Source: Bradyrhizobium sp. ORS 285
Lineage (GTDB): Bacteria; Pseudomonadota; Alphaproteobacteria; Rhizobiales; Xanthobacteraceae
NCBI RefSeq assembly: GCF_900176205.1
Contig: NZ_LT859959.1
Location: 4,299,001 to 4,363,000, forward strand
Direction: 5' to 3'
DNA length: 64,000 nt
Below the pieces are notes generated by a model. That model saw only the letters and a program-made list of their open reading frames with translations. It made no database searches and was not told the origin of the DNA. The position numbers and the translations under genes are program-made. Below are positions 1-64,000 of the stretch, piece by piece. Position 1 is the first letter of the stretch, and the number at the start of each line of letters is the position of its first letter.

Positions 1-360
1 GTCCGGGCCGAGCCCCGGGATCTCGTCGAAGGCGAGTTCGGGACCGGTGGCGACGACGAGATAGTCGTAAGGAACCATGGTGCCGTCGGTCAGCTCGACC
101 TGGCTGTCGTCCGGATGCACCCGCTTGGCGCCCTGCGTCAGCAGCCGGATGCCCTTGCGCTGCATGACGTCGACGAGATCGATCTCGATGTCGTCGCGCT
201 TGCGCCAACCCACGGCCACCCAGGGGTTGGACGGCACGAAATGATACGAGGACCCTTGCGAGATGACGGTCACGCGATCCTCCTTTCGCATCTGGGGCAG
301 CAATTCATAGGCCATCAGGGAGCCGCTCAGCCCCGCTCCGATCACGACAACGTCCGCCAT
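1..360 (-). CDS. sqr: Sulfide:quinone oxidoreductase, N-terminal part (cut by window edge)
   Basis: This is the first 120 codons of an FAD-dependent pyridine-nucleotide-disulfide oxidoreductase; the rest lies beyond the left edge. The N-terminus reads MADVVVIGAGLSGS, the GxGxxG dinucleotide-binding loop. It continues with FVPSNPWVAVGWR, a stretch typical of sulfide:quinone reductases, and later has the DYLVVATGP FAD-contact motif. The family oxidises sulfide at the membrane and passes electrons to quinone. The gene is divergent from an ArsR-type repressor with the persulfide-sensor cysteine pair, which supports a sulfide role. The family C-terminus and redox cysteines cannot be seen, so a related flavocytochrome c sulfide dehydrogenase flavoprotein is not fully excluded. 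Confidence 0.8.
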   Translation of the reverse strand, partial: MADVVVIGAGLSGSLMAYELLPQMRKEDRVTVISQGSSYHFVPSNPWVAVGWRKRDDIEIDLVDVMQRKGIRLLTQGAKRVHPDDSQVELTDGTMVPYDYLVVATGPELAFDEIPGLGPD

Positions 361-435
361 TGGGTCCTCCATCGCCTTGCTTCGTTCTTGTTTTGCTCAG
401 CCCCGACCTTCCGGGCCGGCCTTGACTATATATTT

Positions 436-451
436 GTATATCCGTATATAC
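436..451. promoter_or_regulatory. Probable BigR/SqrR operator in the divergent promoter
   Basis: An AT-rich inverted repeat, GTATAT-ccgt-ATATAC, lies just before the repressor start codon and about 75 bases from the divergent sulfide:quinone reductase start. The surrounding 20 bases are almost pure A/T in otherwise GC-rich DNA. ArsR-family repressors of this type bind AT-rich dyads and autoregulate, so this is the natural operator candidate. The site is seen directly; its occupancy is inference. Confidence 0.6.
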
Positions 452-457
452 GCAACT

Positions 458-787
458 ATGAAATTTGATGCTGACATCATGGAAGTGGCCGCTGACAAAG
501 CCAGCGATCTCCTGAAGGCGCTGTCGAACCGCCACCGGCTCCTGATCATCTGCCAGCTGGTCGACGGTGAGCGCTCGGTCGGCGAGTTGGCTGCGTCCCT
601 GGGCCTGCGCGACTCGACCGTCTCCCAGCACCTCGCACTGCTGCGCAAGGACGGCCTGGTCACTGCCCGGCGCGACGGACAGACGATCTACTACTCGATC
701 AGCAGCGAGCCGGCGCGCGAGGTGCTGAAGACGCTCTATCAGGTCTATTGCGCGACGCCGCCGCCGGAACCCGGGTCGAGACTATGA
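458..787 (+). CDS. bigR: ArsR-family persulfide-responsive repressor (BigR/SqrR type)
   Basis: A 109-residue winged-helix repressor with the ArsR-type recognition helix (DSTVSQHLALLRKDGLV) and wing (RRDGQTIYYSI). It has only two cysteines, Cys32 and Cys98, 66 residues apart. That is the spacing of the redox pair in SqrR (41/107) and BigR (42/108), which form a tetrasulfide bridge with reactive sulfur and release DNA. The metal-binding motifs of classical ArsR/SmtB are absent. I chose the ATG at 458 because the upstream extension reads through the operator and does not resemble the family. No strong ribosome-binding site is visible. Divergence from sqr and the downstream RND pair suggests it controls both. 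Confidence 0.85.
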   Translation: MKFDADIMEVAADKASDLLKALSNRHRLLIICQLVDGERSVGELAASLGLRDSTVSQHLALLRKDGLVTARRDGQTIYYSISSEPAREVLKTLYQVYCATPPPEPGSRL

Positions 788-897
788 CCGTCGAACGCCT
801 ACGAGTTGAGCAGCATCAAGTGGGAACCCGCCGCCCAGTGGGATGGATGGACTGCCCGTTTGGCTCGACCACTCGAATTGATTCAAAAGAGAACAGG

Positions 898-1896
898 ATG
901 AAGCCAATGCGCAGATTATCGCTCCTGAGCTTGATCGCTATGATGAGCTGGCAGTCGGTAGCAGCCAATGCCGAGACGCTCACGGTGGCTCCGCGCCAGG
1001 TGGCCGACGAGAAGGCGGTGTTCGCGACCGTGGAAAGCGTCAGCGTCGTCCCCGCGCGCGGCCGCATCGGCGGCACCGTTGCTCAGCTGTCCGTGCGCGA
1101 GGGCGATCCCGTCAAGCGCGGCCAGCCGATCGCTCTGATCGGCGACGAGAAGCTCGCGCTGCAACTCAAGTCGCTCGACGCCCAGATCGAGGCGTTGCAG
1201 GCGCAAGCCAACCAGGCGCAGATCGACTTCACCCGCACCGAGGGCCTCGTCGAGCGCGGCACCCTGCCCCGGGTCAAGCTCGACGAGACGCGCACTGCGC
1301 TGAACGTCGCCGAGAACGGCCTGCGGGCGAAGACGGCCGAGCGCGCCGTGGTCAATCAGCAGATGAGCGAAGGCCAGGTGCTGGCGCCCGACGACGGCCG
1401 CGTGCTGAAGAAGCTCGTCGTCGTCGGATCCGTGGTGCTTCCCGGCGACCCTGTGGTCACCGTGGCGCAGCAGAACTTCAAGCTGCGGCTGCGCGTGCCC
1501 GAGCGCCATGCGCTATTCTTGAAAGCCGGCGACAAGATCCGCATCGATGGCGCCGAGTTCGGCGACAGCGGCGACAAGTTTGGCGTGATCGACCTCGTCT
1601 ATCCGCAGATCGAGGAAGGCCGCGTCGTCGCCGACGCCATCGTCCCAGGCCTCGGCCAGTACTACGTCGGCGACCGGCTGCGGGTCTGGATCTCCGGCGG
1701 CCAGCGCGACGCCTATGTCATTCCCTCGCGCTACGTCACCACCCGCTTCGGCATCGACTACGTGAAGCTGCAGCAGGGCGCGCAGCAGGTGAGCGTCCCG
1801 GTGCAGCGCGGCCGCGCGCTGCCCAGCGCCGATCTCCCCGATGGCCTTGAAATCCTGTCCGGCCTGCGCGCCGGCGACCAATTGGTGCAGCCGTGA
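898..1896 (+). CDS. RND efflux periplasmic adaptor (membrane fusion protein)
   Basis: A 332-residue adaptor that links an inner-membrane RND pump to an outer-membrane channel. The start MKPMRRLSLLSLIAMM gives a positively charged N-terminus, a hydrophobic stretch and a likely signal-peptidase site near AANAE. The lipoyl half-motifs (GGTVAQLSVREGDPVKRGQ and LAPDDGRVLKKL) flank an alpha-helical hairpin (residues about 75-140), followed by a beta-barrel. The start at 898 is preferred over upstream in-frame codons because it gives a clean signal peptide and follows an AGAGAACAGG stretch. Its last codons overlap the GTG start of the pump gene, so the two are translationally coupled. Confidence 0.85.
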   Translation: MKPMRRLSLLSLIAMMSWQSVAANAETLTVAPRQVADEKAVFATVESVSVVPARGRIGGTVAQLSVREGDPVKRGQPIALIGDEKLALQLKSLDAQIEALQAQANQAQIDFTRTEGLVERGTLPRVKLDETRTALNVAENGLRAKTAERAVVNQQMSEGQVLAPDDGRVLKKLVVVGSVVLPGDPVVTVAQQNFKLRLRVPERHALFLKAGDKIRIDGAEFGDSGDKFGVIDLVYPQIEEGRVVADAIVPGLGQYYVGDRLRVWISGGQRDAYVIPSRYVTTRFGIDYVKLQQGAQQVSVPVQRGRALPSADLPDGLEILSGLRAGDQLVQP

Positions 1897-4800
1897 AACT
1901 TGGACTCTCGGGCAAGCTGACCCAGGCGACCATCGCCTCGCCGCTGACGCCGCTGTTCCTGCTCGCTTCCCTCGTCGTCGGCCTCATCGCCGTGGTCGTG
2001 ATCCCGCGCGAGGAGGAGCCGCAGATCAGCGTCCCCATGGTCGACATCCGCGTCAACGCCGACGGCCTGCGCGCGCCTGATGGTGTCGAGCTCGTGACCA
2101 AGCCGCTGGAGACGATCGTCAAGGCGATCGACGGCGTCGAGCACGTCTACAGCCAGACCGAAGATGACCGCGTCATGGTCACCGCGCGCTTCCTGGTCGG
2201 CACCAAGTTCGAGGATGCGATCCTGCGCGTCCATGAGAAGATCCGCGCCAATCTGGACCGCATCCCGGTCGGAATTTCTGAGCCACTGATCGTCGGACGT
2301 GGGATCAACGACGTCGCGGTCACCGTGCTGACCCTGTCGCCGAAGCCGGAGGCCGCCGAGCGCTGGTCCGACAAGGACCTCTATGAGCTCGCCGACAAGC
2401 TGCGCGCGGAACTGACGAAGGTCGACAATATCGGACTGACCTACATTTCCGGGGGCGGCGCCCAGCAGATCCGCGTCGAGCCAAGCCCGGAGAAGCTGTC
2501 GCTGTTCGGCGTGACCTTGCAGCAGCTCGTCGCCAAGGTGAAGGATGCCAACCGCTCCTTCCTGGCGGGCGACGTCCGCGACGGCGGCATCGTCCGCAAC
2601 GTCACTGCGGGCCAGACCCTGACAGGCGTCCCCGATATCGGCCTCCTGCTGATCTCGACCCGCGACGGACGCCCGGTCTATGTGCGCGATGTTGCGACCG
2701 TCGTCATCGGCCCCAACCTCGCCGAGCACCGCGTCTGGGACGACGCGCGCAACGACAAGGGCGACTGGCATCGCGTGCCCGCGGTGAGTCTCGCGCTTGC
2801 CAAGCGCGCCGGCGCTAATGCGGTCGTGGTGTCGCACGACATCGCGCAACGGTTGGACGGGCTCAAGGCGAGCCTCATTCCGAGCGACGTCGCGGTCACG
2901 GTGACGCGTGACTATGGCGAAACGGCCAATGAAAAGGCCAACGAGCTGCTGTTCCATCTCGGCCTCGCGACGATCTCGATCGTCGTGCTGATCGCGATCG
3001 CGATCGGCTGGCGCGAGGCGGTGGTCACCTTCGTCGTGATCCCGACCACGATCCTGCTGACGATGTTCGCGGCCAATTTGATGGGCTACACCATCAACCG
3101 CGTCAGCCTGTTCGCGCTGATCTTTTCGATCGGCATCCTGGTCGACGACGCCATCGTCGTGGTCGAGAACATCGCACGCCATTGGGGCATGCGCGACGGC
3201 CGTCCGCGTCTGCAGGCGACCATCGAGGCCGTGGCCGAGGTCGGCAATCCGACCATCGTCGCTACTCTCACCGTGGTCGCCGCCCTGCTCCCGATGCTGT
3301 TCGTCTCGGGCCTGATGGGCCCGTACATGGCGCCGATTCCGGCCAACGCCTCGGCTGCGATGCTGTTCTCGTTTGTCGTGGCGATGGTCGTGGCGCCCTG
3401 GCTAATGCTGCGCCTCGCGCCGAAGCCAACCACCGCCGCGGGGGCCGGAGCGCATCACGACGCGCATGGCGAAGGCCGGCTCGGCCGGATCTATCGCAGC
3501 GTCGCGCGTCCGATCGTCGCCAGCAAGCGCTCCGCCTGGATCTTCCTGCTCGGCGTCGGGATCGCCACGCTGCTGTCGATGACGCTGTTCGCGACCAAGT
3601 CCGTCACTGTCAAGCTGCTTCCGTTCGACAACAAGTCGGAGATCGCCGTGATGGTCGATCTGCCGGAAGGCGCGAGCCTGGAAGACACCGAGCGGACGCT
3701 GTTCGCCGCGGCCGACATCGCGCATCAGCTGCCGGAGATCAGCAACGTGCAGAGCTATGCCGGCACGGCGGCGCCGTTCAACTTCAACGGCCTCGTCAGG
3801 CACTATTACCTGCGCGAACGGCCGGAGCTCGGCGAGCTCCAGGTCAATCTCGCCGCGCGCGGCGACCGCAAGCGTTCCAGCCACGACATCGCGCTCGACC
3901 TGCGGCAGCGGCTGAAGGCGGTCTCGGTGCCCTCCGGCACCAGCATCAAGGTGGTCGAAGTGCCGCCGGGGCCGCCGGTGCTTGCGACCTTGCTGGCCGA
4001 GATCTACGGCCCGGATGCCGCGACGAGACGCGCGGTCACCACCGAGCTGAAGAAGGTGTTCGCAGACGTGCCCTTCATCGTCGACATCGACGACTCCATC
4101 GGTCAGCCGCGGCCGCGGCTGCGGCTGTCGATCGACCAGGACAGTCTGGAGTTCTTCGGCGTCGAGCAGCGCGACGTCTACGACACCATCCAGACCCTGT
4201 TCGGCGGCGTGTCGGTCGGCTACTCGCATCGCGGCGAGGACCGCAATCCGATCGAGATCGCGGTCAAGCTGCCGAAGCGCGCCAAGAGCTGGAGCGAGGC
4301 CCTGGCCTCGACGCCGGTGCCCGCCAACACGCTGCCCGGCAGCAAGACCGTGGTCGAACTCGGCCAGGTCGTGAAGGCGACGATGGAAGAGGGATCGCCG
4401 ATGATCTTCCGCCGCGACGGCCGCTTTGCCGACATGGTGATGGCCGAACTGGCCGGCCGTTTCGAGGCGCCGCTCTACGGTATGCTCGCGGTCGCCGACC
4501 GCATCGATGCGCATGACTGGGGCAACCTGCCGAAGCCGGTAATCGGCTTCCATGGCCAGCCGAAGGACGAGTCCCATCCGACGCTACTGTGGGACGGCGA
4601 ATGGGAAATCACCTATGTGACCTTCCGCGACATGGGCGCGGCGTTCGGCGCCGCCATCCTCGGCATCTACGTGCTGGTGGTGGCACAGTTCAAGAGCTTC
4701 CGGCTGCCGCTCGTCATCCTGACGCCGATCCCGCTGACCTTGATCGGCATTCTGCTCGGCCATTGGCTGCTTGGCGCGCCGTTCACCGCGACGTCGATGA

Positions 4801-5120
4801 TCGGCTTCATCGCGCTCGCCGGCATCATCGTGCGCAACTCCATCCTGCTGGTGGACTTCATCCGGCACAGCGGCGACGAGGGCAAGACGTTGCGCGACGT
4901 CGTGCTCGAAGCCGGTGCCGTGCGCTTCAAGCCGATCCTGCTGACGGCGCTGGCGGCCATGATCGGGGCGGCGACGATCCTGCTCGATCCGATCTTCCAG
5001 GGCCTGGCGATCTCGCTGCTGTTCGGCCTCGCCTCCTCCACCCTGCTCACCGTGCTCGTCATCCCCGCGATCTACATCGCGCTGCGCGATCCCGGCAAAC
5101 CGACCATGAAAGCACCCTAG
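1893..5120 (+). CDS. RND-superfamily efflux permease
   Basis: A 1075-residue inner-membrane proton-driven pump of normal RND length, starting with GTG in a GTGA overlap with the adaptor stop. It has the first transmembrane helix near residues 15-40, large periplasmic loops, and the helix 4 signature GILVDDAIVVVENIARHWG carrying the paired aspartates of the proton relay. The second half contains GFIALAGIIVRNSILLVDF. The sequence belongs to the broad AcrB/hydrophobe group rather than the CusA metal pumps, which have methionine relays that I do not see. The substrate is unknown. Its position after the persulfide repressor suggests induction by sulfide or reactive sulfur. Confidence 0.85.
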   Translation: MKLGLSGKLTQATIASPLTPLFLLASLVVGLIAVVVIPREEEPQISVPMVDIRVNADGLRAPDGVELVTKPLETIVKAIDGVEHVYSQTEDDRVMVTARFLVGTKFEDAILRVHEKIRANLDRIPVGISEPLIVGRGINDVAVTVLTLSPKPEAAERWSDKDLYELADKLRAELTKVDNIGLTYISGGGAQQIRVEPSPEKLSLFGVTLQQLVAKVKDANRSFLAGDVRDGGIVRNVTAGQTLTGVPDIGLLLISTRDGRPVYVRDVATVVIGPNLAEHRVWDDARNDKGDWHRVPAVSLALAKRAGANAVVVSHDIAQRLDGLKASLIPSDVAVTVTRDYGETANEKANELLFHLGLATISIVVLIAIAIGWREAVVTFVVIPTTILLTMFAANLMGYTINRVSLFALIFSIGILVDDAIVVVENIARHWGMRDGRPRLQATIEAVAEVGNPTIVATLTVVAALLPMLFVSGLMGPYMAPIPANASAAMLFSFVVAMVVAPWLMLRLAPKPTTAAGAGAHHDAHGEGRLGRIYRSVARPIVASKRSAWIFLLGVGIATLLSMTLFATKSVTVKLLPFDNKSEIAVMVDLPEGASLEDTERTLFAAADIAHQLPEISNVQSYAGTAAPFNFNGLVRHYYLRERPELGELQVNLAARGDRKRSSHDIALDLRQRLKAVSVPSGTSIKVVEVPPGPPVLATLLAEIYGPDAATRRAVTTELKKVFADVPFIVDIDDSIGQPRPRLRLSIDQDSLEFFGVEQRDVYDTIQTLFGGVSVGYSHRGEDRNPIEIAVKLPKRAKSWSEALASTPVPANTLPGSKTVVELGQVVKATMEEGSPMIFRRDGRFADMVMAELAGRFEAPLYGMLAVADRIDAHDWGNLPKPVIGFHGQPKDESHPTLLWDGEWEITYVTFRDMGAAFGAAILGIYVLVVAQFKSFRLPLVILTPIPLTLIGILLGHWLLGAPFTATSMIGFIALAGIIVRNSILLVDFIRHSGDEGKTLRDVVLEAGAVRFKPILLTALAAMIGAATILLDPIFQGLAISLLFGLASSTLLTVLVIPAIYIALRDPGKPTMKAP

Positions 5121-5129
5121 GACATCTCC

Positions 5130-5486
5130 ATGACCAAGAACTACAACGAGATCTGCAAGGACATCTCCGGCAACCTGAAGACGCTGCGCAAGGACATCCC
5201 TGATGTGATGCAGGGCTTCTCCGCGCTGGCGCGGGCCGCCGGCGCCGACGGCGCACTCGACAAGAAGACCAAGGAGCTGATTGCGCTCGCGATCGGCGTC
5301 GCCGTCCGCTGCGACGGCTGCATCGGCTTCCATGCCGAGGCCCTGGTCCGTCTCGGCGCGACGCGCCAGGAGGTCGAGGAGACGTTGGGCATGGCGATCT
5401 ACATGGGCGGCGGCCCGTCGCTGATGTACGCCGCCGACGCGATCGGCGCGTTCGAGCAGTTCCAGCAGCAGGCCGCCACCGCTTGA
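5130..5486 (+). CDS. AhpD-like carboxymuconolactone decarboxylase family protein
   Basis: A 118-residue all-helical protein of the CMD/AhpD fold. The motif RCDGCIGFHAEALVRLGA supplies the CxxC...H redox centre (Cys61, Cys64, His68) of AhpD-type peroxidase partners, and KTKELIALAIGVAV is the usual preceding helix. It starts nine bases after the pump stop, with AGGA upstream of the ATG, so it is the last gene of the sulfide-associated operon. Thiol peroxidase or disulfide reductase activity toward sulfur species or peroxides is a reasonable inference. True carboxymuconolactone decarboxylase activity is unlikely, because that enzyme lacks the CxxC. Confidence 0.8.
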   Translation: MTKNYNEICKDISGNLKTLRKDIPDVMQGFSALARAAGADGALDKKTKELIALAIGVAVRCDGCIGFHAEALVRLGATRQEVEETLGMAIYMGGGPSLMYAADAIGAFEQFQQQAATA

Positions 5487-5494
5487 GCGCGGGC

Positions 5495-6709
5495 TCAGCC
5501 GCAGATGTCGAGAATGGCCAGCATGTAGATGCGGATCATGTCGAGATAGTCGGGAATGTCGACGCGCTCGTCCGGCATCGTGTTGTACCGGCCACCGGGC
5601 CCGCAGACGATGCCCTCCATGCCGCCCGAGGCATAGAGATGGCCGGCATCGGTGCCATAGAAGCAGCTCGGCGCAACCGGCCCCGTCGGCTGCGCCTCGC
5701 CGCGCACTGCGCGATAGGCGTCGTTGATCGCGCGGACGATCGGACTCTCCGGCGCGACCTCGAACGGCGGCATCGTCGGCACGCCGGCCCGGTCTTCCGA
5801 CATCAGATGCGCCTTGAGGCCGGGAAACCGTGTCTCCAGCGCATCGAGCTCACGCCGCATGTCGGCGAGTGCGCCCTGCTCGGTCTGGCCGGGTGCATAA
5901 CGGCCGGAGCCCTTGATGCGGACGAAGTCCGCCACCTGCGGCGTCCGCCACTCGTGCAGCTCGCGGCCGAGCGCGCCGTGAACGACGCCGACATGGACGC
6001 GGTTGATCGCCGCATGGGCCGGCGACCGGGCGCCGGAGAACGTCATCGCGTTGAGGCGCGGGATGAGATCGCAGGCGGCGCTGATGGCATCGACCGCCTC
6101 CTCGCGCTTGGACAGATGCCGCGTGTTGCCGACCAGCTCGATGATAAACATGAACGCCGCCGCGTGCATGGTCATCGCCTTCAGATCAGTCGGCTCCGAA
6201 TTGATGAAGTAGTCCGCGCGCAGCCCCTGCTCGATCAGCGAATAGGTGCCGACGCCGCCCTGCAGCTCGCCGACCACATAGGTCAGGATGACATCGCCCT
6301 TCAGCTTCACGCCGGCTTCGATCAACGTCTTGACGGCGCAGAAATAGGCGGCGTCGCCGGCCTTCATGTTGGACACGCCGATGCCGTAGATGAACTTGTC
6401 GTCGACCTTTCCTTCCCATGGATCGACCGTCCAGCCCTCGGTCACCGGGTTGGTGTCGACGTGACCGTTGAACAGCAGGCTCTTGCCGCCCCCGGTTCCT
6501 TTCCAGCGCCCGACGGCGTTGACGCGTCCCTCATCGCCGAACGGCGCAACGGCCGCGTCGAGCCCGATCTCGCGCATCTGGTCGGCCATGAACGTGGCGA
6601 GCTGCTTCTCGCCCTCTGTCTTCGAATAGCTCTTGTGCTGCACCATGCGCGACAGCAGCGCGAGCGCAGCCGGAACATCGATGCGGGCGAGCAGATCCTT
6701 GCGGTCCAT
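5495..6709 (-). CDS. M20-family peptidase homologue with altered metal ligands
   Basis: A 404-residue ArgE/DapE/CPG2-fold protein. The first motif is intact (NGHVDTNP, His83 and Asp85), and the SEPTD ligand loop (Glu172) is present. The bridging aspartate motif usually written GRGxxDMKG reads YGIGVSNMKAG, with Asn114. The catalytic EE pair reads VGELQGG, with Glu148 kept but the neighbouring metal-binding Glu replaced. The C-terminal His ligand motif reads GPGGRYNTMPDE, with Asn376. Either the subfamily binds metal differently or it is not a di-zinc peptidase. It is the last gene of the oligopeptide ABC operon, 18 bases after the ATPase gene. A hydrolase acting on the imported substrate is the simplest role. 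Confidence 0.75.
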   Translation of the reverse strand: MDRKDLLARIDVPAALALLSRMVQHKSYSKTEGEKQLATFMADQMREIGLDAAVAPFGDEGRVNAVGRWKGTGGGKSLLFNGHVDTNPVTEGWTVDPWEGKVDDKFIYGIGVSNMKAGDAAYFCAVKTLIEAGVKLKGDVILTYVVGELQGGVGTYSLIEQGLRADYFINSEPTDLKAMTMHAAAFMFIIELVGNTRHLSKREEAVDAISAACDLIPRLNAMTFSGARSPAHAAINRVHVGVVHGALGRELHEWRTPQVADFVRIKGSGRYAPGQTEQGALADMRRELDALETRFPGLKAHLMSEDRAGVPTMPPFEVAPESPIVRAINDAYRAVRGEAQPTGPVAPSCFYGTDAGHLYASGGMEGIVCGPGGRYNTMPDERVDIPDYLDMIRIYMLAILDICG

Positions 6710-6727
6710 ACGTTGAAATCCTTGCGG

Positions 6728-8302
6728 TCAGCCGACCGGAACGGGCGAAGCCGCCATCAGCTCGCGTGTATAGGGGTGAACGTCCTCGGCGCTGAAGGCA
6801 TCGACGGCGCGGCTGTCGACGAGCTGGCCGTGGCGCATCACGACGATGCGGTGGGCGATCTGCCGAATGAGATTCAGATCGTGCGTAATGAACAGATAGG
6901 CCGTGCCGGTCTCGGCGCGCAGCGCCAGCAGAAGCTCGACGATCTGGGCCTGCACGGAGACGTCGAGCGGCGCGGTGATCTCGTCGCAGATCACGAGTCG
7001 CGGGCGTGCCGCAAAAGCGCGGGCGATCGCGACGCGCTGCTTCTCGCCGCCCGACAGCTGATGCGGCCAGCGCGTCGCATAGGATGCCGGCAGCCGCACC
7101 TGCTCGAGCAGTCGCGGCACCGACGACGGATCGCCGCCATAGAGCTTCAGCGGCCGCGACAGGATCTCGCCGATCCGGTGGCGTGGATTGAGCGAGGAAT
7201 CCGGATGCTGAAACACGATCTGGACGTCGCGGCGATAGGCCCGGTTCATGTCGCCGGCCGCGTGAAGCGTCCGCCCATCAAAGCTGATCGCGCCCGAGAA
7301 CCGCGCAAGCCCGGTCAACGCCCGCGCCATCGACGATTTGCCAGAGCCGGATTCACCGACGAGACCGACGATCTCGCCCGCACGGATGTCGACGTCGACG
7401 GCCTGGGTCGACGGCGGCGGCGCCGCACGGAACAGGCCGCGCCTGCCATAGTGAACCTCGATGCCCCTGGCTTCGAGCAGCACGTCAGAGCCCGGCGTAT
7501 CGTGCACCAGCCGCCGCTCAGGACGCGGCACAGCCGCGATCAACGATTTGGTGTAGTCATGCTGCGGCTTACGGAAGATCTCGGACGCACTCGCCTGCTC
7601 GACCACGCGGCCATGCCTGATGACTGCGACGCGGTCGGCGACGCGGGTCATCATCGCGAGGTCATGCGAGATGTACAGCGCAGCAACGCCCGTCTCCGCG
7701 CGCAGGCGGCCGAACAGGTCGACGATGCGCGCTCCGGTAATGACATCCAACGCTGTCGTCGGCTCGTCGAACAGGATCACATCGGGCCGGCAACCGAACG
7801 CGGTTGCAATGATCACGCGCTGCTTCTCGCCGCCGGAGATCTCGTGCGGATAACGCCGCAGCATGGCAGAGGGATCACGCAGCTCGACATGGCCGAGCAG
7901 CTCGATTGCAAGAGTCGTAGCGTCGCGCGCGTTCAGAGCCCAATGACGCATCAGCGCCTCCGTCACCTGACGGCCGATGGTCAGCGTCGGGTTGAGCGCG
8001 GTGGACGGATCCTGGAACACCATGCCGATCCGGCGGCCGCGCACCTCGATCAGCCGTTTCGGTCCGAGCGCCTGCAGATCGATGTCGCCGAGCCGAAGCG
8101 AGCCCGAGACCTCGCGCGCATTGGCCGGCAGATGCCGCATCAAGGCCCAGGCGAGCGAGCTCTTGCCGGAGCCGGATTCACCGACCAGGCCGAGCACCTC
8201 GCCCGGCGCGATGGCGAGCGAGACGTCCCGCAGCACGGGGATGGCGCCCGCTGAAGTCACGTAGTCGAGGCTATATTGGGTGATCGCGAGCGCCGGTGTC
8301 AT
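6728..8302 (-). CDS. Fused double ATP-binding protein of oligopeptide-type ABC importer (DppD-DppF/GsiA-like)
   Basis: A 524-residue cytoplasmic protein with two complete ABC cassettes, matching DppD and DppF fused as in GsiA. Cassette 1 has Walker A GESGSGKSS, signature SGGEKQRV and Walker B VILFDEPTTALD. Cassette 2 repeats Walker A, has LSGGEKQRVAIARA, and a slightly unusual Walker B, LVICDEITAPLD, where DEPTSALD is usual. Each cassette ends with the oligopeptide-family tail (HDYTKSLIAAVP and HPYTRELMAASP). The start overlaps the stop of the upstream permease gene by 4 bases. It powers import through the two permeases encoded just upstream in the operon. Confidence 0.9.
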   Translation of the reverse strand: MTPALAITQYSLDYVTSAGAIPVLRDVSLAIAPGEVLGLVGESGSGKSSLAWALMRHLPANAREVSGSLRLGDIDLQALGPKRLIEVRGRRIGMVFQDPSTALNPTLTIGRQVTEALMRHWALNARDATTLAIELLGHVELRDPSAMLRRYPHEISGGEKQRVIIATAFGCRPDVILFDEPTTALDVITGARIVDLFGRLRAETGVAALYISHDLAMMTRVADRVAVIRHGRVVEQASASEIFRKPQHDYTKSLIAAVPRPERRLVHDTPGSDVLLEARGIEVHYGRRGLFRAAPPPSTQAVDVDIRAGEIVGLVGESGSGKSSMARALTGLARFSGAISFDGRTLHAAGDMNRAYRRDVQIVFQHPDSSLNPRHRIGEILSRPLKLYGGDPSSVPRLLEQVRLPASYATRWPHQLSGGEKQRVAIARAFAARPRLVICDEITAPLDVSVQAQIVELLLALRAETGTAYLFITHDLNLIRQIAHRIVVMRHGQLVDSRAVDAFSAEDVHPYTRELMAASPVPVG

Positions 8303-9121
8303 CGATCGTCTCGCGGGTTGAGCGCATCACGCAAGGCGTCGCCGACGAGATTGAAGGCAATGGCCGACAGCGCGATCGCCGCCGACGGCGCGATCAGGAT
8401 CCACGGCGCGCGATGCATATACTGGCGCGCATCGGCGACCATCAGTCCCCACTCCGACGCGGGCGGCTGCGCACCCAGGCCCAGGAAGCTGAGCGTCGCA
8501 AACAGCATGACCGCGAACGACACCCGGATGGTCGCCTCGATGACGATGGGTCCCATCACATTGGGCAGCAGCTCGCGAAAGATGACGTGCGGCGCCGCCT
8601 CGCCGCGTGCCACCGCCGCCTTGACGTAGTCCTGATTGCGGACGGCAAGCGAGACCGAGCGCGTCACCCGGGCCATGCCCGGCGCGAAAGCCAGCGCGAT
8701 CGCGACCACGGCGTTGCCGGCGCCATTGCCGAGCGTGCTGACCAGCAGCAGCGCCATCAGCAGGCCGGGGATCGCCATGACCGCATCATTGGTGCGCATG
8801 ATGGCCTCGTCGGCCTTGCCGCCGAGATAGGCCGACGCGACGCCGACGACGGCACCGATGGCGCTGCCGGCCAATGTCGCTGCCAGCGCCATCGGCACGG
8901 TCGCCCGCGCGCCGGACAACAGCCGGCTCAGCACATCGCGGCCGAACTGGTCGGCGCCGAGCCAATTCTGCCAGCCCGGCGCGCGAAACCGGCCAAGAAA
9001 GTCCATCTTCTCCGGACCGTAAGGGGCAAGCCATGGTCCCAGGAGACAGACCGCAGTGAGCACGACGAGCAGTGCCAGCCCGATCGCGCCCTGCGGCTTG
9101 CGGATCATCCGTCGGAGCACC

Positions 9122-9129
<8 letters not shown>
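8299..9129 (-). CDS. Oligopeptide-type ABC transporter permease, DppC/OppC-like
   Basis: A 276-residue inner-membrane subunit. A short cytoplasmic N-terminus leads into the first transmembrane helix (IGLALLVVLTAVCLLGPW), then the GADQFGRDVLSRLLSGAR motif shared by DppC/OppC proteins. Four to five further helices follow. The EAA loop that contacts the ATPase is near the centre (AVARGEAAPHVIFRELLPN). The gene overlaps the DppB-like gene by 8 bases and the ATPase gene by 4. Peptide import is the usual family function, but related systems move opines, glutathione or nickel, so the substrate is open. Confidence 0.88.
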
Positions 9130-10069
<940 letters not shown>

Positions 10070-10084
10070 CGATGGACCTCGTTC

Positions 10085-11635
10085 TCAGGCGCGCTTGGGC
10101 GCACCGGCGCCAAGCGAGACCAGATCGAACCGGAACACCGAGCCCCGCGGATGCAACTGGTAGCCTTCGACGTAGGACCGCTGCGCTGCGAGAATGTCGA
10201 AGAACACCGGAATCACCGACGGCACCTCCTCGCTCATCATTGTCTGGGCCCGCGCATAGAGCGCGGCACGATTGGCATCGTCGGTCTCGCTCCGCGCCGC
10301 ATTGACGATCTCGTCGAAGCGCGCATTGTTCCAGCGCGTCTCGTTCCAAGCCGCGTCCGACGTATAGAGCAGCTTGAAGACGGCGTCCGCGGTCGACTGC
10401 ATGTTGTAGAAGCCGACGTAGAAATTGCCCTTCTTCCAGACCTGGTCGAGATAGGTCGCGTGCGGCATGGTCTGAACGTTGATGCGGAAACCGGCAGGAG
10501 CCGCCATCTCGCGGATCGCAACGCCGAGCTGCGTGCGCGTGTCCGGTTTGTCGGACGCCACCATCGTCAGGTCGATGCCGGAGGGGTAGCCGGCCTCAGC
10601 AAGCAGCCGCTTGGCCTTGGCGATATCTGGCGTCTTCAGCTTGCTGTCACGATAGAAGCGGTAGGCAGGGCTGAGCGGGGTGTCGTTGCCGGGGGTGCCA
10701 TAGCCGCCCGCCACGAAACCGGCCATCGCCTCGCGATCGATGGTCAGGGCGAGCGCCTGGCGCACGCGAACATCGTTGAACGGCTTCTGGTCGCATCCCA
10801 TGTTGACGTTCAGAAACTGCCCCGAGGGGATCCGCAACGCCTTGACGCCGGAGGCCTTGCCGAGCCGCTCATATTCGCCTGATGTGGTCGACAGCATCAG
10901 ATCGATGTCGCCCGAGATCAGAGCCGATGCCTCGGCGGTGCGGTCGGGATAGACGAGGATCTCGATGCGATCGAGTGCAGGCCGCGCCGGATCGTAATAG
11001 GCCGTGTTGCGCTCGACCACGATCTTCCGATCCGGTTCGTAGGATACGAGCTTGAACGGGCCTGAGCCATTCGGCTTGGTGGCGAGGCTGGCAAGATCCG
11101 CAGCAACGACTTTCGCCGGTACGATGCGCGCATTGTTGTAGGCGAGCGCGACCGGGAAGTCGGCGAAGGGTACGAACAACGTGAACTTCACGGTGGCGGC
11201 ATCGATGGCAACCACGTCCTGGATCGGTCCGACATTGGTGCGCGCGGGCGAGGCCGTCTTCGGATCGAGGATCGCCTTGAAGGTCGCGACGACATCATCC
11301 GCTGTCAGTGGTGATCCGTCGTGGAAGCTGAGATTGGGCCGCAGCTTGAACGTCCACTCGGTCAGGCCCGCGCCATGTTCCCAGGACAGCGCCAGATCCG
11401 GCTCGACAGCCATGTTCGGCTTCAGCCGAGTCAGGCTGGAGTAGAGCAGCTCCGCGACGAGATACTCGGGATTGACGCGCGCCAGCAGCGGATGGATCAC
11501 CGCGGCGCCCTGATCGACAGAAATGCGCAGCACGCCCCCGCGCTTCGGCGCGTCGCCGGCGAGAGAGATCTGCGGCAGGGCGCCCAGTGCGAGCGCGGTA
11601 CCAGCGAGGAAATGGCGGCGGGTGACGGACGACAT
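10085..11635 (-). CDS. Periplasmic solute-binding protein of oligopeptide ABC importer (family 5)
   Basis: A 516-residue family 5 binding protein. The N-terminus carries a twin-arginine signal (TRRHFLAGTALALGAL, cleavage near SLAGDA), so it is probably exported folded by the Tat system. Family landmarks follow: VAELLYSSLTRLKPN, WTFKLRPNLSFHDGSPLTADDV and FKLVSYEPD. A GAGGA box lies about 10 bases before the ATG. It captures the substrate and delivers it to the DppB/DppC-like permeases. The flanking peptidases and the GntR regulator suggest a peptide-like or N-acylated catabolic substrate, but the ligand cannot be read from sequence. Confidence 0.88.
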   Translation of the reverse strand: MSSVTRRHFLAGTALALGALPQISLAGDAPKRGGVLRISVDQGAAVIHPLLARVNPEYLVAELLYSSLTRLKPNMAVEPDLALSWEHGAGLTEWTFKLRPNLSFHDGSPLTADDVVATFKAILDPKTASPARTNVGPIQDVVAIDAATVKFTLFVPFADFPVALAYNNARIVPAKVVAADLASLATKPNGSGPFKLVSYEPDRKIVVERNTAYYDPARPALDRIEILVYPDRTAEASALISGDIDLMLSTTSGEYERLGKASGVKALRIPSGQFLNVNMGCDQKPFNDVRVRQALALTIDREAMAGFVAGGYGTPGNDTPLSPAYRFYRDSKLKTPDIAKAKRLLAEAGYPSGIDLTMVASDKPDTRTQLGVAIREMAAPAGFRINVQTMPHATYLDQVWKKGNFYVGFYNMQSTADAVFKLLYTSDAAWNETRWNNARFDEIVNAARSETDDANRAALYARAQTMMSEEVPSVIPVFFDILAAQRSYVEGYQLHPRGSVFRFDLVSLGAGAPKRA

Positions 11636-11650
11636 CTAGGCGGAGTCCTC

Positions 11651-12952
11651 TTAGGGCGTCGTGTGTTCGGGAGAGAGTTCGGGACAGAACTCGGCTGAAA
11701 GATAAGCGAGCACCGATTTCGCCAATGCGACGATATCGGTCAGCGTGGTCGCCTCGCCGGGCGCATGAATGCGGCTGTCCGGCTTGCCAAGGCCGGTGAG
11801 AAGAATCTCCTGCATGCCCGTAGCCTGTTGGACCCAGCCAAAATCTGAGCAGCCGGACGCGCCCCATCGTGCGAAGTCATCAGGCGCGTAGCCGAATCCG
11901 GCCGAAAGCGCCCGTTGCCAACGCGGCCAGTGCGGACCGCCGGGATCGGCGGTCGGCATCAGATGGCCGGTCAGGATGATCTCGAGGTCGAGTCCAGCTG
12001 CTGCCTGTCTGATCGCAGTCTCGATCTCGCTGCGCGCGGCGGCAAACTCCTCTTCAGGGGCGTAGCGGCGGCACAACAGGATCTCGAGCTGCGACGGAAT
12101 CTGGCCGCCGCATTGCCCGCCGTGAACAGCCGAGATGTCGAGGCTCGCGGCCAGCGGTCCGGCCGCCTGTGGTGGTGGCGGCAAGCGCGACGTCCGCTGC
12201 GCGATGACGGGCTTCAGGCCAGCGATCGCATTCAGGATCGGCAGCGCCGCCTCGATCGCATTGGCGCCGGCGCTACGCTGTTCACCCGCATGGGCCGCCT
12301 TGCCGCGCACGCGCACCGTCAGCGTGAACAGGCCGAAGCAGCCGGCCCAGATTCGGGGCATGGCGCTGCCGTTGAAATTCAGAATGTGGCCTTCGAGACG
12401 TCCCTGCTCTGCGAGGTAACGGACCCCTGGATAGAGTCCCGCCTCCTCGTCGGTGCACAAAAGCAGCATCGGATCATAAGCGAGCGTGAGGCCTGTCGCC
12501 CGCGCGGCGCGCAACGCGAGCAGTGCGGCTGCGATCGAGCCCTTCATGTCCGCGGCGCCGAGGCCGATGAGACGATCACCCTCGCGAGCAAGTTGCAGCG
12601 GATCACCGATCCAGCCCGGCGCAGCCGGCACGGTGTCGACGTGGAAATACAGCCCGAGCACCGGACGGCCGGAACGACGCCGCGCAATCACGTTCGTGCG
12701 CGGTCCATAGGCCCCGGGAGCACGCCAAAGTTCCTCAGGCACGACCACGCGTTCGCAATCCAGCCCCAACGGTGCCGCGAGTTGCTCCATCAGATCGGCG
12801 AACGATTCATAGCCGGCGCCGGGCGGGAAACTCGTATTCACCGCCACCATGCGACTGAGGTCGTCGACCGCCGTTTCCGACAGCCGCTCGATCGCAGCGA
12901 AGGCGTCCGCCAAATTGGCCACGCTCCGATCCGAGATGCCCTGAGAGTCCAT
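11651..12952 (-). CDS. M20-family metallopeptidase (ArgE/DapE/CPG2-like)
   Basis: A 433-residue co-catalytic zinc hydrolase homologue. Most family motifs are intact: YFHVDTVP (first His and catalytic Asp), GLGAADMKGSIAA (bridging Asp), LLCTDEEAG (general-base Glu and metal Glu), and a C-terminal IHAPGE supplying the last His. The middle lid has GKAAHAGEQRSAGANAI, as in the dimerisation domain. The acidic ligand usually found in an EPT-like loop is not obvious; the region reads NFNGSAMPR. It is first in the operon, 15 bases before the binding-protein gene, and divergent from the regulator. It probably cleaves an amide bond in the imported substrate and, unlike the second M20 gene here, looks catalytically competent. 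Confidence 0.82.
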   Translation of the reverse strand: MDSQGISDRSVANLADAFAAIERLSETAVDDLSRMVAVNTSFPPGAGYESFADLMEQLAAPLGLDCERVVVPEELWRAPGAYGPRTNVIARRRSGRPVLGLYFHVDTVPAAPGWIGDPLQLAREGDRLIGLGAADMKGSIAAALLALRAARATGLTLAYDPMLLLCTDEEAGLYPGVRYLAEQGRLEGHILNFNGSAMPRIWAGCFGLFTLTVRVRGKAAHAGEQRSAGANAIEAALPILNAIAGLKPVIAQRTSRLPPPPQAAGPLAASLDISAVHGGQCGGQIPSQLEILLCRRYAPEEEFAAARSEIETAIRQAAAGLDLEIILTGHLMPTADPGGPHWPRWQRALSAGFGYAPDDFARWGASGCSDFGWVQQATGMQEILLTGLGKPDSRIHAPGEATTLTDIVALAKSVLAYLSAEFCPELSPEHTTP

Positions 12953-12974
12953 CGTCCGCCGATTTAATGCTATA

Positions 12975-12986
12975 TTCTATATAGAA
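12975..12986. promoter_or_regulatory. Palindromic operator candidate for the GntR-type regulator
   Basis: A perfect 12-base palindrome, TTCTATATAGAA, lies in the 48-base divergent gap between the peptidase/ABC operon (minus strand) and the GntR-type gene (plus strand). It is AT-rich against GC-rich flanks. GntR/HutC proteins bind short dyads in such positions, so control of both directions is likely. Binding itself is inference. Confidence 0.5.
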
Positions 12987-13000
12987 ATAGAAATCACAAT

Positions 13001-13795
13001 GTGGCACTTGTCAATTCCATGAAAAAGGCAGGCGTGGCCAGCAAAGCGGCAGAAGGCGTGGGCGCAGGTCCCGGCGCTCTGCCCGTGCCGCTCTACGAGC
13101 ATGTGAAGCGGCAGATCGCGGATGCGATCCTGATCGGTGATCTCGCGCCGGGCACGGTGCTGCCCGGTGAGGTCGCGCTCGCCAATCAATATGGCGTCGC
13201 GGTCGGCACGATCCGACGCGCGCTGGCTGATCTGACGGCCGGCGGCATGCTGATGCGGCGGCGGAAGACCGGGACGGTGGTGACCGGCCGGGCGTCACGA
13301 CATGGCCTCAGCTTCTTCTTTCAGTATTTCCGGCTGCTCGGCGAAGATGGCAGCCTGCTGCACTCGGATGCCGAGGTGCTGTCGGTGACCACGCGCCCTG
13401 CCGGACCGGACGAAGCCGCGCTGTTTGCGGTCGGCGCCGGCGAGCCGCTGCTGCATCTGCAGCGAATTCGCCGGGTGGCCGGCGCGCCGGTGCTGCACTC
13501 GCGCATCTCGATGGTCGCGAGCCGGATGCCGGACTTTCCGCATGAGGCCAAGAAAGTCCCCGCTTTGATCTATCGGCACCTGCTCGAGGCCTATGGCATC
13601 CGCGTCGCGGCGGTGCGCGAGAAGGTGACGGCCGAGGTCGCCAGCAAGGAAGACCGCAAATTGCTCGGACTGCCCTCCCCGAGTGCCGTGCTGGTCATCG
13701 ACGAGGAGGCCTACGACCAGACCGGCGCGCTGGCGATCCTCAGCCAGCACCGCGCCACGACGGCGCATCACTATTATTCGAACGAGATCCGCTGA
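13001..13795 (+). CDS. GntR-family (HutC/UTRA) transcriptional regulator
   Basis: About 264 residues. The winged helix-turn-helix (residues about 28-95) contains LYEHVKRQIADAILIGDLAPGT and ANQYGVAVGTIRRALADL, the standard GntR layout. The C-terminal half is a UTRA ligand domain (LLHLQRIRRVAGAPVLHSRIS). This family represses catabolic and uptake operons until a small effector binds. The start could be GTG 13001 or ATG 13019; neither has a clear ribosome-binding site, and the palindrome just upstream fits either. It is divergent from the oligopeptide ABC/M20 operon, its likely target. It meets the dhaK gene tail to tail with only 3 bases between. Confidence 0.82.
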   Translation: MALVNSMKKAGVASKAAEGVGAGPGALPVPLYEHVKRQIADAILIGDLAPGTVLPGEVALANQYGVAVGTIRRALADLTAGGMLMRRRKTGTVVTGRASRHGLSFFFQYFRLLGEDGSLLHSDAEVLSVTTRPAGPDEAALFAVGAGEPLLHLQRIRRVAGAPVLHSRISMVASRMPDFPHEAKKVPALIYRHLLEAYGIRVAAVREKVTAEVASKEDRKLLGLPSPSAVLVIDEEAYDQTGALAILSQHRATTAHHYYSNEIR

Positions 13796-13798
13796 ACG

Positions 13799-14788
13799 TC
13801 AGCAGCCCCAGCGCAGCGCCGCGGTGTGCACGGGCGCATCCCATAGCGCCAACGTTGCATCATCGAGCGCGGTGACCGTCAGCGAGCAGCCGGCCATGTC
13901 GAGCGACGTGACGTAGGAGCCGACCAGGCCGCGCGCGATCGCGAGCCCGCGTGCTTCCAGGATGCGGCGGGCGGCGTTGGCCATCACATAGAGCTCCATC
14001 GCGGGCGTGCCGCCGAAGCCGTTGACCAGCAGCAGGCATGGCGTGCCGGGCTTAGGCGCGAGGTCGGCGAGGATCGCGCCCATCATCTCCTCGGCGATCG
14101 CATCGGCGGAGGCGAGCTTGACGCGGCGCCGGCCGGGCTCGCCATGGATGCCGACGCCCATCTCCATCTCGTCCTCGCCGAGCGCGAAGGTCGGCTTTCC
14201 GGCCGCGGGCACGGTGCACGAGGTCAGCGCCACGCCCATCGAGCGCGTCCGCTTGTTCACGTCATCGCCAAGCAACTTGAGCGCATCGAGATCGCGCCCC
14301 TGCTCGGCCGCAGCACCGAGCATCTTCTCCACGACCAACGTGCCGGCGACGCCGCGGCGGCCGGTCGAATAGGTCGACGTCTCCACCGCGACGTCGTCAT
14401 CGGTGATGACCGTGGCGACCTTGGTCTCCATCATCTCCGCGGCCATTGCGAAGTTCATGACATCGCCTTCGTAGTTCTTGACGATGAACAGCGAGCCGCC
14501 TCCCGTCTCCACCGCCTGCGCAGCCGCCAGCATCTGGTCGGGGGTCGGCGAGGTGAAGACCTGGCCGGGACAGGCGGCATCCAGCATGCCCTGACCGACG
14601 AATCCTGCATGCAGCGGCTCATGGCCGGAGCCGCCGCCGGAGATCAACGCGACCTTGCCTTGTTTGAGGCTCTTGCGGCGGACGAACTTGTTGTCCTCGC
14701 CAAGGGCGACGATGTCGCCATGCACGGCGGCAAAGCCGTGGAGGCTTTCGGTCAGCACGTCGTCGACAGCGTTCATCAACTTCTTCAT
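13799..14788 (-). CDS. dhaK: PTS-dependent dihydroxyacetone kinase, subunit DhaK
   Basis: A 329-residue Dak1-domain protein. It has the substrate-site loop SGGGSGHEP (residues about 50-58) and His215 in GVGIHGEPG, the position of the histidine that forms a covalent hemiaminal with dihydroxyacetone. Family landmarks NYEGDVMNF and GRRGVAGT are present. DhaK holds the triose while DhaL supplies phosphate from ADP bound on it. It is the last gene of a 12-gene minus-strand operon and overlaps the preceding HTH-like gene by 4 bases. The substrate could be another short ketose, because the operon starts with a sugar-type ABC importer. Confidence 0.92.
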   Translation of the reverse strand: MKKLMNAVDDVLTESLHGFAAVHGDIVALGEDNKFVRRKSLKQGKVALISGGGSGHEPLHAGFVGQGMLDAACPGQVFTSPTPDQMLAAAQAVETGGGSLFIVKNYEGDVMNFAMAAEMMETKVATVITDDDVAVETSTYSTGRRGVAGTLVVEKMLGAAAEQGRDLDALKLLGDDVNKRTRSMGVALTSCTVPAAGKPTFALGEDEMEMGVGIHGEPGRRRVKLASADAIAEEMMGAILADLAPKPGTPCLLLVNGFGGTPAMELYVMANAARRILEARGLAIARGLVGSYVTSLDMAGCSLTVTALDDATLALWDAPVHTAALRWGC

Positions 14789-15237
14789 GGCTTCCCTCCC
14801 GGTTCGGCATCGTCTTTGTTTTCGTTGGCTGAGATCAGCGCCGTGATGCCGCGCGCGACGCCGGTGATGATGCGGTCGGCATGGGCATTGAGCGCGGCAT
14901 CGCCGAAATCCGGCAGCTCGACCACGAGGCGCCGCATCGGCCGCTGCGTTTCTGCTTCTTCGAGGCGGCCGGGATGCGCGGCGCGGTAGGCGGCGAGGAA
15001 CGCCTGCTGTTCATGCGGCGAGAAATGGCAAATGTGGAAGATGGTCTCGAGATGCTGCAGCGGGATCGGCGTCGGATAGGCCGGATTGATGATCTGCGAG
15101 ATGAAGCTGCGGTTCTTGCCGATCGCCTCCGCCAGCCGCTGCCGCGTGCCCGACGGGCGGCTGTCGATGACCGCTCGCAGGATCGCCTTGTAGTCGGCCA
15201 GCGGATTCACCGATCCGGTTGCGTCCTGCTCGCTCAT
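14785..15237 (-). CDS. Small HTH-like protein coupled to dhaK
   Basis: A 150-residue soluble protein that I do not recognise by name. Residues about 30-55 (RQRLAEAIGKNRSFISQIIN) look like a Cro/CI-type helix-turn-helix. A segment with HICHFSPHEQQAFLAAYRAAHPG and an acidic C-terminal part follow. It overlaps EI upstream and DhaK downstream by 4 bases each, so it is made together with the kinase. A regulator of the dha/ABC operon, or a protein that reads the phosphorylation state of the Dha proteins, is plausible. In other bacteria an AraC/NtrC-type DhaR or DhaS does that job, and this is a different type. The function is unproven. Confidence 0.6.
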   Translation of the reverse strand: MSEQDATGSVNPLADYKAILRAVIDSRPSGTRQRLAEAIGKNRSFISQIINPAYPTPIPLQHLETIFHICHFSPHEQQAFLAAYRAAHPGRLEEAETQRPMRRLVVELPDFGDAALNAHADRIITGVARGITALISANENKDDAEPGGKP

Positions 15238-16841
15238 GCGTCCTCCGCAAGAGCCGCCAGATCGATCGTCCGGATTGTGGCCTTCACCTGTGGCAGCAGT
15301 CCCGGCGAGACCGACAGCGCACGCACGCCCACTTTCAACAGCGCCGGAATGGCCCTGACATCGCCGGCGGCGTCACCACAGATCGAGACGTCGACGCCTT
15401 TCGAACGGCCGGCGCGCACCACATGGGCAATCATCGCCATCACCCCGGGATGCAGCACGTCGGCATAATCGGCAACCTCGGCGCCGTCGCGCGAGGCCGC
15501 AGTCGCGTATTGAGTGAGATCATTGGTGCCGATCGAGAAGAAGTCAGCCGCGAACTCCTGCGCGGCGAGTGCCGCAGCGGGCACTTCGATCATGATTCCG
15601 AAAGCCGGCTCGGCGAAAGCGATGTTGCTGTCGCCGAGTTCAGCGAGCACCGCACGCAGATGCATGCGCGCCTCTCCCAGTTCTGCGGCGTTCGTCACCA
15701 TCGGCAGCATCACCTTCAACGGCCCCGCTACGGCCGCGCGCGCCAGCGCCCGCAGCTGAACGCGGAAGATGTCGGGATGACGAAGCGAAAGGCGAATGCC
15801 GCGCAGGCCCAGGAACGGATTGCTTTCGCCATCGACCGTGTATCCGGGGATCGGCTTGTCGCCGCCAGCGTCGAGGGTGCGGATCGTCACCGGACGTCCA
15901 TCCGCCCATCGCATGAGCTCGGCATAGGCCTGATATTGCGCCTCCTCGTCTCGGAGCAGATTGCCCGTCAAAAACTCCGTCCGCGCCAACCCCACGCCAT
16001 CACAGGCCGCAGCAGGCAGCGCCGTCATGTCGGCGGGACCGGAGATGTTGACGAGCACCGAAATCGCCGTGCCATCGCGCGTCAAGGCGGGCTCAAGCTG
16101 ATGCGCGGTCGCATCGGCCCGCTGCCGCAGGAGAGCCGCGCCCTGCGCGCGCGCATTCTCGACGTGCTCCGCGCTTGGATCGGCCTCGACGAGACCAGCA
16201 CCGCCCTCGACGAGCAGCAAGCCGGAGAGTGTCTCCCACGCTGGACCGAGCCCCACGACCATCGGCACGCCGCGGCCGCGCGCCAGCATGGCGACATGAC
16301 TGGTCGGGCTGCCCTCGCCGAGCGCGATGCCACCGCCCTTCGACCAATCGATCCCGAGAAAGGCGGATGGTGCGAGATCGCGGGCGACGATGATCGCCCC
16401 GTTCGGCATCGCGCCGTTGTCCTCGAGGCCGAACAGATGCCGGAGTACGCGATCCCTGATGTCGGCGAGATCGCTGGCGCGGGCGCGAAAATATTCGTCA
16501 TCGGCCGTCTCATAGCCCGCGATTTCCGCGGCCATCGCCGCACGCCAAGCCTCGTCGGCCGCAGCGCCGGTCTCGATCTCGGCATAGGCGGCTTCGGTCA
16601 GCGCATCATCTTCGAGCAGCGCGAGCTGAAAGCCGATCAGCTCAGCGGCGTCGCCATCGAGGCGCGTGATGAGATCGGCGACCGCCAATCGCGCGCCCGC
16701 CACCGCCGCCGCCAACGCCGCGTGCTCCTCCGCGATCGAGCCCTTGACCCGGCTGGCGCCGTCGAGCGGGCGCAGGATCACCGCCGGTCCGACGGCCACT
16801 CCTTCCGACGCTGCGCGACCTCGGATGCAGCGTTCCACCAT
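15234..16841 (-). CDS. PTS enzyme I-like phosphotransferase for the Dha system
   Basis: A 535-residue phosphoenolpyruvate-protein phosphotransferase. The phosphohistidine motif is EGSPTSHVAMLARG (His182), and the PEP-site cysteine is in VSICGDAAGD (Cys488). The core loops for PEP and magnesium are recognisable (LARTEFLTGN, IEVPAAALAA, FFSIGTNDLTQY). EI takes phosphate from PEP and gives it to HPr, encoded immediately upstream, which passes it to DhaM. Elsewhere these domains are often fused in one DhaM polypeptide; here they are separate genes. It is slightly shorter than E. coli EI (575). It overlaps the HTH-like gene by 4 bases. Confidence 0.9.
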   Translation of the reverse strand: MVERCIRGRAASEGVAVGPAVILRPLDGASRVKGSIAEEHAALAAAVAGARLAVADLITRLDGDAAELIGFQLALLEDDALTEAAYAEIETGAAADEAWRAAMAAEIAGYETADDEYFRARASDLADIRDRVLRHLFGLEDNGAMPNGAIIVARDLAPSAFLGIDWSKGGGIALGEGSPTSHVAMLARGRGVPMVVGLGPAWETLSGLLLVEGGAGLVEADPSAEHVENARAQGAALLRQRADATAHQLEPALTRDGTAISVLVNISGPADMTALPAAACDGVGLARTEFLTGNLLRDEEAQYQAYAELMRWADGRPVTIRTLDAGGDKPIPGYTVDGESNPFLGLRGIRLSLRHPDIFRVQLRALARAAVAGPLKVMLPMVTNAAELGEARMHLRAVLAELGDSNIAFAEPAFGIMIEVPAAALAAQEFAADFFSIGTNDLTQYATAASRDGAEVADYADVLHPGVMAMIAHVVRAGRSKGVDVSICGDAAGDVRAIPALLKVGVRALSVSPGLLPQVKATIRTIDLAALAEDA

Positions 16842-17120
16842 CTACTCCTCGTCGAACTTGCGATTGACGAGATCGGCCAGCGCGCGCACCGCCTCCTCGG
16901 CGTCAGTGCCGTTCGCCCGCATGTACAATGTCTCGCCCTTGGCTGCCTTGACGCGCATGATCTTCACCGGGCTCTTGGCATCGGTCCATGGACCATCGGC
17001 CGCGATCGCGATCTCGACCGTCGCAGCGAAGCGCTTGGCGAGCTGGGTGAGCTTGACCGAGGGGCGCGCGTGCAGCCCGACCTCGTTGGTCAACAGCGCA
17101 TGCGCCCTGACGTCCTGCAT
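16842..17120 (-). CDS. HPr phosphocarrier protein of the Dha system
   Basis: A 92-residue HPr-fold protein with the active-site motif EVGLHARPSVKLTQ (phosphorylated His17) and the second-site region SPVKIMRVKAAKG. The reading frame extends upstream to a GTG at 17156. I prefer the ATG at 17120 because GGTGGAGAG lies about 7 bases before it and the protein then has normal HPr length. It shuttles phosphate from EI to DhaM-EIIA. The serine regulatory site of Gram-positive HPr (motif around Ser46) reads SPVKIM, so kinase regulation is unclear. Confidence 0.85.
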   Translation of the reverse strand: MQDVRAHALLTNEVGLHARPSVKLTQLAKRFAATVEIAIAADGPWTDAKSPVKIMRVKAAKGETLYMRANGTDAEEAVRALADLVNRKFDEE

Positions 17121-17156
17121 GCCGATCTCTCCACCATCAACCATCGTCATTCCCAC

Positions 17157-17555
17157 TCACCCAGCCATCAGCTCTTCGGCAGTGGCACGGACAGCATCGA
17201 GCGGCGAGCCGCCGGACGCCTCCGTCGCCGCCATGACCGCACCTTCAACCAGCGGCGCATTGCAGATCACGATGCGCTCGCGCCGCTCCTCCGGCATCAT
17301 CTCGACCGCCATCTCGCTGTTGGTCTCGGCGCCGCCGAGATCGACCAGGATCGCGACGCCGGCGTCCGACCATGCCTTGTCGATCGCGCTCATGATGGCG
17401 CCGACATCGGTGCCGAGCCCGCCATCGGCATTGCCGCCGACGGCGGCGAGCGGCACGCTGTCGCCGACCATCTGCCTGACCATGTCGGCCGCGCCCTCCG
17501 CCACCTTGGCGGAATGCGACACGATCACGATGCCGACGTTCTTCTGCTCACCCAT
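17157..17555 (-). CDS. dhaM: DhaM, EIIA-mannose-like phosphotransferase subunit of dihydroxyacetone kinase
   Basis: A 132-residue EIIA(Man)-fold domain. The motif IVIVSHSAKVAEG carries the phosphorylated histidine (His14). LAAVGGNADGGLGTD and ILVDLGGAETNSEMA match DhaM. It receives phosphate from HPr and rephosphorylates the ADP bound to DhaL. It contains only the EIIA domain; the HPr and EI domains found fused in E. coli DhaM are the next two genes in the same order. It starts 2 bases after the dhaL stop codon. Confidence 0.9.
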   Translation of the reverse strand: MGEQKNVGIVIVSHSAKVAEGAADMVRQMVGDSVPLAAVGGNADGGLGTDVGAIMSAIDKAWSDAGVAILVDLGGAETNSEMAVEMMPEERRERIVICNAPLVEGAVMAATEASGGSPLDAVRATAEELMAG

Positions 17556-17557
17556 GT

Positions 17558-18163
17558 TCAGGCCTCGTTGAATACACTGCAGATCGCCTGCACCAGCAGG
17601 CTGGACGAGCGCGCACCGGGATCCATGTGCCCGATCGAACGCTCGCCGAGAAAGGATGCACGGCCGCGAATGGCCTTCATCGGGATCGTTGCGTCAGCGG
17701 CCTCGGCCGCGATCGCCGGCAACCGGGTCGCGAGATCGGCGCCGCCCACGGCGAAGGCCGCTTGCACCGGAATCAGGACATCGAGCATCGTCTTCTGCCC
17801 GGCCTCGGATTTGCCGCGCGCCTTGACGTCCTCGATCGCCCGACCGAACGCCGCCGCGGCGTCGGCCGCAGAGGGCCCCGCCGGCAGCGCCTTGCCGAGT
17901 CCCATCGCCAACGTGCCGTAGAGCGGACCGGAGGCGCCGCCGACCTTCATGACAAGGGCCATGCCGACCGCCTTCAGTGCGTCCGGCAGTGGCTTGGCCG
18001 CGATGTTGTCGGCATCGGCGAGCACCGCCTCGAAGCCACGTTTCATGTTGAGGCCGTGATCACCGTCGCCGATCGCCGAATCCAGCTCAGTCAGTTCCTC
18101 GGCATGCGCAATGATGGCATCGGCCATCGCCACGATCAGTCTGCGCTTGAATGCCTGGTCCAT
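17558..18163 (-). CDS. dhaL: Dihydroxyacetone kinase subunit DhaL
   Basis: A 201-residue all-helical Dak2-domain protein that binds ADP/ATP through magnesium. The motif ELDSAIGDGDHGLNM holds the three magnesium-binding aspartates (Asp28, Asp33, Asp35). GGASGPLYGT is the nucleotide loop. The ATG at 18163 (MDQAFKRRL) is chosen over an upstream in-frame start that would add about 56 residues of Arg/Pro-rich sequence lying inside the ATPase gene. The gap to the preceding ABC ATPase gene is 2 bases. Confidence 0.9.
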   Translation of the reverse strand: MDQAFKRRLIVAMADAIIAHAEELTELDSAIGDGDHGLNMKRGFEAVLADADNIAAKPLPDALKAVGMALVMKVGGASGPLYGTLAMGLGKALPAGPSAADAAAAFGRAIEDVKARGKSEAGQKTMLDVLIPVQAAFAVGGADLATRLPAIAAEAADATIPMKAIRGRASFLGERSIGHMDPGARSSSLLVQAICSVFNEA

Positions 18164-18165
18164 CT

Positions 18166-19176
18166 CTATCTCACCCGCTGACCCGCCCGGTCGAACAGCA
18201 GCGGCCGGGTAAACTCGATAGCGACGGAGTCGCCGACTTTCAATTCGGTGTCCGGCTCGACCAGGCTGACGATCTTCTGGTCGTTCAGCGTGATGTGAAG
18301 GTGGCTCTGGTCGCCGAGATGCTCGATCCATTTCACCTGCGCCGGCGCGCCGCCATTGGCGCGACGCACGATCATGTGCTCGGTGCGCGCGCCGATGGTC
18401 GCAACGTCGCCGGGCACGGCGAGATCCGGAAACAGCCCGCGCGGCAACAGATTGATGCCGGGGCTGCCGAGCCGGGTCGCGACATAGGTGTTCGCCGGGT
18501 CTTCATAAATCTCCCGCGGCGTTCCCACCTGCACCAGCCGGCCCTGGTCGATGACGCCGATGCGGTTGGCCAGCGTCATCGCCTCGATCTGATCGTGGGT
18601 GACATAGAGCATGGTGGCGCCGAGATCCTGCTGGATGCGCTTCAGCTCAATGCGCAGATCGGCGCGCAGCTTGGCATCGAGCGACGACAGCGGCTCGTCG
18701 AGCAGCGCAATCGCCGGCCGGCGCACCAGCGCGCGCCCGATCGCGACGCGCTGCATCTGGCCGCCCGACAATTGCGTGGCGCGGTTGCCGAGCTTGTCCT
18801 CGATCCGCAGCATCGCCGCGACATCGCCGACGATGCGCTTGATCTCGGCTTCCGGCGTCTTGCGCACCGGCGAGCGTAGCGGGAAGGCGAGATTGTCGTA
18901 CACCGACAGATGCGGGTACAGCGAGTATTGCTGAAACACGAAGGTCACGTCGCGCGCGGCCGGCGTCGCACCGGTCTGGTCAACACCGCCGATGATCACC
19001 GAGCCACGGTCCGGCGTCTCCAGCCCGGCGACCAACCGCAGCGTGGTGGTCTTGCCGGCGCCGGTCGGCCCGAGCAGCACGACGAGCTCGCCGTCGCGGA
19101 TGGTCAGCGAGAGATCGCGTACCGCAGGCTTGGTGCCGAAGGATTTGCTGACGGCGTTGAGGCGCGTCTCAGCCAT
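18166..19176 (-). CDS. Sugar ABC transporter ATP-binding protein (MalK/UgpC type), second copy
   Basis: A 336-residue cytoplasmic ATPase. Walker A is GPTGAGKTT, the Q-loop is in FVFQQYSLYPH, the signature is LSGGQMQRVAIGRA, Walker B is ALLDEPLSSLD and the switch His is in YVTHDQIEAMT. The C-terminal third is a TOBE-type regulatory domain. The ATG at 19176 is used because an upstream in-frame extension lies within the neighbouring gene and is not family-like. It overlaps the first ATPase gene by 8 bases. Two different ATPases in one operon suggest a heterodimeric motor, as in some rhizobial polyol importers. Confidence 0.9.
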   Translation of the reverse strand: MAETRLNAVSKSFGTKPAVRDLSLTIRDGELVVLLGPTGAGKTTTLRLVAGLETPDRGSVIIGGVDQTGATPAARDVTFVFQQYSLYPHLSVYDNLAFPLRSPVRKTPEAEIKRIVGDVAAMLRIEDKLGNRATQLSGGQMQRVAIGRALVRRPAIALLDEPLSSLDAKLRADLRIELKRIQQDLGATMLYVTHDQIEAMTLANRIGVIDQGRLVQVGTPREIYEDPANTYVATRLGSPGINLLPRGLFPDLAVPGDVATIGARTEHMIVRRANGGAPAQVKWIEHLGDQSHLHITLNDQKIVSLVEPDTELKVGDSVAIEFTRPLLFDRAGQRVR

Positions 19177-20278
19177 GGCGGCCTCCCCTCGCCGGCTGCT
19201 CATACAGCGCCGTGCGGATCGCGCGGCCGGATGCGGCATCGAACAGCGACAGACGGTCAGCCCGGAAGCTCAGGCCGACCGGTTCCGCGCGCTCGACGCG
19301 AACCGCTGCAGGGATGCGAGCCTTCACCATGCCGTGCGCGGTGGTGATGGAGACGATCTGGGTGGTGCCGAGGTATTCGGCGCCGAACACCTCACCGCGT
19401 AGCCCGCCATCGGTGGTCAGCGTCACCTGCTCCGGACGGACGCCGAGCACCAGCGCGCTGCCATCGGCATCCTCACGCAGCACGGGCACGCCGATGTCAG
19501 CGCCATCGATGCGGACCGTCTCAGTGCCGGCGGCAAGCTTTGCGTCGAAGCGGATGAAGTTCATCGCCGGCGAGCCGATGAAGTCGGCGACGAACATCGA
19601 TGCCGGACGGTCATAGATCTCCTGCGGGGTGCCCAACTGCTCGACCACGCCGCGGTTCATCACCGCGATCTTGTCGGCCATCGACATCGCCTCGAGCTGG
19701 TCGTGGGTCACGAACACCGTGGTGGCCTTGAGGCGATCATGCAGCGCGCGCAGCTCGCCGCACATGATGTGCCGGAACTCGGCATCGAGTGCACCGAGCG
19801 GCTCGTCCATCAGGAACGCCTTCGGCTCGCGCACGATGGCGCGGCCGAGTGCGACGCGCTGGCGGTCGCCGCTGGACAATCCGCTGACGGGACGATCGAT
19901 CAGATGATCGATGCGCAGGATGCGCGCGGCTTCCTCGACCCTGCGCTTGATCTCGGCCCTGGGCACGCCCATCGACACCAGCGGAAAGGCGATGTTCTTG
20001 CGGACGTTCATGTGCGGATACAGCGCGAACAGCTGGAACACCATCGCGATGTCGCGCTCCCTGGCGCGGCGGAAGGTGACGTCCTCGCCGCCGAGGCTGA
20101 TCGTGCCGGAGGTCGGCAGCTCCAGGCCCGCGATCATGCGCAAGGTCGTGGTCTTGCCGCAGCCGGAGGGGCCGAGCAGGCAGAAGAACTCGCCATCGGC
20201 GATGGTGAAGCTGGTGCCGCGCACGGCCGCGAAGCCGCCGAACTGCTTCTCGAGGTTTTCGATCCGGATCTCGGCCAT
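19169..20278 (-). CDS. Sugar ABC transporter ATP-binding protein (MalK/UgpC type), first copy
   Basis: A 369-residue ATPase with Walker A GPSGCGKTT, Q-loop MVFQLFALYPH, Walker B LMDEPLGALD and switch His FVTHDQLEAMS. The signature motif reads LSSGDRQRVALGRA rather than LSGGQ. One degenerate site is common in heterodimeric ABC motors, and the partner ATPase encoded next has a canonical LSGGQ. A C-terminal TOBE domain is present (LGVRPEQVTL). It starts 4 bases after the small membrane-protein gene. Confidence 0.9.
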   Translation of the reverse strand: MAEIRIENLEKQFGGFAAVRGTSFTIADGEFFCLLGPSGCGKTTTLRMIAGLELPTSGTISLGGEDVTFRRARERDIAMVFQLFALYPHMNVRKNIAFPLVSMGVPRAEIKRRVEEAARILRIDHLIDRPVSGLSSGDRQRVALGRAIVREPKAFLMDEPLGALDAEFRHIMCGELRALHDRLKATTVFVTHDQLEAMSMADKIAVMNRGVVEQLGTPQEIYDRPASMFVADFIGSPAMNFIRFDAKLAAGTETVRIDGADIGVPVLREDADGSALVLGVRPEQVTLTTDGGLRGEVFGAEYLGTTQIVSITTAHGMVKARIPAAVRVERAEPVGLSFRADRLSLFDAASGRAIRTALYEQPARGGRHG

Positions 20279-20282
20279 GGTG

Positions 20283-20501
20283 TCAGTCCGGGAACTTGGA
20301 GACGATGGTGAACATCACGACACCTGCCAGCGTCGTGACAAAGGAATAGGTGTAGAGCACCAGCGCGAACGGCTGCAGCAGCATCAGCACGCCGGCCGCG
20401 ATCAGGAGCGTCGCCACCGTCTCCATCGGCCCGCGGCGCAAGACCCGGGGCCAGCGCGTGGCGCGAGTGTCGGCAGGAAGGCTCTGGGTTGCCTCGCTCA
20501 T
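20283..20501 (-). CDS. Small two-helix membrane protein of the sugar ABC operon
   Basis: A 72-residue protein, starting at the ATG that overlaps the permease stop in ATGA. The N-terminus is Arg-rich (TRWPRVLRRGP). Two hydrophobic stretches follow (VATLLIAAGVLMLLQPF and LYTYSFVTTLAGVVMFTIV), with a short KFPD tail. I do not recognise the family. Small membrane proteins between permease and ATPase genes occur in some rhizobial glycerol/polyol importers, so a stabilising or regulatory subunit is a fair inference. The overlap and conserved operon position argue against a chance ORF. Confidence 0.7.
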   Translation of the reverse strand: MSEATQSLPADTRATRWPRVLRRGPMETVATLLIAAGVLMLLQPFALVLYTYSFVTTLAGVVMFTIVSKFPD

Positions 20502-21451
20502 TTGCGCACCGCTCCGAAGGTGATGCCGCGCAACAGATGCTTTCGCAGCACCACGGTGAACACGACGATCGGGATCAGGAACAGCGTCGTGCCCGCCGCG
20601 ACCGCCGGCCAATCCTGACCGCCCTCGCCGATGATGATCGGGATGAAGGGCGGCGCGGTCTGGGCGGTGCCGGAGGTCAGAAGCACCGCGAAGGCGTATT
20701 CGTTCCAGGCGAAGATCAGGCAGAAGATCGCGGTGGCGACGATGCCGGTCGTGGCCTGCGGCAGCACCACCTTGAAGAAGGCCTGCAACCGCGTGTAGCC
20801 ATCGACCATCGCTGCCTCCTCATACTCGCGCGGGATCTCGTCCATGAAGCCCTTGAGCAGCCAGACGGCGAGCGAGATGTTGACAGACGTATAGAGCAGG
20901 ATCATGCCGAGCTTGGTGTCGGACAGTCCGAGCTCGCGATACATCAGGTAGATCGGGATCGCGACCGCAATCGGCGGCATCATCCGGGTCGACAGGATGA
21001 AGAACAGCAGATCGTCCTTCAGCGGCACCTTGAACCGTGAGAACGCGTAGGCCGCGAGCGTGCCGAGCACGATCGACAGCGCGGTCGAGCCGAACGCGAT
21101 GACGAGCGAGTTCACGTAGCGCGGGATGTAGTTCGACGGTCCCGCGATCACCATGTTGCGTTCGCGCGAGATGCGGTCGCACAGGCCCGTGGCCGGCGGC
21201 AGCTTGGCCATATACTCCGGCGCCTGCCGCGTCCGCGTCGTGAACAGGTTGCAGTAGCCCTCCAGCGTCGGCTCGGCGACCAGCTTCGGCGGATAGGCGA
21301 TCGCATCCGACGGCGACTTGAAGCCGGTCATCACGATCCAGAGCAATGGCACCAGCGTGACGACGGCATAGACGATTACCACTGCCGCCGCGATCCGCTT
21401 CACCAGCGGCGACGGGTCGACCACGGAATGGGCTGAGACGAGACCGGTCAT
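20498..21451 (-). CDS. Sugar ABC transporter permease (MalG/UgpE type)
   Basis: A 317-residue inner-membrane protein, CUT1 MalG-like. The first helix is VVIVYAVVTLVPLLWIVMTGF, a long periplasmic loop follows, and the EAA motif is YEEAAMVDGYTRLQAFFKVVLPQ. The ATG at 21451 overlaps the stop of the other permease gene by 4 bases; the longer in-frame extension upstream is Arg/His-rich and lies within that gene. It forms the membrane channel with the MalF-like partner. Confidence 0.9.
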   Translation of the reverse strand: MTGLVSAHSVVDPSPLVKRIAAAVVIVYAVVTLVPLLWIVMTGFKSPSDAIAYPPKLVAEPTLEGYCNLFTTRTRQAPEYMAKLPPATGLCDRISRERNMVIAGPSNYIPRYVNSLVIAFGSTALSIVLGTLAAYAFSRFKVPLKDDLLFFILSTRMMPPIAVAIPIYLMYRELGLSDTKLGMILLYTSVNISLAVWLLKGFMDEIPREYEEAAMVDGYTRLQAFFKVVLPQATTGIVATAIFCLIFAWNEYAFAVLLTSGTAQTAPPFIPIIIGEGGQDWPAVAAGTTLFLIPIVVFTVVLRKHLLRGITFGAVRK

Positions 21452-22410
21452 CGGCTTTTCACCCGGTTGAGCGCCTTGACGTAGATGTTGGCGAGGCCGA
21501 ACACGGTGACGAACAGGATGATGGCGAAGGCGGAGGAATAGCCGGTGCGCCATTTCTCGAATGCCTCGCGCTTCAGGGTGATCGAGGCGACCTCCGTGGT
21601 CGAGCCGGGCCCGCCGCCGGTGAGCAGGTTGACCATGTCGAACATCTTGAAGTTCTCGATGCCGCGGAACAGCACTGCGAGCATGATGAAGGGCAGCGCC
21701 ATCGGAAGCGTGATCGACCAGAACTGCCGCCATGGCGAGGCGCGGTCGACCTCAGCCGCCTCGTAGATGTAGTCCGGGATCGAGCGCAGGCCGGCGAGGC
21801 AGATCAGCATCACGTAAGGTGTCCACATCCAGGTGTCGACGATGACGATCGCCCACGGCGCCAGCGGCACCTGCGCCAGCATCTGGAACGAGGACGCCGG
21901 CGTGCCGGTGAGGGCCGAAACGACGTAGTTGAACAGGCCGGTCTGCGGCTGGTAGAGGAAGGTCCAGAAATTGCCGACCACCGCCGGCGACAGCATCATC
22001 GGCAGCAGGATCAGGGTGGTCCACAGGCCGTGGCCGCGGAACTTCTTGTCGATCAGCCAGGCCAGCGCGAAGCCGAGCACGGTCTGGATCAGGATGCTCC
22101 AGAACACGAAGCGCGCCGTCACCGTCATCGCCGCCCAGACATCCGGGTCGGTCAGGATCGACTGGTAGTTGGCGAGGCCGACATCGAGCACAGTCGCGTT
22201 GGGACGATTGGCGCGGTAGTTGGTGAACGACAACCGGATGGTCCAGATCAGCGGAAAGATGTTGATCGCCAGCAGCAGCAGCATCGTCGGCGTGATGAAC
22301 AGCCAGGCGATGGCGCGCTCGGACAGGCCGCGCGCGTGACGCGCCACGACGGGCGGCGTCACCAAGGCGGCGCGGTCGACGAGGCTGCTCAATCCGGTTT
22401 GGTCGGTCAT
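21448..22410 (-). CDS. Sugar ABC transporter permease (MalF/UgpA type)
   Basis: A 320-residue inner-membrane protein with about six helices. The first is AWLFITPTMLLLLAINIFPLIW, followed by the family WTIRLSFTNYR. The EAA motif is IYEAAEVDRASPWRQFWSITLP. The ATG at 22410 is preferred; the short upstream extension overlaps the intercistronic hairpin region. It pairs with the MalG-like subunit and the periplasmic binding protein encoded upstream. Confidence 0.9.
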   Translation of the reverse strand: MTDQTGLSSLVDRAALVTPPVVARHARGLSERAIAWLFITPTMLLLLAINIFPLIWTIRLSFTNYRANRPNATVLDVGLANYQSILTDPDVWAAMTVTARFVFWSILIQTVLGFALAWLIDKKFRGHGLWTTLILLPMMLSPAVVGNFWTFLYQPQTGLFNYVVSALTGTPASSFQMLAQVPLAPWAIVIVDTWMWTPYVMLICLAGLRSIPDYIYEAAEVDRASPWRQFWSITLPMALPFIMLAVLFRGIENFKMFDMVNLLTGGGPGSTTEVASITLKREAFEKWRTGYSSAFAIILFVTVFGLANIYVKALNRVKSR

Positions 22411-22458
22411 GCGAGAGGCTGCTTCACTGCTGTATCGAACTGATGTGAGGCCGGTTGG

Positions 22459-22490
22459 TCCGTCCGGCAGACGCAAGCCTGCCGGACGGA
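22459..22490 (-). terminator. Strong intercistronic hairpin after the binding-protein gene
   Basis: A perfect 12-base-pair stem (TCCGTCCGGCAG / CTGCCGGACGGA) with an 8-base loop lies between the binding-protein gene and the first permease gene. No T-run follows on the transcribed strand. It is therefore more likely a partial terminator or a 3'-end stabiliser that keeps the binding-protein mRNA more abundant than the permease part, a common design in ABC operons. The stem is seen; the role is inferred. Confidence 0.6.
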
Positions 22491-22533
22491 ATGATGATCA
22501 TGCTGCGCATGAGGTCGCGAGGCGCCGCGGCGA

Positions 22534-23865
22534 TCAGAGCTTGCCGTCCTCCTTGAACACCTTGGTCCAATCCGCGATCAGCCCGTCGAGCGCGCCCTTC
22601 GCCGTGCCCTGGTCGGCGACCACATAGTCGTGGACGCGCTTCTGCATGGCGAGCAGGAGCTGCGCGTAGGATGGCTCGGCCCAGAAGTCGACCACCTGGT
22701 CCATCGCCACCAGGAAGTCGGCGGCGAACGGCGCGGTGGTCTTGAAGTTGGGATCGTTCAGCACGCCCTTGTGGCAGCTGTAGCCGCCGAGCGCCCACCA
22801 CTTCTTCTGGGTGTCGAGCGAGGCGAACCACTTGATGTAGGCCAGCGCCTCGGTGCGGTTCGGCGAATAGGCCACCACCGAGATGCCCTGCCCGCCGAGC
22901 TGCGAGCCCTTCTCCTTCTGCGCGGGATTGACGAAGAAGCCGATTTTGTCGCCGCCGACATTCGGATCCTTGTAGAGGCCCGGGAAGAACGCGAACCAGT
23001 TCATCTGCAGCGCGACCTGGCCGGACTTGAAGGCGTCGAGGCCCTCCTGCATGTAGCCGTTGGAATAGCCCGGCGGCGTGCAGCACTTGTAAAGCGCCTT
23101 GTAGAATTCGAGCCCCTTCACCGCGTCGTCGGAGTTGACGAAGCCCTGCATGTCATACGGCTTCTTCGGGTTCTGATACTTGAATCCGAACGGATAGAGC
23201 GCGTTGGTGACGCCCATGGTGATGCCTTCCGAGCCGCGCTCGGTGAAGATCGCCGCGCCATAGACGGTCTTGCCGTCGATCACGCGCTTCTGGAAGAACT
23301 CGGCGATGTCCTTCAGCTCCTCCTGCGTCTTCGGCACCTCAAGCTCGCGGCCGAACTTCTTTTTGAACTCCTCGCGGATCTCCGGCCGCGCGAACCAGTC
23401 CTTGCGGTAGGTCCAGCCGTTGGCGTCGCCCATCGCCGGCAGCGCCCAGTAGTTCGGCGTGCCCTTCGGCCATTCGGCGTAGCCGGCGACGGTCGCCGGC
23501 ATGAAGTCGGAGATCTTGATGCCTTCCTTGTCGAAGAACTCGTTGAGCTTGACGTATTGGCCGTTCTCGGCGGCGCCGCCGATCCACTGGGAATCGCCGA
23601 TCATCAGGTCGCACAGCTTGCCCTTGGAGTTGAGCTCGTTGAGCATGCGGTCGGCGAAGTTCGGCCACGGCACGAACTCGAACTTCATGTTGACGCCGGT
23701 CTTGGCGGTGAAGTCCTTCGACAGCTCGACCAGCGCGTTGGCCGGGTCCCACGCAGCCCAGCACAGCGTAATGGTTTTTCCTTCGGCCCGTGCCGGCGCG
23801 GATGCGCCGAGCACTGTCGCGGCGGCGACGGTCGCCGTCAGTGCAAATGTCTGCAGCAACTTCAT
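22534..23865 (-). CDS. Extracellular sugar-binding protein (family 1) of ABC importer
   Basis: A 443-residue periplasmic protein with a Sec signal (MKLLQTFALTATVAAATVLG, cleavage near ARAEG). The mature part has family 1 features: ITLCWAAWDPANALVELSKDF at the start, and NWFAFFPGLY plus KGVLNDPNF later. It captures a sugar or polyol for the two permeases. It is the first gene of the operon that ends with the dihydroxyacetone kinase. This suggests the imported compound is a short ketose or polyol phosphorylated by DhaK, or is converted to dihydroxyacetone by enzymes outside this window. Confidence 0.9.
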   Translation of the reverse strand: MKLLQTFALTATVAAATVLGASAPARAEGKTITLCWAAWDPANALVELSKDFTAKTGVNMKFEFVPWPNFADRMLNELNSKGKLCDLMIGDSQWIGGAAENGQYVKLNEFFDKEGIKISDFMPATVAGYAEWPKGTPNYWALPAMGDANGWTYRKDWFARPEIREEFKKKFGRELEVPKTQEELKDIAEFFQKRVIDGKTVYGAAIFTERGSEGITMGVTNALYPFGFKYQNPKKPYDMQGFVNSDDAVKGLEFYKALYKCCTPPGYSNGYMQEGLDAFKSGQVALQMNWFAFFPGLYKDPNVGGDKIGFFVNPAQKEKGSQLGGQGISVVAYSPNRTEALAYIKWFASLDTQKKWWALGGYSCHKGVLNDPNFKTTAPFAADFLVAMDQVVDFWAEPSYAQLLLAMQKRVHDYVVADQGTAKGALDGLIADWTKVFKEDGKL

Positions 23866-24008
23866 CTGGCACTCCCTCCCTGTTGGCGCCGCCCGCTTTT
23901 TGCGGATGACGGCGATCTCTGCCCGCAGCGAAATGTGCCGTCACAACGACAGCGCGAGCCGCAGGCGTTTCCCCATGCCCTCGGATCAATCGCCCGAGTT
24001 AAGTATTT

Positions 24009-24036
24009 TGTTTAGTAAATTGGCGATCACTAAACA
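24009..24036. promoter_or_regulatory. Inverted-repeat operator upstream of the ABC/dha operon
   Basis: In the 325-base gap between the phosphopantetheinyl transferase end and the binding-protein start there is a perfect inverted repeat, TGTTTAGT-N12-ACTAAACA, about 145 bases upstream of the start codon. A third half-site, TGTTTAG, occurs at 24073-24079. The region is AT-rich and is the only promoter-like part of the gap. A DeoR- or LacI-type sugar repressor is plausible, but none is encoded in the operon unless the HTH-like gene serves. Confidence 0.5.
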
Positions 24037-24126
24037 TGTCAAGCGCATTCGGCGGCTTTCGTGGGCCGTCAATGTTTAGCGCCTGCGGTAACCTGCTTGT
24101 CTGTCGAGACATTCCAGAATCCGGGC

Positions 24127-24147
24127 GGTCGCAAATTCTTTGCGGCC
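24127..24147 (-). terminator. Weak terminator candidate after the phosphopantetheinyl transferase gene
   Basis: A stem of nine paired positions with one mismatch (GGTCGCAAA / TTTGCGGCC, 3-base loop) lies about 45 bases past the stop codon of the minus-strand transferase gene. A second small stem (GCACCC / GGGTGC) sits at 24164-24183. Neither has a T-run, so rho-independent termination is uncertain. Confidence 0.3.
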
Positions 24148-24190
24148 AGGCCCTCGTCCCGACGCACCCCAACCTCAGGGTGCACCAGGA

Positions 24191-24844
24191 TCAGCCCGGC
24201 GCGAGCTCGACACCGCAGCCGACCCGATCATCATCGATCAGAAAGCGCCCGGACAAACAGGCCACCGCCGCCGGCCACGCCGGCTTGAGAACGCGCGCCG
24301 TGTAGGTCCCCGACGCCCAGTCGATCGCCAGCTCGACATCCTGGAAGTCGAGAAAGCCACTGGTGACCGGATACTGACATTTGTAATAGGCTTCCTTGGC
24401 GCTGAAGATCAGGATCGGCAGCGTCGGCCGTAGCTCCTCGCGCTGGGTAGCAACCCATTGCCGTTCTGCAGGCGTCAGCACCAGATCCTGCATCGCCCGA
24501 TCGAGTTCGCGCCGATTCTCGACATCGAGCCCAACCGAGATGAGATCGGTGCTCCGCGCCACGACCACGGCACAGAAATTGTCACAGTGTGAGATGCTGC
24601 CGGTGAAGCCACGTGGCCAGGTCGGCGCACGGTCCGGCCCCGGGACGAGCGGGATGGGCGCGGCCCCGAGCGCGCCGAGCGCCTTTCGCGCCAGGATCCG
24701 CGCCGTCGCGAATTCGGCCCTCCGCTTCGGCACGGCCGCCTGAATGAAAGCGCGCTCCTCGGGAAACAGTCCCATTTCGGCAGGCGACAGACCAGACGCC
24801 TCCACCGCAACCGGGCACCGAAACAGAGTTTCTATTGCCGTCAT
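24191..24844 (-). CDS. 4'-Phosphopantetheinyl transferase (EntD/Sfp type)
   Basis: A protein of about 217 residues that activates carrier domains by moving phosphopantetheine from CoA onto their serine. Motifs in order: GFTGSISHC (CoA contact), SVGLDVENR (magnesium-binding acidic pair) and FSAKEAYYKCQ (magnesium and catalytic glutamate/lysine). These are the signatures of EntD-like enzymes. An in-frame GTG five codons upstream (24859) is an alternative start. It is divergent from the biosynthetic operon across a shared intergenic region, so it is almost certainly the dedicated activator of the seven carrier domains encoded in the operon. Confidence 0.9.
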   Translation of the reverse strand: MTAIETLFRCPVAVEASGLSPAEMGLFPEERAFIQAAVPKRRAEFATARILARKALGALGAAPIPLVPGPDRAPTWPRGFTGSISHCDNFCAVVVARSTDLISVGLDVENRRELDRAMQDLVLTPAERQWVATQREELRPTLPILIFSAKEAYYKCQYPVTSGFLDFQDVELAIDWASGTYTARVLKPAWPAAVACLSGRFLIDDDRVGCGVELAPG

Positions 24845-25241
24845 CAAGAAGCTCTGCACTCCAGTGCCGGGTCAGGATGGCCTGCCGGCGGTGATCAATC
24901 GAGGACGATCTTACCTGAGACCGCCTCAAATTCCCATCATCGTACACAAGCATGGTGCTTACGCACCATCAGACCCATCTTGGTATATTCTCCAACAGCG
25001 TACTCAGCGCCTCAGCGCGCGACAGCTACACGCCAAATTAGTCAGTCGTTTCAATCGAACTACGACGACTTGGAGTGGAGCGAAGTCTTGTAGTTGTCGG
25101 GGCTGTGCACAACGCCGCCGCGTCCTTGTTCGCCTTTGCACCAAATTATATGGTACGACTTATGCGATAGTTCACAGGGACACAGCTTCTAATCGGATAG
25201 TCTGTTGTCATGATTCGGTGTGCGGCAACTCCGTCGGACCA
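24845..25241. promoter_or_regulatory. Divergent promoter region of the NRPS/PKS locus, with palindrome
   Basis: This stretch of about 400 bases without a gene separates the transferase gene (minus) from the exporter-led biosynthetic operon (plus). It is visibly less GC-rich than its flanks. It contains a perfect 7+4+7 palindrome, ATGGTGC-ttac-GCACCAT, at 24952-24969, a size fitting a LuxR-, TetR- or MarR-type site. A possible promoter for the operon is TTGCAC-N18-TTATGC near 25135-25165. The open reading through this region is not family-like and is not annotated. No regulator gene is adjacent. Confidence 0.5.
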
Positions 25242-26459
25242 ATGAGCGAAGCTTTCAAGCTCGATACACGCTTCATTCCGACGCTGGCAGGTGCAGCCAT
25301 CGTCATGTCGCAGCTATCAAATTTCGTTTTTGCTCCGGCCCTGCCGGAGATCGGTCGATACTTTGAGATTTCCGCTGGCCGTTCGCAGATGCTGATGAGC
25401 GTTTTCCTTTCGGGCTATGCCTCGGTCCAGATCGTGGTGGGTCCCCTCGCCGACCGTTTCGGCCGTCGCCCCGTGCTGATCGGGGGCATCGCGCTGCTCG
25501 CGGTCGGCGCCGTGACAGCAGCGGTGGCGCAGATCGTGGCCGGCGTGTTCGTCGGCATCTTCATTCTATCGGTCGGCGCCGGCGTCCTGCCGACGGTCGG
25601 TCAGGCGATGATCCGCGACAGCCGGGATGCCCAGGCGACGTTGATGATCCTCGCGCGGCTCGGCACGGCGCTGGCGCTCGCCTCCGCCCTCACTCCCATC
25701 ATCGGCACCTCGCTGGTTGGCACGCTCGGCTGGCGCGGGCTGTTCGCGGTGCTGGCTGCCGTCGTCCTCGCGCTGGGGCCGTTCGCCTTCGTCAGCCCGG
25801 AAACCCTGACGCCGCCGGTCGAACAGGACAAGACACGCCCGCATTTGGCCGTCACGCTGGAGAGCTATCGCATCGCGCTCAGCCAGCGGCGGCTGGTGCT
25901 GTACGCCACCATGATCGGCTGCCTGACCGGTGCACTGACCATCTTCTTCATCGGCGCACCGTTCCTGTTCATGCACAAGCTGAAGGTGTCGGTGCACACC
26001 TATGGCATTCTGGCTTTCATAGCCTTTCTCCCGTTCATCATCGGATCGATCGCGGTGCGGGTATCGTTGCGGCGGCAATGGCTGTCGCTTCACGCCAACA
26101 TCCTCGTCGGCTGCGGCCTCGCGGTGATCGGTGCGGCAACCGGTTGGCTCACCAGCGTGCTCGAGCCCTCGGTGACGCTGATCCTGCTCGCAGCCGGCAC
26201 CTTCACCTTCGGTCTCGGAATGGCGGTGGTGGTCGGCCGGTCGGCGGCGCTGAGCGAGGCAACGCGCGACATTGCGACGTCATCGGCGCTCGTCACGTTC
26301 CTGATGACGGTGCTGGCGGCTGCGATCTCAGCCACGGCCGGAGTTATCGAGACCATCGAGCATGCGCCGATCTTCAGCCTGATGCTCGTGAGCGCGCTGA
26401 TCGGATTCGCCGCCGCCTTTGCCGGCAACTCCATCGCGCGCGCGGCTGCCGCCACATGA
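25242..26459 (+). CDS. MFS exporter of the Bcr/CflA drug-resistance type
   Basis: A 405-residue membrane protein with about 12 helices. FVFAPALPEIGRYFEIS and VVGPLADRFGRRPVLIGG (the A motif between helices 2 and 3) are typical of Bcr/CflA proteins. The ATG at 25242 (MSEAFKLDT) is chosen because a longer frame upstream crosses the regulatory region. It is the first gene of the biosynthetic operon and its stop overlaps the first PKS start by 4 bases. Export of the finished product, with self-protection, is the obvious role. No strong ribosome-binding site precedes the start. Confidence 0.87.
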   Translation: MSEAFKLDTRFIPTLAGAAIVMSQLSNFVFAPALPEIGRYFEISAGRSQMLMSVFLSGYASVQIVVGPLADRFGRRPVLIGGIALLAVGAVTAAVAQIVAGVFVGIFILSVGAGVLPTVGQAMIRDSRDAQATLMILARLGTALALASALTPIIGTSLVGTLGWRGLFAVLAAVVLALGPFAFVSPETLTPPVEQDKTRPHLAVTLESYRIALSQRRLVLYATMIGCLTGALTIFFIGAPFLFMHKLKVSVHTYGILAFIAFLPFIIGSIAVRVSLRRQWLSLHANILVGCGLAVIGAATGWLTSVLEPSVTLILLAAGTFTFGLGMAVVVGRSAALSEATRDIATSSALVTFLMTVLAAAISATAGVIETIEHAPIFSLMLVSALIGFAAAFAGNSIARAAAAT

Positions 26460-29400
26460 CGTCGGCATCCGTGCCCCCCGGCAGCACCGCGATCGTCGGC
26501 ATGGCCGGGCGCTTCCCGGGCGCCGCCGACATTGCGGCGTTCTGGTCGCTGCTGCGCGAGGGGCGCGATGGCGTGCGCCGCCTCTCCCGCGACGAACTGA
26601 TCGCGGCCGGACTTCCCGCATCGCTGGTCGACCATCCCGACTATGTCCCAGCCAAGGGACTGATCGAGGAAGGCGACTGCTTCGATGCGGAGTTCTTCGG
26701 CATTGCGCCGCGCGAGGCCGCTTATCTCGATCCGCAGCACCGCTGGTTTCTGCAGAGCTGCTGGCACGCGCTCGAGGATGCCGGCTGCGATCCCGCGACG
26801 TTCAAAGGCTGGATCGGCGTCTTCGCCGGCGAGGCCGAGCAGAGCCACCAGGCAGCCCTGCTCGCGCGCACGCGTGATGTTGTGGAAGCCGCGCAGTCGA
26901 CTCCGATCTTCTTCGGCAACAGCCCCGATTTTCTCGCCACCCGCGTCTCTTACAAGCTCGATCTGCGCGGGCCGAGCCTGACCGTGCAGACGGCCTGCTC
27001 GACCTCGCTTGTCGCGGTTCACCTGGCCTGCCAGTCGCTGCTGACGTTTGAATCCGATCTCGCGCTGGCCGGCGGCGTATCGATCAGCACGCCGAATGCC
27101 GAAGGCTACAGATTCGCCCACGGCTCGGTGGAGTCACCCGACGGCTGCTGCCGGCCGTTCGATGCCGACGCAGCGGGCACCCTGCCCTCGAACGGTGTCG
27201 GCGTCGTCGCGCTCAAGCGGGTCGAGGATGCGCTCGAAGCCGGCGATCGCATCTACGCGCTGATCCGCGGCACCGCGATCAACAATGATGGCGGCCGCAA
27301 GGTCGGCTTCACGGCACCGAGCATCCAGGGTCAGGCCGATGTCCTGACGCTGGCGCGCAAGGTGGCCGGAATCGACTCCGCAGAGATCGGATTCATCGAG
27401 GCGCATGGCACCGGCACCGTGATGGGCGATCCGATCGAGATCGCCGCGCTGGCTGAGGCGTTCGGACCGGCCGAGCCGGGAGCGCCGCGCTGCTGGATCG
27501 GCTCGCTGAAGAGCAATGTCGGACATCTCAAGGCTGCGGCAGGCGTCGCCGGGCTGATCAAGGCGGCGCTCGCGCTCCATCACCGGGAGATTCCGCCGAC
27601 CCTGCACTATCGTAGCGCCAATCCCAAGCTCGAGCTGGGGCGCACGCGGTTTGCCATCAACGACCGTCTAGAGCCATGGACGTCGGATCGCGCGCGGCTC
27701 GCCGCCGTCAGCTCGTTCGGCATCGGCGGCACCAATGCCCATGCCGTGCTGCAGGAAGCGCCTGCGCCGGTCGTTCGCGCGGCGACGAACGAACAGCCAT
27801 TGATCCTGCCGCTCTCCGCACCGGACGATGACGTCGCCGATGCGATGGTCCGCCGGCTCAGTGCCGCGCTGTCGGCATCGCAGCCGCCGGACATCACCGA
27901 TGTCGCCTTCACGCTGCAGACGCGGCGGCGCCATTTCCCCCGGCGGCGCGCCATCGTGGCGGCAACGACCAGCGAAGCGCGCGACATCTGCAACGGCAAT
28001 GGAGCGGTGATCACGAGCCGCGTCGGCGCCACAAAGCGCCCGCTATGCTTCATGTTTCCCGGCCAGGGCGCGGAATTCATCGGCATGGGCAGGGGCCTGC
28101 TCCGCACCGAGCCGCTGTTCAAGGAGGTCGTCGATCGTTGCGCCGCAACCGTCCAGCGGCTGACCGGGACCGAGATCCGGCAAGTGATCGAAAATGGTCG
28201 CGTGGACACGGCCGCCCTCGGCGACACCCGCTGGACCCAGCCGGCGCTGTTCGTGATCGAATATGCGCTCAGCCGACTCCTGATGCATTGGGGGCTCGTC
28301 CCGGCCTGCCTGATCGGTCACAGCATTGGCGAGCTCACCGCGGCCTGCCTTGCCGGGGTCATGTCGGAAGACGCTGCCCTGGCGCTGGTGGTCGCGCGCG
28401 GCGAAGCCATGCAAGCGAGCCCTGACGGCGCGATGCTCGCGGTCGCCTTGAGCGAGGCCGGGATCGGCGAACTAGGCCCAGACCTGCGGCTCGCTGCCGT
28501 CAATGCAGCCACGCAATGCGTGATCTCCGGCACGCCGGAAGCGATTGAACAGCAGGACGCCCGCTGGAGAGCGATGGGCGTGCAGACGCGGAAACTGCCG
28601 GCCGGCCGCGCCTTCCATTCGCACCTGCTGGAGCCCGCACTCGACACATTCAGGTCGACGCTCTCGCAGACGCCATTGGCTGCACCGCGCATCCCCATCG
28701 CCTCGAACGTCCATGGTGGCTGGCTCAGCAACGGAGAAGCTTGCGATCCCGCCTACTGGATCCGCCAGGCGCTCTCGCCGGTGCGCTTCCTGGACGGGTT
28801 GGCCTCCGTGCTGGCGCAGCAACCTCATATCCTGATCGAGGTGGGGCCAGGCAGAACACTGGGCGGCTTTGCGCGTCGGCATGCTGCGCGCACGCCCGAC
28901 ACCGAGATCGTCGCCGTGCTGCCGCAGCCGTCGTCCGCCGACATCGACGAGACACGCGCCACTTACACGGCGCTTGCCGAACTGTACGCGCAGGGCTGCG
29001 AGCTGGATTGGCAGGCCTTCAACGAGGGCCGACAGCGACAGCCGGTGTCACTGCCGCCCTATCCTTTCCGGGCCACCCGCTACGCCGTGGACATGATCGC
29101 CGATCTCGCGCGATCGACGCCGCCGCCTCCTGCCGGCCGACCGTCTGCATCAGGCGAGATCCTGTTTGTGCCGGCCTGGGAGCGCAGGCCGCGGCGTGTT
29201 CCGGATGCGCTGGACGGGACGACCTGGATCGTTGGTGACCCCGAGGGTGACCTCACCCGGACCATCGCCGCCGCCGTCGGCCGTGCCGGAGGACGGCTGA
29301 TGCAGGTGTCGGCGGCTGCCGACCGCGACGAGTTGACCGCGCACCTGCGTGCCGGCGTTCCCGACCGTATCGTGCACCTCGCGCTGCGGCAAGAAGTGAG

Positions 29401-30850
29401 CGGCGATGCACGCGAACGCGGCTATCAGTCACTGCTCCGGATCGGAGCTGCACTGGGAGCCGCCAACGTCGCGGCACTGATCGACCTGATCGTTCTCGCA
29501 CGCGATGTGTTCGCGGTGGACAACGCGGATCGCCCCGATCCCGAGGTCGCCCTGATGCTCGGGCCGGCCATCGTATTGGGTCAGGAACAGCCGAACGTCA
29601 CCGTGCGCATCATCGATGTCGGCCGTGACGTGCGAGACACTGCTGTGGTCACCGCCTGCGCCGCGTCGGGCGCTTCCGTCTCTGCCTTGCGGGGCGACCG
29701 CGTATTGGAACGCAGCTTCCGTCCGGTCGGCAGCATCGATCACACCGCCAAGCTCGACGGCCACTATCTCATCACCGGCGGTCTCGGCCGGCTCGGCCTG
29801 ACCGTGGCGCGCGAGCTCGCCAGCCGGCATGGCGCCCGCCTGTCGCTGCTCGGCCGCTCGGTGCCCAATGACATTGCCAGCCGGCTTGACGGCATTACGA
29901 CCCACGGCGGATCTGCCCAGACGTTCTCGTGCGACGTCACAGACATCGACGCGCTTGCCAAGACGGTTTCCGTCGCCGAAGCGACGTTTGGGCCGCTCGA
30001 CGGCGTCATCCACATGGCCGCCGAGACCCGCGCCTTCGCATCCATTCCCGACACTGACGGCGCCAGGTCGAAGCGTATGCTCGCGGCAAAAGTCGCAGGC
30101 GTGCAGGCGCTCGACAACGTGCTCGGCCGGCGAGAGCTGAGCGTGCGCATCCTGATGTCATCGCTCGCCTCGCTGCTCGGCGGGCTCGGCTTCTCATCCT
30201 ACGCGGCCGCGAATGCCTGGCTCGATGCCTATGCAGAGCGTGATGGCCGCTGGGCTTCGCTGTGCTGGGACGCGTGGTCGGAAGGATTGAAGGCTGACGA
30301 CGTTGCGTCGGCGGGCTACGCGCTCACGACGTCGCAGGCGATCGACGCCATCGAGCGTGTCGTGGCCGGAGGATTGACTGGCCAGCTCGTCGTCTGCGGC
30401 GGTGATCTCGACGAACGCCTTGCGCGCTGGACTGCATTGGCCCGACAGGCCACCACCGCGAACGATGCTATCTTCGACGATGCGACGGATCGCGCGCACG
30501 GCATTCGCGACATCTTCGCCGAGGTGCTCGGGCGCTCCGATCTGCCTCACGACGGTGATTTCTTCGATCTCGGCGGCGACTCGCTTCAGGCCATCCAGGT
30601 CGTCTCGCGCCTGCGGCTGCGCTTCGCATTGCCGGTCACACCCGATCTGTTGTTCGCGCACACCACTCCGGTTCAGCTCGCGGCCGCGCTCGATCATCTC
30701 GCGGCTGCGCAGCCGCCGGGTGCGGCCACCCCTGCTGTCGATCTGGTCCGCCCGGTGAGCGAGGAGGCCCGCCGCATGGTCGAAGTGATGTCGGGCGATG
30801 AAGTCAACCGGATGCTGGAGCGGCTACTGGCGGAGGGGCAACCCACATGA
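26456..30850 (+). CDS. Type I polyketide synthase module, KS-AT-KR-ACP (first)
   Basis: A 1464-residue single extension module. The KS (about 10-430) has Cys181 in QTACSTSL, His317 in EAHGTGT and His357 in NVGHL. The AT (about 530-835) has Ser623 in GHSIGE and His721 in GRAFHSH; both motifs favour malonyl-CoA over methylmalonyl-CoA. The KR (about 950-1345) has the NADPH loop ITGGLGRLG from residue 1103 and Tyr1249 in SSYAAAN. The ACP (about 1345-1415) carries Ser1376 in DLGGDSL. DH and ER are absent, so the added C2 unit is left as a beta-hydroxyl. The C-terminal helix (MLERLLAEG) probably docks to the next NRPS. Overlaps of 4 bases at both ends couple it to its neighbours. Confidence 0.93.
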   Translation: MTSASVPPGSTAIVGMAGRFPGAADIAAFWSLLREGRDGVRRLSRDELIAAGLPASLVDHPDYVPAKGLIEEGDCFDAEFFGIAPREAAYLDPQHRWFLQSCWHALEDAGCDPATFKGWIGVFAGEAEQSHQAALLARTRDVVEAAQSTPIFFGNSPDFLATRVSYKLDLRGPSLTVQTACSTSLVAVHLACQSLLTFESDLALAGGVSISTPNAEGYRFAHGSVESPDGCCRPFDADAAGTLPSNGVGVVALKRVEDALEAGDRIYALIRGTAINNDGGRKVGFTAPSIQGQADVLTLARKVAGIDSAEIGFIEAHGTGTVMGDPIEIAALAEAFGPAEPGAPRCWIGSLKSNVGHLKAAAGVAGLIKAALALHHREIPPTLHYRSANPKLELGRTRFAINDRLEPWTSDRARLAAVSSFGIGGTNAHAVLQEAPAPVVRAATNEQPLILPLSAPDDDVADAMVRRLSAALSASQPPDITDVAFTLQTRRRHFPRRRAIVAATTSEARDICNGNGAVITSRVGATKRPLCFMFPGQGAEFIGMGRGLLRTEPLFKEVVDRCAATVQRLTGTEIRQVIENGRVDTAALGDTRWTQPALFVIEYALSRLLMHWGLVPACLIGHSIGELTAACLAGVMSEDAALALVVARGEAMQASPDGAMLAVALSEAGIGELGPDLRLAAVNAATQCVISGTPEAIEQQDARWRAMGVQTRKLPAGRAFHSHLLEPALDTFRSTLSQTPLAAPRIPIASNVHGGWLSNGEACDPAYWIRQALSPVRFLDGLASVLAQQPHILIEVGPGRTLGGFARRHAARTPDTEIVAVLPQPSSADIDETRATYTALAELYAQGCELDWQAFNEGRQRQPVSLPPYPFRATRYAVDMIADLARSTPPPPAGRPSASGEILFVPAWERRPRRVPDALDGTTWIVGDPEGDLTRTIAAAVGRAGGRLMQVSAAADRDELTAHLRAGVPDRIVHLALRQEVSGDARERGYQSLLRIGAALGAANVAALIDLIVLARDVFAVDNADRPDPEVALMLGPAIVLGQEQPNVTVRIIDVGRDVRDTAVVTACAASGASVSALRGDRVLERSFRPVGSIDHTAKLDGHYLITGGLGRLGLTVARELASRHGARLSLLGRSVPNDIASRLDGITTHGGSAQTFSCDVTDIDALAKTVSVAEATFGPLDGVIHMAAETRAFASIPDTDGARSKRMLAAKVAGVQALDNVLGRRELSVRILMSSLASLLGGLGFSSYAAANAWLDAYAERDGRWASLCWDAWSEGLKADDVASAGYALTTSQAIDAIERVVAGGLTGQLVVCGGDLDERLARWTALARQATTANDAIFDDATDRAHGIRDIFAEVLGRSDLPHDGDFFDLGGDSLQAIQVVSRLRLRFALPVTPDLLFAHTTPVQLAAALDHLAAAQPPGAATPAVDLVRPVSEEARRMVEVMSGDEVNRMLERLLAEGQPT

Positions 30851-33800
30851 CCGCCGCGCGGCTCACGCCAGACATGGCCAAGATGTCCGCGGCAGAGCAG
30901 CGCGCCCTGCTGACGCAACTGCTGAGCCGCCGCACCGATCAGCCGCACAGCTACCCGCTCTCATTTGCGCAGCAGCGGCTGTGGTTTCTCGACCGGCTCA
31001 ATGCCGGCAGCCCGGCTTACAACATCCCGGGCGCCTTTGACCTGTCAGGGCCGCTCGACGTCGCCGCCCTGACGGAGGCGCTGAATGACCTGGTCGCGCG
31101 GCACGCGCCGCTACGCACCGTCTTTGCCGAGATCGACGGCAAGCCCGTGCAGACTGTGCTGCCCACGCTTCACGTCGCGCTGCCGCTCGTCGATGCGGTC
31201 GATGAGGATGCCGCCCGGAGCCTGGTCGACGCTGAAGTGGCCAAGCCGTTCGATCTACGCGAGACAGTGTTCAGAGCCAGGCTGATCCGCCTGACCCCAT
31301 ATCGTCACGTCCTCATCGTCGTGCTCCATCACATCTGCGCCGATGGCTGGTCGCTCGCGGTTTTCAATCGCGATCTCGCTGCCGCCTATGCGGCGCGCCG
31401 GGATGGCCAGGATCCGAACCTTGCCCCCCTCGGGACAGACTATGCGAGCTTCAGCGTGGCGCAGCGAACCGCGCTCAGCGGCACGCGGCTGCACCATCTG
31501 CTCGATTTCTGGAAGGCCAAGCTTGCCGGTCTGCCTGTGATCGACCTGCCGCTCGACCGGCCGCGGCCCGCGCTCGCAAAGCTGCGTGGCGACTCGATCG
31601 ATGTCAGCCTCGAACCGGATCTGATCGCCGCGGCGAGCGAGTTGGCGCGGCAGCAGTCGACGACGCTCTATTGCGTGCTGCTCGCCGCATTCCGCGCCGT
31701 GCTCGGCCGGATCGCGGGCCAGACCGATTTCGCGATTGGAGCGCCCGTGGCTGGACGAACCGATCCTGCGCTGGAGAATCTGATCGGCTTCTTCGTCAAT
31801 ACGCTGGCGATCCGGGTCGATCTCGCGCAGGCGAAGGATTTCAGCCATCTCGTCCGCCTCACCAGGGAGACGATGATCCAGGCCCAGGCGCGTCAGGACC
31901 TGCCATTTGAGAAGCTGGTCGATGACCTGAACCTGCCGCGGGACACCAGCCGCAATCCGCTGGTGCAGGTGCTGTTCGCGCTGCAGAATGCGCCGATGCT
32001 GCCGCTGCAGCTCGAAGGCCTGTCGACAGCCGCGTTTCCGTATCGACTGCCCGCGGCGCGCTTCGATCTCGAGCTGCATCTGTGGGACGGCCGGCAGAGC
32101 TGGACCGGCGCGCGCGATGTGGACGCCGGGCTGACTGGCACCTTGTTCTACAACAGCGATCTGTTCGATCGCGCGACGATGACGGACCTGCTCAGGATGC
32201 TGAAGGTCTGGCTCGCGGCCGCGCTTGCGACGCCAGACCGTCCGCTCGCCAGCTATCCGCTGCTTGATGCGGCCGCACAGGCCGGCATCATCGCGACCGG
32301 CGATGGCGGTCCGGCGCCGGATGTTGACCTGCCCGCGCTGCTGGAAAAAGCGCGCGTGCGTTTTGGCGAACGCTGCGCGTTACACGACGGGTGCGGCCAA
32401 GATCTCACCTATGATCAGCTCTACGATCGTGCCGACCGGATCGGATCGGCGCTCTGCGCACGGGGCCTCACCGCCGGAGACGTCGTCGCGCTGGTGCTCC
32501 CCCGTGGCCGCGATCTTGTCGCCGCCATGCTGGCTTGCGCCCGCTTCGGCTTCCCGTTTGCGCCTGTCGATCCTGAGCTGCCGCCGCTCCGCCTCACGCA
32601 GCAGATCGCGCTCGCCGGTGCCGCGCTAGTGCTCTGCGCAGACGAACATGGGGCCGACGCGGCGATCAGTGCGTCGTGCACGACGATCGGCACCTTGATC
32701 GGCAACATCGGCCGCGACGTCATTGCCCGACCCAACGCGCGCAATCACGCCCCGCTCTACATCGTGTTCACCTCGGGTTCGACCGGCACGCCGAAGGGCG
32801 TCCGTATGCCGATGCGCGCCTTTGCCAACTTGATGGCCTCTCAGCTCGCCATCCGCCCGCAGCCGATGCGGACGCTGCTGGCCTCTGCGGTCGGCTTCGA
32901 CGTTGCTATCCAGGAGGTACTGTTCACGCTGTCGACGGGCGGTGTGCTGATCCCGGCAACGGAGGCGCAACGGCGCGATCCGCAGCAACTCGCTGCGCTG
33001 ATCGCACGAGAGCAGATCGAGCGCGTCTTTCTCCCTTTCCCGCTCATTGCGCTGCTGGCGCGCGGCGTCGTCACTTCCGGGCAACGCCTTGTATCGCTGC
33101 GCGAGATCATCACGGCGGGTGAGCAGCCCCACCTCACCGACGAGGTCCGGCGTCTTTTCACAGGGCATCCGGGCCTGCGGCTGATCAATCAGTACGGTCC
33201 CGCCGAGACCCATGTGGTGAGCGAGGAAGTGCTCGACGGCGATGCCTCGCACTGGCCCATGCTGCCGTCGGCAGGGCGCGCGCTCCCGGGCAATCGCCTG
33301 TATGTCCTCGATGCAGAAGCCCGGCTACAGCCCTACGGCCTTGCCGGCGAACTCTGCATTGCCGGCGTTCAGGTTGCCGATGGCTATCTCGGCGGCGGCG
33401 CCTTGGCGGATCGCTTCGTCGCTGATCCGTTCGCCGCCGACGCCCGCATGTATCGCACCGGCGATCTCGTCAAGCTGAACCGCGATGGGCGTCTCGCATT
33501 CCTGGGCCGGCGCGACAACCAGATCAAGATCCGGGGCTACCGCGTCGAACCGGGCGAGATCGAGGTGGTGCTCGCCGCTCATCCCGGCGTTACCGATTGC
33601 GCTGTCGTCGCCGAGCGCGATGGGGGCGGCCACCGCCACCTCGTCGCCTGCGTCGTTCCCGGCTCACCGGCTTTTGTGCCGCATGCCCTGCGTGACTGGC
33701 TGCGGCCCCGCCTGCCCGACTACATGATGCCGGCGCGCTTCCTGCAACTCGATGCGCTCCCCTTGTCTGCCAACGGCAAGGTCGACCGCGCCGCGCTGAC

Positions 33801-34146
33801 TGCTGCCGGCCGACCATTCGCCTCGTCGTCGCTGGACCAACCCGCGCCGCGCAGCGCGACCGAACAAGCGATCGCTGCGATCTGGAGCGCTGTGCTCCGC
33901 CGCGACGACGTCGACGTCGACAGCACCTTCTTCGAGCTCGGCGGCAATTCGCTGCTGCTGGTGGAGGCCTACGACAAACTGGTGAGCAGCTTTGCCGTGC
34001 CGCTCGCCATCGCCGACCTGTTCCAGTTTCCGACGGTGGCGGCGCTGGCGCGTCACATCGATGCGGCCGCGCAGCCGGCCGCCGTCAGCACCGCGACCGG
34101 AATCCGCGGGCGTGCGCTGCGCATGCGCGGAGAGGGCTTGCGATGA
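30847..34146 (+). CDS. NRPS module C-A-T, predicted proline-activating
   Basis: A 1099-residue single module. The C domain (about 35-460) has the catalytic HHICADG (His161-Gly167). The A domain (about 480-975) has A3 FTSGSTGTPKG and A10 ANGKVDRAAL. The T domain carries Ser1035 in ELGGNSL. Reading the specificity positions by eye against GrsA (FDVAIQE, FLPF, IITAGE, NQYGPAETHVV) gives roughly D-V-Q-F-I-A-Q-V-V. This resembles proline codes (DVQ-I-AHV), with Gln where His is usual. The N-terminal AEQRALLTQLLSRR helix looks like a docking partner for the PKS tail. The Arg-rich C-terminus RGRALRMRGEGLR resembles that of the other NRPS that appears to precede a PKS. Confidence 0.9.
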   Translation: MTAARLTPDMAKMSAAEQRALLTQLLSRRTDQPHSYPLSFAQQRLWFLDRLNAGSPAYNIPGAFDLSGPLDVAALTEALNDLVARHAPLRTVFAEIDGKPVQTVLPTLHVALPLVDAVDEDAARSLVDAEVAKPFDLRETVFRARLIRLTPYRHVLIVVLHHICADGWSLAVFNRDLAAAYAARRDGQDPNLAPLGTDYASFSVAQRTALSGTRLHHLLDFWKAKLAGLPVIDLPLDRPRPALAKLRGDSIDVSLEPDLIAAASELARQQSTTLYCVLLAAFRAVLGRIAGQTDFAIGAPVAGRTDPALENLIGFFVNTLAIRVDLAQAKDFSHLVRLTRETMIQAQARQDLPFEKLVDDLNLPRDTSRNPLVQVLFALQNAPMLPLQLEGLSTAAFPYRLPAARFDLELHLWDGRQSWTGARDVDAGLTGTLFYNSDLFDRATMTDLLRMLKVWLAAALATPDRPLASYPLLDAAAQAGIIATGDGGPAPDVDLPALLEKARVRFGERCALHDGCGQDLTYDQLYDRADRIGSALCARGLTAGDVVALVLPRGRDLVAAMLACARFGFPFAPVDPELPPLRLTQQIALAGAALVLCADEHGADAAISASCTTIGTLIGNIGRDVIARPNARNHAPLYIVFTSGSTGTPKGVRMPMRAFANLMASQLAIRPQPMRTLLASAVGFDVAIQEVLFTLSTGGVLIPATEAQRRDPQQLAALIAREQIERVFLPFPLIALLARGVVTSGQRLVSLREIITAGEQPHLTDEVRRLFTGHPGLRLINQYGPAETHVVSEEVLDGDASHWPMLPSAGRALPGNRLYVLDAEARLQPYGLAGELCIAGVQVADGYLGGGALADRFVADPFAADARMYRTGDLVKLNRDGRLAFLGRRDNQIKIRGYRVEPGEIEVVLAAHPGVTDCAVVAERDGGGHRHLVACVVPGSPAFVPHALRDWLRPRLPDYMMPARFLQLDALPLSANGKVDRAALTAAGRPFASSSLDQPAPRSATEQAIAAIWSAVLRRDDVDVDSTFFELGGNSLLLVEAYDKLVSSFAVPLAIADLFQFPTVAALARHIDAAAQPAAVSTATGIRGRALRMRGEGLR

Positions 34147-37100
34147 CCGGGAGCTCCTTGAGCGCGCGTGAGGCCATCGCCGTGATCGGCATGGCCGGTC
34201 GTTTCCCCGGCGCTGACGATGTCGAGACATTCTGGCGCAATCTGCAAGCCGGCGTCGAATCCGTGCGCCCCTTGAGTGACGACGACCTCGTCAAGGCCGG
34301 CGTTCCCGCCTCACTGTCCACCCGACCGGACTATGTGCGCGCCAAGGCCGTGCTCGACGACGCCGACTGTTTCGATCATGAGTTCTTCGGCTATTCGCCG
34401 CGCGAAGCCATGCTGATGGATCCGCAGCATCGGCTGCTGCTCCAGGTCGGCCATGCCGCGCTCGAAAGCGCTGGCTATCGCAAGGGCGGCATCGCCGGCT
34501 GGACCGGGGTGTTCGCCGGCGCCGCCCGTGCGGGCTATTGGCTGTCAAACCTCACCGACAATCCGCGCGCGGCCGAAGGCGACGACCAGATCTTCATCGG
34601 CAACGAGAAGGACTTTCTCGCCACCCGGCTTGCCTTCAAGCTCGACCTGCACGGACCGGCCGTCGACGTCCAGACGGGGTGCTCGACGTCACTGGTCGCT
34701 GTCCACATGGCATGCCGCGCTCTGCTGGCCTTCGAATGCGACGTCGCGCTGGCCGGCGGCGTCACCGTCAGCCTGCCGCTCACGGGCGGCTACCTGCATC
34801 AGGAAGGATCTGTGCTGGCCCGCGACGGCCATTGCCGGCCGTTCGATGCGGCGGGCGACGGCATCGTTCCCGGCAACGCCGCCGCGATGGTCCTTTTGAA
34901 GCGCCTGTCGGAAGCGGTCGCCGATGGCGACATGATCCATGCCGTGATCCGCGGCAGCGCCATCAACAATGATGGCGGACGCAAGATGAGCTTCACCGCG
35001 CCGAGCGTCGAAGGACAGGCCGAGGCTGTGCTGCTGGCGCAGCAGCTTGCCGGCATCACGGCCGACGAGATCGGACTGATCGAGGCCCATGGAACGGGAA
35101 CGCGGCTCGGCGACCCCATCGAGGTCAGCGCGCTCACGCAGGCGTTTCGCGAGACGACGCAGCGGAACGGCTTCTGCGCGCTGGGCAGCCTGAAGGGCAA
35201 TGTCGGTCATCTCGATGCCGCCGCCGGCGCCGCCGGGCTGATCAAGGCGGTGTGCGCCGTGCGCGACGGCATCATTCCGCCGACCATCAACGTCAACACG
35301 CCCAACCCTGCGATCAACTTCGCCGGCAGTCCGTTCTATCTGGCCACTGAAGCCAAGACATGGCCGGAGGCGGTGCGCCGCGCCGGCGTCAGCGCCTTCG
35401 GCATCGGCGGCACCAACGCGCATGTCATCGTCGAGAGCTTTACGCCGACGCGCGCGACAGGACGAGATGGCAGCTGGCGCGTGCTGCCCTTCTCGGCACG
35501 CGACGAGGATGGCTTCACTCGGCTGAGCACGGCGCTCGCTGACCGTCTTGCCGACGGACAGATCACGCTCGCCGACGCTGCCTACACGCAGCAAGCCGGA
35601 CGCACGGCTCACGACCAGCGCGGCGCGATCATCGCACGCGATGCGGCCGAGGCGGCAGCGGCGTTGCGAGGCGACAGTGGCAGTCGCCGCGTATCGGCCC
35701 GGGCGTTGATGCGGCCCAAATGCGCTTTCCTGTTTCCGGGCGGCGGTGTCGCCTATCCCGGCATGGCGCGCGGACTGCTCGCGCAGGAGCCAGCATTCCG
35801 AGAGGCATTGCTGGAGGTCGCGGCGCATCTCAGCACGGCGGGGGCCGATGTGCTGCCGCTGATCCGCGATGCGTCCGACACGCCTGCCGATCGCAGCGCT
35901 CGGATCACCCTGCCCGCCACTTTCGCTGTCTCCTACGCGCTGGGCCGGCTGTGGCAGGCGCGCGGCGTCAAAGCCGACATCATGCTCGGCCACAGCCTCG
36001 GCGAATATGCTGCCGCAACGCTCGCTGGCGTGTTCACGCTGGCAGAAGCCGCACGGATCGTGGCGTTACGCTCGGCGCTGCAGGATGCGAATGCCGGCGG
36101 CGCCATGCTGGCCATCATGGGGTCGAGCGAAGCCGCAATGGCACTGGCAGGCCCGGAGGTCGATCTCGCCGCCATCAATGGCCCCGATCTGTGCACCGTC
36201 TCAGGACCACACGCCGCCATCGATCAGCTCGAACGCAAGCTCGACGCGTACGGCCTGCGCAGCCAGCGCCTCGTTCTCAACGTCGGCGGCCACTCCCGTG
36301 CGATCGACGCTGTCATGCCGGAGTTCAGGACTGTGTTTGCGGGCGTGCCGCAGCGTGCGCCATCATGCCCTATCATCTCCAGCCTGACCGGCGACTGGCT
36401 TCGCGCCGGCGAGCTGACGCCCGACTACTGGGTCACGCATCTGCGCCACACCGTCCGCTTCGACCGCGCGCTCGCCACGCTGTTGCGCGAGCCCGACCTG
36501 GTGCTGATCGAGTGCGGTCCGGGCGAGGCTTGCACGATGCTGGCCGCACAGCATCCAGCCTCCAGCACGAGCCATCATCGCGTGATCTCGGTGCGAAAGG
36601 CCGGAGCCGCCGATGATGATAAGGCCGTGCTGCTGACCGCGGCCGCGCAGCTTTGGTGCTCCGGCGTCGAAGTCGATCTCTCCGCGACAGCCGGCGTCGC
36701 CGACGGTGTTCGCGTGCCACTGCCGACCTATCCGTTTCAGCGCAACCGACTCTGGATCGACGCCCCGGCACCCGGCCAGCGCAGCAGCGCCGCAACTGAC
36801 AAGCCGATTGACGATTGGTTCTATCTGCCTGCCTGGCGCAGGGCGCTGCCGCCTGTGGCGCGAACCGACGCTGCTTCCGGCGCTGCGCTGGTGTTCGACG
36901 ACGGCAGCGCCATTGCTGCCGGCGTTATCGACGGACTGCGCATGGCCGGGCATGATCCCGTGCTGCGCGTGCGCCCCGGTGACGGTTTCACCATCGACGA
37001 GCAGGATGTCTTCCAGGTTCGCCCGGGATCAGCCGAGGATCTCGGCCTGCTGCTGATCGCGGCCGGCGCAGCGCCTGCGCTGGCGGTCCATCTCTGGAGT

Positions 37101-38657
37101 GCAGATGCCGACCGAGGCGCTGCAGCCGAAGTCGACCATGGCTTCATGTCCATCGTCGCCCTGATGCAGGGCTGCGCCACGGCCGGATTTGCGCCGCCGG
37201 CGCGCACGCTGATCGCGACACGGCGTGCGGTGCTGGTTGATTCCGCCGATGAGCTGATCCCGGCGCGCACAACGGTGCTCGGCGTGGCACAGGTTCTGCC
37301 GCAGGAGTTTCCGGGCTGCGAAGCCTCCGTAATCGATCTCGATCCCTCGGCAACGCCTGAGGCTGCCACCGAATCCCTGCTGCGCGAGATCAGCGCGGTC
37401 AGCGTGGAGCCGGTCGTAGCCCTCCGCAGCCGCCGCCGCTGGCTCAAGGACTACACACACGTCCAACTCAGTGCCAAATCACCGGCCATCCGCGGCATTG
37501 CGCGCGGCGACCTCGTGGTGATCACGGGCGGCCTCGGCCGCGTCGGCCGACTGCTCGCCGCTCATCTGGCACGCCGGTTCGGCGCCAAGGTCGCGCTGAT
37601 CGTGCGGCCCGGCTTTCCGGACGAAGGCCGTTGGGACGTCGCCGATCCCACCCAGGCCGAGCGCATCGCCGCGCTCCGACAATGGCGCAGCGAAGGCCTG
37701 TCGATCGAGGTCGTGCAGGCCGACGTTGCCGATCCCGTGGCCATGGCCCAGGCGTTCGCGACGCTGGAGCGGAAGCATGGGCCTATCGCCGGGATCATTC
37801 ATGCGGCCGCCGTCACCAGCGGCACGGCGCTGATCAGCCCGATCCTCCAGCTGACACCGGAGGACGCCGCGACGCAGTTCGCGCCCAAGCTCGCGGGACT
37901 CGACGGCCTGGATGCCGCCGTTGCCGCCTGCGCGACTTCGCCGCGCTTCGTGGTGCTATTGTCCTCGAACGCCGCCATTCTCGGTGGTCTCGGCTTTGCC
38001 GCCTACTCGGCCGCCAACCAGGTCCTGGATGCGGCCGCAGCACTCCGCAGCCGGGGCGGCAGCACCGACTGGATCAGCACCAATTGGGATCGCTGGCTCA
38101 CGCGCGACGATGAGCTCGCGACGGGCGCCGGCACCAGCATGGACGCGTTCGCGATGCGGCCGTCGGAGAGCCTCGATGCCATCATGCGCATCATCCTGCG
38201 GGGCGAGGCCGAGCAGTTCGTGGTCACGCGCGGAGACCTCGCGCAGCGCCGCCAGATCTGGATTGCGCGCGAGGCAAGCGCCGAGACGACGCCCGCGCTC
38301 CAGCCGCTGACCTCCCAGCGCCGGACCGCCTATCGCGCGCCCGAAGGCGAGATCGAGCGCGGGCTTGCCGCGCTGTGGAGCCAGCTGCTCGGGATCGAGC
38401 GGATCGGCGCCGACGACAATTTCTTTGATCTCGGCGGCCATTCGCTGCGCGCCGTGCAGTTGCTGGCGCGGATCACCGATCAGTTCGGCGTTCGGCTATC
38501 TCTGAAGACGTTCTTTGCCGCACCGACCGTGGCCGGCCTCGCCCTCAGCATCGGCCAGGCTCTGACGGAAAGCACGGACAAGGCGACCTTGACCGCGCTG
38601 CTCGACGGGCTCGATCAGCTTGCGGGCAAGAGCGTGCCGGAGACGCTGGCATCATGA
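34143..38657 (+). CDS. Type I polyketide synthase module, KS-AT-KR-ACP (second)
   Basis: A 1504-residue module, paralogous to the first PKS. The KS has Cys180 (QTGCSTSL), His316 (EAHGTGT) and His356 (NVGHLD). The AT has Ser618 in GHSLGE. Its second catalytic motif reads NVGGHSRAID (His717) where HAFHS or YASHS is usual, so substrate choice is uncertain, though GHSLG favours malonyl. The KR has ITGGLGRVG from residue 1127 and Tyr1288 in AAYSAAN. The ACP carries Ser1434 in DLGGHSL. There are no DH, ER or methyltransferase domains, so a beta-hydroxy product is expected. It should extend the aminoacyl chain from the preceding proline-type module. Confidence 0.92.
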   Translation: MTGSSLSAREAIAVIGMAGRFPGADDVETFWRNLQAGVESVRPLSDDDLVKAGVPASLSTRPDYVRAKAVLDDADCFDHEFFGYSPREAMLMDPQHRLLLQVGHAALESAGYRKGGIAGWTGVFAGAARAGYWLSNLTDNPRAAEGDDQIFIGNEKDFLATRLAFKLDLHGPAVDVQTGCSTSLVAVHMACRALLAFECDVALAGGVTVSLPLTGGYLHQEGSVLARDGHCRPFDAAGDGIVPGNAAAMVLLKRLSEAVADGDMIHAVIRGSAINNDGGRKMSFTAPSVEGQAEAVLLAQQLAGITADEIGLIEAHGTGTRLGDPIEVSALTQAFRETTQRNGFCALGSLKGNVGHLDAAAGAAGLIKAVCAVRDGIIPPTINVNTPNPAINFAGSPFYLATEAKTWPEAVRRAGVSAFGIGGTNAHVIVESFTPTRATGRDGSWRVLPFSARDEDGFTRLSTALADRLADGQITLADAAYTQQAGRTAHDQRGAIIARDAAEAAAALRGDSGSRRVSARALMRPKCAFLFPGGGVAYPGMARGLLAQEPAFREALLEVAAHLSTAGADVLPLIRDASDTPADRSARITLPATFAVSYALGRLWQARGVKADIMLGHSLGEYAAATLAGVFTLAEAARIVALRSALQDANAGGAMLAIMGSSEAAMALAGPEVDLAAINGPDLCTVSGPHAAIDQLERKLDAYGLRSQRLVLNVGGHSRAIDAVMPEFRTVFAGVPQRAPSCPIISSLTGDWLRAGELTPDYWVTHLRHTVRFDRALATLLREPDLVLIECGPGEACTMLAAQHPASSTSHHRVISVRKAGAADDDKAVLLTAAAQLWCSGVEVDLSATAGVADGVRVPLPTYPFQRNRLWIDAPAPGQRSSAATDKPIDDWFYLPAWRRALPPVARTDAASGAALVFDDGSAIAAGVIDGLRMAGHDPVLRVRPGDGFTIDEQDVFQVRPGSAEDLGLLLIAAGAAPALAVHLWSADADRGAAAEVDHGFMSIVALMQGCATAGFAPPARTLIATRRAVLVDSADELIPARTTVLGVAQVLPQEFPGCEASVIDLDPSATPEAATESLLREISAVSVEPVVALRSRRRWLKDYTHVQLSAKSPAIRGIARGDLVVITGGLGRVGRLLAAHLARRFGAKVALIVRPGFPDEGRWDVADPTQAERIAALRQWRSEGLSIEVVQADVADPVAMAQAFATLERKHGPIAGIIHAAAVTSGTALISPILQLTPEDAATQFAPKLAGLDGLDAAVAACATSPRFVVLLSSNAAILGGLGFAAYSAANQVLDAAAALRSRGGSTDWISTNWDRWLTRDDELATGAGTSMDAFAMRPSESLDAIMRIILRGEAEQFVVTRGDLAQRRQIWIAREASAETTPALQPLTSQRRTAYRAPEGEIERGLAALWSQLLGIERIGADDNFFDLGGHSLRAVQLLARITDQFGVRLSLKTFFAAPTVAGLALSIGQALTESTDKATLTALLDGLDQLAGKSVPETLAS

Positions 38658-41600
38658 GGGCTGCAGCAGATATCGCCGAACGGCTACGGCAACTCTCGCC
38701 CGCGCAACGCGCCGCGCTGGACGCGCAACTCGCAGCGGCGCGTACGCCCCAGGCGAAGCCCGCACCGATCGCCAAGGTGCTGCCCGCCACGGGCGGAACG
38801 GCACCGCTGACATCAGCGCAGCGCCGTCTCTGGTTCCTGGATCGGCTGTCGCCGGGCGACTACGCCTACAACTCGCCACTGCCGCTGCGACTCAGCGGTC
38901 CCGTCGATGTGAAGCGCCTCGAAGCCGCGCTGGGCGCGCTGATCGCGCGCCATGCCGTGCTGCGAACCTCGTTCGGCGAGCGTCACGGCGAGCCGTGCCA
39001 GTCGATTGCGCCCAGCGTCGATTTCAGGCTTGAACGGAGCGACCTGTCTCACCTCGCCCGCGATGCGCGCGACGAGCGGCTGAGCACGGCCATTGTCCGG
39101 CACGCCCAGCATCGGTTCGACCTCACCTGCGCGCCGCTGATTGCGGCCGAACTGATCAAGCTCGGCGAGCGCGATCATGCGCTGCTGCTCAATCTCCACC
39201 ACATCATCACCGATGGCTGGAGCGTCAGCGTGCTGCTGCGCGACCTCGACGCGCTCTATCGGGGCGAGACGCTGCCGCCATTGGCAATCGATTATGCCGA
39301 CCTCGCCTATCACGAAGCCGGCGATGACGAGCGGCTTGCCAACGAGCTGGAATGGTGGCGCGAGACTCTGGCAGACCTGCCGGTGACCGAGCTTCCGACC
39401 GATCGGCCCCGACCGCCGCAGCAGAGCCACGGAGGCGATGCCGTCGCGGTCGCGATCTCGCCTCAGCATGGTCGTCTGATCGACGCGCTGGCGCGCCAGA
39501 ACGGCACGTCCGCCTTCGCCGTGTTTCTCGCCGCGTTCACAGCTCTGCTGCATCGCTACACCGGCGAGCCCGATCTCGCCATCGGCTCGGTCACAGCCAA
39601 TCGCGCGCGGCCCGAGCTGGAGCCGTTGATCGGCTTCTTCGTCAACACACTGGTGATGCGCCAGCGGCTCGATCCGGAGCGCAGCTTCGCAGACCTGGTC
39701 AAGCAGACGCATCGCACCGCGATGGCCGCGCTCGACCATGCGCTGACGCCGTTCGACCGGTTGGTCGAGACGCTCAACCCGCCGCGCGATCCCTCGCGCA
39801 ATCCGCTGGTCCAGGCGGCGCTGTCGGTGCAGCCGGATTTCCCGGCCAAGGGCCGGCTCGGCGACAGCACGGTCGAGATCCTCTCGGCCGACTACAAGGC
39901 GACCCGCTTCGATGTCGAGCTGCATCTGTTTCCGGATGGCACCGGCGGCTGGCGCGGCGTGCTGACCTATGCGGCCGACCTGTTCTCGCGCGCCAGCATG
40001 GAGGCTTTCGCCGCGCGCTTCAGGACGCTGCTCACCGGCGCCGTGACGCGCCCCGCGACCGCCATTGCCGACCTCGCCTTGATTACGGCAGCCGAGCGCG
40101 ATGCGCTCGCAGAGCGGGCGACGGGCGCACCCGCGCTGCCTTATGTGAGTCTGCCCGAACGCTTCGCGCGCCATGCCGACGCGCGCCCGAGTCATCCCGC
40201 GCTGATCTGCCGCGGCGAACAGATCAGCTACGGCGAGCTCGCATCACGGGTCGACAGAGTCGCCGCCGCACTGACCGAGCTGACGCCGGACGGCACAGTT
40301 GTCGCGGTGCTTGGACCTTCGTCTCCGGCACTGATCATCGCGCTGCTGGCAATCTGGCGCAGCGGCCGCTGCTATCTGCCGCTGGGCCATGATCTTCCAC
40401 CGGCACGAGTCGCCGAGCTGATCGCCGATGCGCGGCCGGCCATGCTCCTGACCACCGATCCGGCGCAGCAGCCTCTTGCGACCGATCTTCCGCAGGCCTC
40501 CGTGACCGAGTTGCTCGCGAACGCCGTGCCACGAGCGTTGCCGCCGCCAGCCGCCGGGCAGCTCGCCTACCTCATCTACACCTCCGGCAGCACGGGACGT
40601 CCGAAGGGCGTCATGGTCGAGCATGGCGGCCTATCCAATCTCGCCGACGCGCAGGCCGACGACATCATCCCGGACGGGACGGACGCGCGGGTGCTGCAAT
40701 TCGCCGCGATCACCTTCGACGCCTTCATCTTCGAGGCCGTGATGGCGATGGCGCATGGCGGCACCCTGCTGCTGCCCGAGCACGGCAACACCGTCGACCG
40801 GCTCTCCGTCTCCGCTCGCATTCGCGCCGACGGGGCGACGCATGTCACGTTGCCGCCCAGCATGCTGCTGCACCTGCGCCCCGCCGATCATCCGTCGTTG
40901 CGCAGCGTCGTCGTGGCCGGAGAAGCCTGCCCCGGCGGCCTCGGTGAATGGGCTGAAGCGACACGGCTGTTCAACGCCTATGGCCCGACCGAGACAACCG
41001 TCTGGAGCACGATCGAGCGGATCGAAGGCAACGCCGCGCCGACCATCGGCCATCCGATCCGCGGTCATCGTGTCGCCATGGTCGATGCCAAGGGCGCCGC
41101 GCTGCCGTCCGGCATCGCCGGCCAGATCGCGATCGGCGGCATCGGCCTTGCCCGCGGCTATCTCGGCGATGCCGAGCAGACGGCCGCGCGCTTCCGGGCC
41201 GATCTGCGGCTCGCGCCGGGCGAGCGCTTCTATCTCAGCGGCGATCGCGGCCGGCTGCAGCACGACGGACGGATCGCCTATCTCGGCCGGACCGATCAGC
41301 AGCTGAAGCTGCGCGGCCACCGCATTGAGCCCGCCGAGATCGAGGCTGCGCTTGGCCGACACCCTGATGTCGCCGAGGCCACGGTGACTCTCCATGAGGC
41401 CAGCCTCGTCGCCTTCGCCGTCCCGCGCGGCTCCGCGAAGCTCGAAAGCACATCGTTGACGGCTTTCTTGCGAGAGCGTCTCCCGGCCTATCTCGTCCCG
41501 GATCGCATCGTCGTGATTCAGTCGATGCCACGGACGCGGCATGGCAAGCTCGATCTGGCGGCGCTGTTGGCGGCGGCGGAGGTTGCGTCTGCCCCGCGCC

Positions 41601-42652
41601 GCACCGGTCCAAGCGGCCCGATTGAGACGCAGGTGGCGACCGTCGTCGCCGACGTGCTCGGCCGCAATGCCGCCGAGGCCATCGCGCTCGACCGCGACGC
41701 CGACTTCTTCACGCTCGGCGGCCATTCCTTGCTGCTGCTGACACTGAGAGACCGGCTGCACCGCGCCACCGGCCGCGAGCTGGCTTTGGCGACATTGTTC
41801 GCAGGCTCGAGCATCGCGCAGATCGCCGCTGCGCTCGCCTCCGACCATGACGCGGCGGGTTTGCCAAGCCAGGTGCTGCCGTTCCGGCGTGACGGTGGCG
41901 CGCCGCCGCTCTTTCTCGTGCATCCGGCCATCGGAACGTCGCTCGGCTATGGCGCGCTAGCCGAGGCGCTGCCGAAGCACTGGCCGGTGTTCGGCCTCGA
42001 GGCACCGGCCGCCGCGCAGGCGAGAGACCTTGCGCGGCTGGCAGCAAGCTATGTTGAGCTCGTCAGACGCGTCGCGCCACAGGGTCCCTATCGCGTCGGC
42101 GGCTGGTCGCTCGGCGGCGCCATCGCCTTCGAGATGGCGCGTCAATTGGAGGCCGCAGGCGAGCGGGTGCAGCTCGTACTGATCGACGCCGGCCTGCCCT
42201 GGCGCGGCGGCAAGCTCAGCCCGCTCCGCGTCGCCGCATTGGCCGTTGGGCTCGGCCGCGAATTGCTGCGCAGCGTGCCGCGGTCGCGAGCCGACATCAC
42301 CGATCTCGCGCGGCTGGCCGGCGACCGCCACACCGGCATGGCCCGCGTGATGATCGGGCTCGCGCGCGAGCTGATCAGCCGCTGGCCGTGCTTCACCGCA
42401 CTCAGCCGCGCCTGGCTCGACTATGAGCCGGGCCGGTATGGCGGACCGACGCTGATCGTGCGCGCCAGCGTCGATGGCAGGATCGCTCCCGACGATCCGC
42501 TGGTGGCGACCGTCAGCGCTCATCTGGCGAGCGCCCCCAGGATCGAAGTCGTGCGCGCGGCGCATCTGACCTTGCTGGGGCGCAAGTCCGTCGCGGCCCT
42601 TGCGGCAGCGATCACCAACGGACTCGCCACAGGCGATGGAGTCCAGCCATGA
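38654..42652 (+). CDS. Terminal NRPS module C-A-T-TE, predicted phenylalanine-activating
   Basis: A 1332-residue protein. The C domain has HHIITDG (His182-Gly188). The A domain (about 490-970) has YTSGSTGRPKG. The T domain has Ser1025 (TLGGHSL). The TE (about 1080-1320) has Ser1152 in GGWSLGG and a likely His in RAAHLTLLG. The by-eye specificity code (FDAFIFE, THVTLPP, VVVAGEA, NAYGPTETTVW) is D-A-F-T-V-A-A-V-W, very near the Phe codes of gramicidin/tyrocidine synthetases. As the only TE-bearing synthetase it should be the last station and release the chain by hydrolysis or cyclisation. The N-terminal SPAQRAALDAQLAAAR is a probable docking helix for the PKS upstream. Confidence 0.92.
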   Translation: MRAAADIAERLRQLSPAQRAALDAQLAAARTPQAKPAPIAKVLPATGGTAPLTSAQRRLWFLDRLSPGDYAYNSPLPLRLSGPVDVKRLEAALGALIARHAVLRTSFGERHGEPCQSIAPSVDFRLERSDLSHLARDARDERLSTAIVRHAQHRFDLTCAPLIAAELIKLGERDHALLLNLHHIITDGWSVSVLLRDLDALYRGETLPPLAIDYADLAYHEAGDDERLANELEWWRETLADLPVTELPTDRPRPPQQSHGGDAVAVAISPQHGRLIDALARQNGTSAFAVFLAAFTALLHRYTGEPDLAIGSVTANRARPELEPLIGFFVNTLVMRQRLDPERSFADLVKQTHRTAMAALDHALTPFDRLVETLNPPRDPSRNPLVQAALSVQPDFPAKGRLGDSTVEILSADYKATRFDVELHLFPDGTGGWRGVLTYAADLFSRASMEAFAARFRTLLTGAVTRPATAIADLALITAAERDALAERATGAPALPYVSLPERFARHADARPSHPALICRGEQISYGELASRVDRVAAALTELTPDGTVVAVLGPSSPALIIALLAIWRSGRCYLPLGHDLPPARVAELIADARPAMLLTTDPAQQPLATDLPQASVTELLANAVPRALPPPAAGQLAYLIYTSGSTGRPKGVMVEHGGLSNLADAQADDIIPDGTDARVLQFAAITFDAFIFEAVMAMAHGGTLLLPEHGNTVDRLSVSARIRADGATHVTLPPSMLLHLRPADHPSLRSVVVAGEACPGGLGEWAEATRLFNAYGPTETTVWSTIERIEGNAAPTIGHPIRGHRVAMVDAKGAALPSGIAGQIAIGGIGLARGYLGDAEQTAARFRADLRLAPGERFYLSGDRGRLQHDGRIAYLGRTDQQLKLRGHRIEPAEIEAALGRHPDVAEATVTLHEASLVAFAVPRGSAKLESTSLTAFLRERLPAYLVPDRIVVIQSMPRTRHGKLDLAALLAAAEVASAPRRTGPSGPIETQVATVVADVLGRNAAEAIALDRDADFFTLGGHSLLLLTLRDRLHRATGRELALATLFAGSSIAQIAAALASDHDAAGLPSQVLPFRRDGGAPPLFLVHPAIGTSLGYGALAEALPKHWPVFGLEAPAAAQARDLARLAASYVELVRRVAPQGPYRVGGWSLGGAIAFEMARQLEAAGERVQLVLIDAGLPWRGGKLSPLRVAALAVGLGRELLRSVPRSRADITDLARLAGDRHTGMARVMIGLARELISRWPCFTALSRAWLDYEPGRYGGPTLIVRASVDGRIAPDDPLVATVSAHLASAPRIEVVRAAHLTLLGRKSVAALAAAITNGLATGDGVQP

Positions 42653-43746
42653 CACATCAGCGCATCCTCGCGATGGATGGCGGCATCAGCGGCTACATCA
42701 CGGCCGAGGTGCTGCGCCGCACGGCCGACCGCATCGGCCGCAACGGCGGCCATTTCCTCGACAGCGCCGACATCATCGCCGGCACGTCGGCCGGTGGCCT
42801 GAACGCCCTGTTCCTCGCCGCCCATGAGGATCCCGATCACGGCATCGAAGGCGCGCTGAGCTTCTGGGAGCACATCCTCGACACCACCTTCACCTTCAAG
42901 CCGACTCGCCTGGTCGCCGGCTTCGTCGGCGCCAAGGCGTTCGACGACCGCAGCCGGATGATCGATTTCCTTGTCAGCTATTTCGGCGCCGACACAAGGC
43001 TCGGCGATCTCAAGCGGCGGGTCATCGTGCCCGCCTTCCAGCTGCATCACGAGAACGCCAGCGAGCGGCAGCGGCAATGGCGTCCGCGGCTGTTCCACAA
43101 CATTCCCGGCATCCTCGACTACTCGCCCGACGAGCGCGTCGTCGATGTCGCCCTGCGCACCAGCAACATCCCGGTGATCAGCCCGATCTTCGCCGGCATC
43201 GCCGGCGGCGACATCGGCTATCTCGACGGTGGCCTCGTCGCGAACAATCCGTCGATGTGCGCGGTCTCGGCGGTGTTCGAGCAGCGCCGCGCCGCCGGCG
43301 AGCCGATCGACGTCGAAAGCATCAGCGTGCTCTCGGTCGGCTGCGGCCGCAAGCCGCTGTCGGTGAAGCCCGAGATCGTCAACGGCATTGCCGATTGGGG
43401 CTACGGCCAATGGTTGCTGTCGCCGAAGGAGCCGATGCTGCTGGTGCGGCTCGCGATCCGCGGCGGTGGCGCCATCATCGAATATCAATGCGCGCAGCTG
43501 CTCGGCGCCAACTTCAAGCGGATCGATCCGTATTTCAACACCGCGCCGCATCCCTTCGACATCGCCGAGACACGCAAGGTCATCGACGAGGCGCTGGCTC
43601 ATACCGACGTCGAGGCGGCGGTCGACGAGATCTGCCAATGGCTCCATATCCAAGGCTGGATCGGCGACATTCCGCCCGGCCCTGAAGGCCGCGACGTCTT
43701 CACCCCGATCATGCAACCCAGCGCAACCTTCGAGCCGGACGCATGA
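42649..43746 (+). CDS. Patatin-like phospholipase/acyl hydrolase
   Basis: A 365-residue patatin-fold hydrolase with a Ser-Asp dyad: Ser47 in GTSAGG and Asp193 in YLDGGLVANNP. The oxyanion loop reads DGGISGY, lacking the arginine of the usual GGGxRG, which may affect activity. It has no signal peptide and is probably cytoplasmic. The 4-base overlaps with the terminal NRPS and the thioesterase show it belongs to the biosynthetic operon. Possible jobs are fatty-acid supply, chain editing, cleavage of a lipid precursor or self-protection; the sequence does not decide. Confidence 0.82.
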   Translation: MTHQRILAMDGGISGYITAEVLRRTADRIGRNGGHFLDSADIIAGTSAGGLNALFLAAHEDPDHGIEGALSFWEHILDTTFTFKPTRLVAGFVGAKAFDDRSRMIDFLVSYFGADTRLGDLKRRVIVPAFQLHHENASERQRQWRPRLFHNIPGILDYSPDERVVDVALRTSNIPVISPIFAGIAGGDIGYLDGGLVANNPSMCAVSAVFEQRRAAGEPIDVESISVLSVGCGRKPLSVKPEIVNGIADWGYGQWLLSPKEPMLLVRLAIRGGGAIIEYQCAQLLGANFKRIDPYFNTAPHPFDIAETRKVIDEALAHTDVEAAVDEICQWLHIQGWIGDIPPGPEGRDVFTPIMQPSATFEPDA

Positions 43747-44570
43747 GCACGACGACATCTGCAGGCGCGAAGAGCGGCACGGGTCGCGCATGGATCGGCG
43801 GCGATCCCGAGACGCCGCGCCGGCTGCGGCTGTTCGCGCTGCCCTTCGCCGGCGGCAATGCCGCAAGCTTCGGTGAATGGCCGTCACGGCTGCCGGGCTG
43901 GATCGCGTTCTCGCCCGTGCACCTGCCGGGCCGCGAGCGCCGCATCATGGAGCCCGCGATCGACGAGGCGCACGCGCTGATCTCGCAGCTCGTCCCAGCC
44001 ATCACGCCGTGGCTCGACCGCCCGTACGCGTTGTTCGGCCACAGCATGGGTGCGATGCTCGCTTATGAGCTGGCGCAGGCGCTGCAGCAGCGCGGATTGC
44101 CGCTGCCCGAGCTGCTGATCGTCTCGGGACATGGCGCGCCCAATCTGCCGCGCCGGTTTCGCGACGTGTCCCACCTCGACGATGCCGCATTCGTGGCGGC
44201 CGTCACCGAGCTCGGCGGCCTGCCGTCCATGCTGCTCGACGAGCCCGAGCTGTTGGCCCTGGTGCTGCCAGCGCTGCGTGCCGACTTCAGGCTGTGCGAA
44301 ACCTATCGCTGGAGCCAACGGCCACTGCTATCCTGCCCGATCCTGGCGATCGGCGGCCGCAGCGATCCGATTGCCGGACTGCCCGAGCTTCAGAGCTGGC
44401 AGGCCATGACGTCGGCGCCTCGCACCTGTGAGATGTTGGACGGCAATCACTTCTTCATTCATCACGCGATGCCGGCCGTCGTGGCGTTGATCGCCCGCGC
44501 CATCGCGGAACGGCTGCGCGACGCATCAGTCGCGCGCGGCCCAACAGCTTCGGAGTTGCGACCGTCATGA
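43743..44570 (+). CDS. Type II thioesterase
   Basis: A 275-residue alpha/beta hydrolase of the RifR/GrsT type. It has FALPFAGGNAASF and VHLPGRERR near the N-terminus, nucleophile Ser101 in GHSMGA, an acid in GRSDPI and the final His in DGNHFFIH. Such enzymes clear misprimed or stalled acyl groups from carrier domains. It overlaps the patatin gene and the ArsA-like gene by 4 bases each, so it is made with the assembly line. Confidence 0.9.
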   Translation: MSTTTSAGAKSGTGRAWIGGDPETPRRLRLFALPFAGGNAASFGEWPSRLPGWIAFSPVHLPGRERRIMEPAIDEAHALISQLVPAITPWLDRPYALFGHSMGAMLAYELAQALQQRGLPLPELLIVSGHGAPNLPRRFRDVSHLDDAAFVAAVTELGGLPSMLLDEPELLALVLPALRADFRLCETYRWSQRPLLSCPILAIGGRSDPIAGLPELQSWQAMTSAPRTCEMLDGNHFFIHHAMPAVVALIARAIAERLRDASVARGPTASELRPS

Positions 44571-45793
44571 CCGGGACTGAACCTACGCGGACCAAGCCGC
44601 GCATCATCATGGTCTCCGGCAAGGGCGGGGTCGGCAAGACCACCGTCGCTGCCGCGACCGCGGTGGCGCTGGCCGCCCGCGGCCGCAAGACCATCGTGAT
44701 GTCGTTCGACCTGGCGCACAGCCTCGCCGACAGCTTCAACATGAGCGAGGAGCTGTTCAGCACCGCACGCGGCCAGCCGGTGAAGGTGCGCGACAATCTC
44801 GACTTCCAGGAGATCGACGTCCAGGAGGAGATGCAGCGCAACTGGGGCGACGTCTACAAATACATCGCCTATCTCCTGATGGGCGGCGGGCTCGACGGCA
44901 TCGTCGCCGAGGAGGCGGCGATCATGCCGGGCATGGAGGATATCATCGCCCTCCTCCACATCAACCAATATGCCCGCGAGGGCACCTACGACGTGATCGT
45001 GGTCGACTGTCCGCCGACCAGCGAGTCCTTGCGCTTCGTCTCGATCATCGGCTCGATCGACTGGTATGTCCGCAAGCGGCTCAAGATCGACCGCCGGGTC
45101 GCCAGCGTGCTGCGGCCGATTGCCAAGAAATTCGGCGGCGAATCCATGATGCTGCCGGAGGACGGCTATTTCGCCGCACTGCAGAGCTTGTTCGAGAAGC
45201 TCGAAGGCGTCGAGACCATGCTGCATGACCCGACGATCACCTCACTGCGGCTGGTCACGGTGCCCGATCAGATGGTCGTCCGCGAGACCCAGCGGGCCTA
45301 TATGTATTTCAACCTCTACGGGATCGCCATTGACACCGTCGTCGTGAACCGCATGCTACCCAAAGGCGACGGCTACTTCTCGCACTGGGTGGAGCGACAG
45401 ACCGCAATGATCGAGACGGTGCATAGCTACTTCGACCCGGTGCCGATCGCGATTATCCCGTTCCAGCGGAGCGAGGTCGTCGGCATCGAGCGGCTGGAGG
45501 AATTCGGCGCCCAGCTCTACGGCGAGGCCGACCCGGCCGAGGTTCGCATTTCGACGGCGCCGTTCGGCTTCGCCAAGATCTCCGACAACGAACACAGGCT
45601 CTCGGTGCAGCTCCGGTTCGCACCAAAGGACAAGGTGGAGATCTCCCGCGACAACGAGGATCTCTTCATCCGGATCGGGACGTTCAAGCGCGTCATCCTG
45701 CTACCCCGCGCCCTGGTAGCAATGCAGACGGCGGGCGCAAAGATGAACGGCGATGCACTCGAAATCACATTCAGAAAGGATGCGCATTCATGA
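44567..45793 (+). CDS. ArsA/Get3-like ATPase with C-terminal HSP20-like domain
   Basis: A 408-residue soluble ATPase of the anion-transporting/Get3 group. The deviant Walker A is SGKGGVGKTT (Lys19, Lys24). Switch I reads SFDLAHSLAD, with Leu where DPAHS is usual. The A-loop is VDCPPTSESLRF. Residues about 330-408 look like the alpha-crystallin/HSP20-type domain found at the end of many bacterial ArsA-like proteins. The single cysteine is the one in VDCPP, so there are neither metalloid-binding cysteines nor a CxxC zinc clamp; arsenite export is therefore unlikely. It lies inside the megasynthase operon and overlaps its neighbours. The client, substrate and role are unknown; targeting or chaperoning is an inference. 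Confidence 0.85.
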   Translation: MTGTEPTRTKPRIIMVSGKGGVGKTTVAAATAVALAARGRKTIVMSFDLAHSLADSFNMSEELFSTARGQPVKVRDNLDFQEIDVQEEMQRNWGDVYKYIAYLLMGGGLDGIVAEEAAIMPGMEDIIALLHINQYAREGTYDVIVVDCPPTSESLRFVSIIGSIDWYVRKRLKIDRRVASVLRPIAKKFGGESMMLPEDGYFAALQSLFEKLEGVETMLHDPTITSLRLVTVPDQMVVRETQRAYMYFNLYGIAIDTVVVNRMLPKGDGYFSHWVERQTAMIETVHSYFDPVPIAIIPFQRSEVVGIERLEEFGAQLYGEADPAEVRISTAPFGFAKISDNEHRLSVQLRFAPKDKVEISRDNEDLFIRIGTFKRVILLPRALVAMQTAGAKMNGDALEITFRKDAHS

Positions 45794-46236
45794 TCAGCCG
45801 CGGAAGCTTCCCGTTCCTGAAGCGGGCCATGGACTCATCGCAATCGCTGACCGACGATCTGCGCGAGGTCGCGGACACGCATAATTCGGCGATGAGAACG
45901 CTGCTCGAGCAGGCGCTGAAGGCGCAGGCCGAGCTCTACAAGGGTCAGCTCGCGGTGGTCGAGAACCTCATTGGCAAGCTGCACAAGCCATCATCGCCGC
46001 CGCCAGCGACCCATGCGCGCCCGGCAGCAACAGCTCCGGCCCCGGCGCCTGCCAGCACGCCGACCTCGACAGCAGCCGCCAACGTCAGCCCGGTTCACGG
46101 CAGCCGCGCCCAGGCGATCGCGACCGCTACCGCTGCGGCCACTGAATCGGCGACGCTGGCCCAGCAGATCAGACCAACCGCCGAGCTGCGCACCGCCATG
46201 CCGTCCCGCCCGACTCCCCTCCCCAAGGATTCCTGA
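45790..46236 (+). CDS. Small helical protein with Pro/Ala-rich tail, partner candidate of the ArsA-like ATPase
   Basis: A 148-residue protein that I do not recognise. Residues about 15-64 look like one or two amphipathic helices, including AELYKGQLAVVENL (47-60). Residues 65-148 are low-complexity Pro/Ala/Thr, probably disordered. It starts in a 4-base overlap with the ATPase gene. The helix shares a motif with the next small protein (AEL-x-x-G-x-LAVVE). A phasin-like or adaptor-like role is possible. There is no signal peptide or clear transmembrane helix. Confidence 0.7.
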   Translation: MISRGSFPFLKRAMDSSQSLTDDLREVADTHNSAMRTLLEQALKAQAELYKGQLAVVENLIGKLHKPSSPPPATHARPAATAPAPAPASTPTSTAAANVSPVHGSRAQAIATATAAATESATLAQQIRPTAELRTAMPSRPTPLPKDS

Positions 46237-46249
46237 AAGGACCAGACCG

Positions 46250-46534
46250 ATGACCGAGGCCCATGACAAGGACGACGCCACCGTCGACGCCGCAACGCTC
46301 GGACTGAAAGCGATCGATCTGCAGCCGCTGCTCAACTACGCGCAGGCCGCCATCAACCAGGTGCTCGGGCCGCTATTGGCCGGACGCAACGAGAGCGTCC
46401 AGATCATGCGCAAGCACATCCTGCGCAGCGAGGCCGAGCTGCTCCGCGGCCTGCTCGCGGTGGTCGAGAAGGAAGAGCAGCGCGCTGACAGCGGCCCCAA
46501 GGAGCGCCGTCCGCAACGTGTTCCGGTCGAGTAG
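46250..46534 (+). CDS. Small helical protein, second partner candidate of the ArsA-like ATPase
   Basis: A 94-residue protein of unknown family, with a good AAAGGA site before its ATG and 13 bases after the previous stop. It has an acidic N-terminus, a hydrophobic helix (LLNYAQAAINQVLGPLLAG, about 27-45), and a second helix with EAELLRGLLAVVEKE (61-75) that matches the motif in the preceding protein. The tail is charged. The paired small proteins may form a hetero-oligomer acting with the ATPase. The reading frame is well supported by operon context, but not by any named domain. Confidence 0.7.
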   Translation: MTEAHDKDDATVDAATLGLKAIDLQPLLNYAQAAINQVLGPLLAGRNESVQIMRKHILRSEAELLRGLLAVVEKEEQRADSGPKERRPQRVPVE

Positions 46535-46537
46535 GCC

Positions 46538-48375
46538 ATGGACGGGATCATCGCCGGGATCGGCCCGCGCATGATCGTCGACCCCGAGCTGTCGCTGGCC
46601 TGGCACGATCACCCTGAGCCGGAGCGCGGCAGCATTAGCGATCTGGTCCGCAGCGCGGCTGCGCGATCCCCTGACGTGCCGGCGCTGATCGGCCCCGCTG
46701 GCACGATGACCTATGGCGAATTGATTGCTCGCGCCGATCACATGCGCGCCGCCTTGATCGCCCGCGGAGCACGGCGCGGCGACCTGATCGCCGTGCTGTC
46801 AGGCCGTGACCTCGACCTGCCGGCGCTGCTGCTCGGCGTGCTCGATGCCGGCTGCGGCTATGTCCCGATCGCGCCGCATTATCCGCGCGCGTTCACGGAG
46901 AGCGTGCTTGCAGCGGCACAGCCATCCCTGATCGTCGTGGCCGCCGGCATGTCACAACAGTTTGGTCCGGAGTGGCAGAATCGCGTCATCATGACCGATG
47001 CCATCACGCGCGCAGGGACAGCACCACCGCCAGCCGCCCGCGCCTCGGACACCGCCTATGTGATCTTCACGTCGGGCTCGACCGGTCGACCCAAGGGCGT
47101 CGTCGTCCGCCATGAGAACGTCACCCGGCTGATGGTCTCGCCGAGCTACGCCACGATCGACAGCCGCAGCATCGCGCTGGCGCTGTCGCCGCCGAGCTTC
47201 GATGCCGCCGTGTTCGATCTCTGGCCGTTCCTCGCCGCGGGCGCGCGCGTGGTGCTGCATCCGGATGCGCCACCGACGCCCGACAGCATCGCCGAGCTGG
47301 TGCGCCGCCATGGAGTCACGACGGCTTTCATCACAACCGGCGTGTTCAACCGCACGGCCGAAGATCGTCCCGATGCGCTCGCCGGCGTGGAGGTCCTGAC
47401 CGGCGGCGAACGCGGCAGCGCCGAGGCCGCCCGGCGGATCCTCGATGCCCGCGCGAGCGCCGTCGTGCATTGCTACGGGCCGACGGAGACGGCCGTGTTC
47501 ACCACGACCGCAAGATTCACCCCTGCCTCGTCTCCCAGCGAGCCGTTCCCGATCGGCCGGCCTGTTGCAGGAACGGCGTGCTACGTGCTCGATCCCGACC
47601 AGCGCCCGGTCGCGTTCGGCACGGAAGGCGAACTCTGGATCGGCGGTGAAGCCGTCGCGACCGGCTATCTCGGCGATGTCCAGCTGACCCGCGAGCGGTT
47701 CCGGCCCGATCCCTTCCGCCCGGGCGCGCTGATGTATCGCAGCGGCGACGGTGTCTGCATGCAGCGCGATGGATCGCTGGTCTTCCTCGAACGTCTCGAC
47801 GAGCAGCTCAAGATCAGGGGTCATCGCGTCGAGCCCGGCGCCATCGCGCGCCACCTCGAAGCGATCGATGACGTGCGCGGTGCGATCGTGCTGGCGGCCG
47901 AGTTGTCGCCAGGCGATGTCCGGCTTCATGCGTTCGTGACCACGTCGGCAACTCACGGTCTCACCGAGGCCCAGCTCCGATCGCAGCTGCAGGCCGACCT
48001 GCCGGCCGCCATGGTGCCGTCGCGGATCGTGATCGTGCCATCGTTTCCGCTGTCGGCCAACGGCAAGATCGATCGCGAGGCGCTGCTATCGCGCCTGCGG
48101 GCGGACGCAAGCAGCGAGATAGCCTTCGATGACCCCAATGAGGCGGCGGTCGCGGCGCTGTTCACCTCGATCCTGAAGCTTGCGCCAGCCGGAGCCGCCG
48201 ACGACTTCTTCGACCTCGGCGGCGACTCCTTGTTGGCGATGCGCCTGCTCGGACAATTGCGGGCGCAGCTCGGCTGGCACGGGACGTTGCAGGACCTCTA
48301 TACCGACGCGACAGTGCGCGGCATCGCCCGACGTCTGGCTGATGCGGCGGCCATGCCGTTCGAGGCGGGCGTGTT

Positions 48376-48379
<4 letters not shown>
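46538..48379 (+). CDS. Stand-alone A-T NRPS loading protein
   Basis: A 613-residue protein with an adenylation domain (about 35-530; A3 FTSGSTGRPKG, A10 ANGKIDREALL) and one carrier domain (Ser564 in DLGGDSL), but no condensation domain. The by-eye code (FDAAVFD, TAFITTG, VLTGGE, HCYGPTETAVF) is D-A-F-F-L-G-C-V-F, close to isoleucine/valine codes. Lacking a C domain, it is the natural starter module. The next gene encodes a synthetase with a TubC-type N-terminal docking domain, which would accept the C-terminal tail of this protein. The genes overlap by 4 bases. Confidence 0.9.
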
Positions 48380-56066
<7,687 letters not shown>

Positions 56067-56070
<4 letters not shown>

Positions 56071-56942
56071 ACTCGCACGATCCCATCCCGTCTCCCGGTC
56101 TTGGCGACCGCCTCGGGGTTGCACCGGCGCAGCTCAAGTCGCGCGTCATCGATTTCTACAACGGCCTGAATACCTATCTCTCCGACAGCAGCCTCGATGG
56201 TTATGTGCAGTTCTTGAACTGGGGCTACCTGCCAGTCGAGGGCCGGCCCGACGATTGGAGCGGCAGTCTGCCAGCCGCGATGCTCGATCGCCATGCGGTG
56301 CGGCTGGTGCTGGAACTGCTCGGGCCGCTTGGCGTCCATGGTCTGGATGTGCTCGACGTCGGCTGCGGCCGCGGCGGCACGCTGGCGACGCTCGCCGCGC
56401 GCTTTTCGCCGCGCAGCCTCACGGGTGTCGATCTCAACCCGACGAGCATCGCCCATTGCCGCCACGCTCAGGCCGATCCGCGCCTGCGCTTCTTCCAGGG
56501 CGACGCCGAGGACCTCGCGTTTGGTGACGGCAGCTTCGATCTCGTCACCAACATCGAATCTTCCAACGCTTATCCGGACATCGACCGCTTCTACCGCGAG
56601 GTCAATCGCGTGCTGCGGATTGGCGGCCATTTCGCCTATACCGACCTGCTGCAGCCGGCGCAGTTCGCGCATGCGCGCGATTTCCTCACCGCCAACGGCT
56701 TCGTCATTGCAGCCGATCGCGACATCACCGCCAACGTACTGGCCGCGCGGCGCGAGGCGGCGCAGGTGCAGCTGCGGGCCTTCAATGCGGAGGAGACCGG
56801 CGCGGCCGACCCGACGCGCGCCGCCCTAATGAGCTACTTCCTCGCGCCGGAAGGCTCCGAGTTCTTTGACAGCATCGAGGATGGCCGCTTCGAATATCGC
56901 ATCCTGCGCCTGCGCAAGGTCGCCGACTGCATCGAGCTGTAG
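56067..56942 (+). CDS. SAM-dependent methyltransferase, phthiotriol O-methyltransferase-like (first)
   Basis: A 291-residue class I methyltransferase. Motif I is VLDVGCGRGGTLATL (about 95-109), with the acidic ribose contact in GVDLN and motif IV-like FDLVTNIESS. The N-terminal FYNGLNTYL and FLNWGYLP stretches match the family of mycobacterial phthiotriol/phenolphthiotriol O-methyltransferases. It overlaps the NRPS stop by 4 bases. Two ketoreductase-derived hydroxyls are expected in the product, so O-methylation of one is the best guess. N-methylation of the N-terminus is an alternative. Confidence 0.87.
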
Positions 56943-56953
56943 CGAGACCGCCC

Positions 56954-57841
56954 ATGTCCGACCACGACACTTACGACCTGCCCGACAAGGCGACTGCGCC
57001 CGAGGCCTTCAAGTCGCGCATCCAGCGCTTCTACGGCTATTGGAACCGGCGCGTCGACGGGCTGCCGTTCGGCGAGGTCAGCCTGTTCATGAACTGGGGC
57101 TATCTGCCGTCGGGCCAGGACGAGGCGCGCCTGCTGCCCACGCCCAATGCCGTCAACGCCAGCTCGGTGCGGCTGATCCTCGAACTGGTCGGCGACACCG
57201 ATCTCGCCGGCCGCGACGTGCTCGATATCGGCTGCGGCCGCGGCGGCACCGTACACACGCTGCTGAACTACTTCCAGCCGCGCGGGGTCACCGGCATCGA
57301 CCTCACGCCGGAGAACATCGCTTTCTGCCGCCGCGCGGTCGATGCCCCGCGCAGCCGCTTCCTGGAGGGCGACGCCGAGCAGCTGCCGTTCGCCGACCAG
57401 AGTTTCGATGTCGTGACCAATGTCGAGAGCTCTCACTGCTATCCGCATATCGCGCGGTTCTATGCCGAGGTGGCGCGGGTGCTGCGGCCGGGCGGCACGT
57501 TCCTCTACACCGACGTGTTCGACCGCGACGACGTGATGGCGCGGCGTGCCGAGATGGGGGCCTGCGGGCTCGACGTGCTCGGCGACCGCGACATCACGCC
57601 GAACGTGATGCTGGCGCGCGCCGCGGAAGGCGACGCGCAGCTCGCAGGCTTCGGCGCCGGAGCGCCCGCAGAAGAAGACGTCACCGCGCAATCCGATGCC
57701 CGCGTCCTCGACCTCATCATGGCCCGCCCCGGCTCGGAGATGCAGGTTGCGATGACCGAAGGCCGCCTCTCCTACCGCATCCTGCGCGCACGCAAGCGCG
57801 AGAGGCTGTCGAGCCGACTGCGCGGCCCTCATCGCGGCTGA
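56954..57841 (+). CDS. SAM-dependent methyltransferase, phthiotriol O-methyltransferase-like (second)
   Basis: A 295-residue paralogue of the preceding methyltransferase. Motif I is VLDIGCGRGGTVHTL (about 89-103), preceded by FYGYWNRRVDG and LFMNWGYLP. FDVVTNVESSHCYPH is the motif IV region. It starts 11 bases after the first copy and is the last gene of the operon. Its final 13 bases overlap the end of the convergent formyltransferase-like gene. One methyltransferase per hydroxylated ketide unit is the simplest assignment. Confidence 0.87.
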   Translation: MSDHDTYDLPDKATAPEAFKSRIQRFYGYWNRRVDGLPFGEVSLFMNWGYLPSGQDEARLLPTPNAVNASSVRLILELVGDTDLAGRDVLDIGCGRGGTVHTLLNYFQPRGVTGIDLTPENIAFCRRAVDAPRSRFLEGDAEQLPFADQSFDVVTNVESSHCYPHIARFYAEVARVLRPGGTFLYTDVFDRDDVMARRAEMGACGLDVLGDRDITPNVMLARAAEGDAQLAGFGAGAPAEEDVTAQSDARVLDLIMARPGSEMQVAMTEGRLSYRILRARKRERLSSRLRGPHRG

Positions 57842-58737
57842 TCATCGGTCAGCTCCACGCCTGTCAGCTCGACCAACCGCAGCGCCGGCGGACGCTCATA
57901 CGACGTGATGCGGACGAGCCCATCCGCGGCCGCCACCAACAGCTCATCGTCGCCGGCCGCGATCACCTGTCCGGCCGCCGCGCGTTCAGCGGCGACATCA
58001 CTGGCCTCCGCGCGCCAGATCAGCAGCGGCTCATTGTGGCCGGCGACGAAGCTGCGTGCGGGTTTGAACGGACTCAGCGCGCGCACCCGCCGCAGCACGG
58101 GTTCACGCGGCTCGGTCCAGCGCAGCACGTCATCATCCGGCTTCAGCTTTCCGAAATAACGCCGCGGCCCCGTCCCCGGTGCACCGCGCTCACCGGACAG
58201 CACAGCCAGCACCGCCTCGCGATAGAAGCCGACGGCCCCCTCGCGTAACCGCTCCTCGACGACGTCGCGATACGGCTCGTCATCGATCGCGATGCGGCGG
58301 GTGCGGATGATCGGGCCATCGTCGAAGGCGGCGCTCATCAGATGGGCCGTCTGAGTGATCGCCGGCCAGCCCTCAACGATGGCCGCGAACACCGGCTCGA
58401 GCCCGCGTGCGCCCGGGATCTCGCCGGGATGCAGATTGAGAACGCCGAGCCGCGGCAATGCCAGCACGTCCTGCGAAAAGCGCTCGGGATGGCCCCAATT
58501 CACGTAGAGGTCGGCCCGCAGCAGCCGCAGCCGCTCGATCGTATGCGGGTCATTGATCGACGGTCCGACATCGCACACCGGCCACCCGCGCGCAGCCGCG
58601 CGCCGTTCGACTCCGCGTCCGAGCCCGCCGCGCGGCGGCACGATCGCGCAGATGTCGCAGCCGTCGGCCATGAGAACATCGGCAAGTTCGAAGCTTGGCA
58701 TTGAACTGCCGAGAATGGCGATCCGCGTTGCGGCCAC
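57829..58737 (-). CDS. Formyltransferase-like protein (methionyl-tRNA formyltransferase/ArnA fold)
   Basis: About 302 residues. The formyltransferase core has the Asn-His pair in GVLNLHPGEIPGARG (Asn101, His103) and the acid in MSAAFDDGPII (Asp139/Asp140), the catalytic set used with N10-formyl-tetrahydrofolate. A C-terminal OB-like part follows (YFGKLKPDDDVLRW). I chose the GTG at 58737, supported by GGGGGCAG upstream; another GTG at 58815 would add 26 non-family residues. It is unlikely to be housekeeping Fmt, because the HPG loop and context differ. It may formylate an amine, possibly the N-terminus of the neighbouring NRPS product, or belong to sugar modification. Confidence 0.75.
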   Translation of the reverse strand: MAATRIAILGSSMPSFELADVLMADGCDICAIVPPRGGLGRGVERRAAARGWPVCDVGPSINDPHTIERLRLLRADLYVNWGHPERFSQDVLALPRLGVLNLHPGEIPGARGLEPVFAAIVEGWPAITQTAHLMSAAFDDGPIIRTRRIAIDDEPYRDVVEERLREGAVGFYREAVLAVLSGERGAPGTGPRRYFGKLKPDDDVLRWTEPREPVLRRVRALSPFKPARSFVAGHNEPLLIWRAEASDVAAERAAAGQVIAAGDDELLVAAADGLVRITSYERPPALRLVELTGVELTDDQPR

Positions 58738-58864
58738 TGCGTCACTGCCCCCAAATGCCGACCATTCCAACTCCTCAGTCCTGTCTTCCCTGCTCTCCTT
58801 CCCTGAGGATATCACGAGCCGAGACGAGCAAGAACCGGCGTCCCGGCATCGTGCGGACCAGGCC

Positions 58865-61800
58865 CTAATGCGCAGCCGAAGGCACCTCCTCCTTCGGCAC
58901 TGCGGCGACCGCCGACTTGCCGCGCGTGAAGAACCGGATCACCATGACGAAGAATACCGGCACCCAGAACACGGCCAGGAAAGTCGCCGTGATCATGCCG
59001 CCGAGCACGCCGGTGCCGAGCGCCTGCTGGCTGGCGCCGCTCGCGCCGGTGGCGATCACCAGCGGCACGACGCCGAGGATGAAGGCGAGCGACGTCATGA
59101 TGATCGGCCGGAAGCGCAGTTCGCACGCCGTCACCGTCGCCTCGATCAGCGGCGTGCCGCGGGCCCGAAGGTCCTTGGCAAACTCGATGATGAGAATGGC
59201 GTTCTTGGCCGACAGGCCGATGATGGTGATGACGCCCACCGTGAAATAGACGTCGTTGGGCAGGCCGCGCAGCCAGGCGGCGGCGACCGAGCCGATGAGG
59301 CCGAGCGGCACCGCGAGCATCACGGCGAACGGGATCGCCCAGCTCTCATACAAAGCGGCCAGGCACAGGAATACGAACAGGATCGACAGGCCGAGCAGGA
59401 ACACCGCCTGCGATCCCGCCAGCTTCTCCTGCAAGGACTGCCCGGTCCAGGCGTAGCCAAAGCCCTTCGGCAGCGTGCCCATCAGCCGCTCCATCTCGGC
59501 GATCGCGTCGCCCGAGGTGTAGCCGGGCTTCGGATTGCCGGTGATGCGCACCGACGGATAGCCGTCGAAGCCGACGACCTGGGTCGGCCCGACCGACCAG
59601 GCGATGCGGGCGAACGAGGAGAAAGGCACCATCTCGCCGGCATTGTTGCGGACGCTGTAGGTCAGCAGATGATCGGGCTTGGTACGCTTGTCCTCGTCGG
59701 CCTGGACGACGACGCGCTGCATGCGCCCGAGATTCGGGAAGTCGTTGATGTAGTTCGAGCCGAGGCTGGTCGACAGCGCGCCGTTGATCGCGGCGAAGGT
59801 CACCCCGAGCGCGGCCGCCTTGGCGCGGTCGATCTCGAGACGCACCAGCGGCGCCGGCGGCAGGCCTTCGACGCTGAGCTTGCCGAGCACGGGCGATTCC
59901 GCCGCGGCCTTGAACAACTGGTCCTTGGCCGACATCAGCGCGTCGTAGCCGCGCTGCGAACGGTCCTGCAGGCGGAAGCTGAAGCCCGAGGTGTTGCCGA
60001 GATTGTCGATGGGGGGCGGCGCCAGCACCGAGACTTCGGCGTCACGGATCTTGGCCAGTTCCGGATTGAGACGCGCGATCAAGGCGTCCGCACTCTCGTT
60101 GCGGCCGCGTTCCGACCAGTCCTTCAGCGTCACGAAGGCCTGCGCCGTGTTCGAGCCCTGGCCGTAGAAGCTGAAGCCGGCGATGAAGGACACCGTGTCG
60201 ATGCCGGGCGTCTCCGCGAGCTTCTTCTCCACCGTCTGCACCACGTCGAGCGTGCGGTTGGTGCTGGCGTCGGCCGGCGTGAGCACGTCGACCATGACGA
60301 AGCCCTGGTCGTCGACCGGCAGGAAACCGCCCGGCAGCCGCCACAGCGAATAGCCGAGCCCGGCGAGCAGCAGCACATAGATGATCATGAACCGGCCGCC
60401 GCGCGCGACGACCCAGCGCGTCGCGCCGGTGTAGCGTTCCGTCACCCGGCCGAACCAGCGATTGAACCAGCCGAAGAAGCCGCGCTTGGCATGGCCGTGG
60501 CCCTTCTCGATCGGCTTGAGCAGGGTCGCGCACAATGCAGGGGTCAACGACAGGGCCAGGAAAGCCGAGAAGCCGATCGACACCACCATCGACGCCGAGA
60601 ACTGCTGATACATGATGCCGACCGAGCCGGGGAAGAAAGCCATCGGCACGAACACCGCCATCAGCACCAGGGTGATGCCGATGACCGCGCCGGTGATCTG
60701 CTCCATCGCCTTGACAGTGGCCTCGCGCGGCGAGAGCCCCTCCTCCGCCATGATGCGCTCGACGTTTTCGACCACGACGATGGCGTCGTCGACCAGGATG
60801 CCGATCGCGAGCACCATGCCGAACATCGTCAGCACGTTGATGGAGAAGCCGAGGCTGAGCAGCACCGCGCAGGTGCCGAGCAGCGCGATCGGCACCACGA
60901 TCGTCGGAATCAGCGTGTAGCGGATGTTCTGCAGGAACAGGAACATCACCAGGAAGACGAGGATCACCGCCTCGCCCAGGGTCATCAGCACCTTCTTGAC
61001 CGAGGCGGCGATGACCGGGGTGATGTCGTAGGAGACCTCGTATTTGACGCCCGGCGGGAAGAACGCGGCGAGCTCGGCCATCCGCGTCTTCACCGCCGTC
61101 GCCGTGGCGAGCGCGTTGCCGCTCGGTGCCAATTGCACCGCGACCGCGGCGGCCGGCTTGCCGTCGAGCCAGGACGAGAAGGCGTAGGTCAGGCCGCCAA
61201 CCTCGATCTTGGCCACGTCCGACAGCTTGACCGTGGAACCGTTGAGATTGGCGCGCAGCACGATGTTGCCGAACTCCTCCGGCGATTCGAGCTGCCCCTT
61301 CACCAGCACGGTGTTCTGCGTGCGCTGCGCCCTGGGCGACGGCGGCACGCCGAGAATGCCGGAGGCGACCTGTGCGTTCTGCGCGGCGATCGCGGCATCG
61401 ACGTCCTGCGCGGTCAGGCCCAGACCGAGCAGCTTGTCCGGATCGAGCCAGATACGCATCGCGCGCTCGGAGGCAAACAAGCGGGCACGGCCGACGCCCG
61501 GCAGGCGCCGCAACTCCGGCAGCACGTAGCGGGTGGCGACGTCGCCGAGACCGATTTCGTCGAGGCTGCCATCGGTGGAGGTCAGCGTGACGAATTGCAG
61601 GATGGCGCTCGAGGCCTCGAGAATGACGATGCCCTGCTTGCGCACGGCCTCCGGCAGGCGCGGCTCGATGCGCTTGATGCGGTTCTGCACGTCGACCGCG
61701 GCGAGCTCGATATCGGTGCCCGGCTTGAACTGGGCGATGATCTCGACTTCACCCGTGGTGTCGCTGGTCGATTCGTAGTTCAGGATGCCGGCGGCGCCGT

Positions 61801-62008
61801 TCAGCTCCTCCTCGATCAGGCGCGTGACGCTGTAATAGAGGTTCTCGGTCGACGCGCCGGGATAGGCGGTCGAGATCGAGATCGAGGGCGGCGCGATGAT
61901 CGGATATTGCGCGACCGGCAGGAACGGAATCGAGAGGATGCCGCCGAGACAGATGAAGATCGCCACGACCCATGCAAAGATCGGACGTGCGATGAAAAAG
62001 GGTGACAT
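58865..62008 (-). CDS. AcrB-type RND multidrug efflux permease (HAE1 family)
   Basis: A 1047-residue pump of normal AcrB length. It starts MSPFFIARPIFAWVVAIF, the HAE1 N-terminus, followed by QYPIIAPPSISISTAYPGAS. Helix 4 carries GILVDDAIVVVENVER with the proton-relay aspartates. GLSAKNAILIIEFAKDL is the conserved second-half helix. It is encoded 30 bases downstream of its adaptor. It may export the nearby NRPS/PKS product or be a general drug pump; proximity is the only link. A gap of 127 bases with no clear terminator separates it from the formyltransferase-like gene. Confidence 0.92.
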   Translation of the reverse strand: MSPFFIARPIFAWVVAIFICLGGILSIPFLPVAQYPIIAPPSISISTAYPGASTENLYYSVTRLIEEELNGAAGILNYESTSDTTGEVEIIAQFKPGTDIELAAVDVQNRIKRIEPRLPEAVRKQGIVILEASSAILQFVTLTSTDGSLDEIGLGDVATRYVLPELRRLPGVGRARLFASERAMRIWLDPDKLLGLGLTAQDVDAAIAAQNAQVASGILGVPPSPRAQRTQNTVLVKGQLESPEEFGNIVLRANLNGSTVKLSDVAKIEVGGLTYAFSSWLDGKPAAAVAVQLAPSGNALATATAVKTRMAELAAFFPPGVKYEVSYDITPVIAASVKKVLMTLGEAVILVFLVMFLFLQNIRYTLIPTIVVPIALLGTCAVLLSLGFSINVLTMFGMVLAIGILVDDAIVVVENVERIMAEEGLSPREATVKAMEQITGAVIGITLVLMAVFVPMAFFPGSVGIMYQQFSASMVVSIGFSAFLALSLTPALCATLLKPIEKGHGHAKRGFFGWFNRWFGRVTERYTGATRWVVARGGRFMIIYVLLLAGLGYSLWRLPGGFLPVDDQGFVMVDVLTPADASTNRTLDVVQTVEKKLAETPGIDTVSFIAGFSFYGQGSNTAQAFVTLKDWSERGRNESADALIARLNPELAKIRDAEVSVLAPPPIDNLGNTSGFSFRLQDRSQRGYDALMSAKDQLFKAAAESPVLGKLSVEGLPPAPLVRLEIDRAKAAALGVTFAAINGALSTSLGSNYINDFPNLGRMQRVVVQADEDKRTKPDHLLTYSVRNNAGEMVPFSSFARIAWSVGPTQVVGFDGYPSVRITGNPKPGYTSGDAIAEMERLMGTLPKGFGYAWTGQSLQEKLAGSQAVFLLGLSILFVFLCLAALYESWAIPFAVMLAVPLGLIGSVAAAWLRGLPNDVYFTVGVITIIGLSAKNAILIIEFAKDLRARGTPLIEATVTACELRFRPIIMTSLAFILGVVPLVIATGASGASQQALGTGVLGGMITATFLAVFWVPVFFVMVIRFFTRGKSAVAAVPKEEVPSAAH

Positions 62009-62038
62009 GTGAGATGCTCTCCGGGCCGCAGGCCACGT

Positions 62039-63229
62039 TTACTTCGCAGCGGACGGCTTGTCGGCGACCGACATCTTCCACGGCACCGGCGTGACCGCAC
62101 TGCCGGGCGCGAACTTCTGGAAGCCGTCGACGACGATTTTCCAGCCGGGCTTGAGACCATCCTCGATCAGCATGCCGCCGTTGAGCGAGCGCCCGAGCCG
62201 CACCGGCTGCAGGTTCGCCCGCCCCTCATTGTTGACGACGTAGACGGCGCTGTTGCCGGCCGTCGTCCGCTGCACGGCCTGAACAGGCACGACGATGCCA
62301 GCAGTGTCGATCGCCTCCTCGATCTGAACGCGCACATACATGCCGGGGAGCAGCTCGCCCTCCGGATTCGGAAACTCGCCGCGCAAGGTGACCTTGGCCG
62401 TGGACGGATCGACGCTGACATCGGAGAACAGCAGCCGTCCGGCATGCTTGTAGGTCGAGCCGTCGTCGAACACGAGACGGACCCGCGCCGCCTCGGGCGA
62501 CACGCTCTTGAGCCGGCCTTCGGCAAGATCGCGCCGCAACTGATTCAGTTCGTCGACGGACTGCGTGAAGTCGGCATAAACAGGATCGAGCTGCTGGATG
62601 GTCGCAAGATGCGTCGTCTCGTTGGGATTGACCAGCGCGCCTTCGGTCACCAGCGCACGTCCGATGCGGCCGGAGATCGGCGCCCGCACCGTGGCCCAGT
62701 CGAGATTGAGCTGCGCCTGCGCCACCGAGGCCTTTTGCGAAGCGACCTCGGCCTGAGCCTGACGCTCCGCCGCTACGGCGAGCTCATACTGCGCCTGCGT
62801 GGTCGCCTCGCCCTTCAACAGGTTCTTCAGTCGGTCTTCCTGCCGATCGGCCTGATAGAGCACCGCCTCGGCCTTTGCGAGCGCGGCGCGCGCCTTCTCG
62901 AGCTCGACCTCGAACGGAGCCGGATCGATCCGGTAGAGTACGGCGCCCGCCTCGACCATCGCGCCCTGCTGAAAGCTGCGCTCGACGACGATGCCGCTGA
63001 CGCGCGGACGGACCTCCGCAATCCGCATCGACGTGATCCGCCCCGGCAGATCCTTGGTCAAGGTCACCGGCGCCGAGATGACATTGACGACGCCGACCTC
63101 CGGAGGATTGCTGGTCCCCGGCGCTGACGCGGCGTTAGGGTCACTACACGCCGCAAGCGTCAGAAGCAATGCGGCGCAGACCGTCGCACCGGCAGAACGG
63201 ATCAACTTCTCTCTCAACATGAAGCCCAT
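62039..63229 (-). CDS. RND efflux adaptor lipoprotein (AcrA type)
   Basis: About 396 residues. The start MGFMLREKLIRSAGAT leads to a lipobox LTLAAC, so the mature protein is an inner-membrane-anchored lipoprotein like AcrA. Lipoyl halves (VRPRVSGIVVERSFQQGAMVE and WATVRAPISGRIGRALVTEG) flank a coiled-coil hairpin (about 85-160). The beta-barrel follows. The ATG at 63229 is chosen over a longer frame; 63220 is also possible. It pairs with the pump encoded downstream in the same operon. Confidence 0.9.
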   Translation of the reverse strand: MGFMLREKLIRSAGATVCAALLLTLAACSDPNAASAPGTSNPPEVGVVNVISAPVTLTKDLPGRITSMRIAEVRPRVSGIVVERSFQQGAMVEAGAVLYRIDPAPFEVELEKARAALAKAEAVLYQADRQEDRLKNLLKGEATTQAQYELAVAAERQAQAEVASQKASVAQAQLNLDWATVRAPISGRIGRALVTEGALVNPNETTHLATIQQLDPVYADFTQSVDELNQLRRDLAEGRLKSVSPEAARVRLVFDDGSTYKHAGRLLFSDVSVDPSTAKVTLRGEFPNPEGELLPGMYVRVQIEEAIDTAGIVVPVQAVQRTTAGNSAVYVVNNEGRANLQPVRLGRSLNGGMLIEDGLKPGWKIVVDGFQKFAPGSAVTPVPWKMSVADKPSAAK

Positions 63230-63603
63230 CTGATTACTTCGCGGCGCGCATAGTTCTGAGGTTGCTTCAAGGCCGGTCCGATCACTGAATAAGGACCGGT
63301 GGCCCTGCCCCAGGCCGTCGCTCACAAACTTGGCGCGCCGTATACCACGGTCGCGAGCTGACGGACTTTCGTGCGGCGGTTACATAGTTGACCTGTTAGC
63401 TCACAGCCAGCTTCTTTCCTGAACAAAACGCCGCCTGCGACAATGACGCCGTGGACGGTCGACGGCGGCTGCGCACTTTGTCGCGGTCTTCCAGTTCGAT
63501 GCGGGTCATGAGATCGCGCATGAGCCCGCAACGATAAGACGACCGCATATCCGTTACGGATCAGTGACGCTGCAGACTGCGCGACATTTTTTCGCGGGGC
63601 TCG
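63230..63603. promoter_or_regulatory. Upstream region of the RND operon
   Basis: This gene-free stretch of about 370 bases precedes the adaptor gene on the minus strand. It holds the inverted repeat at 63273-63299, described separately. I see no coding frame with family likeness and no RNA gene. No regulator of the pump lies within the window on this side. Confidence 0.4.
63273..63299. promoter_or_regulatory. Inverted-repeat operator candidate upstream of the RND pump
   Basis: CCGGTCC-N13-GGACCGG lies about 45-70 bases before the adaptor start codon. The spacer is AT-rich and could overlap the promoter. Dyads of this length upstream of AcrAB-like operons are often bound by TetR-type repressors, but no such gene is visible here. 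Confidence 0.45.
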
Positions 63604-63735
63604 CTACTCATCAGTCTCGCTTTCCAAGGCGGCCCAGAGCGCATTGTCTTCGATTGACAGCTCCCGGCGCGCAATACCCACAGGGTTTCGTCGAGCTGCT
63701 AACGGACCGTTCACGATGTCGTCATCTGGTGTCAT
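63604..63735 (-). CDS. Possible 43-residue hypothetical protein
   Basis: A short acidic frame starting MTPDDDIVNGPLAARR, with a good GGAG site 8 bases before its ATG. It ends ALWAALESETDE. No domain is recognised. A palindrome (63751-63769) sits just upstream, in operator position. The frame stays open upstream, but the ribosome-binding site supports this start. It could equally be a chance frame. Confidence 0.35.
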   Translation of the reverse strand: MTPDDDIVNGPLAARRNPVGIARRELSIEDNALWAALESETDE

Positions 63736-63750
63736 CACACCAACTCCGTT

Positions 63751-63769
63751 GATGTCACTGCGTGACATC
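63751..63769. promoter_or_regulatory. Palindrome upstream of the small hypothetical gene
   Basis: A perfect 8+3+8 inverted repeat, GATGTCAC-tgc-GTGACATC. It lies 16 bases upstream of the small ORF start. Related GTCATC/GATGAC fragments occur nearby (63718-63735). A dimeric regulator site is plausible. The remaining bases to 64000 show nothing that I can name. Confidence 0.4.
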
Positions 63770-64000
63770 ATCCTCTCGATGTGCATCGACGCGGACGCGT
63801 CAAACAGCGGATATGACGCAGCGATCCCGCGGCGACTTGCGCCCGAGCTTTGCATTCGGCCAACCTCTTCTCTGGAAGAAGAGGCGCAGGGAAGACCGGG
63901 TATCGACTGACACCCGCGGTCCGCGTGCAACAAATAAGCACGCGGCAGAACCACAGGTTCAGCCAAATATCCGGCCTTCCCTGCGCGACGGTTTTGCGAC

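Follow-up and report, generated by a model that had tools for sequence, protein, structure and literature searches.

A conserved orphan NRPS/PKS assembly line of Bradyrhizobium and Phreatobacter with a predicted auristatin-like module order

Does a large biosynthetic operon in the genome of Bradyrhizobium sp. ORS 285 specify a member of the dolastatin 10/auristatin family, or an assembly line that resembles the dolastatin line in the order of its modules? The operon lies in a 64,000-nucleotide stretch of DNA, called the window here, within a genome that is a single contig of 7,797,098 bases. Dolastatin 10 is described as dolavaline, Val, dolaisoleuine, dolaproine and a Phe-derived end, in that order (PMC11677665), with two of its amino acids each extended by two carbons (PMC12415834), and its gene cluster is credited to Kallifidas 2024 (cited in PMC12193938). 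A preliminary description of the window had proposed that the operon follows the same logic. From its predicted modules and its conservation in other genomes, the locus is a conserved orphan assembly line, auristatin-like in order, and the likeness is one of module order, that is, of resemblance and not of membership.

Layout and borders of the cluster

Positions 25242-57841 of the plus strand form one tightly packed hybrid NRPS/PKS operon, with 4-base overlaps between most adjacent genes, as in one operon. Pfam scans found all of the domains that had been named for it. The E-values of the ketoacyl-synthase N-terminal, AMP-binding and condensation domains (3e-60 to 4e-158) are far beyond chance and, together with the motifs and the conservation, rule out chance or misread domains. 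Two matches were incomplete: the Pfam match to the first C domain of 48376-56070 is split in two (126 and 51 bits), and the TE of 38654-42652 was matched at profile positions 2-105 of 226 only. The genes, with the neighbour on the left and the convergent formyltransferase, are as follows.

24191..24859, minus strand: 4'-phosphopantetheinyl transferase of Sfp/PptT type, adjoining the cluster (Pfam 4PPT_N, 1.2e-27)
25242..26459, plus strand: MFS exporter, Bcr/CflA-like (Pfam MFS_1, 2e-34; kept in 5/5 clusters)
26456..30850, plus strand: PKS1, KS-AT-KR-ACP (Pfam)
30847..34146, plus strand: NRPS C-A-T, Pro-like code DVQ-F-IAQVV (Pfam, code, TycB 272 bits)
34143..38657, plus strand: PKS2, KS-AT-KR-ACP with an atypical AT motif (Pfam, motifs)
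38654..42652, plus strand: NRPS C-A-T-TE, Phe-like code DAF-T-VAAVW, TE motif GWSLG (Pfam, code, GrsA/TycA in the PDB)
42649..43746, plus strand: patatin-like serine hydrolase (Pfam Patatin, 2.3e-21; DGGISG, GTSAG and DGG motifs)
43743..44570, plus strand: type II thioesterase (Pfam, 4.3e-44; GHSMG and GNHFF in 5/5 clusters)
44567..45793, plus strand: ArsA/Get3-type ATPase with a C-terminal HSP20-like domain (Pfam ArsA_ATPase, 1.4e-84; ArsA_HSP20, 6.8e-16)
45790..46236, plus strand: small protein 1, with a tail rich in Pro and Ala (Pfam: nothing at E<=1)
46250..46534, plus strand: small protein 2, predicted as a single long helix (Pfam: nothing above cut-off)
46538..48379, plus strand: loader A-T, Ile/Val-like code DAF-F-LGCVF, tail FEAGVL (Pfam, code)
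48376..56070, plus strand: NRPS TubC_N-C-A-T-C-A-(N-MT)-T, both A codes DAFFLGVTF (Pfam, code, 5wmm)
56067..56942, plus strand: MT1, O-methyltransferase-like (NCBIfam phthiotriol MT, 139 bits; Mtf2, 139 bits)
56954..57841, plus strand: MT2, O-methyltransferase-like (NCBIfam phthiotriol MT, 160 bits; Mtf2, 157 bits)
57829..58815, minus strand: formyltransferase (ArnA/Fmt type), discrete, convergent with MT2 (Pfam; PDB ArnA, 5.5e-19)

The span first given for the operon was right at its start, position 25242 being the start of the MFS exporter gene, and fell short at its end. The conserved unit, as judged from comparison of genomes, is 25242-58815, which comprises 15 genes and passes 57841 to take in the minus-strand formyltransferase. 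These borders were set because 60 kb of the Phreatobacter genome around its cluster hold the formyltransferase but no other tested protein from the flanks of the window. The earlier inventory had the NRPS/PKS genes and the two methyltransferases, and had left out the patatin, the type II thioesterase, the ATPase, the small proteins and the formyltransferase. A longer MFS ORF (24744-26459) scored 155 bits with NCBIfam TIGR00710, under its cut-off of 200.9, and a scan of 24800-26500 for promoters found none, with 0.3 expected. The 4'-phosphopantetheinyl transferase adjoins the cluster in three Bradyrhizobium relatives (87, 71 and 75%), and the 60 kb of Phreatobacter that include its cluster gave no match to it at E<=1e-5.

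Predicted substrates and order of assembly

The A-domain codes were read at nine positions by motif anchors, and the substrate classes are predictions from them. In the C-A-T-C-A-MT-T protein, all ten A domains from the five clusters carry DAFFLGVTF; DAFFLGVTFK is printed for Ile, with Val as a minor substrate, in PMC2533009, and for Ile in PMC13122637. The A3 core of these two Ile domains departs from the SGSTG..KG pattern in the four Bradyrhizobium clusters and reads PKA in the window. The loader has DAF-F-LGCVF in three clusters and a final Y in that of strain 83002, the code of SSBR45G being partly read with two positions missing; its best PDB matches over a single stretch were surfactin synthetase 3 at 262 bits and 5wmm at 261 bits.

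The Pro-like code, DVQ-IAQVV over eight positions, was found in nine of ten distinct proteins (those of the window, SRS-191, SSBR45G, 83002 and Phreatobacter, and P0122, P0125, P0126 and P0127), while in P0124 the I is replaced by V. At the remaining position the window has F and P0125 has Y. The canonical Pro code has H where this one has Q. The best single-stretch PDB match of this A domain was TycB (272 bits), the first module of which we take to activate Pro, followed by fuscachelin H (269 bits) and TycA (212 bits). Since fuscachelin H comes so close behind TycB, the structural match supports Pro without proving it. The Phe-like code, DAF-VAAVW, is present in 5/5 clusters and ends in W where the canonical Phe code ends in C; the best single-stretch PDB matches of its domain were GrsA (263 bits) and TycA (257 bits), both presumably Phe-activating, with TycB at 206 bits. 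For these two A domains, chains with two matched domains reach higher sums, namely LgrA, whose single domains scored 204-226 bits, and 8xjz. A literature search returned no match for the Pro-like, Phe-like or loader code strings, nor for the two canonical codes, and this blank says little because the canonical Pro string was itself without a match. The motif-anchor codes agree with the Ile/Val, Pro-like and Phe-like classes of the preliminary description and are nearly invariant across the five clusters, even where protein identity falls to about 57%. A predicted series of aliphatic, aliphatic, N-methyl-aliphatic, Pro and Phe residues is thus supported.

The order of the genes on the DNA is not that proposed for assembly, the loader and the second protein being located downstream. 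In the Pfam scan the loader has A and T only, without a C domain, and its C-terminal tail reads FEAG(V/T)L in 5/5 clusters; among all of the assembly-line proteins, a TubC_N docking domain was found on the C-A-T-C-A-MT-T protein only. Arg-rich tails are present on the C-A-T-C-A-MT-T and Pro-like C-A-T proteins, each of which would precede a PKS. From the layout and these docking regions we infer the order loader, C-A-T-C-A-MT-T, PKS1, C-A-T, PKS2, C-A-T-TE. Each module would be used once, since PKS1 to C-A-T-TE are contiguous genes.

This order would place a reducing KS-AT-KR-ACP module after the third residue and another after the fourth. Across the five clusters, all ten KR sequences retain K, S and Y, and neither PKS1 nor PKS2 has a C-methyltransferase domain in Pfam scans. 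AT1 has Q, TQPALF and AFHS, which we take to be the malonyl pattern. AT2 has G for Q, PGGG and VGGHS (IGAHA in Phreatobacter), an atypical motif in 5/5 clusters whose residues fit neither the malonyl nor the methylmalonyl consensus. Among solved structures, AT1 and AT2 are both closest to the AT of 5yda, listed as 'PKS'.

We propose that assembly begins with Ile or Val, activated by the A-T loader, and that the separate formyltransferase may formylate the amine of this residue. The TubC_N protein would then add Ile followed by N-methyl-Ile, and PKS1 would extend the chain by two carbons from malonyl-CoA, with reduction of the ketone to give a beta-hydroxyl. The C-A-T module after it would add Pro or a close relative, and PKS2 a second reduced C2 unit, the substituent of which is left as R'. 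Finally, the last module would bring in Phe or a residue like it, and release by the TE would follow, probably of a linear chain; MT1 and MT2 may O-methylate the two hydroxyls, and the MFS protein may export the product. The linear product would be (formyl-)Ile/Val-Ile-[N-Me-Ile-CH(OR)CH2CO]-[Pro-CH(OR)CH(R')CO]-Phe-OH. For the Ile form with R' = H, the calculated [M+H]+ is 704.459 without modification, 732.454 with the formyl group alone, 732.491 with the two O-methyl groups alone and 760.486 with all three. Taken as a whole, this colinear assembly line is the model towards which we lean, if only somewhat.

Tailoring, release and alternative products

The methyltransferase segment inserted in the third module has its best PDB match in the NRPS chain 5wmm (2.7e-47, residues 7-390), presumably an A domain interrupted by an N-methyltransferase; 5wmm is from a different cluster and has a different substrate. 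The N-methylation that had been assigned to the third module is supported, as are the ketide positions and the terminal TE. The families scoring highest for MT1 and MT2 in NCBIfam are the phthiotriol O-methyltransferase and Mtf2 models, yet the scores of 139-160 bits are below both cut-offs (300 and 400).

These methyltransferases bear on the possibility that the gamma-amino-beta-hydroxy units are statine-like transition-state mimics and that the product is a protease inhibitor. The reduced C2 extension of an amino acid would give a statine-type unit, and there is precedent for NRPS/PKS clusters that form statine, the pepstatin cluster being one (PMC12081711). However, the presence of two O-methyltransferase-like genes suggests that the hydroxyls are capped, and no protease family that might be a spare target was found in the cluster genes scanned, so that we regard a protease inhibitor as a possible but rather improbable product, about one chance in our estimation against several.

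It is somewhat less probable still that release by the TE is through macrocyclisation and not hydrolysis. A type I TE with GWSLG is compatible with either outcome, and the nucleophile could be a hydroxyl or an unblocked N-terminal amine, but an amine that carries a formyl group could not take part in head-to-tail closure. The ORF of the formyltransferase is open, with N-L-H and DDGPI motifs, in 5/5 clusters; the N-x-H and D residues are presumably catalytic. This gene is on the opposite strand and has modest scores to its own families. Its strand could mean that it is a mere neighbour outside the pathway, particularly as a same-strand RND pump follows it in Bradyrhizobium and also travels with the cluster. 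Against this, the position of the formyltransferase is unchanged in the three relatives from Bradyrhizobium (92, 76 and 80%) and in Phreatobacter (59%), in whose 60 kb the RND pump was not found, and it had no match at E<=1e-40 in 59/59 other relatives; we consider a bystander role as unlikely as macrocyclisation.

Since the formyltransferase was found only with the cluster in the genomes sampled and the loader is without a methyltransferase domain in Pfam scans, a start that is N-formylated appears more likely than one that is N,N-dimethylated. The linear gramicidin synthetase LgrA has a formylated Val start, made with an F domain fused to A-T. Both LgrA and the present cluster pair an aliphatic A-T starter with an enzyme of the formyltransferase type, but in the latter this enzyme is encoded by a separate minus-strand gene and is not fused to A-T.

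The dolastatin 10/auristatin logic first proposed for the operon thus stands for the predicted order of residues and ketides and not for a dimethylated N-terminus. The predicted order of residue classes, the ketide sites and the N-methyl site are common to this cluster and to the dolastatin 10/symplostatin 1 line of the cyanobacterium Caldora penicillata. In comparison with dolastatin 10, the cluster is without a Cys/thiazole end, a C-methyltransferase domain and an N,N-dimethylating domain, and has in addition the formyltransferase, the patatin, the ArsA-type ATPase and the small proteins. The earlier remarks that a Cys/thiazole module, a C-methyltransferase and an N,N-dimethylating enzyme were missing agree with the domain scans: the last module is C-A-T-TE with a Phe-like code, and no further module is present in the operon. 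A true member of the family, with an N,N-dimethyl start, both methoxy groups, a 2-methyl Pro-ketide and tubulin as target, would be in keeping with the shared order, the two O-methyltransferase-like genes and an AT2 that lacks the malonyl-type phenylalanine and might accept methylmalonyl, but the differences at both ends and in the PKS proteins, and the absence of any cyanobacterial name among the best 120 of 1247 Pro-module relatives (many of them nameless), make it very unlikely.

Distribution and accompanying genes

The five clusters are those of four photosynthetic Bradyrhizobium, including that of the window, and of Phreatobacter aquaticus. A contig scan gave 37 loci, of which three were orthologous (90, 79 and 77%), all from Bradyrhizobium (SRS-191, SSBR45G and B. 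aeschynomenes 83002), the next being at 41%. Among 265 genomes of the genus, six passed 1e-195, namely the genome itself, the three with orthologous loci and two at 40-41%; among 397 of the order, two passed 1e-215, the genome itself and that of Phreatobacter. We take the latter to be P. aquaticus from the letter-for-letter occurrence of P0243. P0128 did not read identically from this genome, perhaps through its start codon. The best 120 of 1247 protein matches also included ORS 375, USDA 4353 and metagenome proteins near 70%, with P. aquaticus at 57%.

Phreatobacter has the whole 15-gene unit in the same order, and neither the RND pump nor the other tested flank proteins of the window were found in its 60 kb. 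The pump adjoins the unit in all three Bradyrhizobium relatives, and the upstream ABC transporter genes adjoin it in SRS-191 and SSBR45G but were absent from the 12 kb of 83002 that were read. Reaction-centre genes are present in 6/8 genomes, namely the four Bradyrhizobium carriers and two non-carriers, and were found neither in Phreatobacter nor in one non-carrier. Any link with photosynthesis is therefore not strict. Among the matches listed for Bradyrhizobium NRPS, no title or opening of an abstract names the cluster, and a search found nothing joining auristatin with Bradyrhizobium.

Each of the patatin, the type II thioesterase, the ATPase and the two small proteins has a counterpart in 5/5 clusters, and the patatin keeps its DGGISG, GTSAG and DGG motifs in all of them. 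In 59/59 other relatives there was no match to the patatin (E<=1e-20) or to the ArsA-type ATPase (E<=1e-40). For the ATPase, the genome itself alone passed among 385 genomes of the class (1e-50) and 299 of the phylum (1e-90), samples which may overlap and in which few first-look candidates were scored per genome; among the protein matches listed, it has relatives at about 50-60% in other phyla. Small protein 1 has a counterpart in all four relatives (54% over 59 residues in Phreatobacter), and a 27-residue stretch of small protein 2 matches it. The model of small protein 2 (pLDDT 80.7, helix 25-80) had no PDB fold match at E<=10, and the protein no match at 1e-5 in 336 other genomes of the class, the relative, class and phylum samples overlapping in part.

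Against the three Bradyrhizobium relatives, dN/dS was 0.02-0.24 for 14 genes, the formyltransferase being left out. It was lowest for ArsA (0.036-0.043) and small protein 2 (0.035-0.067), followed by the patatin (0.020-0.107) and the MFS protein (0.073-0.096), the NRPS/PKS genes being at 0.14-0.24. Identity to Phreatobacter is likewise higher for ArsA (81%) and the patatin (76%) than for the NRPS proteins (57-59%); small protein 2, at 64% and a dN/dS of 0.36, does not stand out in this comparison. That the patatin and the ATPase are unrelated residents was rejected on their position inside the operon in 5/5 clusters and their lack of a match in the 59/59 other relatives. The patatin resembles the phospholipases that act as CBASS effectors, with scores below cut-off; this reading was set aside because no cyclase family was found in the neighbouring genes scanned and because the gene is packed into a biosynthetic operon. 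On this conservation we take the patatin, the ATPase and the small proteins to be part of the system, and our guess is that they handle or sequester a hydrophobic peptide. One literature search found no paper in which patatin and ArsA occur together with a biosynthetic gene cluster and a nonribosomal peptide, and of two papers matching tubulysin with patatin, the one searched was not relevant.

A more far-reaching proposal is that the product is an N-formylated auristatin-like antimitotic, which arose independently of the cyanobacterial one or was distantly transferred, and which is handled by the patatin, the ATPase and the small proteins; this we regard as speculative and improbable. The conserved set of patatin, ATPase and small proteins poses a concrete question about the task of such helper genes in peptide pathways. 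Should the order be as predicted, alphaproteobacteria would have, outside the cyanobacteria, the logic by which the backbone of a major drug lead is built, with another start and another end, and its chemistry could be studied in a different host.

Acyltransferase of PKS2 and other NRPS regions

The acyltransferase domain of PKS2 (window 34143-38657, plus strand, KS-AT-KR-ACP) carries the conserved non-canonical motif PGGG ... VGGHS, which differs from the patterns of both common extenders. Condensation-domain matches numbered 37 in the genome as a whole, five of them inside the window. Three further NRPS regions were seen on the single contig, at about 853-891 kb, 2916-2945 kb and 5013-5042 kb.

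Pump genes beside the cluster

58865-63325 (minus strand), genes for an RND pump and a membrane-fusion protein

These genes adjoin the cluster here and in all three Bradyrhizobium relatives, and they were not found in the flank of the Phreatobacter cluster.

Accessory genes within the operon

42649-43746, patatin-like hydrolase
44567-46534, ArsA/Get3-type ATPase with HSP20-like domain, and two small proteins

By its PADLOC and NCBIfam matches (the latter scoring below the cut-off), the hydrolase resembles CBASS phospholipase effectors, but it sits within a biosynthetic operon. Among the matches listed for the ATPase, those bearing a name include proteins of Myxococcaceae, Corallococcus, Acidobacteriota and Entotheonella. 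The two small proteins are linked by a 27-residue match. Within Bradyrhizobium, constraint on the ATPase and on small protein 2 (46250-46534) is stronger than on the synthetases.
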